A stretch of 44,724 nt of DNA from Prevotella sp. Lineage in GTDB: Bacteria; Bacteroidota; Bacteroidia; Bacteroidales; Bacteroidaceae. This document shows positions 1 to 44,724 of the stretch, piece by piece. Each line of letters starts with the position of its first letter. Position 1 is the stretch's first letter. The stretch covers positions 1-44,724 of the forward strand of contig JAGCPC010000139.1 in NCBI GenBank assembly GCA_017642485.1. The letters run 5' to 3'. The notes beneath the pieces are model-generated. The model did not search any database. It was not told where the DNA came from and saw only the letters and a program-made list of their open reading frames with translations. The position numbers were made by a program, and so were the translations under genes.

Positions 1-755
1 CCGTTGGTGGCATACTTCAGGTGCGATGACTGTGAGCGGATGTCCGACTGTGGCAGTTTGAGTTGTAGGTTTTTCAAGTGTATGTCGCCACTTGTGGCAA
101 GGATGTCGCACGCCAGGTGCCGTATGTCGAGCCCCGACTGCTCCTTGAGGCTGAGGCGCTTTATGCTCACATCGAGCGAGTCGTCTGTGAGGTGATGCAG
201 CATGAGGTGGGTGGAGAGCCCTGTGACGCTCAGGTGATGGGGCGACAGCATACCTCGTGGGCGTGGCACGTCGAGCCGGTCGTATGTCACCTCTCCGTGG
301 CGTACTACGAGTGACTGTATGCTCAGGTCGAGTGGGGTATGGCTTAGGGTATCGTGACTCTTGAGTGAGTCGATTACAAACTGGCAGTTAAGTGGCGACG
401 AGGCATCACGCTGCGTGATGTGGGCCCTCATGCCGAATATCTGCGCAGAAGATATGCGTATCTTACCCCAGAAGAGTGGCATGATATCCACCGACGCTGC
501 CACACGCCCTATGCGCATCATGTCGTGGTGCTGCTGGTCGAGTATGTTGACATCATCGATAACTATCCTGACAGGCAGTCGCAGGTCCACATGTCCTATC
601 GACACCTCTGTGTCGAGTTTGTCGCTGAGTGCTGCGCCTATCCTGTCGCCGAGAAATGACTGTACTGCCGGTATGCGTGGTAAAACAAACGTGAGGAACC
701 ATAGGAAAAGTACGGTTCCTGCGATAAAACGCAATATCGTTTTTACCTTATTCAC
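1..755 (-). CDS. tamB: TamB-like translocation/assembly module protein, N-terminal part (runs off window)
   Basis: The minus frame is open from a GTG at 755 to the window edge, about 251 codons. It begins VNKVKTILRFIAGTVLFLWF, one N-terminal membrane anchor (residues 5-25). Then come 'LSDKLDTEVSIGHVDLRLP' and long repetitive beta-rich segments with recurring 'LxIxxLxL' patterns. Short anchor, LDTEVSIGxVDL module and beta repeats are typical of the AsmA/TamB superfamily of the envelope, which spans the periplasm and is implicated in outer-membrane assembly or lipid transport. An in-frame TAG five codons upstream of the GTG fixes the start region. The start overlaps the yggS stop by 8 nt, so the two are probably co-transcribed. 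The C-terminal domain that would confirm TamB over AsmA is outside the window. Confidence 0.72.
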   Translation of the reverse strand, partial: MNKVKTILRFIAGTVLFLWFLTFVLPRIPAVQSFLGDRIGAALSDKLDTEVSIGHVDLRLPVRIVIDDVNILDQQHHDMMRIGRVAASVDIMPLFWGKIRISSAQIFGMRAHITQRDASSPLNCQFVIDSLKSHDTLSHTPLDLSIQSLVVRHGEVTYDRLDVPRPRGMLSPHHLSVTGLSTHLMLHHLTDDSLDVSIKRLSLKEQSGLDIRHLACDILATSGDIHLKNLQLKLPQSDIRSQSSHLKYATN

Positions 756-1407
756 TAAATATCCTGCTACCTACGCGGACGTGGTTGGAACCACACTCCT
801 GCGCGAGGAGATAATCATTACTCATGCCGTATGATCGCACGTCGAAACTCTCATCGTCCATAAAGTAACGCTCTTTGATGGTGTCAAACAACTCCTTGGC
901 GCGAAGAAACTCCGACTTTATCCTCTCGCGGTCATCGGTATTGCTTGCCATCATCATTATACCACGTATGCGCACGTGAGGCATCGCGCGCCACTCGCCG
1001 TCCTCGAGTAGCTGCAGGCACTCCTCGGGCAACATGCCGCTCTTCGTCTCCTCCTGTGCCAGATGCAGTTCGAGGAGTATGTCTATCGTGCGGTCATGCT
1101 TAGCAGCCTGCTTCTCTATCTCTTTCATTAGCTTGAGTGAGTCAACAGCCTCAATCATAGCGATATATGGCGCGATGTATTTCACCTTATTGGTCTGCAT
1201 GTGACCTATAAAGTGCCACTGTATGTCCTTAGGCAGCTGTTCGTACTTTATGCGCAGTTCCTGTTCGCGGCTCTCACCAAATACTCGTTGCCCAGCCTCA
1301 TACGCCTCCAAGGCTGATGAGACGGGGTGGTACTTGCTCACCGCCACAAGCTGTACGTCACTCTTCAGACTGCTGCGTACCTGCTGTAGATTTGATTTGA
1401 TGCTCAT
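748..1407 (-). CDS. yggS: YggS/PLPBP family pyridoxal-phosphate homeostasis protein
   Basis: About 219 aa, a single alanine-racemase-like TIM barrel that binds PLP. Seen motifs: LVAVSKYHP near the N-terminus, whose Lys is the PLP lysine in the family, then FGESREQEL, IQWHFIGHMQTNK and, near the C-terminus, YGMSNDYLLA and GSNHVRVGSRIF. Family members buffer PLP in the cytoplasm and have no known catalytic turnover. I take the ATG at 1407 (MSIKSNLQQVR), which matches usual family N-termini; an ATG three codons upstream is also possible. Either start lies inside the 3' end of the DUF4494 gene (about 50 nt overlap), so translation is probably coupled. Confidence 0.9.
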   Translation of the reverse strand: MSIKSNLQQVRSSLKSDVQLVAVSKYHPVSSALEAYEAGQRVFGESREQELRIKYEQLPKDIQWHFIGHMQTNKVKYIAPYIAMIEAVDSLKLMKEIEKQAAKHDRTIDILLELHLAQEETKSGMLPEECLQLLEDGEWRAMPHVRIRGIMMMASNTDDRERIKSEFLRAKELFDTIKERYFMDDESFDVRSYGMSNDYLLAQECGSNHVRVGSRIFSE

Positions 1408-1837
1408 AGACGTCAAGTATAGATGTTTCAGCGACTGATGCTATCTTCCAGTCCTGCATGCCGGTGTTGAGGACTTCCTCGATATTCTTTACGGCATTCT
1501 GTAGAGTGTTGCTCTGCACGAGGTAGTTGACGCCAGAGAGTTTCTCCTTGCCAGTCTTTTCGTCGATGATGATAAAGTTTACCTTGGCCTTGTACCACTT
1601 GTCGTCGCTGGGGTTGTCTGAAAAGAATATCTCGTGGTATGCTGCCTTCTTGATATCGATAACGTCAAACTCGCCTGTAGAGTAGTGTGCCGCTTCCTCT
1701 GTCACAGCCTCTTCGGCTTCGGAAAATGACAGAGCATCAACGACATACAGTTCTGGTACTCTCTTCTGCGAGCCATCTTCCATCATCTTGTCGTACTTCA
1801 CTTTGGTCTCAAACCATTCTGCTGTTCTTGATCTCAT
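1358..1837 (-). CDS. DUF4494 domain protein
   Basis: 159 aa, no signal peptide or membrane segment. The body (about residues 1-140: TAEWFETKVKYDKMMEDG, VVDALSFSEAEEAV, KVNFIIIDEKTGKEKLSGVNYLVQ) matches the conserved Bacteroidetes family DUF4494, of unknown function. Residues 141-159 are a polar tail ending in QQSEE. In Bacteroidales this gene is often directly upstream of yggS, as here. The two reading frames overlap by about 50 nt, an unusually long overlap for separate proteins and a hint of coupled expression. No enzymatic role can be read from the sequence. Confidence 0.8.
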   Translation of the reverse strand: MRSRTAEWFETKVKYDKMMEDGSQKRVPELYVVDALSFSEAEEAVTEEAAHYSTGEFDVIDIKKAAYHEIFFSDNPSDDKWYKAKVNFIIIDEKTGKEKLSGVNYLVQSNTLQNAVKNIEEVLNTGMQDWKIASVAETSILDVYEHQIKSTAGTQQSEE

Positions 1838-1863
1838 TATTTTATTTATTTTTTTTGTTAAGA

Positions 1864-2547
1864 TTAAAAATTGAGTTCACTAATGAAAGTCCTAAGCTTT
1901 TCAACATCTTTTATGCCAGGCTCAGTCTCAAATCGTGAGTTGAGGTCTATGCCTGCGCACATCGGATGCTGAAAATCATTTATCCTCTGAGCATCCTCCG
2001 GTCCTATGCCCCCTGACAGCAGGAAGGGTATGTCGCCGTCGTACGCCTCGAGGATATGCCAGTCATATTGCTCTCCCGAACCACCGTAGTTGTCACACTT
2101 GGTGTCAAAGAGTAGCATGTCGGCTATACCATCGTACTGTCGCCATCGTTGTATGTCGTCAGCATCGCGGATACTCAGTGCCTTGATGATTTTCACATCA
2201 GGCAGTATATCAGGTATTATAGTGCTTTTCAGATTAGCTATATATATCGGCGTCTCGTTGCCGTGCAGTTGTATATAGTCCAGTTTGTAGTTATAAGCGT
2301 GGGTGATGACCGTCTGTGGCATCTCATCGACAAATACCCCCACCTTCTCAGGTCTGCGGCCGGTCTGTTTGCTGCTCTGCATGATCCTCCTGTCCGCCAT
2401 GTTGGGTATTGTACCGGCATTAGTACGGATACTCCTGACGTATCGTGGGCTTTTAGTATAAAATATAAACCCCAGCATATCGATGCCGAGTTCAGCCACC
2501 GCGCGAATGTTGTTTGGCTCGCGCATGCCACACACTTTTATCTTCAA
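1864..2547 (-). CDS. trpF: Phosphoribosylanthranilate isomerase
   Basis: 227 aa, standard length for the TIM-barrel enzyme that converts N-(5-phosphoribosyl)anthranilate to CdRP in tryptophan synthesis. The N-terminus MKIKVCGMR carries the general-base Cys (residue 5). LGFIFYTKSPRYV, VGVFVDE, IQLHGNE, LLFDTK and the phosphate-binding SGGIGPEDA follow. The general-acid Asp is in the C-terminal AGIDLNSRFE. It stands alone here, away from other trp genes, with its own promoter at 2571-2601. Cytoplasmic. Confidence 0.95.
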   Translation of the reverse strand: MKIKVCGMREPNNIRAVAELGIDMLGFIFYTKSPRYVRSIRTNAGTIPNMADRRIMQSSKQTGRRPEKVGVFVDEMPQTVITHAYNYKLDYIQLHGNETPIYIANLKSTIIPDILPDVKIIKALSIRDADDIQRWRQYDGIADMLLFDTKCDNYGGSGEQYDWHILEAYDGDIPFLLSGGIGPEDAQRINDFQHPMCAGIDLNSRFETEPGIKDVEKLRTFISELNF

Positions 2548-2564
2548 AAAAAAGCCTGTAGTTG

Positions 2565-3980
2565 TTACTGCAAAGGTACAAAGAAAAATCGTAACGGCAA
2601 AGAAAAAGCAAATATTTTGTCCTTCTCGCTTACTTGCGACGGCACGCCGGCAGGCTCACCGATGTGGCAGTCCTGTAGGCGCACATCCTCCGTATGCTCA
2701 AAGCTCAGCCCATGGCGGGCCTCCCCGATGTCGGCACGACGTATGGTGACGTCGCGTATGGGCTTCGCCGTCGTACCCTGCAGCACAAAGGCGTGGCTAC
2801 GCACCTTGCGACAGCGCAATCCGTCGATATGCACCCCCCTGATGTCGCTGAAATGGGTGTTTTTGAGTCCCTCGCCACCATACATGCTCGTGACGTAGCA
2901 TAGGTCCTCCACCTCGTCAAAGGTGCAGTTACGCATGTTGATATTCTCCACGTATCCGCCTCTGTCGGGATTGGTCTTGATGTACAGAGCCCTCTTGCAG
3001 TAGCCGGCATAGTCGCAGTCGTCTATCCACACATTACGTACCCCTGCTGACATCTCGCTGCCTATCACCACGGCATGCAGCCCCTTGAAGTGACAGCCAC
3101 GTATGATGATATTCTCCGATGGGGTGCCCGCCGTCCATCCGTCGTTATCCCTGCCGCTCTTGATGGCCACGTTGTCATCACCGTTATTGAAGTGCACATC
3201 CTCTATCAGCACGTTGCGCGACATCTCGGGGTCTATGCCGTCATTATTCACCAGTTTGGCATCGTAGCGTATGCCCCTGCACACCACGTTCTCGCTCTGC
3301 AGCAGGTGCACACACCAGAAGGGCGAATTGATAATCATCACATCGCTCACCGTCACCCCCTTGCACTTATACAGCTGTATCAGCTGCGGACGCAGGTAGT
3401 GCCCCTCGCCAAAGCGGCGCTCTTCCACCGCGCGCCCCTCGTGGTTCATCTTTCGCGACAGCTGCATGTCCTCTTTCTGCCGTGCTCTCCATGTGGCAAA
3501 CGTCTCAGCGGCATTACCGTCGATGGTGCCCTTGCCAATGATACTCACGTCGTGCAGCCCGTAGCCGTATATGAAGGGGCTGTAGTTATACACGAATGTC
3601 CCCTCCCAACTGGTCTTCACCACGGGCAGGTAGTCCGCAGGGGTTGCTGAGAAGCGCAGCACCGCCCCCTCCTGCAGGTCTATGCATACGTTACTCACCA
3701 GGTGTATCGGCCCTTGAAGCAGGTATGTACCCTTCGGCACCACGATATGCGCGCCACCCCTCCGTGTCGCCACTCTCATCGCCCTGTCAAAGGCAGGCTT
3801 GCAGTCCTTCACCCCGTCGCCCTTAGCACCCAGCTTCGTGATACTCACCGTATAGGTCGGCATCTCCGCTCCCGTGATCAGCTGCATTATGCTGTCACGC
3901 GTCGCATCCTCCCGTGCCGCAGCAGAGCAGGCATATGCCCCCAGCACGGCCACCATCATTATCTTTATGTACTTCTTCAT
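2565..3980 (-). CDS. Glycoside hydrolase family 28 (polygalacturonase-like), exported
   Basis: 471 aa. N-terminal signal peptide (MKKYIKIMMVAVLGAYACSAAA, residues 1-22), then the right-handed beta-helix of GH28: VSITKLGAKGDGVKD, a pectate-lyase-like start; VVPKGTYLLQGPIHL; IIGKGTIDGNA; NSPFW. Catalytic blocks are NNDGIDPE, NGDDNVAIKSGRD and LHAVVIGSEMSAG, where the usual GHG is reduced to LHA but the His stays, and then YIKTN in place of RIK. This implies hydrolysis of pectic galacturonan, perhaps exo-acting, in the periplasm. The ATG overlaps the stop of the preceding membrane-protein gene by 4 nt. The last ~15 residues are encoded by DNA that is also the trpF promoter and look unlike a GH28 C-terminus. 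Confidence 0.88.
   Translation of the reverse strand: MKKYIKIMMVAVLGAYACSAAAREDATRDSIMQLITGAEMPTYTVSITKLGAKGDGVKDCKPAFDRAMRVATRRGGAHIVVPKGTYLLQGPIHLVSNVCIDLQEGAVLRFSATPADYLPVVKTSWEGTFVYNYSPFIYGYGLHDVSIIGKGTIDGNAAETFATWRARQKEDMQLSRKMNHEGRAVEERRFGEGHYLRPQLIQLYKCKGVTVSDVMIINSPFWCVHLLQSENVVCRGIRYDAKLVNNDGIDPEMSRNVLIEDVHFNNGDDNVAIKSGRDNDGWTAGTPSENIIIRGCHFKGLHAVVIGSEMSAGVRNVWIDDCDYAGYCKRALYIKTNPDRGGYVENINMRNCTFDEVEDLCYVTSMYGGEGLKNTHFSDIRGVHIDGLRCRKVRSHAFVLQGTTAKPIRDVTIRRADIGEARHGLSFEHTEDVRLQDCHIGEPAGVPSQVSEKDKIFAFSLPLRFFFVPLQ
2571..2601 (-). promoter_or_regulatory. Bacteroidetes-type promoter for trpF
   Basis: On the minus strand TTTG (2601-2598) is followed by exactly 19 nt and TACCTTTG (2578-2571), a full match to the -33/-7 consensus of the Bacteroidetes housekeeping sigma factor. 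The predicted transcript starts around 2563 and gives a ~15-nt leader to the trpF ATG at 2547. The promoter lies wholly within the last codons of the GH28 reading frame. Confidence 0.85.
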
Positions 3981-4543
3981 CGTGTCTCTTGTATGTTATC
4001 CACCTTATCTTCCCCGCCATCACCGCTGGAAATCAGCCCCTTGATAGGCACGTATATGAATATGCCGAGCACTACTATGAATACCACGACAGCTACGTAG
4101 AAGTAGTCAGGATGGAGCCATCCCTCAAACACGTCGTCTATCAACTTGTCATAATAGAGCGACGGCGCACCCTCTCCCGTAGCATAGTCCTTTATCTTCT
4201 TGTCGTAAGCGCGTTCGTACGCACTCTCGCTCGCCTCCACCCTGTATATGCTGCCGTTGTATTTCACCATCAGGAAGTACGTGTCCTCCGCTTCCTTTCT
4301 CTTGTTGCCCTTTATGTCCTCCGTCTCTATATCCGTCCACTCCATGTCCGTGTCCACCACGCTGTATGTCGTGATAGGTTCGTTCACGCACTCCACCCAC
4401 AGGTGTCTGAACTGCTTCAGCATGATGAGTATCACTACCAGGGCTATGCCACAAAATACACCCATTAAGGTGAAATATAGCTTCACGCCATCCTTCGAGA
4501 ACTTTCGTCCTTTCTTTTCCTTCATCTCTTCCATAGTGTCCAA
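3977..4543 (-). CDS. Hypothetical two-helix membrane protein
   Basis: 188 aa, not recognised. A Lys-rich N-terminus (residues 1-18) is followed by helix 1 (about 24-45, LYFTLMGVFCGIALVVILIML). A polar extracytoplasmic domain of about 100 residues is rich in Asp, Glu and Tyr (YSVVDTDMEWTDIETEDI, TYFLMVKYNGSIYRV). Helix 2 (about 150-172, YFYVAVVVFIVVLGIFIYVPI) and an acidic C-terminus complete it. It precedes the GH28 gene with an ATGA overlap and has its own promoter (4590-4621), so the two probably form one transcript. Nothing visible shows whether the function is linked to pectin use. DUF3592-like architecture is one possibility, but I cannot confirm it. Confidence 0.6.
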   Translation of the reverse strand: MDTMEEMKEKKGRKFSKDGVKLYFTLMGVFCGIALVVILIMLKQFRHLWVECVNEPITTYSVVDTDMEWTDIETEDIKGNKRKEAEDTYFLMVKYNGSIYRVEASESAYERAYDKKIKDYATGEGAPSLYYDKLIDDVFEGWLHPDYFYVAVVVFIVVLGIFIYVPIKGLISSGDGGEDKVDNIQETR

Positions 4544-4589
4544 TTTTTGTTTTGTTTTAGTTTATAAAAGTAATTAGGTTTTAGTCTTG

Positions 4590-4621
4590 CAAAAGTAGCA
4601 ATAATTTCTGTAACTCACAAA
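4590..4621 (-). promoter_or_regulatory. Promoter for the membrane protein / GH28 operon
   Basis: On the minus strand TTTG (4621-4618), 20 nt, TACTTTTG (4597-4590) fits the Bacteroidetes -33/-7 consensus. The predicted leader to the ATG at 4543 is about 40 nt. Confidence 0.75.
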
Positions 4622-4660
4622 AAAATGTTTTTTATTGTGTGAATATCAAGGGAATTTTGT

Positions 4661-4668
4661 TACCTTTG
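4661..4668 (+). promoter_or_regulatory. Promoter -7 element in front of the RAYT remnant
   Basis: TACCTTTG matches the Bacteroidetes -7 box and lies 20 nt upstream of the ATG at 4688. The -33 box is weak (TGTG at 4637-4640, 20-nt spacing). It is divergent from the promoter at 4590-4621. Confidence 0.5.
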
Positions 4669-4687
4669 TGGGCTGATATTTAGTGTA

Positions 4688-5115
4688 ATGAAGGAAAGCT
4701 GTCAAACCAGGCGAATGTATGGGCACGACTACGCGGTGCCAGGGACATACGAGGTGACCATAGTGGTTGCTACACCACTACTATCCGCAGGTTGACATCT
4801 GGCAGGTATGCCTCATGCCCGACCATCTGCACCTGATAGTACGCATCAATCAGCCATTACCCGCAGGCAAGCACCTCGGTATCGTCATCGGTGCCTTCAA
4901 AGGCGGCATCAGCCGCGCCTGGTGGCAGTTGGATACCACCGTGTCTGCGGCGTCAGCCTCAGACTCGCGACCGCCTCTTTTTTGAGCCGAACTACAACGA
5001 CCATATCCTCATGCGCGACGGTCAGCTGGACAATTGGAGGCGCTATCTCCGTGATAATCCGCTGCGCTACATGATGCGGCGTGAATATCCTGACCTATTC
5101 CAGCGCGCACGGTGC
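4688..5115 (+). pseudogene. Broken REP-associated tyrosine transposase (RAYT, Y1_Tnp family)
   Basis: Three frames must be joined to recover a RAYT. Frame A from the ATG at 4688 (MKESCQTRRMYGHDYAVPGTYEVTIVV) stops at 4795. Frame B from about 4766 reads LLHHYYPQVDIWQVCLMPDHLHLIVRI, with the diagnostic HLH (HUH) motif. Frame C from about 4976 reads FFEPNYNDHILMRDGQLDNWRRYLRDNPLRY. The A/B junction has lost the expected stretch of the catalytic domain. The B/C shift falls at the T6 run near 4977-4982. Homology ends near 5115, so the C-terminal part is gone. Family members excise and join single-stranded REP hairpins through a catalytic Tyr. This copy cannot make a full enzyme. It shares the window with many G/C-rich palindromes. 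Confidence 0.85.
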
Positions 5116-5162
5116 AATGATACGAAGATAAATCGAAACAACAAAAATATTCTTATTATTTA

Positions 5163-5194
5163 TTTCTCTATTTCCCGAAAATTTACTAAATTTG
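5163..5194 (+). promoter_or_regulatory. Promoter for the 399-aa gene
   Basis: TTTC (5163-5166), 20 nt, TAAATTTG (5187-5194). The leader of about 50 nt to the ATG at 5250 is AT-rich, ends AAGGAAAAAATAATA, and contains a small TCCC/GGGA inverted repeat. Confidence 0.65.
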
Positions 5195-5249
5195 CAAGGT
5201 AAGTCCCATTATAGGGAAATAGTATCAAATTATTAAGGAAAAAATAATA

Positions 5250-6449
5250 ATGATATACGATAGACATATAGATAAAACGGAAGAAGAACTCTGTAAACTG
5301 CGAGATGTTTACAGCCATAATGACGTGGATCGTTTTATCGACGGATTAGAGGCAGGACGAATTAACAACGAGGAAAAAGTTGTTGAATTCACTAACTATA
5401 TACGCGTCAGCGATGGCCTTACGCAGTTGGAATATTCACGATTAAAACAACTTGTGAATGAAGGCTTTATTGAAAAGTTTGCCACCAACTATAACAAGCG
5501 GTACAGCACGTGTCATCTGCTGATGAACAAGATGCGTAGCAGTGTGAGCAGAGGAGTGAAGATGCTGGAACGTCTGTGCGAAAAGAAGCATTCCTTTAAG
5601 GGTGGCAGGCATAAGCCTAAGGTTATAGACAGTTCAAAAATAGGAAATAGTCCTTACACGGTTTCGATGTGGGGACTGGAACAACACAAGGAATCTGTCC
5701 ATATATTATATAACGAAATCTGTTCATACAAGAATAACATAAATAAGTGTATAGACTTGTGCCTGTACGTGATACAACAAGTTGATGATATCAGGAAGGA
5801 TCCTGAGACGGCACACGAAATATTTCTGAAAAACCGCAAGGAGGTTCTACTGAACAACCGTTCGGTAATTAAGCGATTTATCAGCATGAATGCCGAAATG
5901 GAGAACGACCTGATGGAGAAGGTTGAGGCATGGAAACAGGAAAAGAAGAGCATGGAGGAAATATGCGCCAAGCTATACCATGCGCTTGACGAAAACGAGT
6001 ATAGCGACTGGGTTATTAGCGAGGAGGTAATGGCCGCCAGAAGGGATGGTATCACTAATGAGGAACGTGCCATCTGGGGTAATAACAAACAACAAGTAAT
6101 GAGATGCAGAACTGCCTACCAGCATATTGATGAACTACAACCTGGTGGTCAGAAAGACCGTATTGGTGGTGAGTTTGTTGCTATGCTTTACAAATGGTCA
6201 AACACACAACCAAATCGCGGAATGGAATATTGGCTCACCTACTTTACTGAATTCTATAAAAAGAGTGGTGGCAAACTGACGCCCGTAAAGAAGGGTGCTG
6301 TGAAGAGGTGTCTGAGCAAGATAGCCACCGAAGATATATCCAAACAAGAGGTTGAGGAATTTAATCTGAAAATGGATAATCTTGTAAAAAAATATATGGA
6401 TTCGGCAGCAGGTGAGGGTGATGACATAAAATTAGCTGTAAACTTTTGA
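5250..6449 (+). CDS. Unrecognised 399-aa helical protein
   Basis: I do not recognise this family. The protein is soluble, with no signal peptide or hydrophobic segment. It is strongly charged and predicted mostly helical. Residues about 60-130 are basic (YNKRYSTCHLLMNKMRSSVSRGVKMLERL, KKHSFKGGRHKPK). The middle (about 150-260) has heptad-like helices (CLYVIQQVDDI, MNAEMENDLMEKVEAWKQEKKSMEEI) and the C-terminal third holds MEYWLTYFTEFYKKSGGKLTPVKKG. It is monocistronic: own promoter at 5163-5194 and a strong terminator at 6480-6513. It sits between a transposase remnant and a replication-like module, a setting that suggests accessory or mobile-element cargo, but no defence or toxin motif is visible. 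Confidence 0.7.
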   Translation: MIYDRHIDKTEEELCKLRDVYSHNDVDRFIDGLEAGRINNEEKVVEFTNYIRVSDGLTQLEYSRLKQLVNEGFIEKFATNYNKRYSTCHLLMNKMRSSVSRGVKMLERLCEKKHSFKGGRHKPKVIDSSKIGNSPYTVSMWGLEQHKESVHILYNEICSYKNNINKCIDLCLYVIQQVDDIRKDPETAHEIFLKNRKEVLLNNRSVIKRFISMNAEMENDLMEKVEAWKQEKKSMEEICAKLYHALDENEYSDWVISEEVMAARRDGITNEERAIWGNNKQQVMRCRTAYQHIDELQPGGQKDRIGGEFVAMLYKWSNTQPNRGMEYWLTYFTEFYKKSGGKLTPVKKGAVKRCLSKIATEDISKQEVEEFNLKMDNLVKKYMDSAAGEGDDIKLAVNF

Positions 6450-6479
6450 CCTTTTTACAAGGTTATTGTAATATACACT

Positions 6480-6513
6480 GGATTGGTACCTACGGGTGTC
6501 AATCCTTTTTTTT
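6480..6513 (+). terminator. Intrinsic terminator after the 399-aa gene
   Basis: GGATTGGTACC (6480-6490), loop TACG, GGTGTCAATCC (6495-6505): an 11-bp stem with two G-U pairs and a UNCG-like tetraloop, followed by eight T. A textbook rho-independent terminator on the plus strand. Confidence 0.9.
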
Positions 6514-6649
6514 GACCAAAACTTTGTACTGCTTGGTCAATAGTTGGACAACTTTTATTTAACTCTGTTCGAAGGTTGGTCAAAGAAGTTAGAAGTTTTA
6601 TTTTAAAGGTTTTGAATAGCGGTTAACTGTTTAATACTATTGCGGTTAA
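6511..6649. promoter_or_regulatory. Cluster of short repeated motifs in a 400-bp non-coding stretch
   Basis: 6450-6848 carries no convincing gene. After the terminator it holds TTTGACCAA (6511-6519), its inverted partner TTGGTCAA (6533-6540) and a further TTGGTCAAA (6576-6584). Two direct copies of GCGGTTAA follow at 6619-6626 and 6642-6649, 23 bp apart (about two helical turns). The spacing and symmetry suggest protein-binding sites upstream of the promoter at 6698-6731. Which regulator would bind is unknown. Confidence 0.45.
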
Positions 6650-6697
6650 AAACACTGATTATCAGTCAAATATGCTCTTTTCGACAAGTCAGTTATT

Positions 6698-6731
6698 TTT
6701 GTTGGAGTATAAAATCTTATAGCTAACTTTG
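6698..6731 (+). promoter_or_regulatory. Promoter of the DUF3987/primase region
   Basis: TTTG (6698-6701), 22 nt, TAACTTTG (6724-6731). The transcript would start near 6740. The next ~110 nt can fold: GGTC/GACC around 6754-6769, and GTCTCAC (6779-6785) can pair with GTGAGAC (6811-6817). The leader may therefore be structured. Confidence 0.6.
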
Positions 6732-6848
6732 CACTACCAAACAACGGGGAAAATGGTCAAGCGATGGACCGTAGGCCTGTCTCACTTCCCAGTTGTGCGG
6801 AGGGCTCCTCGTGTGAGACCGAGGATATACCCGGAAAGAATTTTGGTT

Positions 6849-7283
6849 ATGACTACTAAGATAACCAACAAGCGTGCTTCTGTAAATAATAATAAAAAGG
6901 AGCAGCAGCCGCAGCAAGTGATGAACTGCAACACAACTCTCTGTTGTGATGTGAAAACCATTCTGCACCATGATCGGCAGATGAGGGTGAACAAGGACTA
7001 CCGTGGCACGTTTCGTCGTGACGTGGAGTGTGAGGAGTTTCGTTATGCTGAGCACTACACTTTTACGGAGGCTCTGCCCCAGGTGGCTTACAGACGTTAC
7101 CCCACGGTGTATCACGGCATGTATGTGAACATTCATGAGCATGATGACGGCACGCTGCACCCGTCGCTCCGACGTGTGGCGGTGACGAAGGACTTCGACA
7201 TCGAGGGCTATGCCCGGGTGGTGGAGCTGGAACTGCGCACCGCGCTTAAGAGCCTGGTAAAGAAAGGTAAGGGTAATAAGTAA
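6849..7283 (+). CDS. Unrecognised basic protein upstream of DUF3987
   Basis: 144 aa from the ATG at 6849 (MTTKITNKRASVNNNKKEQQ). An in-frame ATG at 6753 would add 32 residues, but that stretch is Arg/Pro-rich and overlaps a foldable leader, so I prefer the shorter form. The N-terminus (1-25) is low-complexity Lys/Asn/Gln. The core reads CDVKTILHHDRQMRVNKDYRGTF, then YAEHYTFTEALP, then YHGMYVNIHEHDDGTLHPSLRR, and the C-terminus is basic (LKSLVKKGKGNK). It has the look of a small nucleic-acid-associated protein but no domain is recognised. It is the first gene of the module that continues with DUF3987, primase, DUF4248, HU and smalltalk. Confidence 0.6.
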   Translation: MTTKITNKRASVNNNKKEQQPQQVMNCNTTLCCDVKTILHHDRQMRVNKDYRGTFRRDVECEEFRYAEHYTFTEALPQVAYRRYPTVYHGMYVNIHEHDDGTLHPSLRRVAVTKDFDIEGYARVVELELRTALKSLVKKGKGNK

Positions 7284-7294
7284 GAAGTGTGTGA

Positions 7295-7454
7295 CAGTCT
7301 CAAAATCTCAGTCTCAGTTCAAAAAAAAGGTCACATTCTATGTCAAAACCCCTTCTTAATACTTTATAACTAATTAATAATTAAATAGTTATATATATAA
7401 TAAAGAAATAGAGGGGTGCCTTTTAAAATGATTGAGACTCTGAGACTGAGACTG
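7295..7454. repeat. AT-rich segment flanked by inverted GTCTCA repeats (origin-like)
   Basis: The left arm (7295-7317) holds AGTCTCA, ATCTCA and AGTCTCAG. The right arm (7432-7454) holds the inverted form, TGAGAC three times. Between them lies about 110 bp of very AT-rich DNA with a large palindrome, ATAACTA (7366-7372) to TAGTTAT (7386-7392), whose interior ATTAATAATTAA is itself symmetrical, then TATATATA. Iterated motifs beside an easily melted region, directly upstream of an ATPase and a primase, resemble plasmid or satellite-phage origins. A regulatory hairpin region is the alternative. This is pattern reading only. Confidence 0.45.
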
Positions 7455-7493
7455 CCATCAGAATCAACAAACAAATTAAACTTTTAAGAATTA

Positions 7494-8843
7494 ATGAATT
7501 ACAATATTTTTGACAAGAAATCTCCTAAGATGCCAAAGCCTGCAAAAGGCACATCTTTCTGCAAACTACTCCTCTCACAGGCCTCTGTTGACATGCGTGA
7601 AGCGCTTGTTCCGATGGCTTTGCCGGCTCTTGCCGCTCACTTATCGGGTGTGGAGTTTATGTATTCCGACAACAAATATTACGAACTCTGTGGTCAAATG
7701 GGGCATTTGATAGGTCCTTCGGGTATAGGAAAGGCTCAGCTGACTCATCTCATAGAGGCTGTGATGCGCTCTTTTCGTGAGCATGATGAGACTGAGTACA
7801 AGAAACTGGTTGACTGGCAGCGACAGATGAAGACCAAGGGTGCTAACAAGGAGAAGCCCGAGCGACCTGAGGTGAGTTTCTGGTTTCCGCCTGCCGACCT
7901 CACCAATCCTGCGTTCATACAGAATGCTATGGCGCTTGAGAAACAGGGAGGCAAGACGATGTACCTCAACCTGCCTGAGGTGGAGATGGCTGACAAGATG
8001 TGTGGCGGACACCGACAGGTGAGCCAGACAGTTCGCAACATCTATGACCGCCACAGGGCTGGTGCCCTGCGTGCCACGGCTGACGGTGTGACGGGCAACC
8101 CGCTGCTCCGAGTGAACCTCACGTTCAGCTCTACCCCTGAGGCGGCGCGCGCGTTCTATAAGAAGGACTTGATGAATGGTTTCTTCGGGCGCATACCTTT
8201 TGCCTACAAGGCGCGCGGTGAGCGCAAGGGACGCATTCCTCGTCAGGGCAACTATGATGAGGAGTTTCTGGGCAAACTTGAAGAATACATCATGCGGCTG
8301 GAAAACTGCAAGGGCAGGTTTGTGGTAAAGCCGCTCAACAAGATAGCCGACCAACTGGCAGAGGAGATGGCTTCAATAGCCGACCTGGCTGACGATGACG
8401 TGCTCTTTGAACTGAGCCACCGCAGCATATTCTCGGCATGGAAGAAGGCTGCCACCCTGTGGATACTCAACGACCAGACGTGGACTCGCAGCATAGGCGA
8501 TTTTATGGTGTGGTTCTGCTACTACGACCTATGGTCTAAGGTGCAGGTGTTTGGCGACATGTTTAAGGGTGGCGCTGCTGAGACGGAAGAGGTGCGCAAG
8601 GGCGGTCCCAAGAATATGCTTGAGAGCCTTGACGATACCTTCAGCGAACAGCAGTTGGAAGCTCTGCGTGCTTCTCTTGGCAAGGACAGAGAACGTACAA
8701 AACATCAGCTTAACGTTTGGAAGAACCGTGGCTTCATCACTTACTCCGCCCAGACGGGAATGTACTCTAAGACGGAAGGGTACCTCAGTTCAAAAGTTCA
8801 AAAGTTCAAAGGTTCAAAGGTTCAAAAGTTCAATCATGATTGA
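7494..8843 (+). CDS. DUF3987 family ATPase/helicase-like protein
   Basis: 449 aa. The Walker A-like loop GPSGIGKA (residues 74-81) has Ala where Ser/Thr is usual. A GKTMYLNLPEVEMADKM segment (about 160-180) is in the place of a Walker B region. FFGRIPFAYKARGERKGRIPRQ (about 233-254) and a C-terminal winged-helix-like part (LSLGKDRERTKHQLNVWKNRGFITY-like, about 385-425) complete the DUF3987 pattern. In Bacteroidales, DUF3987/VirE-type proteins accompany DUF4248, HU and smalltalk genes, as here. The likely role is DNA replication or mobilisation of a small element, which is inference. The last ~18 residues (SSKVQKFKGSKVQKFNHD) are encoded by the octamer array at 8788-8835 and are not ancestral protein. 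It overlaps the primase start by 8 nt. Confidence 0.82.
   Translation: MNYNIFDKKSPKMPKPAKGTSFCKLLLSQASVDMREALVPMALPALAAHLSGVEFMYSDNKYYELCGQMGHLIGPSGIGKAQLTHLIEAVMRSFREHDETEYKKLVDWQRQMKTKGANKEKPERPEVSFWFPPADLTNPAFIQNAMALEKQGGKTMYLNLPEVEMADKMCGGHRQVSQTVRNIYDRHRAGALRATADGVTGNPLLRVNLTFSSTPEAARAFYKKDLMNGFFGRIPFAYKARGERKGRIPRQGNYDEEFLGKLEEYIMRLENCKGRFVVKPLNKIADQLAEEMASIADLADDDVLFELSHRSIFSAWKKAATLWILNDQTWTRSIGDFMVWFCYYDLWSKVQVFGDMFKGGAAETEEVRKGGPKNMLESLDDTFSEQQLEALRASLGKDRERTKHQLNVWKNRGFITYSAQTGMYSKTEGYLSSKVQKFKGSKVQKFNHD
8788..8835 (+). repeat. Octanucleotide array GTTCAAAR x6
   Basis: Six abutting 8-mers: GTTCAAAA, GTTCAAAA, GTTCAAAG, GTTCAAAG, GTTCAAAA, GTTCAATC. The array ends exactly at the primase ATG (8836) and encodes the C-terminal octapeptide repeat SKVQKFKG/SKVQKFNH of the DUF3987 protein. 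Confidence 0.95.
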
Positions 8844-9873
8844 TAGACTGGATTTACAAAAGCTCCGCGACCTCCCCATTGAGGGGGTCGCAGAGCGACT
8901 CGGGATGGAGGTGGTGCGCCACAAGGCGCTGTGCCCCTTTCATGACGACCACCACGCCTCGCTCTCGTTCTCGGTGAGGAGGAATACCTTCCGCTGCTTC
9001 GTGTGCGGTGAGCACGGCGGCGTGATAGACCTGGTGATGCTCAGGCTGAGGAAAAATTTTAGGGAAGCAGCCGAATGGCTTTCTAACGGGAACGTTAACG
9101 GGAACTATATGTATAACGAAAACCTCAAATCTCCAACCTCCAACCTCAAACCTTTCGACGCTTCGCGCTACGCCCGCTACTTCGAGCACCCGTGGCTGAG
9201 TGACGAGGCGCGGAGGTTTCTCTTTGAGGAGCGCAGGCTCGACGAGCGCGTAGTACGATGGTGCCGCCTCACCTCATGGCGCGACAGGCATGGAGTGCCG
9301 TGGCTGCAGATACCCTACTACGACCAAGAATGGAAACTGGTGGGCGTGCAGAACCGCAACCTCACCCCCAGTCCCTCTCCCAAAGGAGAGGGGGGCACTC
9401 CCCCTGAAGGGGGGAGTTGGAGGGGGGGCGTTCCTCGCTTCCGTTTCCCGCAGGGCTCGGAGTGCGGCATATACAACCTGCCGGTGCTCAACCGCCTCAA
9501 ACCAGGTGACGAGCTGTGGATAACGGAAGGCTGCTCCGACTGCTGGGCCATGCTCTCCTCAGGGCGCAAGGCGATAGCTATACCGTCAGCCACGTTGCTC
9601 AAGCACAAGCAACTGCTTGAGCTTACGATACGCTCCGCTACGATACGCCCTACGGGCTACGATACGTCACTTCGTGACTACGATAACGAAGACTTACAGG
9701 GCGGTTTAACGTTCCCGTTAACGTTCCATATGTTTCCCGACCGCGACGAGCCAGGCGAACGCCTCTTCCTGCAGCTCAAGGAGGTGCTGCCCACGCTGCA
9801 GCACCATCAGTTGCCCCAGGGGTGCAAGGACTTTGGAGAATACTATAAAAGCCTCCCCAAACCCCTCCCGTAG
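8836..9873 (+). CDS. CHC2 zinc-finger/Toprim DNA primase-like protein with repeat-derived insertions
   Basis: 345 aa. A DnaG-type zinc finger has ligands Cys33, His36, Cys54 and Cys57 (CPFH...CFVC). A linker follows, then a Toprim core: LWITEGCSDCWAML with the catalytic Glu231, and MFPDRDEPGERL with Asp302/Asp304. It should make primers, or be a remnant of such an enzyme. Several stretches are repeat-encoded: NGNVNGN (84-90), NLKSPTSNLKP (96-106), about 176-199 (TPSPSPKGEGGTPPEGG...), about 264-283 inside the Toprim fold, and the C-terminal KPLP, where the TAG stop lies in a palindrome. All keep the frame. The start at 8836 abuts the octamer array and overlaps the DUF3987 stop. Whether it is active is uncertain. 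Confidence 0.85.
   Translation: MIDRLDLQKLRDLPIEGVAERLGMEVVRHKALCPFHDDHHASLSFSVRRNTFRCFVCGEHGGVIDLVMLRLRKNFREAAEWLSNGNVNGNYMYNENLKSPTSNLKPFDASRYARYFEHPWLSDEARRFLFEERRLDERVVRWCRLTSWRDRHGVPWLQIPYYDQEWKLVGVQNRNLTPSPSPKGEGGTPPEGGSWRGGVPRFRFPQGSECGIYNLPVLNRLKPGDELWITEGCSDCWAMLSSGRKAIAIPSATLLKHKQLLELTIRSATIRPTGYDTSLRDYDNEDLQGGLTFPLTFHMFPDRDEPGERLFLQLKEVLPTLQHHQLPQGCKDFGEYYKSLPKPLP
9085..9105 (+). repeat. Hexamer array AACGGG/AACGTT
   Basis: AACGGG AACGTT AACGGG AAC, in frame in the primase (NGNVNGN). A second, inverted copy sharing GGAACGTTAACGGGAAC lies at 9706-9727 in the same gene. Confidence 0.9.
9124..9151 (+). repeat. Heptamer array CTCMAAY x4
   Basis: CTCAAAT CTCCAAC CTCCAAC CTCAAAC, read in frame as NLKSPTSNLKP in the primase linker. 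Confidence 0.85.
9361..9437 (+). repeat. Two G/C-rich palindromes inserted in the primase frame
   Basis: Hairpin 1 is CCCTCTCC (9373-9380), loop CAAA, GGAGAGGG (9385-9392). Hairpin 2 is ACTCCCCC (9397-9404), loop TGAA, GGGGGGAGT (9409-9417), followed by TGGAGGGGGG. The left end CTCACCCCCAGTCCCTCTC resembles the insert in mutS2 at 34605-34641. The right half is the reverse complement of CCCCCTCCAACTCCCCC at 41184-41200. About 25 codons are added without a stop. Confidence 0.9.
9624..9685 (+). repeat. TACGATA units alternating with 3-nt-loop hairpins, inside the Toprim coding region
   Basis: TACGATA occurs at 9624, 9639, 9658 and 9679. Between the copies lie GC-TCC-GC (9632-9638), GCCC-TAC-GGGC (9647-9657) and GTCAC-TTC-GTGAC (9666-9678), each a hairpin with a 3-nt loop. 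The element is read in frame between the Toprim ATLLKHKQLLEL segment and the MFPDRDEPG motif. Confidence 0.9.
9706..9727 (+). repeat. Hexamer array TTAACG/TTCCCG, inverted copy of 9085-9105
   Basis: TTAACG TTCCCG TTAACG TTCC. With 9085-9105 it forms a perfect 17-bp inverted pair about 600 bp apart. Confidence 0.88.
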
Positions 9874-9891
9874 AGGGGCTCGGAGGGTTTG
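9857..9891 (+). repeat. Palindrome containing the primase stop codon
   Basis: Outer arms CAAACCCCTCC (9858-9868) and GGAGGGTTTG (9882-9891) enclose a CCCCTC/GAGGGG stem. The TAG at 9871-9873 falls in the loop, so the repeat supplies the last residues and the stop. Confidence 0.85.
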
Positions 9892-9900
9892 AAAGTTTCA

Positions 9901-9932
9901 ATAGTTTAATAGTTTAATAGTTTAATAGTTTA
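9901..9932 (+). repeat. Perfect octamer array ATAGTTTA x4
   Basis: Four identical 8-mers in a row between the primase stop and the DUF4248 gene. Confidence 0.97.
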
Positions 9933-9939
9933 ACAACAT

Positions 9940-9982
9940 CCCCCAAACAAAAGTCCCCCTGCAGGGGGGATTTAGGGGGCTT
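9940..9982 (+). repeat. G/C-rich nested palindrome upstream of DUF4248
   Basis: Inner stem TCCCCC-TGCA-GGGGGGA (9954-9971) is nested in CCCCCAAA/TTTAGGGGG. Its reverse complement begins AAGCCCCCTAAATCCCCCC, the same end seen at 41249-41280 (AAGCCCCTCTAAATCTCCCC). Confidence 0.9.
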
Positions 9983-9991
9983 AGTATAATT

Positions 9992-10204
9992 ATGTTTACA
10001 ATTCGCACATACACCAAGAAGGAGCTGGCGCTGATGTACTTCCCCGACAGCTCGCCACGCACGGCGGTAAACCACCTCATGGCGTGGGTCAGGCGCTGTC
10101 CAGCCCTGTGGCAGCAACTTGCCGACATGGGCTATCAACCCACCTGCAAGGCATTCACACCCAGGCAGGTAAGGGCTATCACCGAAATGCTCGGCGAACC
10201 GTGA
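9992..10204 (+). CDS. DUF4248 family small protein
   Basis: 70 aa: MFTIRTYTKKELALMYFP, then SSPRTAVNHLMAWVRRCP, then FTPRQVRAITEMLGEP. This is the typical Bacteroidales DUF4248 layout: an N-terminal 'YxKxELAxxYxP' signature and a helical, probably DNA-binding, remainder. It recurs beside DUF3987, HU-like and smalltalk genes; function is undescribed. The upstream 118 bp is entirely repeats (palindromes and the ATAGTTTA array), so no clear promoter is seen and expression may be from upstream. Confidence 0.85.
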   Translation: MFTIRTYTKKELALMYFPDSSPRTAVNHLMAWVRRCPALWQQLADMGYQPTCKAFTPRQVRAITEMLGEP

Positions 10205-10276
10205 GGGTGCTTTAAAGAATGTTCCTTAATCGCACGGCAAGGTGCATTATCGCACGAGCAGCGGCGCAGAATGTAG

Positions 10277-10284
10277 TAACTTTG
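10277..10284 (+). promoter_or_regulatory. Promoter -7 element for the HU-like gene
   Basis: TAACTTTG fits the Bacteroidetes -7 box. No good -33 box is visible. It would give a ~130-nt leader containing the 21-bp repeats and the heptamer array. Confidence 0.5.
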
Positions 10285-10318
10285 TATGCAGAAAGGAAAG
10301 CTACACCGCCCTCATGCA

Positions 10319-10373
10319 GAAGCAATGCCTCAGCGCGCGGAAGCAGCGCCTCCATAGGCGGAAGCTATGCCTC
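10319..10373 (+). repeat. 21-bp tandem hairpin repeat in the HU leader
   Basis: GAAGCAATGCCTC (10319), GAAGCAGCGCCTC (10340) and GAAGCTATGCCTC (10361) occur at an exact 21-bp period. Each is a near-palindrome GAAGC-nnn-GCCTC with a 3-nt loop. A degenerate fourth copy lies just upstream. Adjacent CGCCT-CCAT-AGGCG forms another hairpin. Confidence 0.85.
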
Positions 10374-10380
10374 TACATTA

Positions 10381-10415
10381 TTCAAAATTTTCAATGTTCA
10401 ATTTTCAATTTTAAA
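10381..10415 (+). repeat. Heptamer array TTTTCAA x5
   Basis: TTCAAAA TTTTCAA TGTTCAA TTTTCAA TTTTAAA, ending 4 nt before the ATG of the HU-like gene. Confidence 0.85.
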
Positions 10416-10419
10416 CATT

Positions 10420-10875
10420 ATGGCAATTATTATCGATGTGCGCCAAGACAAGCGCAAGAACTCTAACAAGTTGTGGTACGGCCACGTATGGCACCCCACC
10501 ATCCTCGACACCCGAGCTCTGGCTCACCGCATCCAGGCTAACGTATCAGTGAAGGAATCAGACGTGTATGCCGTGCTCATAGAGCTGGCAGAGGTGATGA
10601 CCTACGAGTTGGCCAACTCCAACAAGATCCTGCTCGACCGCTTCGGATACTTCTACGCCTCACTGCGCTCCAGCGGTTCGCTGGCACAGGATGAGTGGAA
10701 CGTCACGGAGAACGTGAAGGACTGCAAGGTACGCTTCACGCAGTCGTACACCCGTTCGCAGGAGACTGCCAGCGACGGCAAGATGTCGGGACTGCAGAGC
10801 CGCGCCCTCTCCGGTGGCTTCCAGTACGTGATCAAGAATCAGGTAAGGAAAAGTCCTGAGGACGATGGAGAGTAA
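10420..10875 (+). CDS. HU/IHF-like DNA-binding protein (HU-HIG type)
   Basis: 151 aa. After MAIIIDVRQDKRKNSNKLWYGHVWHP the helical dimerisation part reads LAHRIQANVSVKESDVYAVLIELAEVMTYELANSNKILLDRFGYFYASL. This is the divergent Bacteroidetes HU-like fold with an N-terminal extension. The C-terminus (SQETASDGKMSGLQSRALSGG...) is polar and loose. It probably bends or coats DNA within the DUF3987/primase module. I use the ATG at 10420; the longer frame upstream crosses the leader repeats. The stop (10873-10875) overlaps the next heptamer array. Confidence 0.85.
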   Translation: MAIIIDVRQDKRKNSNKLWYGHVWHPTILDTRALAHRIQANVSVKESDVYAVLIELAEVMTYELANSNKILLDRFGYFYASLRSSGSLAQDEWNVTENVKDCKVRFTQSYTRSQETASDGKMSGLQSRALSGGFQYVIKNQVRKSPEDDGE

Positions 10876-10908
10876 TTCACAGTTCACAGTGCACAGTTCA
10901 CAGTTATT
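10874..10908 (+). repeat. Heptamer array AGTTCAC x5
   Basis: AATTCAC AGTTCAC AGTGCAC AGTTCAC AGTTATT fill the gap between the HU stop and the next translation start. Confidence 0.93.
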
Positions 10909-10925
10909 ATGAAAGGAGGTAAACC
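10909..10925 (+). promoter_or_regulatory. Perfect Shine-Dalgarno sequence with a 6-codon upstream mini-ORF
   Basis: AAAGGAGGT (10912-10920) is fully complementary to the 16S 3' end and sits 5 nt before the smalltalk ATG. It is inside a tiny frame, ATG at 10909 to TGA at 10927-10929 (MKGGKP), whose stop overlaps the smalltalk ATG. Strong SD sequences are rare in Bacteroidetes, whose ribosomes largely ignore them. Confidence 0.8.
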
Positions 10926-11027
10926 ATGAGCGAACAAGCTAAGAAGAACTGGAGCGTTATCATCAACGCTATCCTGACTGCAATCTGCACTATCCTGACA
11001 ACCACCAGTTGTGTGAGTCACTTGTAG
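10926..11027 (+). CDS. Smalltalk family micro-protein
   Basis: 33 aa, MSEQAKKNWSVIINAILTAI followed by CTILTTTSCVSHL. A Lys-containing N-terminus leads into one short hydrophobic helix that ends in a TSC motif, the pattern of the Bacteroidales 'smalltalk' family. These micro-proteins sit next to HU-like and DUF4248 genes, usually followed by an N-acetylmuramoyl-L-alanine amidase. No amidase is present here. A membrane location is likely; function is unknown. The TAG stop forms the first arm of the hairpin TAGCGC-AAA-GCGCTA. Confidence 0.82.
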   Translation: MSEQAKKNWSVIINAILTAICTILTTTSCVSHL

Positions 11028-11080
11028 CGCAAAGCGCTAAGTTCAAGCGCTACGCTGGTTCAAGTCGCGCTGAAGCGCTA
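11025..11080 (+). repeat. AGCGCT hairpins alternating with TTCA units after smalltalk
   Basis: TAGCGC-AAA-GCGCTA (11025-11039), AGTTCA, AGCG-CTA-CGCT (11046-11056), GGTTCA, then GCGCT-GA-AGCGC (11067-11078). Small hairpins with 2-3-nt loops are separated by short direct units, the same architecture as 9624-9685. Confidence 0.85.
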
Positions 11081-11108
11081 GTTTAAGAAAGTTCAAAGTA
11101 TTAAAAAA

Positions 11109-11141
11109 TCACCCGTGTAGGACAAGAGCCTGCACGGGTGA
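11109..11141 (-). terminator. Intrinsic terminator of the MMPL/ketosynthase operon
   Basis: TCACCCGTGTAGG (11109-11121) and CCTGCACGGGTGA (11129-11141) form a 13-bp stem with one wobble and a 7-nt loop. The T-tract (TTTTTT) is on the minus strand, 25 nt past the stop of the MMPL gene. On the plus strand there is no T-run. Confidence 0.88.
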
Positions 11142-11165
11142 ATGGTATTGTAATGTCTTAACTAC

Positions 11166-13742
11166 TTAACTCCTTTTGCCTCTTTCCAGCAGTTTGAACA
11201 CGGCGGGCTGTACGACGTAGGAGAGTACTACGGCGGAGACCATGCCGACGAGGGTGGCGAAGCCTACTGACTGGATGGCGGGGTGCTTGGCAAAGAGCAT
11301 GGAGGCTACGGTGACGATGAGGATGAAGGCGGAGAAGAATATCGCCGTCTTGTGGTAAGCAAGGACCTTACCGTTATTCGCCTGCGAACTAACTGTGAAC
11401 TGTGAATTGTGAATTGTGAATTGTGAATTGTTCTTCCTGTCAGCTATTAGTCCGCTCATGATGAAGATGGAGTAATCGACGCCTATGCCGAAGATGAAGG
11501 TGGAGATGATGATGTTGATGAGGTTGAAACGCACCTGGAAGATAGCCATCGCTCCGAGCACTATGAGCCATGAGAGCAGGATGGGGGCGAAGCCGAGCAG
11601 GGTGTGCTTGAGGTTGAAGTGGAAGGAGAGCAGGAGCACTACGAAGACGAACGCCATGCTGACCCACTGGAGGATGTTGAAGTCGCTGTTGAGGTCGTTC
11701 AAGCCGTCGGTGGTGTAGTAGTAGGTGTCGAGCACCATCATGTTGGGTTCATTGGCTATGGCGTCGCAGATGCGGTTGTAGTCGGTGTCCTTGCCGCGTA
11801 TGGAGTCGTTGGCGCAGCGCACGGAGGTGAAGCAGAGGTAGTCGCCTGCGGCGGTCTGCTCCATGAGGGTGGACTGGTAGCCTGCTGGTATGATGTCGGC
11901 GGAGTAGAGCGGGGTGGGCTCGTAGTCAGCCGTGGCGAGGTCGAAGAAGGGCTGGAAGTCCGACGGGGTGAGTCCTGCCGCAGGGGCTGTCTGGGCTATG
12001 AGGCTTCGGACCTTGGCGAGGCGCTCGGGTGTCCAGTATGCCTGCCATGCGTCGATGCGCTCCTGCTGCACCTTGAGGGGCACGAAGACGGCATCGGTGT
12101 GGGTGTAGTCCTTCACCAGACCCAGTTTCTGCAGCGAGTCGAGCTTGTGGGAGAGGAGGGCGAAGTTTTGCAGCGCCTCCTCCATGGTCTTGCCCTGTGA
12201 AGCGAAGTACTTTGACTTGTCAGCGGTGTAGGTCTTGTTGCGCAGGAGTGCCTCGGAGTACTCGGTGTTGTCAGAGAGGTAGCCGAGGTTGCCCATGTCG
12301 GCATCGAAGTCGGTGCCCTTGGCTACGTAAAATGCCACGCAGAGGGCTGTCACGGCGCCGATGACGGCGAGCAGCGGTTTCTTGGTCTCAAAGGGGTAGT
12401 TGTTGATGCGGTCGATGAGGGCGAATGCCTTGTGGTTGACCTTGTTCTGCTCGAGCTGCATGAGGTGGGGCAGATAGATGAGGGCAAAGATGGTGGTGCC
12501 CACGATGGCGAAAGCTGCGAAGAGTCCGAAGTCCTGCAGGAGGTCGGTCTTGATGAAGATGAGTCCCATGAAGGAACCGATGGTGGTGAGGCAGCCCAGA
12601 AGGACGGGTTTGGTCTCGTCACGCAGCACCACCTCGGGGTCTGCCACATATTTATAATGTGTGAGGATATGGAGCACGTAGCTCATCGCCACACCGAGCA
12701 CCACGGAGCCTATGCCGAGGGCGAGCAGCGAGAACTGTCCCTTGATGAAGTACATCATGGAGAGTCCGAAGAGGGTGCCGAAGGCTACGGGGAGTATGAG
12801 CAGGGGGATGGTGTTCCAGTTGCGCATACAGATGAAGAGCACCACGAGGACTATGACGAGTGACCACGCTATGGTGGAGGTGAGGTCGCCCTTGATGGTG
12901 GATGAGTTGTAGTAGCCGCTGGCTGGTGTGCCGTGGTAGCTTATCTTGACGCCTGGGTGGGTGAGCTGAAACTGCTCTATCAGCGTATTGAGGTTGATGA
13001 AGAGCTGCGAGCCCTGCCCCGTGTTGGTGGCTGAGAAGGCTGGCGAGATGAAGGCTACGCAGACGGTGGAATCGCGCACGAAGAAGTGGTCATTGATGGT
13101 CTTGTAGCTGCCGCCCGTAGCCTGCATGAGGGGTGCCATCTGCTGCATGAGCACGGTGCGCATGCCGATGGGGTCGGACTGTATGAGTTCGGGGAATGTC
13201 TCGCCAAGCTCGGTATGGAGGTCTGCTGCCGTCTGCTGCATCTGTGCCTTCATGTGGGGCACGGTGAGCAGGGTGTCGAAGGCGCTGTAGGCTGAGGTGT
13301 CGATGTATGACGGCACGTTTTCCTGCATGAAACTGATGCCCTCGAGCATGAGGTCCTCGGGAATCTGGTAGAACACGTCGCCGATGATGCGGTGGGCTGT
13401 GTCGCCATCCATGGCAAGGAGCGAATCGACGAAGGCGTCGCACACGGTGGTGAGACTGTCTATCTGGGCGTCGTTCATGTCCTGGGGCTTCATGGGACTG
13501 CCGTCCTTAGCCCTTGCCTCGAAGAGCAGGAAGGTCTTGTCCTTTATGCGCAGGTCGGCAAACGCCATCTTAGTGGTGCCGTCAGGGTTCTTTGACGATG
13601 GCATAAGTTTGTTGAGGTCTTCCTCAAGGTGTATCTTGCTTGAGAAGAAACCCGTGACTAAGAACAGTATAACCATCGTGAGCCACATGAGGGCGCGATG
13701 GTTACGGAAAAAACGGTAGATGGCGATAAATAAGTTTGTCAT
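11166..13742 (-). CDS. MMPL/RND-family lipid exporter
   Basis: 858 aa from the ATG at 13742 (MTNLFIAIYRFFRNHRALMW); a longer GTG-initiated frame would only translate the flanking repeat. Layout: TM1 (about 15-35), a large periplasmic loop (35-290) and five TMs (about 290-440, TIAWSLVIVLVVLFIC, LLALGIGSVVLGVAMSY). A second periplasmic loop (about 470-690) and five more TMs (LQWVSMAFVFVVLLLSF, STFIFGIGVDYSIFIM) follow. This is the two-fold RND topology. Family members move lipids or polyketides across the inner membrane using the proton gradient. As last gene of a ketosynthase/ACP/dehydratase operon it probably exports or delivers that product. A heptamer array (11391-11432) inserts NSQFTIHNSQFTVSSQ in a cytoplasmic loop. 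Confidence 0.9.
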   Translation of the reverse strand: MTNLFIAIYRFFRNHRALMWLTMVILFLVTGFFSSKIHLEEDLNKLMPSSKNPDGTTKMAFADLRIKDKTFLLFEARAKDGSPMKPQDMNDAQIDSLTTVCDAFVDSLLAMDGDTAHRIIGDVFYQIPEDLMLEGISFMQENVPSYIDTSAYSAFDTLLTVPHMKAQMQQTAADLHTELGETFPELIQSDPIGMRTVLMQQMAPLMQATGGSYKTINDHFFVRDSTVCVAFISPAFSATNTGQGSQLFINLNTLIEQFQLTHPGVKISYHGTPASGYYNSSTIKGDLTSTIAWSLVIVLVVLFICMRNWNTIPLLILPVAFGTLFGLSMMYFIKGQFSLLALGIGSVVLGVAMSYVLHILTHYKYVADPEVVLRDETKPVLLGCLTTIGSFMGLIFIKTDLLQDFGLFAAFAIVGTTIFALIYLPHLMQLEQNKVNHKAFALIDRINNYPFETKKPLLAVIGAVTALCVAFYVAKGTDFDADMGNLGYLSDNTEYSEALLRNKTYTADKSKYFASQGKTMEEALQNFALLSHKLDSLQKLGLVKDYTHTDAVFVPLKVQQERIDAWQAYWTPERLAKVRSLIAQTAPAAGLTPSDFQPFFDLATADYEPTPLYSADIIPAGYQSTLMEQTAAGDYLCFTSVRCANDSIRGKDTDYNRICDAIANEPNMMVLDTYYYTTDGLNDLNSDFNILQWVSMAFVFVVLLLSFHFNLKHTLLGFAPILLSWLIVLGAMAIFQVRFNLINIIISTFIFGIGVDYSIFIMSGLIADRKNNSQFTIHNSQFTVSSQANNGKVLAYHKTAIFFSAFILIVTVASMLFAKHPAIQSVGFATLVGMVSAVVLSYVVQPAVFKLLERGKRS
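11391..11432 (-). repeat. Heptamer array inside the MMPL coding sequence
   Basis: AACTGTG AACTGTG AATTGTG AATTGTG AATTGTG AATTGTT on the plus strand, six heptamers. Read in frame on the minus strand they give the heptapeptide repeat NSQFTIH/NSQFTVS between MSGLIADRKN and NNGKVLAYHKTA. The left flank TGCGAACTAACTGTG recurs at 13789-13803. Confidence 0.95.
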
Positions 13743-13805
13743 AACTCTTAACTGTGAACTGTGCACTGTGACACGAAGTGATGAGCTTTGCGAACTAACT
13801 GTGCA
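13743..13805. repeat. Heptamers plus dispersed hairpin element between MMPL and dehydratase genes
   Basis: AACTCTT AACTGTG AACTGTG CACTGTG (13743-13770) lead into CAC-GAA-GTG, ATGA, GC-TTT-GC, GAACTAAC. 13767-13795 is nearly identical, inverted, to 33606-33635. The 63-bp spacer contains nothing else. Confidence 0.9.
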
Positions 13806-14171
13806 CTAACAAAGTGTTCCTTTGAATTCCATGTATGACTGCTTGTCGTCGGCTATGGTGGCTACGACGGTGAAGGCATCATCCTTGGGCGTAGCGCTGA
13901 CGTTGATGCTGACCTCCGGACATACGGTAGGTGTGGCGATGGCGGTAAGGCGGCACTGCTTTATGGTATTGATGCGCAGCGCCTTGCCCACGAGGCGTGA
14001 GGCGCACTCCTTGATGGTCTCGATGTTGCACACGCCAGGGCATACGGGGTCGCCAGGGAAGTGACCCTCATAGACGTTGCAGTCGGGGAGTATGGCGACA
14101 TGGTAGGTGGCAGAGCCGTCAGACAGCCTGTCTTCGCCAAGTATCTTGTAGAATTTGTTTTCTAAGAACAT
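13806..14171 (-). CDS. FabZ-like hotdog-fold 3-hydroxyacyl-ACP dehydratase
   Basis: 121 aa, one hotdog domain. YEGHFPGDPVCPGV carries the catalytic His37, and CNIETIKECAS carries Glu51 on the following helix, as in FabZ/FabA. It dehydrates a 3-hydroxyacyl chain held on ACP. It lies between the MMPL exporter and a second dehydratase gene. Two dehydratases, a ketosynthase and an ACP in one operon recall aryl-polyene-type clusters. No ketoreductase is present, so one must come from elsewhere. The 33-nt gap upstream is a hexamer array. Confidence 0.82.
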   Translation of the reverse strand: MFLENKFYKILGEDRLSDGSATYHVAILPDCNVYEGHFPGDPVCPGVCNIETIKECASRLVGKALRINTIKQCRLTAIATPTVCPEVSINVSATPKDDAFTVVATIADDKQSYMEFKGTLC

Positions 14172-14173
14172 GT

Positions 14174-14203
14174 TTAACCTTAACGTTAACCTTAACCTTA
14201 ACT
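14174..14203. repeat. Hexamer array TTAACC x5
   Basis: TTAACC TTAACG TTAACC TTAACC TTAACT fill practically the whole spacer between the two dehydratase genes. Confidence 0.95.
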
Positions 14204-14204
14204 T

Positions 14205-14615
14205 TTATTCCTTTACAAATATTTTCATGGTGGTATCGGCGACAACCTCATCGCCGCACTTTGTCTCACCGCGAATGATGGTGATACCCTCCACCTCGGG
14301 TCCCATGGTAATGGTGGTGACGAGTACGTCGCCTATCTGGGGACGGTGGTATAGGTGGAAGTTCTTCACCTCGCCGATGTAGCCCACGGGGGGCTCTGTG
14401 GCACCTGCCTGCACGGCGCGGTAGCCAGCGAAGGCGCTTGCCGACTGGGCGATGTGCTCTATCAGTCCTGGCTCAGCCATGAGCGTATCCTCGTCGATAA
14501 AGAAATTGTCGGGGCGCACGGTGAGTTGGCACTGTGCCTCGTCTCCGTTAACACACAACAGCTCGTCGATCATGACGATCGGCGAGCGTTGTGGTATAAG
14601 TTGTGTGATGTCCAT
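14205..14615 (-). CDS. ApeP/FabZ-like hotdog 3-hydroxyacyl-ACP dehydratase
   Basis: 136 aa from the ATG at 14615 (MDITQLIPQRSPIVMIDELL). The PQRxPxxMIDxL opening, EPGLIEHIAQSASAFAGYRA helix and C-terminal GITIIRGETKCGDEVVADTTMKIFV are typical of the ApeP-like thioester dehydratase branch. A longer frame upstream would run through the ACP gene and is rejected. It starts 13 nt after the ACP stop. With the neighbouring FabZ-like protein it gives the operon two distinct dehydratases. Confidence 0.8.
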   Translation of the reverse strand: MDITQLIPQRSPIVMIDELLCVNGDEAQCQLTVRPDNFFIDEDTLMAEPGLIEHIAQSASAFAGYRAVQAGATEPPVGYIGEVKNFHLYHRPQIGDVLVTTITMGPEVEGITIIRGETKCGDEVVADTTMKIFVKE

Positions 14616-14628
14616 CTTGTTCACTGCC

Positions 14629-14868
14629 TTATGCGTGAGACTCGATGTAGTCATACAGGTCGTTGAAGGTCTGGATCTTTGGCAGGTCTTCAGCAGGAAT
14701 CTTAATCTTGTAAGTGTACTGGATGAGTGCCACGAGGTCAACGAGTGAGAGGCTGTCCAGAGCGAGAGTGTTCTTGACGTTAGCCTCTGGAGTGATGGTG
14801 CTTTCTTCTACCTCGAACTCTTCAGCGAGTACTGAATTTACCTTTGAAATGATTTCTTCGCGTGTCAT
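14629..14868 (-). CDS. Acyl carrier protein
   Basis: 79 aa, acidic four-helix ACP. LDSLSLVDLV holds Ser39, the 4'-phosphopantetheine attachment site in the DSL motif. It would carry the chain handled by the ketosynthase and two dehydratases on either side. It is a dedicated ACP: the N-terminus MTREEIISKVNSVLAEEFEV differs from housekeeping AcpP. Confidence 0.9.
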   Translation of the reverse strand: MTREEIISKVNSVLAEEFEVEESTITPEANVKNTLALDSLSLVDLVALIQYTYKIKIPAEDLPKIQTFNDLYDYIESHA

Positions 14869-14910
14869 GATAACTTTTTTGTTTTTTAGTGTTATTATAA
14901 ATTCTGAATA

Positions 14911-14977
14911 TTCTGAGTGATTCTGAGTGATCAGATATTTTCTTAACTCTTAACTCTTAACTCTTAATTCTTAACTC
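14911..14977. repeat. Decamer pair plus heptamer array TTAACTC x5
   Basis: TTCTGAGTGA twice (14911-14930), then TTAACTC TTAACTC TTAACTC TTAATTC TTAACTC (14943-14977), abutting the ketosynthase stop codon at 14978. The 109-bp ACP-ketosynthase gap holds no gene. Confidence 0.93.
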
Positions 14978-16195
14978 TTACAGATTCTTTATAATCAGCG
15001 TTGAGTTAGTTCCGCCAAAGCCGAAGGAGTTGGAGAGGAACATGTCGAAGTGGGTCTGAATGGTTTCAGGCACTACATTAATGCAAGCGGTCTCTTCGTC
15101 TGGTTCTGAGAAGTTTATGTTGCCTGCTATGAAGTCGTTTTTCATCATGAGCATAGAGTAGATGGTCTCTGCTGCTCCTGCTGCCCACATCTCGTGACCA
15201 GTCTGTGACTTGGTGGAGGTGACAGGCACGCGGTAGTCGCCAAACACCTGTGCTATAGCCATAGCCTCGCGTCCGTCGCCGGCATGTGTAGAGGTGGCGT
15301 GGGCGTTGATGTAGCCTATCTGACGAGGGTCTATGCCACCGTTCTTGAGTGCCAGTTCGAGTGAGCGAGCCGGACCAGCCACGTTTGGCGTAGAGATATG
15401 GTCGCCGTTGCCTGAGAAACCCCAGCCTACAACCTCGGCAAGGATTGGTGCGCCACGCTTCACGGCGTGCTCGTAGCTCTCGAGGATAACGGTTGCAGCA
15501 CCACCGCCAGGAACGAGTCCGTCACGACCCTTGTCGAATGGACGTGATGCCTTGGTAGGCTCATCCTCGCGTGTAGAGAAAGCCTGTATGCCGTCGAAAG
15601 ATGCCACGCAGTACATGTTGGCCTCCTGTGCGCCACCTGCTATGATGCAGTCTGACAGGCCGTTCTTGATGAGCAGGTAGGCGTTGCCTATAGCCAGCGA
15701 ACTGGAAGCACATGCCGCACTTGACGTGAGGTTGATGCCACGCAGTTTGAAGAGGCAGGCGAGGTTCATGGTCACGGTGGAGTTCATGGACTGGAAGATG
15801 GCACCTGAGCCGCAAGCTGCCGTATCGCCAAACTCGCGGAACTTGTCGAGGGCGCGCATGGTAGCCTCAGCCACGGAGTCGTTGCCGTAGATGATGCCCA
15901 CCTCGTTGTTGTCGAGGAAGTCCTGGTCTATCTTTGCAGCCTCGAGAGCATCCTTGGTTGCCATGTAGGCATACTGTGCCTCTTCGGGCATGAACTGACG
16001 CATGTTGCGTGGTACGAAAGGCTTGAGGTCTGGCTTTGGCACGTCGGCACAAAGGGCAGAACGGAAGCCTGCATCCTTGCGCTCCTGTGAGAAGATTATA
16101 CCACTCTTGCCTTCAAAAAGGGACTGACGAACATCGTCGAGGGTCTGTCCGAGACAGGACCATATACCCATACCTGTGATTACTACTCTGTTCAT
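14978..16195 (-). CDS. FabF-like beta-ketoacyl-ACP synthase
   Basis: 405 aa, close to FabF (~412). Thiolase fold with the complete Cys-His-His triad: Cys162 in SSAACASSSLA, His299 in INAHATSTHAGD, His334 in KSQTGHEMWAAGA, plus Lys329. It condenses malonyl-ACP with an acyl chain. The operon position next to a dedicated ACP and two dehydratases argues for specialised (polyene or unusual fatty acyl) synthesis rather than housekeeping. It starts 18 nt after the GNAT stop. Confidence 0.9.
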   Translation of the reverse strand: MNRVVITGMGIWSCLGQTLDDVRQSLFEGKSGIIFSQERKDAGFRSALCADVPKPDLKPFVPRNMRQFMPEEAQYAYMATKDALEAAKIDQDFLDNNEVGIIYGNDSVAEATMRALDKFREFGDTAACGSGAIFQSMNSTVTMNLACLFKLRGINLTSSAACASSSLAIGNAYLLIKNGLSDCIIAGGAQEANMYCVASFDGIQAFSTREDEPTKASRPFDKGRDGLVPGGGAATVILESYEHAVKRGAPILAEVVGWGFSGNGDHISTPNVAGPARSLELALKNGGIDPRQIGYINAHATSTHAGDGREAMAIAQVFGDYRVPVTSTKSQTGHEMWAAGAAETIYSMLMMKNDFIAGNINFSEPDEETACINVVPETIQTHFDMFLSNSFGFGGTNSTLIIKNL

Positions 16196-16213
16196 TATCT
16201 CGTTGTTATATTT

Positions 16214-17365
16214 CTATATTTTTATGTCGCTTCGCTCAATTTCCTTCCTCCAGCACCTGCGGCGCTTCACTGTTTCGGGGCTTAGGGGCTTCCATTGGGA
16301 GAGTTCCCTGACGTTTGTCTCGAGTTGCGGATTTGTCTCGCACCACTTTATGCCGAGGCGGTGGTAGATGGGGATGAGGTGAGCAAACATCGCCGCGTTG
16401 ACGCCCATGCCCTGCATCTCGGGACGTATGCCGATAATCATCAGCTGTGCCTTGTCCTGTTTGCCAAACTTGAGGGCGCGGAGTATGTGGAACCATCCGA
16501 AGGGGAAGAGCTTACCTCGGCTCCTCTGTATGCCGTCAGAGAAATCGCGGCATGTGATGGCTACGCCTGCCAGTTCGCCCTTGTCATCCTCAGCTATGGC
16601 GAGCATGTCGAGGTCAACCAGCGGGAGGAAACGATCGAGGATGTCATCCACCTGTTTGTCGGAGAATGGCGCGAAGCCATACAGCGGCGCGAACGCCTGG
16701 TTGAGCATGGAGAATACCTTCTTGCCGTAGTCGCCACGGATCTCCTTCTTGGACTTGCGTACCATGTGGATGCCAAACTCCTGCTTGGCGTAGTCGGCTA
16801 CGCGCTGGAAGCGTGCCGGCACCTCTTCAGGCACCTTGAAGCGTATCTGCAGCCAGTCGGTGGCCTTGTCGAAACCAAGCGCCTCCATGTGGTCCTTGTA
16901 GTAGGAGGGATTCCAAAACTCCATGAAGCAACCGCGCAGGTGAAAATCCTCAACGAGCATGCCCTCCTTGTCGAAGTCGGTGATGCCCATGGGACCCTGT
17001 ATCTCGTTCATTCCTTTCTCCGCTCCCCATGCGGCTACGGCGTCAAGCAGAGCCTGGGACACATCACGGTCATCAATAAACTCAAGGAAGGTGAAGCGCA
17101 CGATATTCTTGTTCCACGTCGCATTCGACTTATGGCTCACGATGCCCGCCACGCGGCCTACTACCTTACCATCCTTGATGGCTATGAAGGGCTGCACGTC
17201 GGCAAAAGCCAGGTCGTGGTTCTCCTTGGGATTGAAGAAATTCCTGACTTCCACGTCGAGGTCGGGAACGTACAGGTTATTGTCTTTGTATAATGTTCTG
17301 CTGAGCGATATGAAATCACTCATTTGCTTTTCGGTTGTTACCTTTTTGACAAGAACATTACTCAT
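16214..17365 (-). CDS. GNAT-superfamily acyltransferase (YghO-like)
   Basis: 383 aa, first gene of the operon. The N-terminal half (MSNVLVKKVTTEKQMSDFISLSRTLY..., IAIKDGKVVGRVAGIV) and the C-terminal half (LAIAEDDKGELAGVAITC, IIGIRPEMQGMGVNAAMFAHLI) look like two GNAT repeats. The second contains the acyl-CoA-binding Q-G-x-G pattern. Large GNAT proteins of this kind are annotated only as putative N-acyltransferases. With the ketosynthase, ACP and dehydratases it could move the finished acyl group onto an amine, which is inference. Promoter at 17393-17424. Confidence 0.72.
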   Translation of the reverse strand: MSNVLVKKVTTEKQMSDFISLSRTLYKDNNLYVPDLDVEVRNFFNPKENHDLAFADVQPFIAIKDGKVVGRVAGIVSHKSNATWNKNIVRFTFLEFIDDRDVSQALLDAVAAWGAEKGMNEIQGPMGITDFDKEGMLVEDFHLRGCFMEFWNPSYYKDHMEALGFDKATDWLQIRFKVPEEVPARFQRVADYAKQEFGIHMVRKSKKEIRGDYGKKVFSMLNQAFAPLYGFAPFSDKQVDDILDRFLPLVDLDMLAIAEDDKGELAGVAITCRDFSDGIQRSRGKLFPFGWFHILRALKFGKQDKAQLMIIGIRPEMQGMGVNAAMFAHLIPIYHRLGIKWCETNPQLETNVRELSQWKPLSPETVKRRRCWRKEIERSDIKI

Positions 17366-17392
17366 TATATCCTTTTTTCACTTATTTTCGTG

Positions 17393-17424
17393 CAAAATTA
17401 CTATTTTTTTTTCACATACACAAC
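17393..17424 (-). promoter_or_regulatory. Promoter of the six-gene acyl operon
   Basis: On the minus strand GTTG (17424-17421), 20 nt, TAATTTTG (17400-17393). The leader is about 20 nt to the ATG at 17365. Confidence 0.7.
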
Positions 17425-17452
17425 TTTTATGTGATTTTATGTTTAACTTGGG

Positions 17453-17609
17453 GGAGTGATAGTGGAGTGATAAGGGAGTTATAGGGTTTAGGTATGGTAC
17501 AAAAAAAGAATTGATTGTCTCACGACAATCAATCTTCATTAACCTTAATAATCTAATACCATGAAAAACACATTGCAAAGATACTCCTTTTGGAAGTGAT
17601 ATGCAAGTT
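17453..17609 (+). other. Orphan leader cassette with 12-codon mini-ORF
   Basis: In the 284-bp gap between genes: GGAGTGATA, GGAGTGATA, GGAGTTATA at an 11-bp period (17453-17483), then a hairpin TTGATTGTC-TCAC-GACAATCAA (17511-17532). The AT-rich start context AACCTTAATAATCTAATACC and the mini-ORF MKNTLQRYSFWK* (17571-17609) follow. It resembles the start of an outer-membrane or surface-protein gene of this phylum, cut off after 12 codons by a TGA; no continuing homology is visible. It could be a decayed gene start, a leader peptide or an sRNA. Confidence 0.5.
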
Positions 17610-17649
17610 TTTTCGTAAGAAAATGATTGGAAATAGTTGTATTTTTACA

Positions 17650-18219
17650 TTAATTAAATGTTTTGCCGTTCCATTTTATATATTTTTGCACTGTTTTGCC
17701 GTTTATCTTTTCTTTGTCCTCTTGTGTGAGGAGGGGTACGTTGAGTTGGAGTATCAGTTCGCTGGGTGAACTGCCTATCGTGGCGCTGACTAATGAAAAC
17801 TCGCATGAATCCTCGAAGTCCTCAAAAACGGTATCGGCGAAATCGAAAGTGCGGAGTTTCTGCCACGTGCCGCTATACAGCGTGCAGACGCTCTCCTGTA
17901 ACGGAGCGCCGTAAGTCTTTATTATGTATAAGGTGTCGGGGGAGATGATGCCGAGCTCGAAGCTGTTGTGCTCCGACAGACGAAGAGAGAGGATGCTGTC
18001 CGTGAGGCGTGTGAGCTTGATATTGCCCAGACCGCTGTTGATGGTGGCGGTGCTGTCAGGCTCCATTTTTTTTAATTCTACAAGGTCCTTGCGCTGCTGG
18101 GTCACAAGGTAGGGTAGGATGGTGTCGGGCATATTGACAAACGTCTCAGACGCGGTTTGTGCTGAGATGCGTATTGTGCTGAGTATGCAAAATGCTATGG
18201 ATAGGATTGTCTTGTTCAT
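17650..18219 (-). CDS. DUF3256 family exported protein
   Basis: 189 aa. Signal peptide MNKTILSIAFCILSTIRISA, with likely cleavage before QTASE. Then ETFVNMPDTILPYLVTQQRKDLVELK, SGLGNIKLTRLTDSILSLRLSEHNSFELG and LLTQEDKEKINGKTVQKYIKWNGKTFN. These match DUF3256, a Bacteroidales family of unknown function in the periplasm or at the outer membrane. It lies 55 bp downstream of the TPR gene, with a 15-bp tandem repeat in the gap. Confidence 0.8.
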   Translation of the reverse strand: MNKTILSIAFCILSTIRISAQTASETFVNMPDTILPYLVTQQRKDLVELKKMEPDSTATINSGLGNIKLTRLTDSILSLRLSEHNSFELGIISPDTLYIIKTYGAPLQESVCTLYSGTWQKLRTFDFADTVFEDFEDSCEFSLVSATIGSSPSELILQLNVPLLTQEDKEKINGKTVQKYIKWNGKTFN

Positions 18220-18237
18220 ACTGTTAATGGAGATTGG

Positions 18238-18267
18238 CGTCAGTAATTATATCGTCAGTAATTATAA
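18238..18267. repeat. 15-bp tandem duplication
   Basis: CGTCAGTAATTATAT followed by CGTCAGTAATTATAA, between DUF3256 and the TPR gene. Confidence 0.95.
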
Positions 18268-18274
18268 GGTGTGG

Positions 18275-20221
18275 TTATTTCTTCAGCAGATTGTAAGCCC
18301 CGTACAGTCCCAGTTCGCCAGACTTGGAGAAGTCCCTGCGAGCCTCAGCGGTGTTGCCCTGCTTGAGGTGTACCAGTCCTCTGTTGTAGTAGGCATAGGG
18401 CATCTGTGGTGATAGCTTTATGGCCCTGGTGAGATACTCCGTAGCCTTGTCGTACTCACCATTACGGGCGTAGTACGTGCCGAGGCAGTAGAGTATCATG
18501 GCGTTGTCGGGGGAGAGGCGCATGAGATTGTTGAAGTCCTCCGTGATGCTGATATTCCGCAGTTTGCTGTTTTGGGGAGATGTGCCACTCTCATACTCAG
18601 CCATCATGGCGGAGCAGACGGCTTTCTGCCATAGGGCGACGAAATTGGTGGGTTGCTCCTTCAGTACGTTGGCGATATCATTAAGTGCATCCTGGTAATT
18701 GAGGGATGAGGAGTAGGCTACAGCTCTCATCAGCGAAAGGCGTATCGCCTCCTCCGTATCGTTGGTACGCTCTATCATGGCGGAAAGCGAGTCGATGGCC
18801 GCAAAGACCTCCATGCCATTAGTCTCGCTGATATTGCCGAGACGCATGGTGAATAGTTCGTTGTTCTTGGTGACGTGGTAAACCTCATTAAAGAACTGCG
18901 AAGCATGCTGCTCGTAGGGGATATAGGTCGATACGTCGTTGGAGTTGCCACGCGACATCGTCAGCGCTATATACGGTTGGAATAGCTCGGAGGTATATCT
19001 GTTTTGCACCTTGCCGCGATAGGCGCTGGTGTACTCGTGCTGGTTCTTGATATCGTCATCTACGACTATCTGGTTGTACTTCTCGGGGTCTATGTCGCTG
19101 AGTTTGCGCATGGCGCTGAGTTTAGCCTTGCTCCAGCGATTTTGTATGCCCATGTGCTTATTCATCTGCGCCTTCAGGATACGAAACTCATCCATCTCGG
19201 CTTTTGCCTTCATGCCCAGTCGGCGATAGCAGGCGGCACGATAGTGCAGTCCTGTCCAGAAGTTGGGAAACTGGTTTATCACCGTGCTGTAATCGCGTAT
19301 GGCACCGCGCAGGTCGCCAGTGCGGTCGAGTAGGGTGGCACGATTGAAGATAGCGAGGATGTTGCCAGGCTCCAAGGAGAGGACGTAATTGAAGTCCTCT
19401 ATCGCCCTATTGTCGTCGCCCACCTGCTGTCGGAGCAAACCGCGGTTGTAGTGAGCCAGGAAGTTGTTGGGGTCGTGTTCGAGGGCTGTATCGTAGTCGG
19501 ACATGGCTCCCCGCAGGTTGTACAACTTGAGACGTGCTAACGCCCTGTTGATATAACAAAAAACGTTCTTGGGTTTGTAGTGGATAGCCTTAGAGAGGCA
19601 GGAGTCAGCCTGCTGCCACTTCTCGTGTTGTAAGGCGATATACCCTTTCATCCTCCATGCCTCGGCGTTATACGACTCAACCTTTATCGTATTGTCCAGC
19701 CACTGAGAAGCCTGGATGGTGTCGCCCTGCTTGAGATATGCCTCGGCCTTCATGAGGTATGGAGGGGCGTACTTCTTCCATTTACTGATGATGATGTCGA
19801 GCTGGGCGTGAACGGTATCGTAGCTGTTTTTCTCCAGATAACACGCGGCTCTATTGCACCAAAAACCCTTATTCGTGTTGTCCAGCGCTATGGCATTACT
19901 GTAGTCACTTATAGCCTCGTCATACTTGCCCTGACGTATGTACGTTATACCACGCAGGTCGTAGAGGTTGGTGATGTAGGGATTGAGTTTGATAGCCTGC
20001 GAAGCATCATCAGCTGCTCCCTGCCAGTCGTCGAGGTAGTACTTGGCGATAGCTCGCAGTTGCCACGGTTCCCACATGTAGGGCTTTTGGCTTATAGCCT
20101 GATTGAAATACTGTATGGAGAGTACATAGTCCTCATAATGAAGTGCGATTCGTCCGCTTGTAAGCAAACGATTTACGTTATACTGAGCACTCGCGTGGAG
20201 GCAACAATATAACGAAAACAA
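18275..20221 (-). CDS. Exported TPR-repeat protein
   Basis: About 648 aa. At least ten TPR units occupy residues 15-350 and 505-640 (for example AISDYSNAIALDNTNKGFWCNRA, AIEDFNYVLSLEPGNILAIFNRA, ATEYLTRAIKLSPQMPYAYYNRG). A non-TPR segment at about 350-500 (SDIDPEKYNQIVVDDDIKNQ...) lies between. The first usable codon is TTG at 20221, but in-frame sequence upstream (KKFLFILFSLYCCLHASA) makes a good signal peptide, so the true start may be a non-canonical codon near 20246. Probably periplasmic or outer-membrane scaffold. It lies 50 nt after def on the same transcript. Confidence 0.8.
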   Translation of the reverse strand: MFSLYCCLHASAQYNVNRLLTSGRIALHYEDYVLSIQYFNQAISQKPYMWEPWQLRAIAKYYLDDWQGAADDASQAIKLNPYITNLYDLRGITYIRQGKYDEAISDYSNAIALDNTNKGFWCNRAACYLEKNSYDTVHAQLDIIISKWKKYAPPYLMKAEAYLKQGDTIQASQWLDNTIKVESYNAEAWRMKGYIALQHEKWQQADSCLSKAIHYKPKNVFCYINRALARLKLYNLRGAMSDYDTALEHDPNNFLAHYNRGLLRQQVGDDNRAIEDFNYVLSLEPGNILAIFNRATLLDRTGDLRGAIRDYSTVINQFPNFWTGLHYRAACYRRLGMKAKAEMDEFRILKAQMNKHMGIQNRWSKAKLSAMRKLSDIDPEKYNQIVVDDDIKNQHEYTSAYRGKVQNRYTSELFQPYIALTMSRGNSNDVSTYIPYEQHASQFFNEVYHVTKNNELFTMRLGNISETNGMEVFAAIDSLSAMIERTNDTEEAIRLSLMRAVAYSSSLNYQDALNDIANVLKEQPTNFVALWQKAVCSAMMAEYESGTSPQNSKLRNISITEDFNNLMRLSPDNAMILYCLGTYYARNGEYDKATEYLTRAIKLSPQMPYAYYNRGLVHLKQGNTAEARRDFSKSGELGLYGAYNLLKK

Positions 20222-20270
20222 TATGAAAAGAAACTTCTTGATATGGGGGATATGTAATATATATGTTTTT

Positions 20271-20831
20271 TTACTTGTGTGGTGCCTTTACCTTGTATCC
20301 TGTACGGAAGCGTCCCTGCAGCAGCGAGCGCAGTTTGGACTTTATCAGCTGCTTGCGCAGAGGAGATATCCTGTCGATAAACATGGTTCCCTCAAGGTGA
20401 TCAAACTCATGCTGCATCACCCTGGCGAGATAGCCCCCCACCCACTCGTCGTGCTCGGTGAAGTCCTCGTCCTGATACTTTACCCTGATGCGCTTGGGAC
20501 GTACCACGTTTTCACGTATGGCAGGCAGCGACAGACAACCCTCAGACGAAGAGTCGGTCTGGCTCTTGTCGTAGTCGATGATGTGGGGATTGATATACAC
20601 CTTCTTGAAGCCGTCATATTCCGGCAGGTCTTCCTTGAGCAGGTCAAGGTCTATCACAACAAGTCGTATGGGCAGGCCTATCTGTGGGGCTGCCAGTCCG
20701 ATACCCTCACTTGACGCAAGTGTCTCCCACATATCCTGTATGAGATTGGTGAGATTGGGGTAGGAGGGGGTGATATCTTCCGCTACTTTGCGTAGCACGG
20801 GTTGTCCGTATGTATAAATTGGTAAAATCAA
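20271..20831 (-). CDS. def: Peptide deformylase
   Basis: 186 aa. All three metal-site motifs are intact: [10 protein letters not shown] (43-52), EGCLSLP with Cys99, and QHEFDHLEG with His141, Glu142 and His145. It removes formyl from nascent N-terminal Met. Cytoplasmic. It lies 26 nt after ruvX, in the order SPOR lipoprotein, ruvX, def, TPR. Confidence 0.97.
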
Positions 20832-20840
20832 GGGAGTAAA

Positions 20841-20868
20841 AAATTAAGAGTTAAGAATTAAGAGTTAA
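20841..20868. repeat. Heptamer array GAGTTAA x4
   Basis: AAATTAA GAGTTAA GAATTAA GAGTTAA, spanning the ruvX stop (20858-20860). It encodes the last residues of RuvX (TLNS) and is the inverse of the TTAACTC array at 14943-14977. Confidence 0.9.
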
Positions 20869-21301
20869 GAGTGGGCAACTTTGAACTGTGAACTGAACTC
20901 AGGTAGCTTTGAAGTATAATGGTTGCTGAGATGCGATCCACCAGTGCCTTGTCCTGACGAGCCTTCTTGCCTAATCCGGCAGAAAGCATCGTCTGGTGAG
21001 CCATGACAGATGTAAACCTCTCATCGTATCCCTCGATGGGTATCTCGGGGTGCTTCTTTTGCCACAGAGCCTCGAATTGCTTCACCCTTTTTAGATTTTC
21101 TGATGCTTCGCCATTAGGTTGGTATGGTTCGCCGATGATGATACGTTCCACATCCTCCCTTTTGGTGTAGTCTTCCAAGTACTGCATCAGATGAGGGGTA
21201 TCTACAGTATCAAGCGCACCGGGCACTATCTGCAACACGTCGGTCACAGCGAGTCCGGTACGCTTTTTTCCGTAGTCTATCGCCAGTATGCGAGCCATCA
21301 T
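20858..21301 (-). CDS. ruvX: YqgF/RuvX Holliday-junction resolvase family nuclease
   Basis: 147 aa, RNase H-like fold. ILAIDYGKKRTGLAV has the first catalytic Asp, IIIGEPYQPNGE the Glu, GYDERFTSVMA follows, and DKALVDRISA has the last Asp. In bacteria this protein is linked to pre-16S rRNA 5'-end processing. The start is one of two adjacent ATGs immediately after the SPOR gene stop (TAAATGATG). The C-terminal dozen residues (SSVHSSKLPTLNS) derive from repeat DNA. Confidence 0.92.
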   Translation of the reverse strand: MMARILAIDYGKKRTGLAVTDVLQIVPGALDTVDTPHLMQYLEDYTKREDVERIIIGEPYQPNGEASENLKRVKQFEALWQKKHPEIPIEGYDERFTSVMAHQTMLSAGLGKKARQDKALVDRISATIILQSYLSSVHSSKLPTLNS

Positions 21302-21832
21302 TTACTGCTGCATCAGCAGCCATGCGTCAGGATATGTGCCCTGGAGTGACTGCTTGCACTGTGTAGCACTATCGCGAGTGTCGAATGTAGCGACTATCAC
21401 GCGGTACATATTGCGCTCCTGGTTGTAAGCCACCTGAGCGTCGTAACCAGCATTCTTCAGAGTGCTCTGGAGACCCTCAGCATTAGCACGTACGCCGAAG
21501 GAACCTACCACTACAGAGTAAGCCTTCAGACCAGCACCATTTACCACGCTGACCTTTTCGGTTCTTACTGCCACGTTGTTGTTGGTGACAACAGTCTGCT
21601 GCTGTGCTGGAGCCTCAACAAGAGGTGTCACAACAGGAGCCTGCTGTACGGGCTGAGCCTGTTCCTGAACATATGGTTGTGCTTGTTGTACAGGCTGCGT
21701 AGCTTGCTGTGCCTGCTCCTGAGCTTTTGCCTTTTCGTATGCCTTACGATATGCGCTCTCCTTTGAAGAGCCACAACTTACAAATACCAAACTTGCGCAA
21801 ACTGTTGCAACAAAGATAAGATGCTTTTTCAT
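21302..21832 (-). CDS. SPOR-domain lipoprotein
   Basis: 176 aa. Lipoprotein signal with lipobox FVSC (Cys20). A Gln/Pro/Ala-rich linker occupies about 32-80 (QEQAQQATQPVQQAQPYVQEQ-like). A C-terminal SPOR domain (about 98-175: LKAYSVVVGSFGVRANAEGLQ, NMYRVIVATFDTRDSA) binds denuded septal peptidoglycan glycans in characterised members. It likely sits at the division site in the envelope. First gene of the ruvX-def transcript. Confidence 0.9.
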   Translation of the reverse strand: MKKHLIFVATVCASLVFVSCGSSKESAYRKAYEKAKAQEQAQQATQPVQQAQPYVQEQAQPVQQAPVVTPLVEAPAQQQTVVTNNNVAVRTEKVSVVNGAGLKAYSVVVGSFGVRANAEGLQSTLKNAGYDAQVAYNQERNMYRVIVATFDTRDSATQCKQSLQGTYPDAWLLMQQ

Positions 21833-21881
21833 TTTGTTCTCGGTTATTAAATAATGTGTTATAAGTTGAAATAAGATGGCA

Positions 21882-21889
21882 CAAAGGTA
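21882..21889 (-). promoter_or_regulatory. Promoter -7 element for the SPOR/ruvX/def operon
   Basis: TACCTTTG on the minus strand, perfect -7 box. The -33 region is T-rich without a clear TTTG. Leader about 45 nt. Confidence 0.7.
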
Positions 21890-21964
21890 ATAAAAAAAAA
21901 GTGGAAAAACACGACGTTTGCCTTTTTTAACATTAAAAATGTCTGAATTTATCGATATTTTTAT

Positions 21965-21972
21965 TACATTTG
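21965..21972 (+). promoter_or_regulatory. Promoter -7 element for the YtxH/holin operon
   Basis: TACATTTG, with TCTG at 21942-21945 as a weak -33 box (19-nt spacing). It is divergent from the SPOR promoter; the start context is the AT-rich TTAACCAAAACTTAAACATT type. Confidence 0.65.
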
Positions 21973-22025
21973 CAAATAGTTACGAAAAGTAATAAAATTA
22001 TTAACCAAAACTTAAACATTAAATT

Positions 22026-22265
22026 ATGAAAACATTAGGTTATTTTGCAGCCATAGTAGGTGGCGCGGTAGCAGGTGCAACAGCAGCTCTTCTTTTGGCT
22101 CCTGAAAAGGGTGAGGACACACGTGCAAAACTTCAGAATTCTGTACAAGAACTTTTGGATAAGTACAAGGTTCAGGACACCATCAAGGAGTTCTGCGAGA
22201 AGCATAATATCAACCTGACAAAGAAGCAGGTAGAGGAACTTGTTGAAGAAGTAGCTGAAGCATAA
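22026..22265 (+). CDS. YtxH domain protein
   Basis: 79 aa. One N-terminal TM (about 5-27, GYFAAIVGGAVAGATAALLLAP) is followed by the YtxH signature PEKGEDTRAKL and an amphipathic helix (VQELLDKYKVQDTIKEF). Small membrane proteins of this family are often stress-linked; mechanism is unknown. First of three co-directional genes. Confidence 0.85.
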   Translation: MKTLGYFAAIVGGAVAGATAALLLAPEKGEDTRAKLQNSVQELLDKYKVQDTIKEFCEKHNINLTKKQVEELVEEVAEA

Positions 22266-22284
22266 AATTTAAATTGTTTCAAGA

Positions 22285-22677
22285 GTGTTTTCCAACGATC
22301 AGAACATAGAATACATAGCCCAGTTTGTAGAGGAAGCGAAACACTGGTTTGAGTTAAAGACGAAGTACACCAGACTGTCAGCAGTTGACAAGATAGTACG
22401 CATATTGACCGTCTTACTATTGTTTGTCGTTCTTTCGATAATACTGGTCATCTTTATGCTTTTCCTTTCTTTCGCCCTCGCAAGGGTGTTGGCTGATGTA
22501 TTTGACAGCGAAGTGATAGGTTATCTGTGCGTCAGTGCAGTATATCTATTGTTGCTCATAGTGGTGTACATGTCTCGTCATGCTCTCATCGAGAGGCCTC
22601 TGGTACATTTCCTCATGAGTGTGCTTGCTGAAGATGTGTATAGTGAAGAACTGCTTGATAATAACAAGGAAGTATGA
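22285..22677 (+). CDS. Phage-holin-family-like inner-membrane protein
   Basis: 130 aa from GTG at 22285. A soluble amphipathic N-terminus (FVEEAKHWFELKTKYTRLSAVDKIVRI) precedes two TMs (about 42-66 and 78-98), then a cytoplasmic tail. This resembles PF07332-type 'phage holin' proteins, which in chromosomal operons with YtxH are envelope proteins rather than phage lysis genes. It overlaps the next gene by 4 nt (ATGA). Confidence 0.75.
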   Translation: MFSNDQNIEYIAQFVEEAKHWFELKTKYTRLSAVDKIVRILTVLLLFVVLSIILVIFMLFLSFALARVLADVFDSEVIGYLCVSAVYLLLLIVVYMSRHALIERPLVHFLMSVLAEDVYSEELLDNNKEV

Positions 22678-22919
22678 TAGACTCTCTAAAAACATTACAG
22701 GCAAAGCGTCACTCTGTAAAGATGGAGATGAACAAGAAAGAGAGTGAGCTGAAAGGGCTTTGGGACGGGCTGTTTCATAAGGAGCAGTCTGTGTCAACCG
22801 CTTTCTCACCGACGAAGCGGGCGCTGTCATTCATCTCGTCATCAACTGTGATAATAGATGGTATGCTGCTCGGTTGGAAACTCTACAACAGATTTGGAAA
22901 GAAACGTAAACGCAGGTAG
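22674..22919 (+). CDS. Small hypothetical protein of the YtxH operon
   Basis: 81 aa: MIDSLKTLQAKRHSVKMEMN, a charged helix, then a weak hydrophobic stretch (ALSFISSSTVIIDGMLLGWKLY, about 50-70) and a basic end KKRKRR. The family is not named. Co-translated with the holin-like gene (ATGA overlap), and the operon closes with the terminator at 22941-22978. Confidence 0.75.
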   Translation: MIDSLKTLQAKRHSVKMEMNKKESELKGLWDGLFHKEQSVSTAFSPTKRALSFISSSTVIIDGMLLGWKLYNRFGKKRKRR

Positions 22920-22940
22920 GTGACTACAGCACATGATAAA

Positions 22941-22978
22941 GGGCATAGTTTTCTGTAAGGAGAGCTATGCTCTTTTTT
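22941..22978 (+). terminator. Intrinsic terminator of the YtxH operon
   Basis: GGGCATAG (22941-22948) pairs with CTATGCTC (22965-22972), then six T. An alternative AGAGC-TAT-GCTCT stem shares the same T-tract. Confidence 0.82.
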
Positions 22979-23021
22979 GTACAGTTAAAACAGCTCACGA
23001 AAGATATTTACTAAGTAAATA

Positions 23022-23053
23022 TTTGTGAGTGTCGGAATTTTTGCGTACCTTTG
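23022..23053 (+). promoter_or_regulatory. Promoter for cysE
   Basis: TTTG (23022-23025), 20 nt, TACCTTTG (23046-23053). Leader about 25 nt to the ATG at 23085. Confidence 0.85.
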
Positions 23054-23084
23054 TGACCAAATTTCTAAAAAATCGTAGTACAAA

Positions 23085-24008
23085 ATGTATAACAACAACC
23101 ATGCTATAAGTGATGCAGTAGAGCAATTGGTATCGGATGAGAGCCTTAGTATGCTTTTTCACAAGGTGCGCGATAATGTGCCTTTGCCCTCCAATACTGC
23201 GCTGAACGAGATTGTTCTCCTCGCACGTGAGATACTTTTCCCAGGTTATTTCGGACATTCCAAGGTGAGTTCCGAAACCATGAAATACCATACAGGGGTC
23301 AATGTGGAGCGTCTGTTTCGTCTGTTGAAGAAGCAAATACTCGCAGGACTGTGCTTTACCATATCGCCGGATGACGAGTGCTTCTGCGTAGATAGTATGC
23401 GCAAGAAGGCGATAGAGATAACAGAGAAAATGGTGTTGAAGCTCCCAGAGATACGCAGCATATTAGCTACAGATGTAGAGGCAGCATTCAATGGTGACCC
23501 TGCTGCTACAAGTTTTGGAGAGATAATATCATGCTATCCTGTAATAAGGACGCTGACCAATTACCGTCTGGCTCACGAACTGCATCTGCTCGGAGTGCCA
23601 CTTATCCCTCGCATGATAACGGAATTGGCTCACTCGGAGACAGGTATCGACATACATCCTGCAGCCCAGATAGGTCATCACTTCACGATAGACCATGGTA
23701 CAGGCGTAGTCATCGGTGCTACATGCATTATAGGCAATAATGTGAAGTTGTATCAGGGCGTCACCTTGGGTGCTCTGAGCTTCCCACTCGACAAGGATGG
23801 CAATCCGATAAAGGGCATTCCTCGTCACCCAATACTCGAAGACGATGTGATAGTATATAGTAATGCTACTATCCTGGGGCGTATCACGATAGGTAAAGGA
23901 AGCGTGATAGGCGCAAACAAATGGGTGACGGATAATGTCGCAAGAAACACGAAGATTTATAATAACTTAAAGATACACAGCGGATTTGAAAACGGAAATG
24001 GAATTTGA
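23085..24008 (+). CDS. cysE: Serine O-acetyltransferase
   Basis: 307 aa. A helical N-terminal domain (1-170) and a left-handed beta-helix of hexapeptide repeats (about 185-290: IDIHPAAQIGHHFTIDHGTGVVIG, IIGNNVKLYQGVTLGA). Catalytic His in HHFTIDHGTG. It makes O-acetylserine from serine and acetyl-CoA, the first step of cysteine synthesis. Longer than the E. coli enzyme (273 aa), as in the Bacteroidetes form. The stop overlaps the next start. Confidence 0.93.
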   Translation: MYNNNHAISDAVEQLVSDESLSMLFHKVRDNVPLPSNTALNEIVLLAREILFPGYFGHSKVSSETMKYHTGVNVERLFRLLKKQILAGLCFTISPDDECFCVDSMRKKAIEITEKMVLKLPEIRSILATDVEAAFNGDPAATSFGEIISCYPVIRTLTNYRLAHELHLLGVPLIPRMITELAHSETGIDIHPAAQIGHHFTIDHGTGVVIGATCIIGNNVKLYQGVTLGALSFPLDKDGNPIKGIPRHPILEDDVIVYSNATILGRITIGKGSVIGANKWVTDNVARNTKIYNNLKIHSGFENGNGI

Positions 24009-25443
24009 AATGGTAGCCAAGACCTTTATGGGTCTGGAGGAGATATTAGCACAGGAACTGGAAGCTTTAGGAGCAAAGGATGTTAAGAAAGGATGTCGCG
24101 TGGTGACTTTCACTGGCGACAAAGCGCTGATGTACAAGGCAAATTTTGCTCTTCGTACAGCTATACGCATACTCAAACCCCTCTCACACTTCACGGCGAA
24201 GTCAGCAGAGGAGGTATATGACAAGATAAAGGCAATCGACTGGAGTGAGTATATCGCTGAGGGTAAGACGTTTACCGTTGACTCTGTAGTATATAGTGAT
24301 ACATTTTCCAACTCGCGCTTCGTGACATACAAGGTGAAGGATGCTATCGTTGACCAGTTTAGGGAAAAGACGGGTGTGCGTCCCAACATATCTGTTGCTG
24401 ACCCAGACGTTAGACTCAACGTACATATCAATGGCGAGGAAGCCACAGTAAGCCTTGACTCAAGTGGTGAGTCGCTACACCGCAGAGGTTATCGACAGGG
24501 TACTATGGAAGCACCACTGAATGAGGTCCTTGCTGCAGGTATGATACTCATGACGGGCTGGAAGGGAGAGAAGGACTTTATCGATCCCATGTGTGGTTCT
24601 GGTACCCTGCTGATAGAGGCAGCCCTCATAGCACGCAATATCGCCCCAGGAGTATTCCGTAAAGAATATGCCTTTGAGAAATGGGCAGACTTCGATGCAG
24701 ACCTTTTTGATGAGATATATAACGATGATTCAGGCGAAAGGGACTTTGAACATCATGTTTATGGCTACGATATAGACTTCAAGGCTATTAACATAGCGAC
24801 AGACAATATAAAAGCAGCTGGACTGAGTAATGACATAACCATTGCCCAACAGGATTTCAAGGACTTCAACGGTATAACAGAGCCGGCAATAATCGTCACT
24901 AATCCGCCATACGGAGAACGTATCTCAACAAACAACCTACTTGAAACATACAAGATGATAGGCGAGCGCCTGAAGCATGCCTTCAAGGAAGGTGATGCCT
25001 GGATACTGTCATACAAGGAGGAGTGCTTCCAGCAGATAGGACTGAAACCAAGTGTGAAGATACCCCTGTATAACGGATCGCTCGAGTGCGAGTTTAGAAA
25101 GTATCAGCTTTTTGACGGAAAGTTTAAGGCCTTCAGGGAAGATGGCGGCACGGTGAAGTCAGAGGATGACAAGAAAAAGATGGCGGAGAAACGCCAGTCA
25201 TGGAAAAAGCGTGAGTATGACAGAAAGAAGGAGAATCTGATAGATAATGAGTCGGCTGACATACTCAGTTTCAACTTCACATCACTCGATAAAGAAAGAG
25301 CAAAGCGTAAGGCACAGGAGAGAAAATCACGCAAGTCATTCAATGGTGATGAAAGAAAAGGCGGAAGATCCTTCAAGAAACACGAATCACGTGCCGACAG
25401 ACAGGAGAATCGCAAGAAATTCTTTAAGAAAGACGAGGAATAG
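23998..25443 (+). CDS. rlmL: THUMP-domain 23S rRNA (guanine-N2) methyltransferase, RlmL-like
   Basis: 481 aa from ATG 23998. THUMP domain (about 40-155), then a Rossmann methyltransferase with FIDPMCGSGTLLIEAAL (SAM loop) and the N6/N2-methyltransferase motif NPPYGERI. This matches the RlmL N-terminal half (m2G2445). The RlmK half is absent, as is usual in this phylum. Residues about 380-481 are a Lys/Arg-rich, low-complexity tail (KKREYDRKKEN, RKSRKSFNGDERKGGRSFKK), probably RNA-binding. It overlaps cysE by 11 nt; an ATG at 24010 is the alternative start. Confidence 0.88.
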   Translation: MEFEMVAKTFMGLEEILAQELEALGAKDVKKGCRVVTFTGDKALMYKANFALRTAIRILKPLSHFTAKSAEEVYDKIKAIDWSEYIAEGKTFTVDSVVYSDTFSNSRFVTYKVKDAIVDQFREKTGVRPNISVADPDVRLNVHINGEEATVSLDSSGESLHRRGYRQGTMEAPLNEVLAAGMILMTGWKGEKDFIDPMCGSGTLLIEAALIARNIAPGVFRKEYAFEKWADFDADLFDEIYNDDSGERDFEHHVYGYDIDFKAINIATDNIKAAGLSNDITIAQQDFKDFNGITEPAIIVTNPPYGERISTNNLLETYKMIGERLKHAFKEGDAWILSYKEECFQQIGLKPSVKIPLYNGSLECEFRKYQLFDGKFKAFREDGGTVKSEDDKKKMAEKRQSWKKREYDRKKENLIDNESADILSFNFTSLDKERAKRKAQERKSRKSFNGDERKGGRSFKKHESRADRQENRKKFFKKDEE

Positions 25444-25448
25444 TAGTT

Positions 25449-27383
25449 ATGGTAAAGGGATGCGGTTTTATCATACTTTTGACAACAATGTGTTTGAATA
25501 TGTCTGCCCAGCAACTGACAAATGATGGAGAAAGAAGTCTCAAGCAGTTTACCCTCGAAGACCTAAACTTTGGAGGGAAAAACTACAAGACTATGAATCC
25601 ACAACCGCTGAAACTGTGGTGGGACGGCAACACGTTGAAAAACAGTGATGAGACACCACCTCCCGTGGACTATCCCCAGATAACGACGAGAGAGCATAAT
25701 ATCTACCTAAAGAAATCGGAAGAAGCTGAGGAAAAGCAGGTGACTACCGACGGAAACCGAAACCTGGTATATGGAGAACCTGTTCATCGTAACGAATTTG
25801 GAATAACAGAGGGAATATTTCTTTCGCACGACAAGAAAAAGTTTGCATTCTACCGCATGGACCAGTCGATGGTGACAGACTATCCTCTCGTAAATACAGA
25901 CGGACGCATCGCATCCTGTGAGCCAGAGAAATACCCAATGGCAGGCATGACCAGCCACCAAGTGACTGTGGGGATATACGACATAGAGACGGATAGTACC
26001 ATATACCTCGACTGTGGTGATCCTACTGACAGGTATTTCACCAATATCTCATGGGCGCCTGACTGCAGGAGCATTTATCTCATAGAGGTAAACAGAAAGC
26101 AGAACGTAGCCAAACTCGATCAGTACTCCGCTACAGACGGCAAATATATCGCTACGCTCTATACCGAAAAAGATGATAAATACGTAGAGCCACAGCATCC
26201 CATCAGTTTCTTACCGTGGGACAGTAAAAAGTTTATTTTGTGGAGCCAGCAAGATGGTTTTTGGCATCTGTACCTTATGAACACAGATGGAAAGATGCTA
26301 AAGCAACTTACGAAAGGCTCGTATGTGGTTATGGAGATAGTAGGTTTCTGTACGGAAACGAAGAGCGTCGTAATACGTTCCAATGAACTGTCGCCACTAC
26401 AGAGCAATTTCTTCTCTGTCAACATAAAAACGGGGAAACGTACTTTACTCGATAATGGAGTAGGGGTGCACAAAGGCAAGATGTCGAAGGACGGAAACCT
26501 GTTGGCAGATGGTTACACCACTCCCGAAACACCACTCACATATAATGTGATAGACGTAAGAACAAAACACACGACGGAATACTTCCGTTATGACAATACG
26601 TGGAAAGGTTATGCAACACCAATATTTAAGCAAGGAAGCATAAAGGCCGCTGACGGGGTGACAGACCTGTATTACAGGATGGTGTTTCCACCAGACTTTG
26701 ATGAAACGAAGAAATATCCCACGGTGGTCTATGTATATGGTGGCCCTCACGTACATAATGTAGAAGCATCGTGGCACTGGAACTCAAGAAGTTGGGAGAC
26801 ATATATGGCTCAGAAAGGCTTCATCGTGTATATACTGGATAACAGAGGCTCAGACAACCGTGGTAAAGAGTTTGAACAGGTGACATATCATCAGTTGGGG
26901 CAGATAGAGATGCTCGACCAGATGAAAGGAATAGACTTTTTACGTTCGTTGAAATATGTTGACATCAAGCGTATGGGTGTGCACGGATGGAGTTTTGGAG
27001 GGTTTATGACATTAAGTCTCATGACACACTATCCGGATATCTTCAAGGTCGGAGTGGCAGGAGGTGCTGTCATAGACTGGAAGTACTATGAGATAATGTA
27101 TGGAGAGAGATACATGGGTACACCAGACGACAATCCAGAAGGATACGAGAAGACTTCGCTGCTCAATCGTGCAAAAGAATTGAAAGGAAGGCTACTCTTG
27201 ATACATGGAATGAATGATCCCGTAGTGCTACCCCAGCATGCATTACAGTTTATCGATGCCTGCAATAAGGCCGATGTATATCCTGATTTCTACGTCTATC
27301 CTGGAGAAGGGCATAATATGAAAGGACATAAATCCGTGCATCTACACGAAAAGATAACGAGATATTTTGAGGAACATTTGTAA
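25449..27383 (+). CDS. Dipeptidyl-peptidase IV-like serine protease (S9B)
   Basis: 644 aa. Signal peptide (MVKGCGFIILLTTMCLNMSA), beta-propeller domain (about 60-390, containing HRNEFGI and AFYRMDQSMVTDYP typical of DPP-IV) and alpha/beta hydrolase (about 395-644). The triad is visible: Ser in HGWSFGGFM, Asp in GMNDPVV, His in GEGHNMKG. Periplasmic release of Xaa-Pro dipeptides is likely. It is about 70-90 residues shorter than common bacterial DPP-IV, mainly in the N-terminal part, but no frameshift is apparent. It starts 5 nt after the methyltransferase. Confidence 0.9.
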   Translation: MVKGCGFIILLTTMCLNMSAQQLTNDGERSLKQFTLEDLNFGGKNYKTMNPQPLKLWWDGNTLKNSDETPPPVDYPQITTREHNIYLKKSEEAEEKQVTTDGNRNLVYGEPVHRNEFGITEGIFLSHDKKKFAFYRMDQSMVTDYPLVNTDGRIASCEPEKYPMAGMTSHQVTVGIYDIETDSTIYLDCGDPTDRYFTNISWAPDCRSIYLIEVNRKQNVAKLDQYSATDGKYIATLYTEKDDKYVEPQHPISFLPWDSKKFILWSQQDGFWHLYLMNTDGKMLKQLTKGSYVVMEIVGFCTETKSVVIRSNELSPLQSNFFSVNIKTGKRTLLDNGVGVHKGKMSKDGNLLADGYTTPETPLTYNVIDVRTKHTTEYFRYDNTWKGYATPIFKQGSIKAADGVTDLYYRMVFPPDFDETKKYPTVVYVYGGPHVHNVEASWHWNSRSWETYMAQKGFIVYILDNRGSDNRGKEFEQVTYHQLGQIEMLDQMKGIDFLRSLKYVDIKRMGVHGWSFGGFMTLSLMTHYPDIFKVGVAGGAVIDWKYYEIMYGERYMGTPDDNPEGYEKTSLLNRAKELKGRLLLIHGMNDPVVLPQHALQFIDACNKADVYPDFYVYPGEGHNMKGHKSVHLHEKITRYFEEHL

Positions 27384-27427
27384 AAACAGTAAATAGTAAA
27401 ACGTAACAAAAACAAATATAAGGTAAT

Positions 27428-28690
27428 ATGAATATTCTACTTTTAGGTTCTGGCGGCCGTGAGCACGCCTTAGCATGGAAAATAACCCAGAGTGAAAAAT
27501 GCGATACTCTCTTTATCGCACCAGGTAATGCTGGTACAGATGGCGTAGGTGGCAAAGGAAAGAACGTAGCTATAAAAACTGATGACTTTGACGCTATTAA
27601 GGCTTTTGTAAAAGACAATGACGTAGAAATGATCGTTGTGGGTCCAGAAGATCCATTGGTAAAGGGTATATATGACGAGCTTAACCCCATAGTTCCAGTC
27701 ATAGGTCCTTCAAAGGCTGGTGCAGTACTTGAGGGTTCAAAGGATTTTGCCAAGGCCTTTATGAAGCGTCATAATATTCCTACTGCTGCATACGACACTT
27801 TTGATGGTGAGCATCTTGAAGAAGGATTGAAATTCCTCGAAACACTAAAGGCTCCTTATGTGCTAAAGGCTGACGGACTATGCGCTGGTAAGGGTGTTCT
27901 CATACTAGATACCCTCGAGGAAGCAAAAAAGGAACTTAAGGAGATGCTGGGCGGAATGTTTGGCAACGCATCAAGTAGAGTAGTAATAGAAGAATTCCTT
28001 TCTGGCATAGAGTGTTCTGTATTTGTCCTTACTGACGGTAAGAACTACAAGATACTGCCTGAGGCAAAGGACTATAAGCGTATCGGTGAAGGAGATACGG
28101 GTCTCAACACAGGAGGCATGGGATCAGTTTCCCCTGTACCTTTTGCTACGAAGGAATGGATGCAGAAAGTGGAAGAACGCATCATAAAGCCTACCGTGGA
28201 AGGTCTGGCAGAAGAAGAAATCGTATATAAAGGCTTCATCTTCTTTGGACTCATCAATGTGGCAGGTGAACCAATGGTGATAGAATATAACTGCCGCATG
28301 GGTGACCCTGAGACAGAGTCTGTGATGTTGCGTCTGAAGAGTGACATAGTAGAACTCTTTGACGGAGTAGCACATGGAAATCTTGATACAAAAAAGATAG
28401 AGTTTGATCCACGCTCAGCAGTATGCGTAATGATGGTGAGTGGTGGCTATCCGCAGGAGTATAAGAAAGGCTTTCCTATCTCAGGTATAGAGAGTGTAGA
28501 GGGCTCTCTCGTATTTCATGCCGGAACAACTGTGAAAGACGGCCAAGTGGTGACTGCTGGCGGTCGTGTCATCTGCGTTGTTTCGTATGGTGCAAACAAG
28601 GAAGAGGCTCTGAAGAAATCATTCCAAGAGGCAGAGAAGATACAATTTGAAGGAAAGTACAATCGTCGCGATATAGGTGCTGACTTGTAA
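27428..28690 (+). CDS. purD: Phosphoribosylamine-glycine ligase
   Basis: 420 aa, normal length. [17 protein letters not shown] (N domain), [23 protein letters not shown]-grasp core with [17 protein letters not shown], and [17 protein letters not shown] (metal site). It makes GAR from phosphoribosylamine, glycine and ATP in purine synthesis. Cytoplasmic. The stop abuts the next ATG (TAAATG). Confidence 0.97.
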
Positions 28691-29098
28691 ATGCAGAAGT
28701 ACTTCTTAAAACATACATATACCAAGATTACGCTTTGTGTGGCAATACTATTTGCCATATATCTGACGGGATACCATAAGACCTCATGTGTAGCCGGTTT
28801 GATGATGGCTTGCTTCTTTCTTACGAGAGATACGTACAGGAGTGAGAAGGCAGACAGAGCGTATGAGGCAGGTTTGTGTATCGGCATCGCTTCTATCATC
28901 TGGATATGGGCAATGGCAGCATTTCTGTTCTATCTTGTATATCTCTATGGTCCTATGAAGGTGTCTTCAAAACGTATGTTCTGGGCATCACTTATCGGGT
29001 TGCTGACTCCGTTTTGGTATTGTTTGCCATTTTGGATTTTCAGCAATATCTCATATATAACTACGATGATAGGAAAAATAAGTGAGACGATGCTATGA
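28691..29098 (+). CDS. Hypothetical integral membrane protein
   Basis: 135 aa with four hydrophobic helices (about 13-30, 33-46, 61-88, 95-125). Not recognised, but families like this occur directly after purD in Bacteroidales and are sometimes linked to cell-envelope precursors. Tightly packed: starts right after the purD stop and overlaps the YqaA-like gene by 4 nt. Confidence 0.7.
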   Translation: MQKYFLKHTYTKITLCVAILFAIYLTGYHKTSCVAGLMMACFFLTRDTYRSEKADRAYEAGLCIGIASIIWIWAMAAFLFYLVYLYGPMKVSSKRMFWASLIGLLTPFWYCLPFWIFSNISYITTMIGKISETML

Positions 29099-29559
29099 TA
29101 GAGACTTTGGTTGAGATAGGACCCCTGGGAATGTTTCTTGCTGCTTTCCTTGCTGGCAGTTTCTTTCCTTTTTCAAGTGAGGCAGTAATGCTGGCACTAT
29201 TGGCGATGGGTGTTGACCCTTGGTTGCTTATACTATATGGTACAGCAGGTAATGTACTTGGAAGCGTATTCAACTATTGTGTCGGCAGACTGGGAAAGGA
29301 AGAATGGTTTGAGAAATACCTTCATGTAAAGCCAGAGCAGATGGATAAAGCACGACGCTTCATGCGAGGCAGAGGTGCATATATGGGTTTCTTCGCTTTC
29401 ATACCACTGCTGGGTTCTGCAATCACCATACTTCTTGGACTGATGCGTGCCAATATCTTCATTACCTTTTTCTCCATAACATTAGGAAAAGTACTTAGGT
29501 ACATATTTTTAATATACGGAGCATATCTGGTAAACTGGTTATTGCATCTGTTCATCTGA
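29095..29559 (+). CDS. YqaA family (DedA/SNARE-associated-like) membrane protein
   Basis: 154 aa. FLAAFLAGSFFPFSSEAVMLALLAMG, LYGTAGNVLGSVFNYCVGRLG, GAYMGFFAFIPLLGSAITILLGLMR and a final TM match YqaA, a short relative of the DedA family of membrane lipid/homeostasis transporters. The conserved Glu (FSSEAV) and the G/F/P-rich re-entrant loop are present. Inner membrane. Confidence 0.88.
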   Translation: MIETLVEIGPLGMFLAAFLAGSFFPFSSEAVMLALLAMGVDPWLLILYGTAGNVLGSVFNYCVGRLGKEEWFEKYLHVKPEQMDKARRFMRGRGAYMGFFAFIPLLGSAITILLGLMRANIFITFFSITLGKVLRYIFLIYGAYLVNWLLHLFI

Positions 29560-29632
29560 AGGTCTTGTTAGGAGCAATGGCAGGCCATAACTTATAAAGA
29601 GCAAAAATAAGTAATAATAATAAAAGAAAACA

Positions 29633-32600
29633 ATGAAACGATTCAGACTTGTGGACAATGTATTAGGCTGGCTGGTTTTTCTGGTAGCTGCTGTCGTATA
29701 TTGTTCTACCATTGAACCTACGGCATCCTTTTGGGATTGTCCGGAGTTTATCACTACGGGTTATCTGCTTGAAGTAGGCCATCCACCTGGTGCGCCTTTC
29801 TTTATGCTTACTGCCAATTTGTTTACACACTTTGCGAGTGATGCTACACAGGTAGCAAAGATGGTCAATACTATGTCGGCAATACTCAGTGCTGCATGTA
29901 TATTATTCCTTTTCTGGACCATAACTCACTTAGTGCGTCGTTTGCTCATCAACAAGTGGGAGGAACTGACTCCAGCTAAGATGATAGCAATAGAAGCTTC
30001 TGGCGTAGTAGGTGCTCTGATATATACCTTTTCCGACACCTTCTGGTTTTCAGCAGTAGAGGGAGAGGTATATGCATACTCTTCATGCTTCACAGCGGTA
30101 GTTTTTTGGCTGATACTAAAGTGGGAGGATGTGGCAGATAAGCCTGGTTCTGATCGTTGGCTCATACTCATCACTTACATGACGGGGCTTTCTATCGGTG
30201 TTCACCTGCTGAACCTTTTGTGTATCCCTGCTATTGTGCTGGTATTCTATTACAAGAAGTATCCTGATGCAGATTTAAAGGGTTCTCTGTTAGCTCTGTT
30301 TATATCAGTAATACTCATGGCTGCTGTGCTATATGGTGTGATACCAGGTATAATCACAGTAGGCGGTTGGTTTGAATTACTTTTCGTAAACCACCTAAAC
30401 ATGCCATTCAATACAGGTGCTATAATCTATATCGTCTTGCTCATATCAATAGTGCTGTGGGCTATATACGAGACATATAGAAACAGCGTAAAACGTGGCA
30501 ATCTGGCATTCACCCTTGCGATAGGTATGTTGGGTATCCCGTTCTATGGCTATGGATTGAGTGCTGCCATAGTAGGTGCTATCATTCTGGTGGTTATATG
30601 GTTTGCTGTAAACTTCAAAAGGAGTGGTAAAAACATTGTTACCAACCGCATAAAGAATACGGCACTCTGCTGTATGCTGATGTTGATGATAGGATACTCT
30701 ACTTATGCTCTAATCGTAGTACGTTCAAGTGCCAACCCTCCGATGGACCAAAATTCCCCCGAGGATATTTTTACGTTGGGCAGCTACTTGTCACGTGATC
30801 AGTATGGAGACAGCCCACTGATATACGGACAGGCATATACCTCGCAGGTAGCACTTGACATAGAGGGCAATATGTGTATTCCACGCATGAAGGAAGGTGC
30901 TCCGATATACCAGAGGGTGGAGAAAAAATCAGCGGACGAGCCAGACCGCTATTTTGTAGTACGTACAAAGGATAAGTATGTATATGCACAGAATATGCTC
31001 TTCCCACGTATGCATGATGCAGGACATGCTCAGGCATACGAAGACTGGATGGGTGGAGTAGATGGAACTGTGACAGACTATGATCGCTGCGGACAGATAG
31101 TGACGGTAAAAACTCCTACTTTCTTGGAGAATATGCGTTTCTTCCTTTCCTACCAGTGTAACTTCATGTACTGGCGATACTTCATGTGGAATTTTGCAGG
31201 ACGTCAGAATGACCTCCAAAGTAATGGTGAGTCGGAGCATGGCAACTGGATAACAGGATTCTCCGTGATAGATAATGCCATGCTTGGTGACCAGTCTAAG
31301 TTGCCAGATGAACTAAAGGAGAATAAAGGACACAACGTATTCTACTGTATGCCTCTCATCTTAGGTTTGATAGGATTATTCTGGCAAGCTTACAAGGGTA
31401 AAAAGGGCATACAGCAGTTCTGGGTAGTGTTCTTCCTCTTCTTTATGACAGGACTTGCTATCGTCATTTACCTCAATCAGACACCTATGCAACCACGTGA
31501 GCGTGATTATGCCTATGCAGGCTCGTTCTATGCCTATGCTATATGGTGTGGCATGGGTGTGGCTGCTATAATAGACCTCATAGCGCGCAAACTGAAGAGT
31601 GAGAGCGTGCTAATAGCCTCCGTTGTGGCTCTGCTCACTTTGATAGTACCATTGCAGATGGCTTCACAGACGTGGGATGATCACGATCGTTCAGGTCGCT
31701 ATACATGTCGTGACTTTGGTCAGAACTACCTCATGTCCATGCAGGATGAAGGCTATCCTATTATATTCACCAATGGTGACAACGACACCTTCCCTCTGTG
31801 GTACAATCAGGACGTAGAGCAAGTGCGCACTGACGCTCGTGTCTGCAACCTGTCATACCTGCAGACAGATTGGTACATAGATCAGATGGTACGTCCAGCA
31901 TGGAATTCTCCTTCGCTGCCTATCACATGGCCACGTATCAATTACTGCTCTGGTACAAACGAATATGTAGAAATAAAGCCAGAATACAAGCAACAGGTAA
32001 TTGATTTCTACGCTACCAATCCTAAGGAGGCTCGTGAGCAGTTTGGCGATGATCCGTTTGAGATTCATAACATATTGAAATACTGGGTTCGCAATAACAA
32101 GGATGATGATGAGTTGCACATTATTCCGACGGACACATTATATCTCAATATTGACAAGGATAAGGTGCTGAAATCTGGCATGATGCTCCCCAAGGATTCT
32201 ACTGGTAAAGTAATGGAGATACCAGATCGTATGGCGATAAGTCTCACGGGTAAGCGTTCTCTTTACAAGGGTGACCTTATGCTTCTTGAGATGGTAGCCA
32301 ACAGCAACTGGACACGTCCGCTATATGTGGCGCTTACCGTAGGTGCTGAGAATTATATGAACCTTGGCGAGAACTTTATTCAGGAAGGTCTTGTCAACCG
32401 TATCACCCCATTCCATACAAATGAGAAGAACAACTTTGATACGGAAAAAGTTTATACCAACCTCATGACACGATTTAAGTTTGGTGGGTTGGATAAGCCA
32501 GGACTTTATTTAGATGAAACTGTCACACGTATGTGCTATACACATCGTCGTCTTTTTGCTATGTTGATAAAGCATTTGCTCGACGAGGGTAAGAAGGATA

Positions 32601-32962
32601 AGGCCATTAAAGCAATAAAATATGCTGACAAGATGCTGCCGGAGTACAATATCCCATATAACTTTATGGGAGGTGGACTCGACTTTGCCGAAGCCTATTA
32701 TAAGTTGGGTAAAAAAGCGAAAGCAGAGCATATTCTTGGCAAGATGTACAAGAACTGCTCTCAGTATATGTCTTACTACCTTGGACAGAAACAGTCTGCA
32801 TTCAACTCTAATCAGCGCGACTGTATGTATAATTTGTACATCATGCAGTCCATTTTGGATATAGCCGACGAGTACGATAAATCATACGGTGACAAGATTG
32901 CAGAGTCTCTCTCTAAGTATATGCGCCTGTATGAGCAGCGTGGCGGTACATTTAATTATTGA
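29633..32962 (+). CDS. DUF2723 protein (GT117/TMEM260-type glycosyltransferase)
   Basis: 1109 aa. The N-terminal part (1-600) has about 10-12 TMs and the GT-C-like loop ASFWDCPEFITTGYLLEVGHPPGAPFF, whose Asp/Glu are the probable catalytic acids. A second conserved segment MTGLAIVIYLNQTPMQPRERDYAYAGSFYAY lies about 600-630. A C-terminal periplasmic region (670-1109) includes FTNGDNDTFPLWYNQDVE and TPR-like helices. This is the standard Bacteroidetes DUF2723 layout. TMEM260, the animal relative, is a protein O-mannosyltransferase, so a role in protein glycosylation is inferred. Followed by a deacetylase gene 21 nt on. Confidence 0.9.
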   Translation: MKRFRLVDNVLGWLVFLVAAVVYCSTIEPTASFWDCPEFITTGYLLEVGHPPGAPFFMLTANLFTHFASDATQVAKMVNTMSAILSAACILFLFWTITHLVRRLLINKWEELTPAKMIAIEASGVVGALIYTFSDTFWFSAVEGEVYAYSSCFTAVVFWLILKWEDVADKPGSDRWLILITYMTGLSIGVHLLNLLCIPAIVLVFYYKKYPDADLKGSLLALFISVILMAAVLYGVIPGIITVGGWFELLFVNHLNMPFNTGAIIYIVLLISIVLWAIYETYRNSVKRGNLAFTLAIGMLGIPFYGYGLSAAIVGAIILVVIWFAVNFKRSGKNIVTNRIKNTALCCMLMLMIGYSTYALIVVRSSANPPMDQNSPEDIFTLGSYLSRDQYGDSPLIYGQAYTSQVALDIEGNMCIPRMKEGAPIYQRVEKKSADEPDRYFVVRTKDKYVYAQNMLFPRMHDAGHAQAYEDWMGGVDGTVTDYDRCGQIVTVKTPTFLENMRFFLSYQCNFMYWRYFMWNFAGRQNDLQSNGESEHGNWITGFSVIDNAMLGDQSKLPDELKENKGHNVFYCMPLILGLIGLFWQAYKGKKGIQQFWVVFFLFFMTGLAIVIYLNQTPMQPRERDYAYAGSFYAYAIWCGMGVAAIIDLIARKLKSESVLIASVVALLTLIVPLQMASQTWDDHDRSGRYTCRDFGQNYLMSMQDEGYPIIFTNGDNDTFPLWYNQDVEQVRTDARVCNLSYLQTDWYIDQMVRPAWNSPSLPITWPRINYCSGTNEYVEIKPEYKQQVIDFYATNPKEAREQFGDDPFEIHNILKYWVRNNKDDDELHIIPTDTLYLNIDKDKVLKSGMMLPKDSTGKVMEIPDRMAISLTGKRSLYKGDLMLLEMVANSNWTRPLYVALTVGAENYMNLGENFIQEGLVNRITPFHTNEKNNFDTEKVYTNLMTRFKFGGLDKPGLYLDETVTRMCYTHRRLFAMLIKHLLDEGKKDKAIKAIKYADKMLPEYNIPYNFMGGGLDFAEAYYKLGKKAKAEHILGKMYKNCSQYMSYYLGQKQSAFNSNQRDCMYNLYIMQSILDIADEYDKSYGDKIAESLSKYMRLYEQRGGTFNY

Positions 32963-32983
32963 CCTTTATAAGTTTAGTAGAAA

Positions 32984-33595
32984 ATGCTGATAGAGCAACC
33001 TTCAAAGTGGCTTAGGTGGATATATCCCAAAGCTTTGTGGAGAATAAATCCAGAGGAGCGTGCCGTATATCTTACCTTTGATGATGGGCCGATACCTGAG
33101 TCCACACCTTTTATTCTTGACACTCTTAAGGAGTATGATGCAAAAGCAACATTCTTTATGGTGGGCGAGAATGTAAAGAGACACCCTGACCTATACCAGC
33201 GTATAGTGGAAGAAGGACATCAGGTAGGCAATCATACATATAACCACATGGGATCGCTCAAGCACTATATAGTAACATACTACAACAACGTGGAGAAGGC
33301 GAATGAGGTGATACATTCACACCTCTTCCGCCCTCCCCATGGTTGGATGTGGTTTGGAGCATACAACATGTTACGCCGTAAGTATAAGATAGTGATGTGG
33401 GATCTTGTTACTCGTGACTATTCTCACCTGCTCAATGCTTTCGATGTGCTTAGAAATGTTGTGCTGTATGCACGCAATGGTTCCATCATAACATTTCATG
33501 ATTCTCTCAAGTCCATCGAAAAACTACGCTACGCACTTCCTGCCTCCCTACGTTATCTCAAGGAGCAAGGGTACGAGTTTAAGGTCATAGAATAA
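32984..33595 (+). CDS. Polysaccharide deacetylase (NodB domain)
   Basis: 203 aa. NodB motifs: TFDDGP (31-36, catalytic Asp33 and metal Asp34), HTYNH (His84, His88), RPPHG, MWDLVTRDY and TFHDS (catalytic His). It removes acetyl groups from N- or O-acetylated sugars. No signal peptide is seen, so it may act cytoplasmically or via an internal signal. It lies between GT117 and queH genes on the same strand. Confidence 0.92.
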   Translation: MLIEQPSKWLRWIYPKALWRINPEERAVYLTFDDGPIPESTPFILDTLKEYDAKATFFMVGENVKRHPDLYQRIVEEGHQVGNHTYNHMGSLKHYIVTYYNNVEKANEVIHSHLFRPPHGWMWFGAYNMLRRKYKIVMWDLVTRDYSHLLNAFDVLRNVVLYARNGSIITFHDSLKSIEKLRYALPASLRYLKEQGYEFKVIE

Positions 33596-33605
33596 TTCAT
33601 AATTA

Positions 33606-33644
33606 GTTTGCAAAGCTCATCACATTCGTGTCACAATTCACAAT
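33606..33644 (+). repeat. Dispersed hairpin element plus TCACAAT heptamers overlapping the queH start
   Basis: 33606-33635 is nearly identical, inverted, to 13767-13795 (core GCAAAGCTCATCAC, then TTCGTGTCACA), followed by TCACAAT twice (33631-33644). The queH GTG (33628) lies inside, so the repeat supplies the first six codons. Confidence 0.93.
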
Positions 33645-34191
33645 TAAAAAGGTTCTCCTACATAGTTGTTGTGCTCCGTGTTCGTCTGCCATAATAGAGT
33701 GGATGATGAACAATGATATTGAGCCTGTCATCTATTATTGCAATCCTAATATATATCCAGAAGAGGAGTATCTCATACGCAAGAATGAAATTTCCCGCTA
33801 CGCAGAGAAATTAGGATTGGTCATAATAGATGATGACTACGATCACGATGTATGGAGAAAAAGTGTTAAGGGGTTGGAACATGAACCCGAAAGGGGTTCC
33901 CGTTGTATTGAATGTTTCAAACTTCGTCTGCTTCGTACTGCAAAAAAGTGCGCAGAACTTGGCATAGACTTGTTTACTACTACTCTTGCATCAAGTCGTT
34001 GGAAGTCTATCAATCAAATTAATGAAGCTGGTTTGTGGGCTGCAAAACAGGTTGATGGCGTTGAGTTCTGGGAACGTAATTGGCGTAAAGGTGGACTGCA
34101 GGAACGTCGTAACCAATTACTTCGTGAGAATGGCTTTTACAATCAACTCTATTGTGGATGTGAATATAGTATGCCCCAACCCTCTGTATGA
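33628..34191 (+). CDS. queH: Epoxyqueuosine reductase QueH
   Basis: 187 aa. Cys14-Cys15 in HSCCAPCSS and Cys93/Cys96 in SRCIECFKLR give the CC...CxxC cluster ligands of QueH (DUF208). YYCNPNIYPEEEY and FTTTLASSRWK also fit. It completes queuosine in tRNA by reducing epoxyqueuosine. The start is GTG at 33628 inside a dispersed repeat; the first residues MSQFTI are repeat-encoded. No ATG is available before the CC motif. Confidence 0.93.
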   Translation: MSQFTIKKVLLHSCCAPCSSAIIEWMMNNDIEPVIYYCNPNIYPEEEYLIRKNEISRYAEKLGLVIIDDDYDHDVWRKSVKGLEHEPERGSRCIECFKLRLLRTAKKCAELGIDLFTTTLASSRWKSINQINEAGLWAAKQVDGVEFWERNWRKGGLQERRNQLLRENGFYNQLYCGCEYSMPQPSV

Positions 34192-34225
34192 ATGTTGGAG
34201 CCTTTGCATTAGAGTAGTGAGTCAT

Positions 34226-36736
34226 TCAGTCTAAGTCAACGACAGTAATACCCGAACCACCAAATTGTATGTGTTCGTCCCTGCAACCTATGACGTTGGG
34301 GATGGCATTGAGGTAGTTGCGTATAAGCTCCCTAAGGATGCCGTTGCCCTTGCCATGAAGAATCCTTACGTTGTGTGAACCTATCAGTATGGCATCGTCG
34401 ATGAAATGCTGTACCTCAAGCAGGGCTTCGTCACCACGCATACCCCTTACATCTATCTCCTGACGGAAACCAGCCTTGTGCTCGTCTATAACCTGACGGG
34501 TCATTCTCGAATCCTTACGTGTTTGGTTGACACGCTTGTCTTCCTTTACCTCGCCGCCTCCCTGCCAGTGGTCGAGTAGGGCAGAGAGTTTGGGAGAAAG
34601 AGAAGACTCACTCCTAACCCCTCTCTGCGAGAGAGAGGAGGTATTACCTATACTGTTGGCTGATACTTGTTGTTGTTCCTCTTTCTTAACCTTCTCCGCC
34701 TTGCGCTTTGCCTGACGTTCCTTGCGAGCAAGGATTTGCTTCATCTTCTTCTCTATTGCCTCATCCTGCTGTGTGCTGTCAATGCTCTGCACCTCAGACT
34801 TAAAGTCGTTGAGGTCTTCACGCAGTCGGCGTGTGGCTTCTCTTTCGGCTTCTGCTTCACGTATCTCGCGAATGGTGTTTTCTATTCTGCGGTTAGCCTC
34901 ACGGAGCAATTCCTCAGCCTGTTCTTTTGCTCTGCGCAGTATTGCCTTGCGTTCTTTCTCTATTTCCTCAACAGATGTTTCGTAACGTGTGATGGTCTTC
35001 TCGATATCCTTCTCACGCTGGTGAACTGTCTCGCGTTTGCGCTCCCAATACTTCTTGTCCCTGACGATGTCCTGCAGGTATTTGTCAGACTGAATGTAGT
35101 CCTGCCCCACAATGTCTGAGGCATCGCGTATCACGCTTTCGGGCAGTCCTGTCTTGCGTGCTATCTCTATGGCGAAGGAAGAACCTGGTCTGCCTGTCTG
35201 CAGTTGAAACAGTGCCTTCATCTCATGTCGGTCATAGAGCATAGCACCGTTAATGACTTTGGATGCCGCCTCTGGAGCCTCGTTTTCCTGTCTTGTGGCA
35301 AAGTCCTTGAGGTTCTGATAGTGGGTGGTTATGATGCCCCATGCACGTTTCTCGCAGAATTGCTTTAATACGGCTTCGGCTATGGCACCGCCAATCTGGG
35401 GTTCGGTACCGCCACCAAACTCGTCAATGAGCAGTAGGCTTTTGCTGTTGGCATTTCGTATCATCATCTTCATATTAAGAAGGTGTGATGAATATGTCGA
35501 TAGGTCATCCTCGATGCTCTGTTGGTCGCCTATGTCAATCATTATGTTCTCAAATGTGCCACAGGTGCTACGGTCGCCAAGCGGAACGGACAGTCCGCAC
35601 TGCAACATGTACTGCAACAGTCCGACGGTCTTCAGACATACGGACTTGCCACCAGCATTAGGACCAGAGATTATGAGAATGACCCCACTCCTAACATCCC
35701 TCTGTAGGGAAGGAACAGAATCCTTGTTATTTAACTCTATATCCAGTGGCACTACGTTTCTACCTTGTTTCTGTAGTGACTCTCGTAGTAGAGGGTGTAT
35801 GGCTCTGATCCAGTCTATGTGAGGGTGGGGGAGCACTTCTGGTTCGAAAGCCTCAAACTGGTCGGCAAGCTGTGCCTTTGCCTGTATGAAGTCTATCTTC
35901 GCAAGGAACTTCACTGACTCAAGTATTCCGTCGGCATCAGGACGCAGTTTGTCACTCATCTCACAGAGTATGCGTATTATCTCGCGTTTCTCCTCTGCCT
36001 CCAGTTCACGTATGCGGTTGTTTGCCTCCACCACAGCCGTGGGTTCTATGAAGAGTGTCTTGCCCGTTGCCGACTCATCATGCACTATGCCCTGTATCTT
36101 GCGTTTCATGGCGGGTGCTACGGGTATCACGAGTCTGCCGTCGCGCATCGTCGGTGTGACATCCTTGTCTATATGTCCCTCAGCCTGAGCCGAGCGCAGT
36201 ATGGCACTTAGTGTTTTTGATACGCTTCCCTCCATTTTTTTCTGTTCCATACGGATATGGAAGAGGGCTGATGATGCCTGGTCTTTTATGTGACCGAACT
36301 TATCGAGTATTCCCTGTATGCTGCGTATGTCGTTGTTGAATGTGAGAACATTCTTCGACAACTGGTGCAGGTGAGGATATCGTGGTGGTGTGGAGTCGTC
36401 TATCGGGGCAAGAAACTGCTTGATGCCCGATATGGTGATAAGACACCTCATGAGGTCAAAGAGTTCCTGTTCCTCCATGTGTGTCCCTTTCAGTTTCAGT
36501 CGTGCCACACTCTGCCTGACGTCAAAGAAATAGCTGAGGGGGAAGTCGTCTTCCTCCTCGCGTATTCTCCGAAACTCCTTTATCTCGCTCAGTCGGGTGT
36601 TTATGGCATCAGCGTCAGTCATAAACTCCATGTCGCCCACGCACTCCCATCCGAGAGTGCTCAGGCAATTGCCTCTCAGCATCTTGCGGATTTCAGAAAA
36701 TCCTATCTTCTTTTCAAAGTTGTCAGGGTAAATCAA
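34226..36736 (-). CDS. mutS2: MutS2 with repeat-encoded insertions
   Basis: 836 aa. N-terminal clamp and lever helices (1-320), ATPase with Walker A GPNAGGKS (358-365) and LLIDEFGGGTEP. A long coiled coil (about 545-690) leads to a C-terminal Smr domain (about 765-836: EIDVRGMRGDEALLEV, HGKGNGILRE). Roles known for the family are recombination control or rescue of collided ribosomes. Residues about 339-352 (DSVPSLQRDVRSGV), immediately before Walker A, and about 698-711 (SSLSQRGVRSESSL) are encoded by palindromic repeats. The start is TTG at 36736 (family N-terminus IYPDNFEKKIGF); an AT-rich heptamer array is directly upstream. Confidence 0.93.
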   Translation of the reverse strand: MIYPDNFEKKIGFSEIRKMLRGNCLSTLGWECVGDMEFMTDADAINTRLSEIKEFRRIREEEDDFPLSYFFDVRQSVARLKLKGTHMEEQELFDLMRCLITISGIKQFLAPIDDSTPPRYPHLHQLSKNVLTFNNDIRSIQGILDKFGHIKDQASSALFHIRMEQKKMEGSVSKTLSAILRSAQAEGHIDKDVTPTMRDGRLVIPVAPAMKRKIQGIVHDESATGKTLFIEPTAVVEANNRIRELEAEEKREIIRILCEMSDKLRPDADGILESVKFLAKIDFIQAKAQLADQFEAFEPEVLPHPHIDWIRAIHPLLRESLQKQGRNVVPLDIELNNKDSVPSLQRDVRSGVILIISGPNAGGKSVCLKTVGLLQYMLQCGLSVPLGDRSTCGTFENIMIDIGDQQSIEDDLSTYSSHLLNMKMMIRNANSKSLLLIDEFGGGTEPQIGGAIAEAVLKQFCEKRAWGIITTHYQNLKDFATRQENEAPEAASKVINGAMLYDRHEMKALFQLQTGRPGSSFAIEIARKTGLPESVIRDASDIVGQDYIQSDKYLQDIVRDKKYWERKRETVHQREKDIEKTITRYETSVEEIEKERKAILRRAKEQAEELLREANRRIENTIREIREAEAEREATRRLREDLNDFKSEVQSIDSTQQDEAIEKKMKQILARKERQAKRKAEKVKKEEQQQVSANSIGNTSSLSQRGVRSESSLSPKLSALLDHWQGGGEVKEDKRVNQTRKDSRMTRQVIDEHKAGFRQEIDVRGMRGDEALLEVQHFIDDAILIGSHNVRILHGKGNGILRELIRNYLNAIPNVIGCRDEHIQFGGSGITVVDLD
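34605..34641 (-). repeat. Palindromic element in mutS2, copy 1
   Basis: Plus-strand GACTCACTCCTAACCCC, then hairpin CTCTCT-GCG-AGAGAG, then AGGAGG. In frame in the linker before the Smr domain. Same left end as the copy at 35681-35713. Confidence 0.9.
35681..35713 (-). repeat. Palindromic element in mutS2, copy 2, next to Walker A
   Basis: Plus-strand GACCCCACTCCTAACA, then TCCCT-CTGT-AGGGA, then AGG. It adds about 14 codons between ELNNK and ILIISGPNAGGKS; MutS2 proteins normally pass directly from one to the other. Confidence 0.9.
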
Positions 36737-36742
36737 TTTCTT

Positions 36743-36777
36743 AATTAGTAATTAGAAATTAGAAATTAGGAATTATT
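36743..36777. repeat. Heptamer array AATTAGA x5
   Basis: AATTAGT AATTAGA AATTAGA AATTAGG AATTATT fill the gap between the ettA stop and the mutS2 start. Confidence 0.95.
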
Positions 36778-36779
36778 TG

Positions 36780-38492
36780 TTAATCCTCCATCAGTTTTCT
36801 GTAGCGCGGACGCTTTATCTCGTCAGTACCTAAACGGCGTGCCTTGTTAATCTCGTAGTCTGAGTAAGAGCCTTCAAAGAAGAACACCTTTCCGTCACCC
36901 TCGTAGGCAAGGATGTGGGTACATATACGGTCGAGGAACCAGCGGTCGTGCGAGATAACTACAGCACATCCTGCAAAGTTCTCCAGGCCCTCCTCAAGGG
37001 CTCGCAGAGTGTTTACGTCGATATCGTTGGTGGGCTCGTCAAGAAGCAGCACATTGCCTTCCTGTTTCAGAGCGAGCGCAAGTTGCAGCCTGTTACGCTC
37101 ACCACCTGACAATACTCCGCAGAGTTTTCCCTGATCATTGCCTGAAAAGTTGAAGCGTGAGAGGTACGCACGAGCGTTGACATCTCTGCCACCCATGCGG
37201 AATGTCTCCACACCTTGTGAAATGACGTCATAGACCGACTTCTTGGGGTCTATATCCACATGCTGCTGGTCAACGTATGCCAGTTTCACTGTTTCACCCA
37301 CCTCAAAGGTTCCGGCATCAGGTTTCTCCAGTCCCATGATAAGTCGGAAGAGTGTAGTCTTACCAGCACCATTAGGACCTATGACACCCACGATGCCGTT
37401 TGGTGGCAGCATGAAGTCGAGGTTCTTGATGAGTACCTTCTCCGTTCCGTCAGCCTGTGGGAACGATTTGCATACTCCCTTAGCCTCAATAACCTTGTTA
37501 CCCAGACGCGGACCGTTGGGAATGAATATCTCCAGACGCTCTTCGCGCTCCTTTGTCTCTTCGTTGAGCATAGCATCGTAAGAGTTCAGACGTGCCTTAC
37601 CCTTTGCCTGGCGTGCCTTTGGAGCCATACGAATCCATTCCAACTCACGCTCGAGAGCCTTCTGGCGCTTTGATGCCGTCTTCTCTTCCTGAGCCATTCG
37701 CTTGGTCTTCTGGTCGAGCCATGAAGAGTAGTTGCCCTTCCAAGGAATGCCCTCACCACGATCGAGTTCAAGAATCCATTCCGATACATCGTCGAGGAAG
37801 TAACGGTCGTGGGTTACGGCAATAACTGTTCCTTCATATTGCTGTAGGTGTTGCTCCAACCAGTCTATTGACTCAGCATCGAGGTGGTTGGTGGGCTCAT
37901 CGAGAAGCAGCACATCGGGTTTCTGAAGCAGGAGCTTACACAAAGCCACACGCCTGCGCTCACCACCTGAGAGGTTCTTTACAGAGCTATCACCTTGAGG
38001 ACAGTTGAGAGCTGCCATTGCCCTCTCGAGTTTAGAGTCCATGTTCCACGCATCGGTGGAGTCGATGATGTCCTGCACCTCAGCCTGTCGCTGCATCAGT
38101 TTGTCCATCTTGTCGGGGTCGCCGTAGTACTCCTCCAGTCCGAATTTCTGGTTTATCTCGTCATACTCCCTGAGAGCATCATATACATGCTGTACACCCT
38201 CTTGCACGTTTTCCTTCACGGTCTTTGTCTCGTCGAGTGGAGGATCCTGTGGCAGGTAGCCTACCGTGTATCCTGGGCTCCATACCACCTCACCCTGAAA
38301 CTTATCGTCCAGTCCGGCGATAATTTTCATCAGGGTTGACTTACCCGCACCGTTTAGACCCACGATGCCTATCTTCGCTCCGTAGAAGAACGAGAGGTAT
38401 ATGTTCTTTAATACTTGCTTTTGGTTTTGTGGGATGATTTTTGAAACTCCCACCATTGAGAAGATTATCTTCTTGTCGTCAACTGTTGCCAC
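36780..38492 (-). CDS. ettA: ABC-F translation factor EttA
   Basis: 570 aa. Two ABC cassettes: Walker A GLNGAGKST (45-53) and GPNGAGKTT (second half); signatures LSGGERRRVALC and LSGGERNRLQLA; LLLDEPTNHLDAESIDWLE. A charged inter-domain linker includes WIRMAPKARQAKGKARLNSYDAM. This motif set and length are EttA (energy-dependent translational throttle), a cytoplasmic ribosome E-site factor. The start is GTG at 38492; no ATG is near. Heptamer arrays bound it on both sides. Confidence 0.93.
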   Translation of the reverse strand: MATVDDKKIIFSMVGVSKIIPQNQKQVLKNIYLSFFYGAKIGIVGLNGAGKSTLMKIIAGLDDKFQGEVVWSPGYTVGYLPQDPPLDETKTVKENVQEGVQHVYDALREYDEINQKFGLEEYYGDPDKMDKLMQRQAEVQDIIDSTDAWNMDSKLERAMAALNCPQGDSSVKNLSGGERRRVALCKLLLQKPDVLLLDEPTNHLDAESIDWLEQHLQQYEGTVIAVTHDRYFLDDVSEWILELDRGEGIPWKGNYSSWLDQKTKRMAQEEKTASKRQKALERELEWIRMAPKARQAKGKARLNSYDAMLNEETKEREERLEIFIPNGPRLGNKVIEAKGVCKSFPQADGTEKVLIKNLDFMLPPNGIVGVIGPNGAGKTTLFRLIMGLEKPDAGTFEVGETVKLAYVDQQHVDIDPKKSVYDVISQGVETFRMGGRDVNARAYLSRFNFSGNDQGKLCGVLSGGERNRLQLALALKQEGNVLLLDEPTNDIDVNTLRALEEGLENFAGCAVVISHDRWFLDRICTHILAYEGDGKVFFFEGSYSDYEINKARRLGTDEIKRPRYRKLMED

Positions 38493-38500
38493 TTACTACT

Positions 38501-38549
38501 AATTGAAAATTGAGAATTGAAAATTGAAAATTGAGAATTGTGAATTATT
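38501..38549. repeat. Heptamer array AATTGAA x7
   Basis: AATTGAA AATTGAG AATTGAA AATTGAA AATTGAG AATTGTG AATTATT, running from the ettA start to the stop codon of the GH28-GH105 gene (38545-38547 inside the last unit). Confidence 0.96.
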
Positions 38550-41163
38550 CACGCTCCATTTCGAGTGAAGCCCAGATGAATGGTCCTACGCCCTTAGGGT
38601 CGTTATCCCTGATGGGTTCTGACATGTAGTATTCGAATGTTCCGTCACGCCTTGGGTTGTTGTCTGGTCCCAGACCAGAAACGGCGCAGCAGTCAGTGAG
38701 TGATATTGTCATGTCGGGATTCACCTTTATCATCTTTTCTATGATGGCGTTGTAAGCCTTCACACCAGCCTCTTTGAACTCTGGCTCAGGCAGGTAGCCC
38801 AGTCGTGAACCCTTGAGCAGTACGTAGGTGAACATAGCCGATGCTGTTGACTCGAGGTAGTTCTTGTCAGACTTTACGTCCATCACGTCAAACCACAGTC
38901 CGCTGTCCTTGTCCTGATATTTCACTGCTGCCGCCATAGCCTGGTGCAGAATGTTGATTACCTCTGCACGACGGGCATAGTCTTGTGGCAGGGCATCGAG
39001 TATCTCGGTCATCGCCATCACGAACCATCCCATAGCTCTTGCCCAAGTGTGCTTTGACAGTCCTGTCTCCTTGTCAGCCCAGAACATGGAGTGTGTCTCG
39101 TCCCAGGCATGCTTCCACAGTCCTGTCTTCTCGTCGTATGTGCGACGGAAGGTCTTCGTTATCTGGTCAACGGCATCGTCGTAGTATTTCTTTGCCTGCT
39201 TCTTTCCTTTCAGTTCCTGAGCCGAGAGGGTATAGAATGGCAAACCCATATATATGCCGTCGAGCCACACTTGGTTGGCATATATCTTCTTATGCCACCA
39301 TACGCCCTCATTCGTCCTTGGGTGGTTCTCTAATTGCTTGAAGAAGGTAGGCAGAGCGTTTGTCACCTTTGTCTCGGGGAAGAGGCGGTTGTACTGCAGC
39401 AGCAGGCGTGCAGGACGTATGTTGTCGAGGTTAAACTCATCATAGTTGTAGCCCACCACCGAGCCGTCCTCCTTCACCATCTGTCCAGGGTACCTACCTA
39501 CATAGTTGGCAAAGATGGTGTCGCCGTAGGTCTTGTAGCAGTCCAGTATAGCCTCCAGCTCCAGTCCCATACCATAGTTCCACTTGCCTTGCGGACGTTT
39601 CTCAGGGTTGGTGAAGTCAAGGTATATGGGGTTGGGCACTCTCTGCATCTCGCTCCATGCCATCCACTCCGAGTAACGGCAGTAAGGAGCCTTTGAGAGC
39701 AGTTCCTTGCCGTTTACCTTCACGTTTTCTATGTATATGTCCTTGGAGCGTCCTGAATAAAGTATTGGCGCATCGGTAACGCCGTTGAACGAGCAGTTCT
39801 TTACGTAGATATCGTAAATCTGCGCATCCTTCTCAAGTCCGTCTATGCGTATGCCGTACTTTGACTTTTGGCTTGTCACGTTCTCCATATACACATTGCG
39901 CACAGTAGGTATATATATACGTGGTGATGGTTCGCTTGGTTCGTAGTTGAGGTTTATGCGCATGACAGACCTCTTGCATTCTCCTACCTCTATGTTGCGC
40001 ATGTAGATATTCTCCGTCACGCCGCCTCGGCATGAGTTTGTCTTGATGCGCAGCACACGGTCGAGGTTGGGTGAGTCCATCTTACAGTCCTCAGCAAAGA
40101 CGTTCCTTACGCCTGCCGATGTCTCACTGCCCAGTACCACACCACCGTGTCCATCCTCCATCACGCAACGGCGCACTATGATATTCTGCGATGGTATAGG
40201 TGTGCGATGTCCGTCGGCATTGCGTCCTGACTTGATGGCTATGCAGTCGTCGCCGGTGTGGAATATGCAGTCCTCTATCAGCACGTCTTCACATGACTCT
40301 GGGTCACACCCGTCGCCGTTAGGTCCTTCGTTGGTTACTGTGACTTTGCGTATCGTTATATTCTTAGAGAACAGAGGGTGCATCACCCAGAAGGGTGAGT
40401 GTACCATCTGCACACCCTCAATGAGTATGTTCTCGCATGATACGAGGTTCAGCAATTGCGGACGCAGTCCGTGTCCCATACCGAATACACGTTGCTCCGT
40501 AGGTACTCCGTCGTCCATCATTTTCTGCAGGGCCTGACGGTTGGAGAGCATATTGCCCTCAGCATTCTTCTCGTATTTCGCTATTCCCTTGTATGGAATG
40601 CGGTTCTGGCACTCCTTTGTGATGCCCTCCTTAAACCCGAATCTGGGGTTGCCGTTCCATTGCCACCAGGTGTCGTTGCTTCCGTTGCCATCTATGGTTC
40701 CTTCGCCTGTGATGGCTATATTCTGCGCCTTGTAGGCGTAGATGCATGGTGAGTAGTTTATGCAGTCCAGTCCCTCCCAGCGTGTCACCACATTGGGGTA
40801 TAACTCGGGTTGGAAGGCGAAGACTATCCTTGCATCTTTCTGTATCTCGAGGTTCACGCCTGACAGCAGACGTATGGCTCCCGTCTGGTATGTGCCGGCA
40901 GGGATAACGACCTTACCGCCACCAGCCTTCGAACATTTCTCTATTGCCTTGTTGATAGCCTTCTGGTTCTTGGCAGCATCGGCCTTTGGTGAAGCGCCGT
41001 ATTTCTTTACGTTATAGGTCTTATCCTTGAAGGTTGGTGCTACGATGCGACTCTCTATCTGCTTGTAGAGTGCGGTGTCCCAACCTTCGGCTTTTACCGA
41101 ATTGACAATTGAAAACTGACAATTGAAAATTATGATTACGAGCAAAGAAAGGATTTTCTTCAT
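38545..41163 (-). CDS. GH28-GH105 fusion pectinase, exported
   Basis: 872 aa, two enzymes in one chain. Signal peptide MKKILSLLVIIIF, continued by NCQFSIVNSVKA. GH28 (about 45-480): NGDGCDPESCED, HTGDDCIAIKSGRN, DGHGGVVLGSETSAG with the GHG intact, and LRIKTN. GH105/GH88-type alpha/alpha barrel (about 510-872): VWLDGIYMGLPFY with the probable catalytic Asp, HAWDETHSMFWAD, WARAMGWFVMAMTEIL. The first domain would cleave galacturonan and the second would remove 4,5-unsaturated uronic acids from product ends. No SusC/D genes are near. Part of the signal peptide is encoded by the heptamer array at 41100-41134. Confidence 0.9.
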   Translation of the reverse strand: MKKILSLLVIIIFNCQFSIVNSVKAEGWDTALYKQIESRIVAPTFKDKTYNVKKYGASPKADAAKNQKAINKAIEKCSKAGGGKVVIPAGTYQTGAIRLLSGVNLEIQKDARIVFAFQPELYPNVVTRWEGLDCINYSPCIYAYKAQNIAITGEGTIDGNGSNDTWWQWNGNPRFGFKEGITKECQNRIPYKGIAKYEKNAEGNMLSNRQALQKMMDDGVPTEQRVFGMGHGLRPQLLNLVSCENILIEGVQMVHSPFWVMHPLFSKNITIRKVTVTNEGPNGDGCDPESCEDVLIEDCIFHTGDDCIAIKSGRNADGHRTPIPSQNIIVRRCVMEDGHGGVVLGSETSAGVRNVFAEDCKMDSPNLDRVLRIKTNSCRGGVTENIYMRNIEVGECKRSVMRINLNYEPSEPSPRIYIPTVRNVYMENVTSQKSKYGIRIDGLEKDAQIYDIYVKNCSFNGVTDAPILYSGRSKDIYIENVKVNGKELLSKAPYCRYSEWMAWSEMQRVPNPIYLDFTNPEKRPQGKWNYGMGLELEAILDCYKTYGDTIFANYVGRYPGQMVKEDGSVVGYNYDEFNLDNIRPARLLLQYNRLFPETKVTNALPTFFKQLENHPRTNEGVWWHKKIYANQVWLDGIYMGLPFYTLSAQELKGKKQAKKYYDDAVDQITKTFRRTYDEKTGLWKHAWDETHSMFWADKETGLSKHTWARAMGWFVMAMTEILDALPQDYARRAEVINILHQAMAAAVKYQDKDSGLWFDVMDVKSDKNYLESTASAMFTYVLLKGSRLGYLPEPEFKEAGVKAYNAIIEKMIKVNPDMTISLTDCCAVSGLGPDNNPRRDGTFEYYMSEPIRDNDPKGVGPFIWASLEMERE
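41100..41134 (-). repeat. Heptamer array inside the signal-peptide coding sequence
   Basis: AATTGAC AATTGAA AACTGAC AATTGAA AATTATG, read on the minus strand as IIFNCQFSIVNS in the GH28-GH105 leader. Confidence 0.93.
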
Positions 41164-41180
41164 GTTGTGATTTAGGGTTT

Positions 41181-41280
41181 ATTACCCCCTCCAACTCCCC
41201 CAATGGGGAGGGAAGGGGGTGGTTCGCTATTAGTGCTTTCTTCAAATAGGTCTCCACCATGGGGGAGATTTAGAGGGGCT
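41181..41280. repeat. Two G/C-rich palindromes filling the yebC to GH28-GH105 gap
   Basis: First: CCCCCTCCAACTCCCC-CAAT-GGGGAGGG...GGGGGTGG (41184-41222). Second: GGTCTCCACCATGGGGGAG then ATTTAGAGGGGC (41249-41279). Each matches repeats in the 9.3-10.0 kb region. Together they occupy most of the 117-bp gap. Confidence 0.9.
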
Positions 41281-42024
41281 TTATTCCTCTTCAGGCTTCA
41301 TATTAGTATAGACGGTCTGAACGTCGTCAAACTCCTCGAGTTTCTCTATCATCTTGTCGATGGTGGCACGCTGCTCTGCGTCAACGTCCTTCAGGTCGTT
41401 AGGTATGTAGGTAAACTCACCACCGATATCCTCGAAGCCCTTCTCCTCAAGGAACTTCTGTATCTGTGCGTATGACTTCGGATCGCCATATACTGAGATG
41501 GTTGTCTCGTCCTTCTCCTCGTCGTAGTTCTCATCAAACTCGTCGTCCACGTTGAAATCTATGAGTTCCAGAATGAGGTCGTCCATGTCTATGCTGTCAT
41601 TCTTCTTGAATGTAAAGACGCACTTGTGGTCGAAGAGGAACGAGAGCGAACCCGTAGTACCGAGGTTGCCGTTGAACTTGTTGAATACTGAGCGCACGTC
41701 AGCTACGGTACGGGTGGTGTTGTCGGTCAGAGTGTCAACAAACACTGCTATGCCGTGAGGGCCATATCCCTCGTATGTCACCTCCTTGTATTCTGACTGG
41801 TCTTTGCCCATTGCGTTCTTTATGGCGCGCTCGATGTTGTCCTTCGGCATGTTCTCACGCTTACATGTAGCGATGATAGAACGCAGTGTAGGGTTTGTGT
41901 CGGGGTCAGGACCGCCAGCCTTCACGGCTATTGCTATCTGCTTTCCCAAACGTGTAAATGTCTTTGCCATGTGGCCCCAACGCTTCATCTTGGTGGCCTT
42001 ACGATATTCAAATGCTCTTCCCAT
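41281..42024 (-). CDS. yebC: YebC/PmpR family protein
   Basis: 247 aa, normal length. MGRAFEYRKATKMKRWGHMAKTFTRL start, GGPDPDTNPTLRSIIATCKRENMPKDNIERAIKN, YEGYGPHGIAVFVDTLTDNTTRTVADVRS and three-domain layout with an acidic C-terminus. Known roles are transcription factor or assistance to stalled ribosomes. It follows pheT by 53 nt without a promoter of its own that I can see, so it may be co-transcribed. Confidence 0.95.
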   Translation of the reverse strand: MGRAFEYRKATKMKRWGHMAKTFTRLGKQIAIAVKAGGPDPDTNPTLRSIIATCKRENMPKDNIERAIKNAMGKDQSEYKEVTYEGYGPHGIAVFVDTLTDNTTRTVADVRSVFNKFNGNLGTTGSLSFLFDHKCVFTFKKNDSIDMDDLILELIDFNVDDEFDENYDEEKDETTISVYGDPKSYAQIQKFLEEKGFEDIGGEFTYIPNDLKDVDAEQRATIDKMIEKLEEFDDVQTVYTNMKPEEE

Positions 42025-42077
42025 TGTTTTATTTAGTTGAATGTTTTATGTTTAAAGTTGAATGAAATATCAGTCGC

Positions 42078-44540
42078 CTATCTCAGCTCAGCCCCAAGTT
42101 GTTTCTTAAGGTTGGTGATGAGTTTCTGCATCACAGCGTCGATAGCTTTGTCGTTGAGAGTGCGCTCGCTGTCTTGCAGTACGAAGTTCACGGCGTATGA
42201 CTTCTTGCCCTCGGGCAGTTTGTCGCCCTCATATACATCGAAGAGCTCCACCTTCTTCAGCAGTTTCTTCTCCGTCTGACGTGCTATCTTCTCCACTTCG
42301 CTAAACTCCGTGCTCTTGTCGATGAGCAGAGCCAGGTCGCGTGATACGGCAGGATACTTAGGTATTTCGGTGAAGTGTACGGCAGACTTCTTCACGGCGT
42401 TGGTCACTGCAGTCCAGTTTATCTCGGCATAATATACCTCATTGTTTATCTCTGCCTGCTTGAGCAGTTTAGGGCTTACTACGCCCATCTCTATCATCAC
42501 CTTGCCACCACGGTTCATCATGCGCAGTCCGGTAGCGAATAGGTCGCTGTCCGTCTTCTCCGTCACGAGCATTCCCTGTGGCATTCCAATGCGGCCCAGT
42601 ATGTTATCCACATGTGCCTTCAGTTCGTAGAATGTAGAGTCCTCGTTAGGGTGTATCCACGAACCTTCCACACGCTTACCCGTGATCCATAGTCCCATGT
42701 GGCTTTCCTCTGCATACGCCTTCATTGGGTTCTCGTCATCTACCTTGTCGTTGAAGTGCTGGTAGCAGTTGCCAAACTCAAAGAACTTCAGGTTAGGCAT
42801 ACGGCGGTTGGCATTGCGCATGATGCTCTCCAGTCCGCCGAAGAGCAGAGTCTGACGCATCACGTTGAGGTCGCTTGACAGGGGATTGACTATTGTCACC
42901 AACTTATCGGCAGGGTATGCCTTGAGGTCGGTGTAGTATGCGCCCTTGGTGAGTGAGTTGTTGAGTATCTCGTTGAATCCTGCACCCACCAGCTGTTCTG
43001 CCACGAGGTTCATCAGTTTGTGGCGCTGATCCTCGAAGTCCTTCACGGTGAGTGTTGATTTGAGCTGCGTAGGTATCTCCACGTTGTTGTAGCCGTAGAT
43101 GCGCAGTATGTCCTCCACCACGTCGCAAGGACGCTGCACGTCCACGCGGTAAGCCGGCACAGTGATATCCACACCCTCATTGTCCTCCTTGTTTATCTTT
43201 ATCTCGAGGCTCTGGAGTATGTTCTTTATTGTGTCGTTGCCTATCTTCTTTCCTATGAGGTTATCCACATAGCTGAAGTCCAGACGCATCTCAGGGTCGG
43301 CTATTGGGTTAGGATACACATCCTTTATCTCCATGCTCACCTTGCCGCCTGCCAGCTCCTTACACAGTATTGCCGCCTGCTTCAGGGCGTAGATAGCTCC
43401 GTTGGGGTCTATGCCGCGCTCGAAGCGGAATGAGGCATCGGTGGATAGTCCGTGGCGTCGTGCTGACTTACGTATCCATGTGGGGTGGAAGTATGCTGAC
43501 TCCAATACCACGTTCTTCGTTGTCTCGTAGGTGCCTGAGCCCTTGCCGCCGAATACGCCTGCTATGCACATAGGCTCCTCAGCATTGCATATGGCGAGGT
43601 CGTGCTCACCCAGTGTGTGCTCCTCACCGTCGAGGGTGACAAACTTCTTGCCTGCGTTCTGGTCCTTCACGATTATCTTGTTGCCCTTCACCATGTCGGC
43701 ATCGAAACAGTGCATAGGCTGTCCATAAGCCATCATGATGTAGTTGGTGATATCAACGATATTGTTGATGGGGCGCAGACCTATCACGGTGAGTTTGTTC
43801 TTCAGCCACTCAGGTGACTCCTTCACCTCGCAGTCGGTGATGCTCAGGCATGCATAGCGACGGCAAGCCTCCGTGTTCTGTATCTCTACCTCTATTGGCA
43901 GGTCGTGGTTGTCCACGCTGAATGCATCGCAGCTGGGCTTCGTGAGTGTGGTATCCTTGCCGTTAGCCTTCATCCATGCGTAGAGGTCGCGAGCCACTCC
44001 GTAGTGTGAGAGTGCATCGGCACGGTTGGCGGTGATATCCACCTCAATGAGCCAGTCGCTCTCCAGGTTGTAGTACTCCGCAGCCGGTGTGCCCACCTTG
44101 GCGTCCTCAGGCAACACGATGATGCCAGAGTGGTCTGTGCCTACGCCTATCTCGTCCTCGGCACATATCATGCCACATGACTCCACGCCTCTGAGCTTTG
44201 ACTTTTTGATTTTAAACTCTTTGTCGCCGTCGTAGAGCACGCAGCCTAGGTCGGCTACTATCACCTTCTGTCCTGCTGCCACGTTGGGTGCGCCGCATAC
44301 TATCTGCGAAGCCTCCTCCCTGCCCAGGTCAACGGTGCAAACGTGCATGTGGTCGCTGTCGGGGTGGGGTTCACATGTCAGCACCTTGCCTACGTAGAGA
44401 CCTTTCAGTCCGCCCTTGATGGTCTGCACTTCTTCCAGCGCTCCCACTTCAAGTCCTGTACTTGTCAGCGCCTTGGCAACCTCGTCGGGTGTCATGTCGA
44501 AACTGACATACTCTTTAAGCCATTTATAAGATATGTTCAT
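42078..44540 (-). CDS. pheT: Phenylalanyl-tRNA synthetase beta subunit
   Basis: 820 aa, full length. N-terminal EMAP/OB tRNA-binding domain (about 40-150, VGKVLTCEPHPDSDHMHVCTVDLG), B3/B4 editing domain (about 210-380), B5 domain (about 400-480) and a catalytic-like core with RMPNLKFFEFGNCYQ. A C-terminal FDX-ACB anticodon domain (about 725-820) ends it. The partner pheS is not in the window. Own promoter at 44575-44605. Confidence 0.97.
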   Translation of the reverse strand: MNISYKWLKEYVSFDMTPDEVAKALTSTGLEVGALEEVQTIKGGLKGLYVGKVLTCEPHPDSDHMHVCTVDLGREEASQIVCGAPNVAAGQKVIVADLGCVLYDGDKEFKIKKSKLRGVESCGMICAEDEIGVGTDHSGIIVLPEDAKVGTPAAEYYNLESDWLIEVDITANRADALSHYGVARDLYAWMKANGKDTTLTKPSCDAFSVDNHDLPIEVEIQNTEACRRYACLSITDCEVKESPEWLKNKLTVIGLRPINNIVDITNYIMMAYGQPMHCFDADMVKGNKIIVKDQNAGKKFVTLDGEEHTLGEHDLAICNAEEPMCIAGVFGGKGSGTYETTKNVVLESAYFHPTWIRKSARRHGLSTDASFRFERGIDPNGAIYALKQAAILCKELAGGKVSMEIKDVYPNPIADPEMRLDFSYVDNLIGKKIGNDTIKNILQSLEIKINKEDNEGVDITVPAYRVDVQRPCDVVEDILRIYGYNNVEIPTQLKSTLTVKDFEDQRHKLMNLVAEQLVGAGFNEILNNSLTKGAYYTDLKAYPADKLVTIVNPLSSDLNVMRQTLLFGGLESIMRNANRRMPNLKFFEFGNCYQHFNDKVDDENPMKAYAEESHMGLWITGKRVEGSWIHPNEDSTFYELKAHVDNILGRIGMPQGMLVTEKTDSDLFATGLRMMNRGGKVMIEMGVVSPKLLKQAEINNEVYYAEINWTAVTNAVKKSAVHFTEIPKYPAVSRDLALLIDKSTEFSEVEKIARQTEKKLLKKVELFDVYEGDKLPEGKKSYAVNFVLQDSERTLNDKAIDAVMQKLITNLKKQLGAELR

Positions 44541-44574
44541 TGTTGTGTGTTAGGGATAAATTCTAATTTCAGTA

Positions 44575-44605
44575 CAAAGGTACTATTTTTTTCTGATATG
44601 GCAAA
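44575..44605 (-). promoter_or_regulatory. Promoter for pheT
   Basis: On the minus strand TTTG (44605-44602), 19 nt, TACCTTTG (44582-44575), a perfect match. Leader about 30 nt. The remaining 44606-44724 is AT-rich DNA in which I see no gene. Confidence 0.87.
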
Positions 44606-44724
44606 ATAAATAAGGTAGTAAAATCAATTTTAATTATTCATTATTCACTATTCATTTCGGACAGGAAGGTTTTTCGAAATTGCAGAAAACGAGTATCAAA
44701 ATTTTTTATATTATATATTATATA

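Follow-up and report, generated by a model that had tools for sequence, protein, structure and literature searches.

Heptanucleotide tandem arrays in the gene junctions and genes of a Prevotella lineage

A Prevotella contig (the window: the whole 44,724-nt stretch of DNA analysed) carries numerous short tandem arrays of near-constant unit length, many of them lying where one gene gives way to the next, which raises the question of what these repeats are, how they arose and why they are found where they are. The initial annotation had named 14 sites with arrays of a 6-, 7- or 8-nt unit. Using TRF together with our own detector, 13 of the 14 were recovered, the exception being 9085, where a 12-nt word is present twice (score 10; shuffles yield 0.3 per window). 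The site at 41100 is weak (own-detector score 10, TRF score 43). At score 14 the window contains 11 arrays (eight of period 7, two of period 8 and one of period 6) compared with none in 50 dinucleotide-preserving shuffles, and with the score lowered to 12 our own detector found 14 arrays, where 20 shuffles averaged 0.05. The arrays and related features are:

8787..8833, plus strand: 8-nt array of AGTTCAAA, 5.9 copies, within the final 60 nt of ORF 7494-8843, its end 3 nt short of where the primase-like ORF 8836-9873 is called to start
9120..9153, plus strand: 7-nt array of AAACCTC/CAACCTC, 4.9 copies, in frame in the CHC2 primase-like ORF (peptide SPTSNLKP)
9624..9685, minus strand: hairpin-linker array inside the CHC2 primase-like ORF 8836-9873; on the minus strand, TATCGTA words alternate with GTCAC-GAA-GTGAC, GCCC-GTA-GGGC and GC-GGA-GC
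9900..9933, plus strand: 8-nt array of AATAGTTT, about 4 copies, 3' of the primase-like ORF
10386..10412, plus strand: 7-nt array of CAATTTT, 3.9 copies, 7 nt 5' of the called start 10420 of an HU-like ORF; this start is uncertain because the reading frame is open from 10219
10876..10905, plus strand: 7-nt array of TTCACAG, 4.3 copies, its first base directly after the stop codon TAA of ORF 10420-10875
11025..11090, plus strand: hairpins (GCGC-AAA-GCGC and others) alternating with AAGTTCAA-like words
11391..11431, minus strand: 7-nt array, sense TTCACAA/TTCACAG, in frame in the MMPL-family exporter ORF 11166-13742 (peptide NNSQFTIHNSQF)
13742..13770, minus strand: 7-nt array, sense CACAGTGCACAGTTCACAGTTAAGAGTTA, adjoining the called MMPL start codon
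13779..13800, minus strand: dispersed module AGTTAGTTCGCAAAGCTCATCA, between array 13742..13770 and a shorter TTCACAG-like stretch
14174..14202, minus strand: 6-nt array, sense GGTTAA, between two co-directional ORFs
14941..14980, minus strand: 7-nt array, sense TAAGAGT, whose first unit supplies the stop codon of the ketoacyl-synthase ORF 14978-16195
20844..20872, minus strand: 7-nt array, TTAAGAG on the plus strand, overlapping the 3' end of ORF 20858-21301
20877..20895, minus strand: short 7-nt array, AACTGTG on the plus strand, 2.7 copies, within the 3' part of ORF 20858-21301
33601..33622, plus strand: second window copy of the dispersed module, with 2 mismatches and TTCATAA/TTCACAA-like words on both sides
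36742..36775, minus strand: 7-nt array, sense TAATTTC, 4 nt past the stop codon of ORF 36780-38492, which has two ABC domains plus ABC_tran_Xtn
38501..38546, minus strand: 7-nt array, sense TTCAATT, filling the junction of ORFs 38545-41163 and 36780-38492, with a 21-nt higher-order period at 100% (TRF)
41100..41131, minus strand: weak 7-nt array, AATTGAA/AACTGAC on the plus strand, near the 5' end of the called ORF 38545-41163

The sites had been described as junction arrays that share no sequence. The first description fits part of them: 9124 and 11391 lie well inside ORFs, 41100 falls inside a called ORF near its 5' end, and 8788 occupies the end of one ORF while stopping just short of the next called start. 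The second is wrong, as the TRF units place several sites in three families, namely AACTGTG/AATTGTG (10874, 11391, 13743 and the short array at 20877), AATTGAA (10381, 38501 and 41100) and AACTCTT (14943 and 20841).

Samples of this genome (G000, 79% complete, 18% sampled) and of a sister species (G008, 24% sampled) extend the picture. Period 7 accounts for 93 of 141 arrays in the G000 sample and 134 of 198 in the G008 sample; with periods 4-24 counted, it remains the commonest unit length (91/160 and 124/245, respectively). The initial annotation would have been refuted by the lack of a period 6-8 excess; a version of this check on the genome samples did not refute it, the comparison with shuffles covering the window. 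Autocorrelation of intergenic DNA from the samples gives a lag-7 excess of 0.022 for G000 and 0.021 for G008, with 0.011, -0.001 and -0.009 in small samples of G020, G186 and G305. Lag 21 is as high (0.022 in G000, 0.020 in G008); however, it is also high in the array-poor G020 and G305 and thus not diagnostic, reflecting residual codon periodicity. Among eight genomes of the order picked for high counts of a TTCA pattern or its control, small samples contained a period-7 array in five (1 to 4 each) and none in three (G188, G215, G305), so that the bias is shown for G000 and G008 only. A same-genus genome sampled likewise had no array of period 4-17 in 35 kb. Rfam models gave two matches in six sources (87,861 bases), neither on an array.

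Units are shared far beyond chance. While 27 distinct 7-nt units occur in the G000 sample and 41 in the G008 sample, 73 of the 93 period-7 arrays of the former have a unit that occurs at least three times, and 320 array pairs have a common unit compared with 6.9 expected (maximum 18 in 500 draws; null computed without masked contigs). The corresponding values for G008 are 589 and 13.7 pairs. Alternating AACTGTG and AATTGTG units in G008 (C14) are a sign of block duplication, as is the 21-nt period at 38501. TTAACC-like 6-nt arrays are also present, and certain 9-nt arrays are nothing more than repeats of coding sequence (ENT in L166).

The G000 sample has 193 same-direction junctions, and 51 of them carry an array. 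Of 117 period-7 arrays located in such junctions, 51 are in contact with the stop codon, 40 come to 20 nt or less from the start and 20 do both. Direction with respect to transcription is under constraint in non-coding DNA as well: in same-direction junctions of both genomes, the coding strand reads TTCACAG in 30 of 31 arrays of that type, and TTCAATT-type arrays are sense in 18 cases versus 3. In convergent junctions, the four TTCACAG-type arrays beginning no more than 10 nt from a stop codon are sense to the gene concerned, and inside coding sequence the type is likewise sense in 20 of 21 cases. Direction is not significant for other array types; GTATAAA-type arrays lean toward the stop-carrying strand (8 versus 3, p 0.23), and 6-nt AACCTT arrays lean toward a flip, being sense in 3/3 junction cases and antisense in 6/7 genic ones. 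The sense strand has fewer start codons than its complement in 73 of 143 arrays, more in 16 and equal numbers in 54.

Seeding by the stop codon was considered as a full explanation of direction and rejected. Arrays near stops are in register in 30 of 67 cases (10.1 expected), mostly through those that overlap the stop (21/31), which are uninformative because detection forces register there; non-overlapping arrays show a weak tendency (9/36 versus 5.0 expected, p 0.053). Arrays of the named families more than 20 nt from a stop codon still comprise 32 sense, 9 antisense and 25 other cases, and since direction persists there, a stop-codon seed explains nothing at that distance. At 14941, the stop codon lies at the same place in three of five relatives that lack this array and two codons later in the other two.

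Many arrays are genic. In the G000 sample, 52 of 141 lie mostly within called genes. ORFs of at least 360 nt that bear arrays number 38, including mfd, rsmF, rsgA (a 6-nt array) and genes for SNF2 and sulfatase proteins, with the frame kept. For 80 coding period-7 arrays, the sense strand has fewer starts and fewer stops in 54 and more of both in 11. In an alignment of Mfd (13 of 30 rows, being fragments, were discounted) the array site coincides with a loop that also varies in species without arrays, and is therefore not a clean insertion. A protein search with the MMPL exporter matched 36 of 60 relatives, many of them distant.

Comparison with relatives indicates turnover. Arrays 11391, 13742 and 14941 are absent from UBA4332 and UBA2738, the first being part of a 57-nt excess of the MMPL ORF over UBA4332. 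Both flanks of 17 of the 141 G000 arrays were found within 616 kb of G008: some array is present at 8 of these 17 places and the unit is kept at 2 (by the looser test, used here; 0/17 by the first test). In reverse, 12 of 198 G008 arrays could be matched in G000, 7 with an array and 3 with the unit kept. TTCACAG triplets occur in only 5 of 98 other same-genus genomes.

Two further features accompany the arrays. The 22-nt dispersed module AGTTAGTTCGCAAAGCTCATCA is found at 13 places in G000 and none in G008, as copying to new sites would lead one to expect; at 12 of the 13 it is flanked on both sides by one or more TTCACAG-like words. The hairpin-linker pattern occurs at 76 places in G000 and 8 in the sister species; in its palindromic form it was found in none of the other 148 same-genus genomes searched, G151 and G161 having matches that lack the palindrome. 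When the count is confined to TATCGTA clusters that hold one or more palindromic inserts, which leaves out three pairs (L005, L133 and L134), 35 distinct inserts share one linker and 32 of them are palindromes whose loop does not exceed 4. TATCGTAG precedes the inserts, and GTAG at the hairpin foot adjoins the palindrome. These arrays flip, being sense in 10 of 12 junction cases and antisense in 6 of 7 genic ones.

Heterocystous cyanobacteria harbor STRR and small dispersed repeats, in which heptanucleotide arrays enclose dispersed modules. A CCCCAGT-type unit in three copies, the one STRR sequence used as a query, had no match in G000. The initial annotation knew no name for its arrays, which holds only in part: an excess of heptanucleotides goes by the names LSSR and STRR, and a one-family, start-oriented version was published in 2015. 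Such excess has been noted in bacteria for years, with slippage proposed as its origin, and 7 is the commonest LSSR period in most genomes (Mrazek 2007, as summarised in PMC4679880 and PMC4692102). Here too, tandem units of 5-11 nt exceed chance in the window and 7 nt is the commonest length in both samples; those summaries, in the parts consulted, say nothing of direction, of placement between stop and start or of turnover of units.

Among published cases, the one that comes closest is a single family, the TAACTGA repeats of Beggiatoaceae, Cyanobacteria and five Bacteroidetes (MacGregor 2015, PMC4679880). As described in the portions of that paper used for this comparison, both systems have 7-nt tandem units that are mostly intergenic, have a preferred direction and sometimes overlap the upstream stop codon; in the type genome, TAACTGA is present in two to six copies near start codons, directed toward the start. 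However, TAACTGA is one unit with rarely repeated single-base variants (versus 27 and 41 units here), lies within ORFs in 10 of about 170 sets (versus 52 of 141 arrays) and is reversed there, whereas TTCACAG-type arrays are sense in both places. TAACTGA itself is the unit of none of 276 period-7 arrays, and no doublets were found in the G000 and G008 samples. The GGGAATC and GGGGA(C/T)T heptamers of Xanthomonas and Nostoc are, according to the sections of PMC4692102 cited here, likewise mostly intergenic and vary in length and sequence between related species. Unlike the present arrays, they are G-rich with quadruplex potential and lie for the most part between the same genes in both Xanthomonas species, and in one Xanthomonas 30% lie on the same and 35% on the opposite strand of aligned ORFs, in contrast to the direction bias reported here. 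Borg tandem repeats, in the excerpts of PMC9879509 considered, likewise evolve fast and are both intergenic and in frame in proteins, but Borgs are archaeal extrachromosomal elements, and the likeness concerns pace and placement. GTAG-/CGTC-tagged palindromes, or REPs, resemble the hairpin-linker arrays as short hairpins with GTAG at one end that sometimes lie in genes; REP families, in the part of PMC3733652 drawn on, are defined by their own stem or loop and the GTAG ones are often near RAYT genes, unlike the 35 different inserts on one linker in genomes (G000 and G008) with no PF01797 match.

We consider it probable, at roughly 0.6, that the arrays are heptanucleotide repeats of the LSSR/STRR kind, in-gene as well as intergenic, in one Prevotella lineage, which grew in place through slippage and the duplication of blocks, were re-seeded out of a pool within the genome and stayed where translation tolerates them. 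Short units would duplicate in place by replication slippage or unequal exchange, often two or three together as a block; units, and entire stretches of array, would be copied to new sites from a genome-wide pool, which would give each genome its own dialect; and translation would filter survival, so that arrays may persist in stop-to-start spacers or, if in frame and stop-free, in protein loops. No array needs a function. Slippage alone, however, fails on the shared units and on the near-absolute TTCACAG direction in non-coding DNA. Loops of heptanucleotide size are not known to be corrected by mismatch repair, which may bear on why the unit is seven. Loss of mismatch repair was rejected as a cause, with mutS1 over cut-off in G000 and G008 and MutS intact. 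SbcD had no match in either genome; its absence is not specific, since it is over cut-off in only 3 of 23 other same-genus genomes. Polymerase geometry has been proposed by others for the length of seven (PMC4679880, in the part cited).

It is possible, though doubtful, that the arrays are instead RNA elements with a function at operon junctions, such as unstructured stretches for ribosome re-start or protein binding, with selection fixing their direction. The 30 to 1 direction of TTCACAG-type arrays in non-coding junctions, the four convergent cases, the contacts with stops and starts and the start-poor sense strands all fit, and a translational role was argued for TAACTGA by MacGregor (PMC4679880, as far as used here). 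Yet units mostly change between sister species (2/17 kept), TTCACAG triplets are rare in the genus (5/98), the same units occur within proteins, same-direction junctions other than the 51 of 193 do without an array, and two TTCAATT/TTCAATC-type arrays beside convergent stops in G008 (L140) break the direction rule. It is unlikely that the arrays are the traces of tiny mobile elements with an enzyme of their own to move them, as in REP/RAYT systems or cyanobacterial small dispersed repeats: the module inside arrays, the GTAG-footed hairpins at 76 pattern places and the in-frame arrays in conserved genes would suit this, but the Y1 transposase PF01797 is absent from G000 (79% complete) and G008 while over cut-off in 26 of 40 genomes searched, and no target duplication or common end is evident at four aligned sites.

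A dedicated copying system that writes fixed-length words into operon junctions along transcription, with a second array class of the same logic in which renewable perfect-palindrome inserts are linked by a constant octad (GTATCGTA, and TACGAAAC-like words as well), is speculative and distinctly unlikely. That a polymerase with its own short template, telomerase-like or a reverse transcriptase, writes the repeats is very improbable; strict unit length with single substitutions and the 6-nt TTAACC-like arrays are compatible with it, but a single template does not account for 27 and 41 distinct 7-nt units. Chance or assembly artefact is scarcely credible: both main genomes appear to be metagenome assemblies, but 50 window shuffles gave no arrays, arrays also occur in assemblies by other groups, frames are kept in conserved genes and the likewise sampled same-genus genome lacked arrays. 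The initial annotation had proposed a copying process or junction selection; both find support, any polymerase, reverse transcriptase or repair enzyme behind such copying being hypothetical.

Novel here are the many unit families within one genome, the genome-specific dialects across Bacteroidales and the constant octad alternating with different perfect hairpins; if the hairpin-linker arrays are one element, their layout would be new. The differences at junctions between close species, the coexisting families and the in-frame arrays in housekeeping genes make the origin of the arrays and the role of their direction testable.

The short tandem arrays of the window, mostly with a 7-nt unit, are real and strong. 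Tandem Repeats Finder recovered arrays at 13 of the 14 sites listed by the initial annotation; site 9085 did not qualify and the array at 41100 was weak. A lag detector, whose score is the number of matches at lag p less two per mismatch, found 11 window arrays at score 14 versus 0 in 50 dinucleotide-preserving shuffles, and 14 at score 12 versus 0.05 in shuffles. The window is contig C134 of a 2.09 Mb assembly (G000; 193 contigs, 79% complete), of which 392,805 bases including the window (371,022 unmasked) were sampled together with 616,372 bases of a sister-species genome (G008). At periods 5-12, 141 arrays were identified in G000 and 198 in G008, 93 and 134 of them with period 7; over periods 4-24, the share of period 7 was 91/160 and 124/245, respectively. 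Autocorrelation of the sampled intergenic DNA showed a lag-7 excess of 0.022 in G000 and 0.021 in G008. Lag 21 equals lag 7 in height, and array-poor genomes are also high at lag 21. In another genome of the same genus (G020), 0 arrays of period 4-17 were found in 35 kb. Array density varied between 0 and 3.6 per 10 kb across 80 named relatives (at most 22.6 kb each), many carrying rumen or ruminant labels, and 36 of the 80 had none.

The 93 period-7 arrays of the G000 sample represent 27 units, and 73 of them use units occurring at least three times. Pairs of arrays sharing a unit numbered 320 in G000, where sampling words from intergenic DNA would give 6.9, and 589 versus 13.7 expected in G008. 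Three tandem copies of AAYTGTG were found 107 times in G000 and 75 times in G008; of 98 other same-genus genomes, 5 contain this triplet, at 1 to 5 occurrences per genome. More broadly, TTCA repeated four times at period 7 is present in 95 of 198 genomes of the order (G000 counted), with varying fillings such as TTCACGG, TTCATTT and TTCAATG, and small samples of 8 genomes with high counts of this pattern or its reversed control contained period-7 arrays in 5. The reversed control pattern is present in many TTCA-positive genomes and outnumbers TTCA in some; the TTCA count thus indicates heptad arrays and no special role of TTCA.

Arrays had initially been described as sitting at gene junctions. 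Of the 141 G000 arrays, 61 lie in same-direction, 13 in convergent and 3 in divergent junctions; 52 lie mostly within called genes, which make up 79% of bases, and 12 are at contig ends. Gene calls came from a home-made caller and gene starts are uncertain. By junction type, arrays occupy 51/193 same-direction, 9/24 convergent and 3/18 divergent junctions in G000. In this genome, 56% of same-direction arrays come within 10 nt of the upstream stop, where random placement inside those junctions would give 26%; for the start the corresponding values are 28% and 26%. The first G008 sample gave 27% versus 15% for stop and start alike.

Direction was counted in both genomes, using one array per same-direction non-coding junction. 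TTCACAG-type arrays were sense in 30 cases and antisense in 1 (p 3e-8), and TTCAATT-type arrays in 18 and 3 (p 0.0015). The GTTTACA, GTTAAGA, GTATAAA, CAAACCT and TTCAACT types lean as the TTCACAG-type does, not significantly. Among 143 period-7 arrays of such junctions, sense units contain fewer start codons than antisense units in 73, more in 16 and equal numbers in 54. Avoidance of spurious starts may be a partial cause of the direction bias.

Within genes, 38 ORFs of at least 360 nt carry arrays in the G000 sample. By Pfam, some arrays lie within domains (of an SNF2 helicase, a sulfatase and a prolidase-like peptidase) and others between domains (of Mfd, RsmF and RsgA, the last with a 6-nt array). 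A 7-nt array translates to the same heptapeptide whichever of the three frames is read, which leaves a strand either wholly open or wholly closed; the TTCACAG array encodes FTVHSSQ. Other species, too, have a variable loop at the Mfd array site.

Among named relatives, the nearest found was Prevotellaceae bacterium UBA4332 (contig DGTQ01000005.1, 278,780 bases), whose ortholog of the MMPL-family exporter is 86% identical, that of G008 being 88% identical. The exporter is part of a gene run (window 11166-17365: MMPL exporter, FabA-like domain, ketoacyl synthase) which we take to resemble an aryl polyene or flexirubin type cluster. Arrays at 11391, 13742 and 14941 are absent from UBA4332 and UBA2738. 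At 11391, inside the exporter, the site is 57 nt longer than in UBA4332, in frame. The 13742 stop-to-start spacer of UBA4332 consists only of TAGTTCATAGTTATG, about two family units. UBA4332 also lacks the 14174 array, the difference there being 7 nt. The stop codon opening the 14941 array is found at the same place in UBA4332, Tb.RUG.131 and UBA3627, all lacking this array; in UBA2738 and RGIG6920 it comes two codons later. Where both flanks of an array were present in the other genome's sample, the unit was kept at 2/17 and 3/12 places, against 11.5% in an unrelated-place control; one of the 3 unit-keeping places has an array of period 12 and lies in coding sequence of 97% identity. A 22-nt module occurs at 13 places in G000 and at 0 in G008; in 12 of the 13 it is flanked on both sides by one or more TTCACAG-like words (the exception being locus L240). 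This is the best evidence that pieces of arrays are copied between loci. From comparison of sequences, we infer that arrays grow, are copied and are filtered by translation.

The minus strand of window 17501-17571 matches Rfam RF04319 above the gathering score; this model, BTncRNA_FopS, represents a family of paralogous sRNAs in Bacteroidetes.

A further type, hairpin-linker arrays, alternates a constant octad with different short palindromes. Matches to TATCGTAG, 4-16 bases, CGTATCGTA number 76 in G000 and 8 in G008; of the other 148 genomes, two have a single match, in neither case with a palindrome. In the 22 arrays analysed, kept only if at least one insert was palindromic, 32 of 35 distinct inserts are palindromic with a loop of at most 4, versus 0.6 after letter shuffling. 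TATCGTAG is sense in 10/12 cases in same-direction junctions and antisense in 6/7 inside genes. Other linkers exist in G000. Arrays built on the octad GTATCGTA, in which many of the hairpins have GNA loops, are:

Window 9624-9685, minus strand: GTATCGTA with different short hairpins
Locus L003, 4217-4277: GTATCGTA with different short hairpins
Locus L006, 5342-5400: GTATCGTA with different short hairpins
Locus L170, 6216-6300: GTATCGTA with different short hairpins

Other repeats were also observed. CCCCCT/AGGGGG hairpins lie at window 9365-9440, 9955-9968 and 41195-41210, one inside a primase-like ORF, and CTCCCCC...GGGGGAG repeats in G008 resemble them. A period-21 repeat GGAAGC...GCCTC with GC-rich inserts occupies window 10319-10373, and a period-10 array ATTCTGAGTG (window 14901-14931) adjoins the 14941 array. 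One 8.9 kb contig has four period-9 arrays CTATAGTNN (L005 506-556, 1883-1960, 2460-2509 and 4276-4315), whose core is palindromic and in which two positions vary freely. G008 carries a distinct dispersed hairpin mosaic (CCAACTTGTTGG, CTTGCCAGAGCAAG and others) at L137 2456-2590, L140 8686-8765 and L223, the last being the place orthologous to L164 14588; one of its 16-mers has 18 sites in 616 kb, and one mosaic copy lies inside a gene.

The open-licence literature searched yielded no account of multi-family heptad arrays, or of hairpin-linker arrays, in Prevotella. The closest published case is MacGregor 2015 (PMC4679880). The arrays are of a known kind, in a richer form than the published cases compared.
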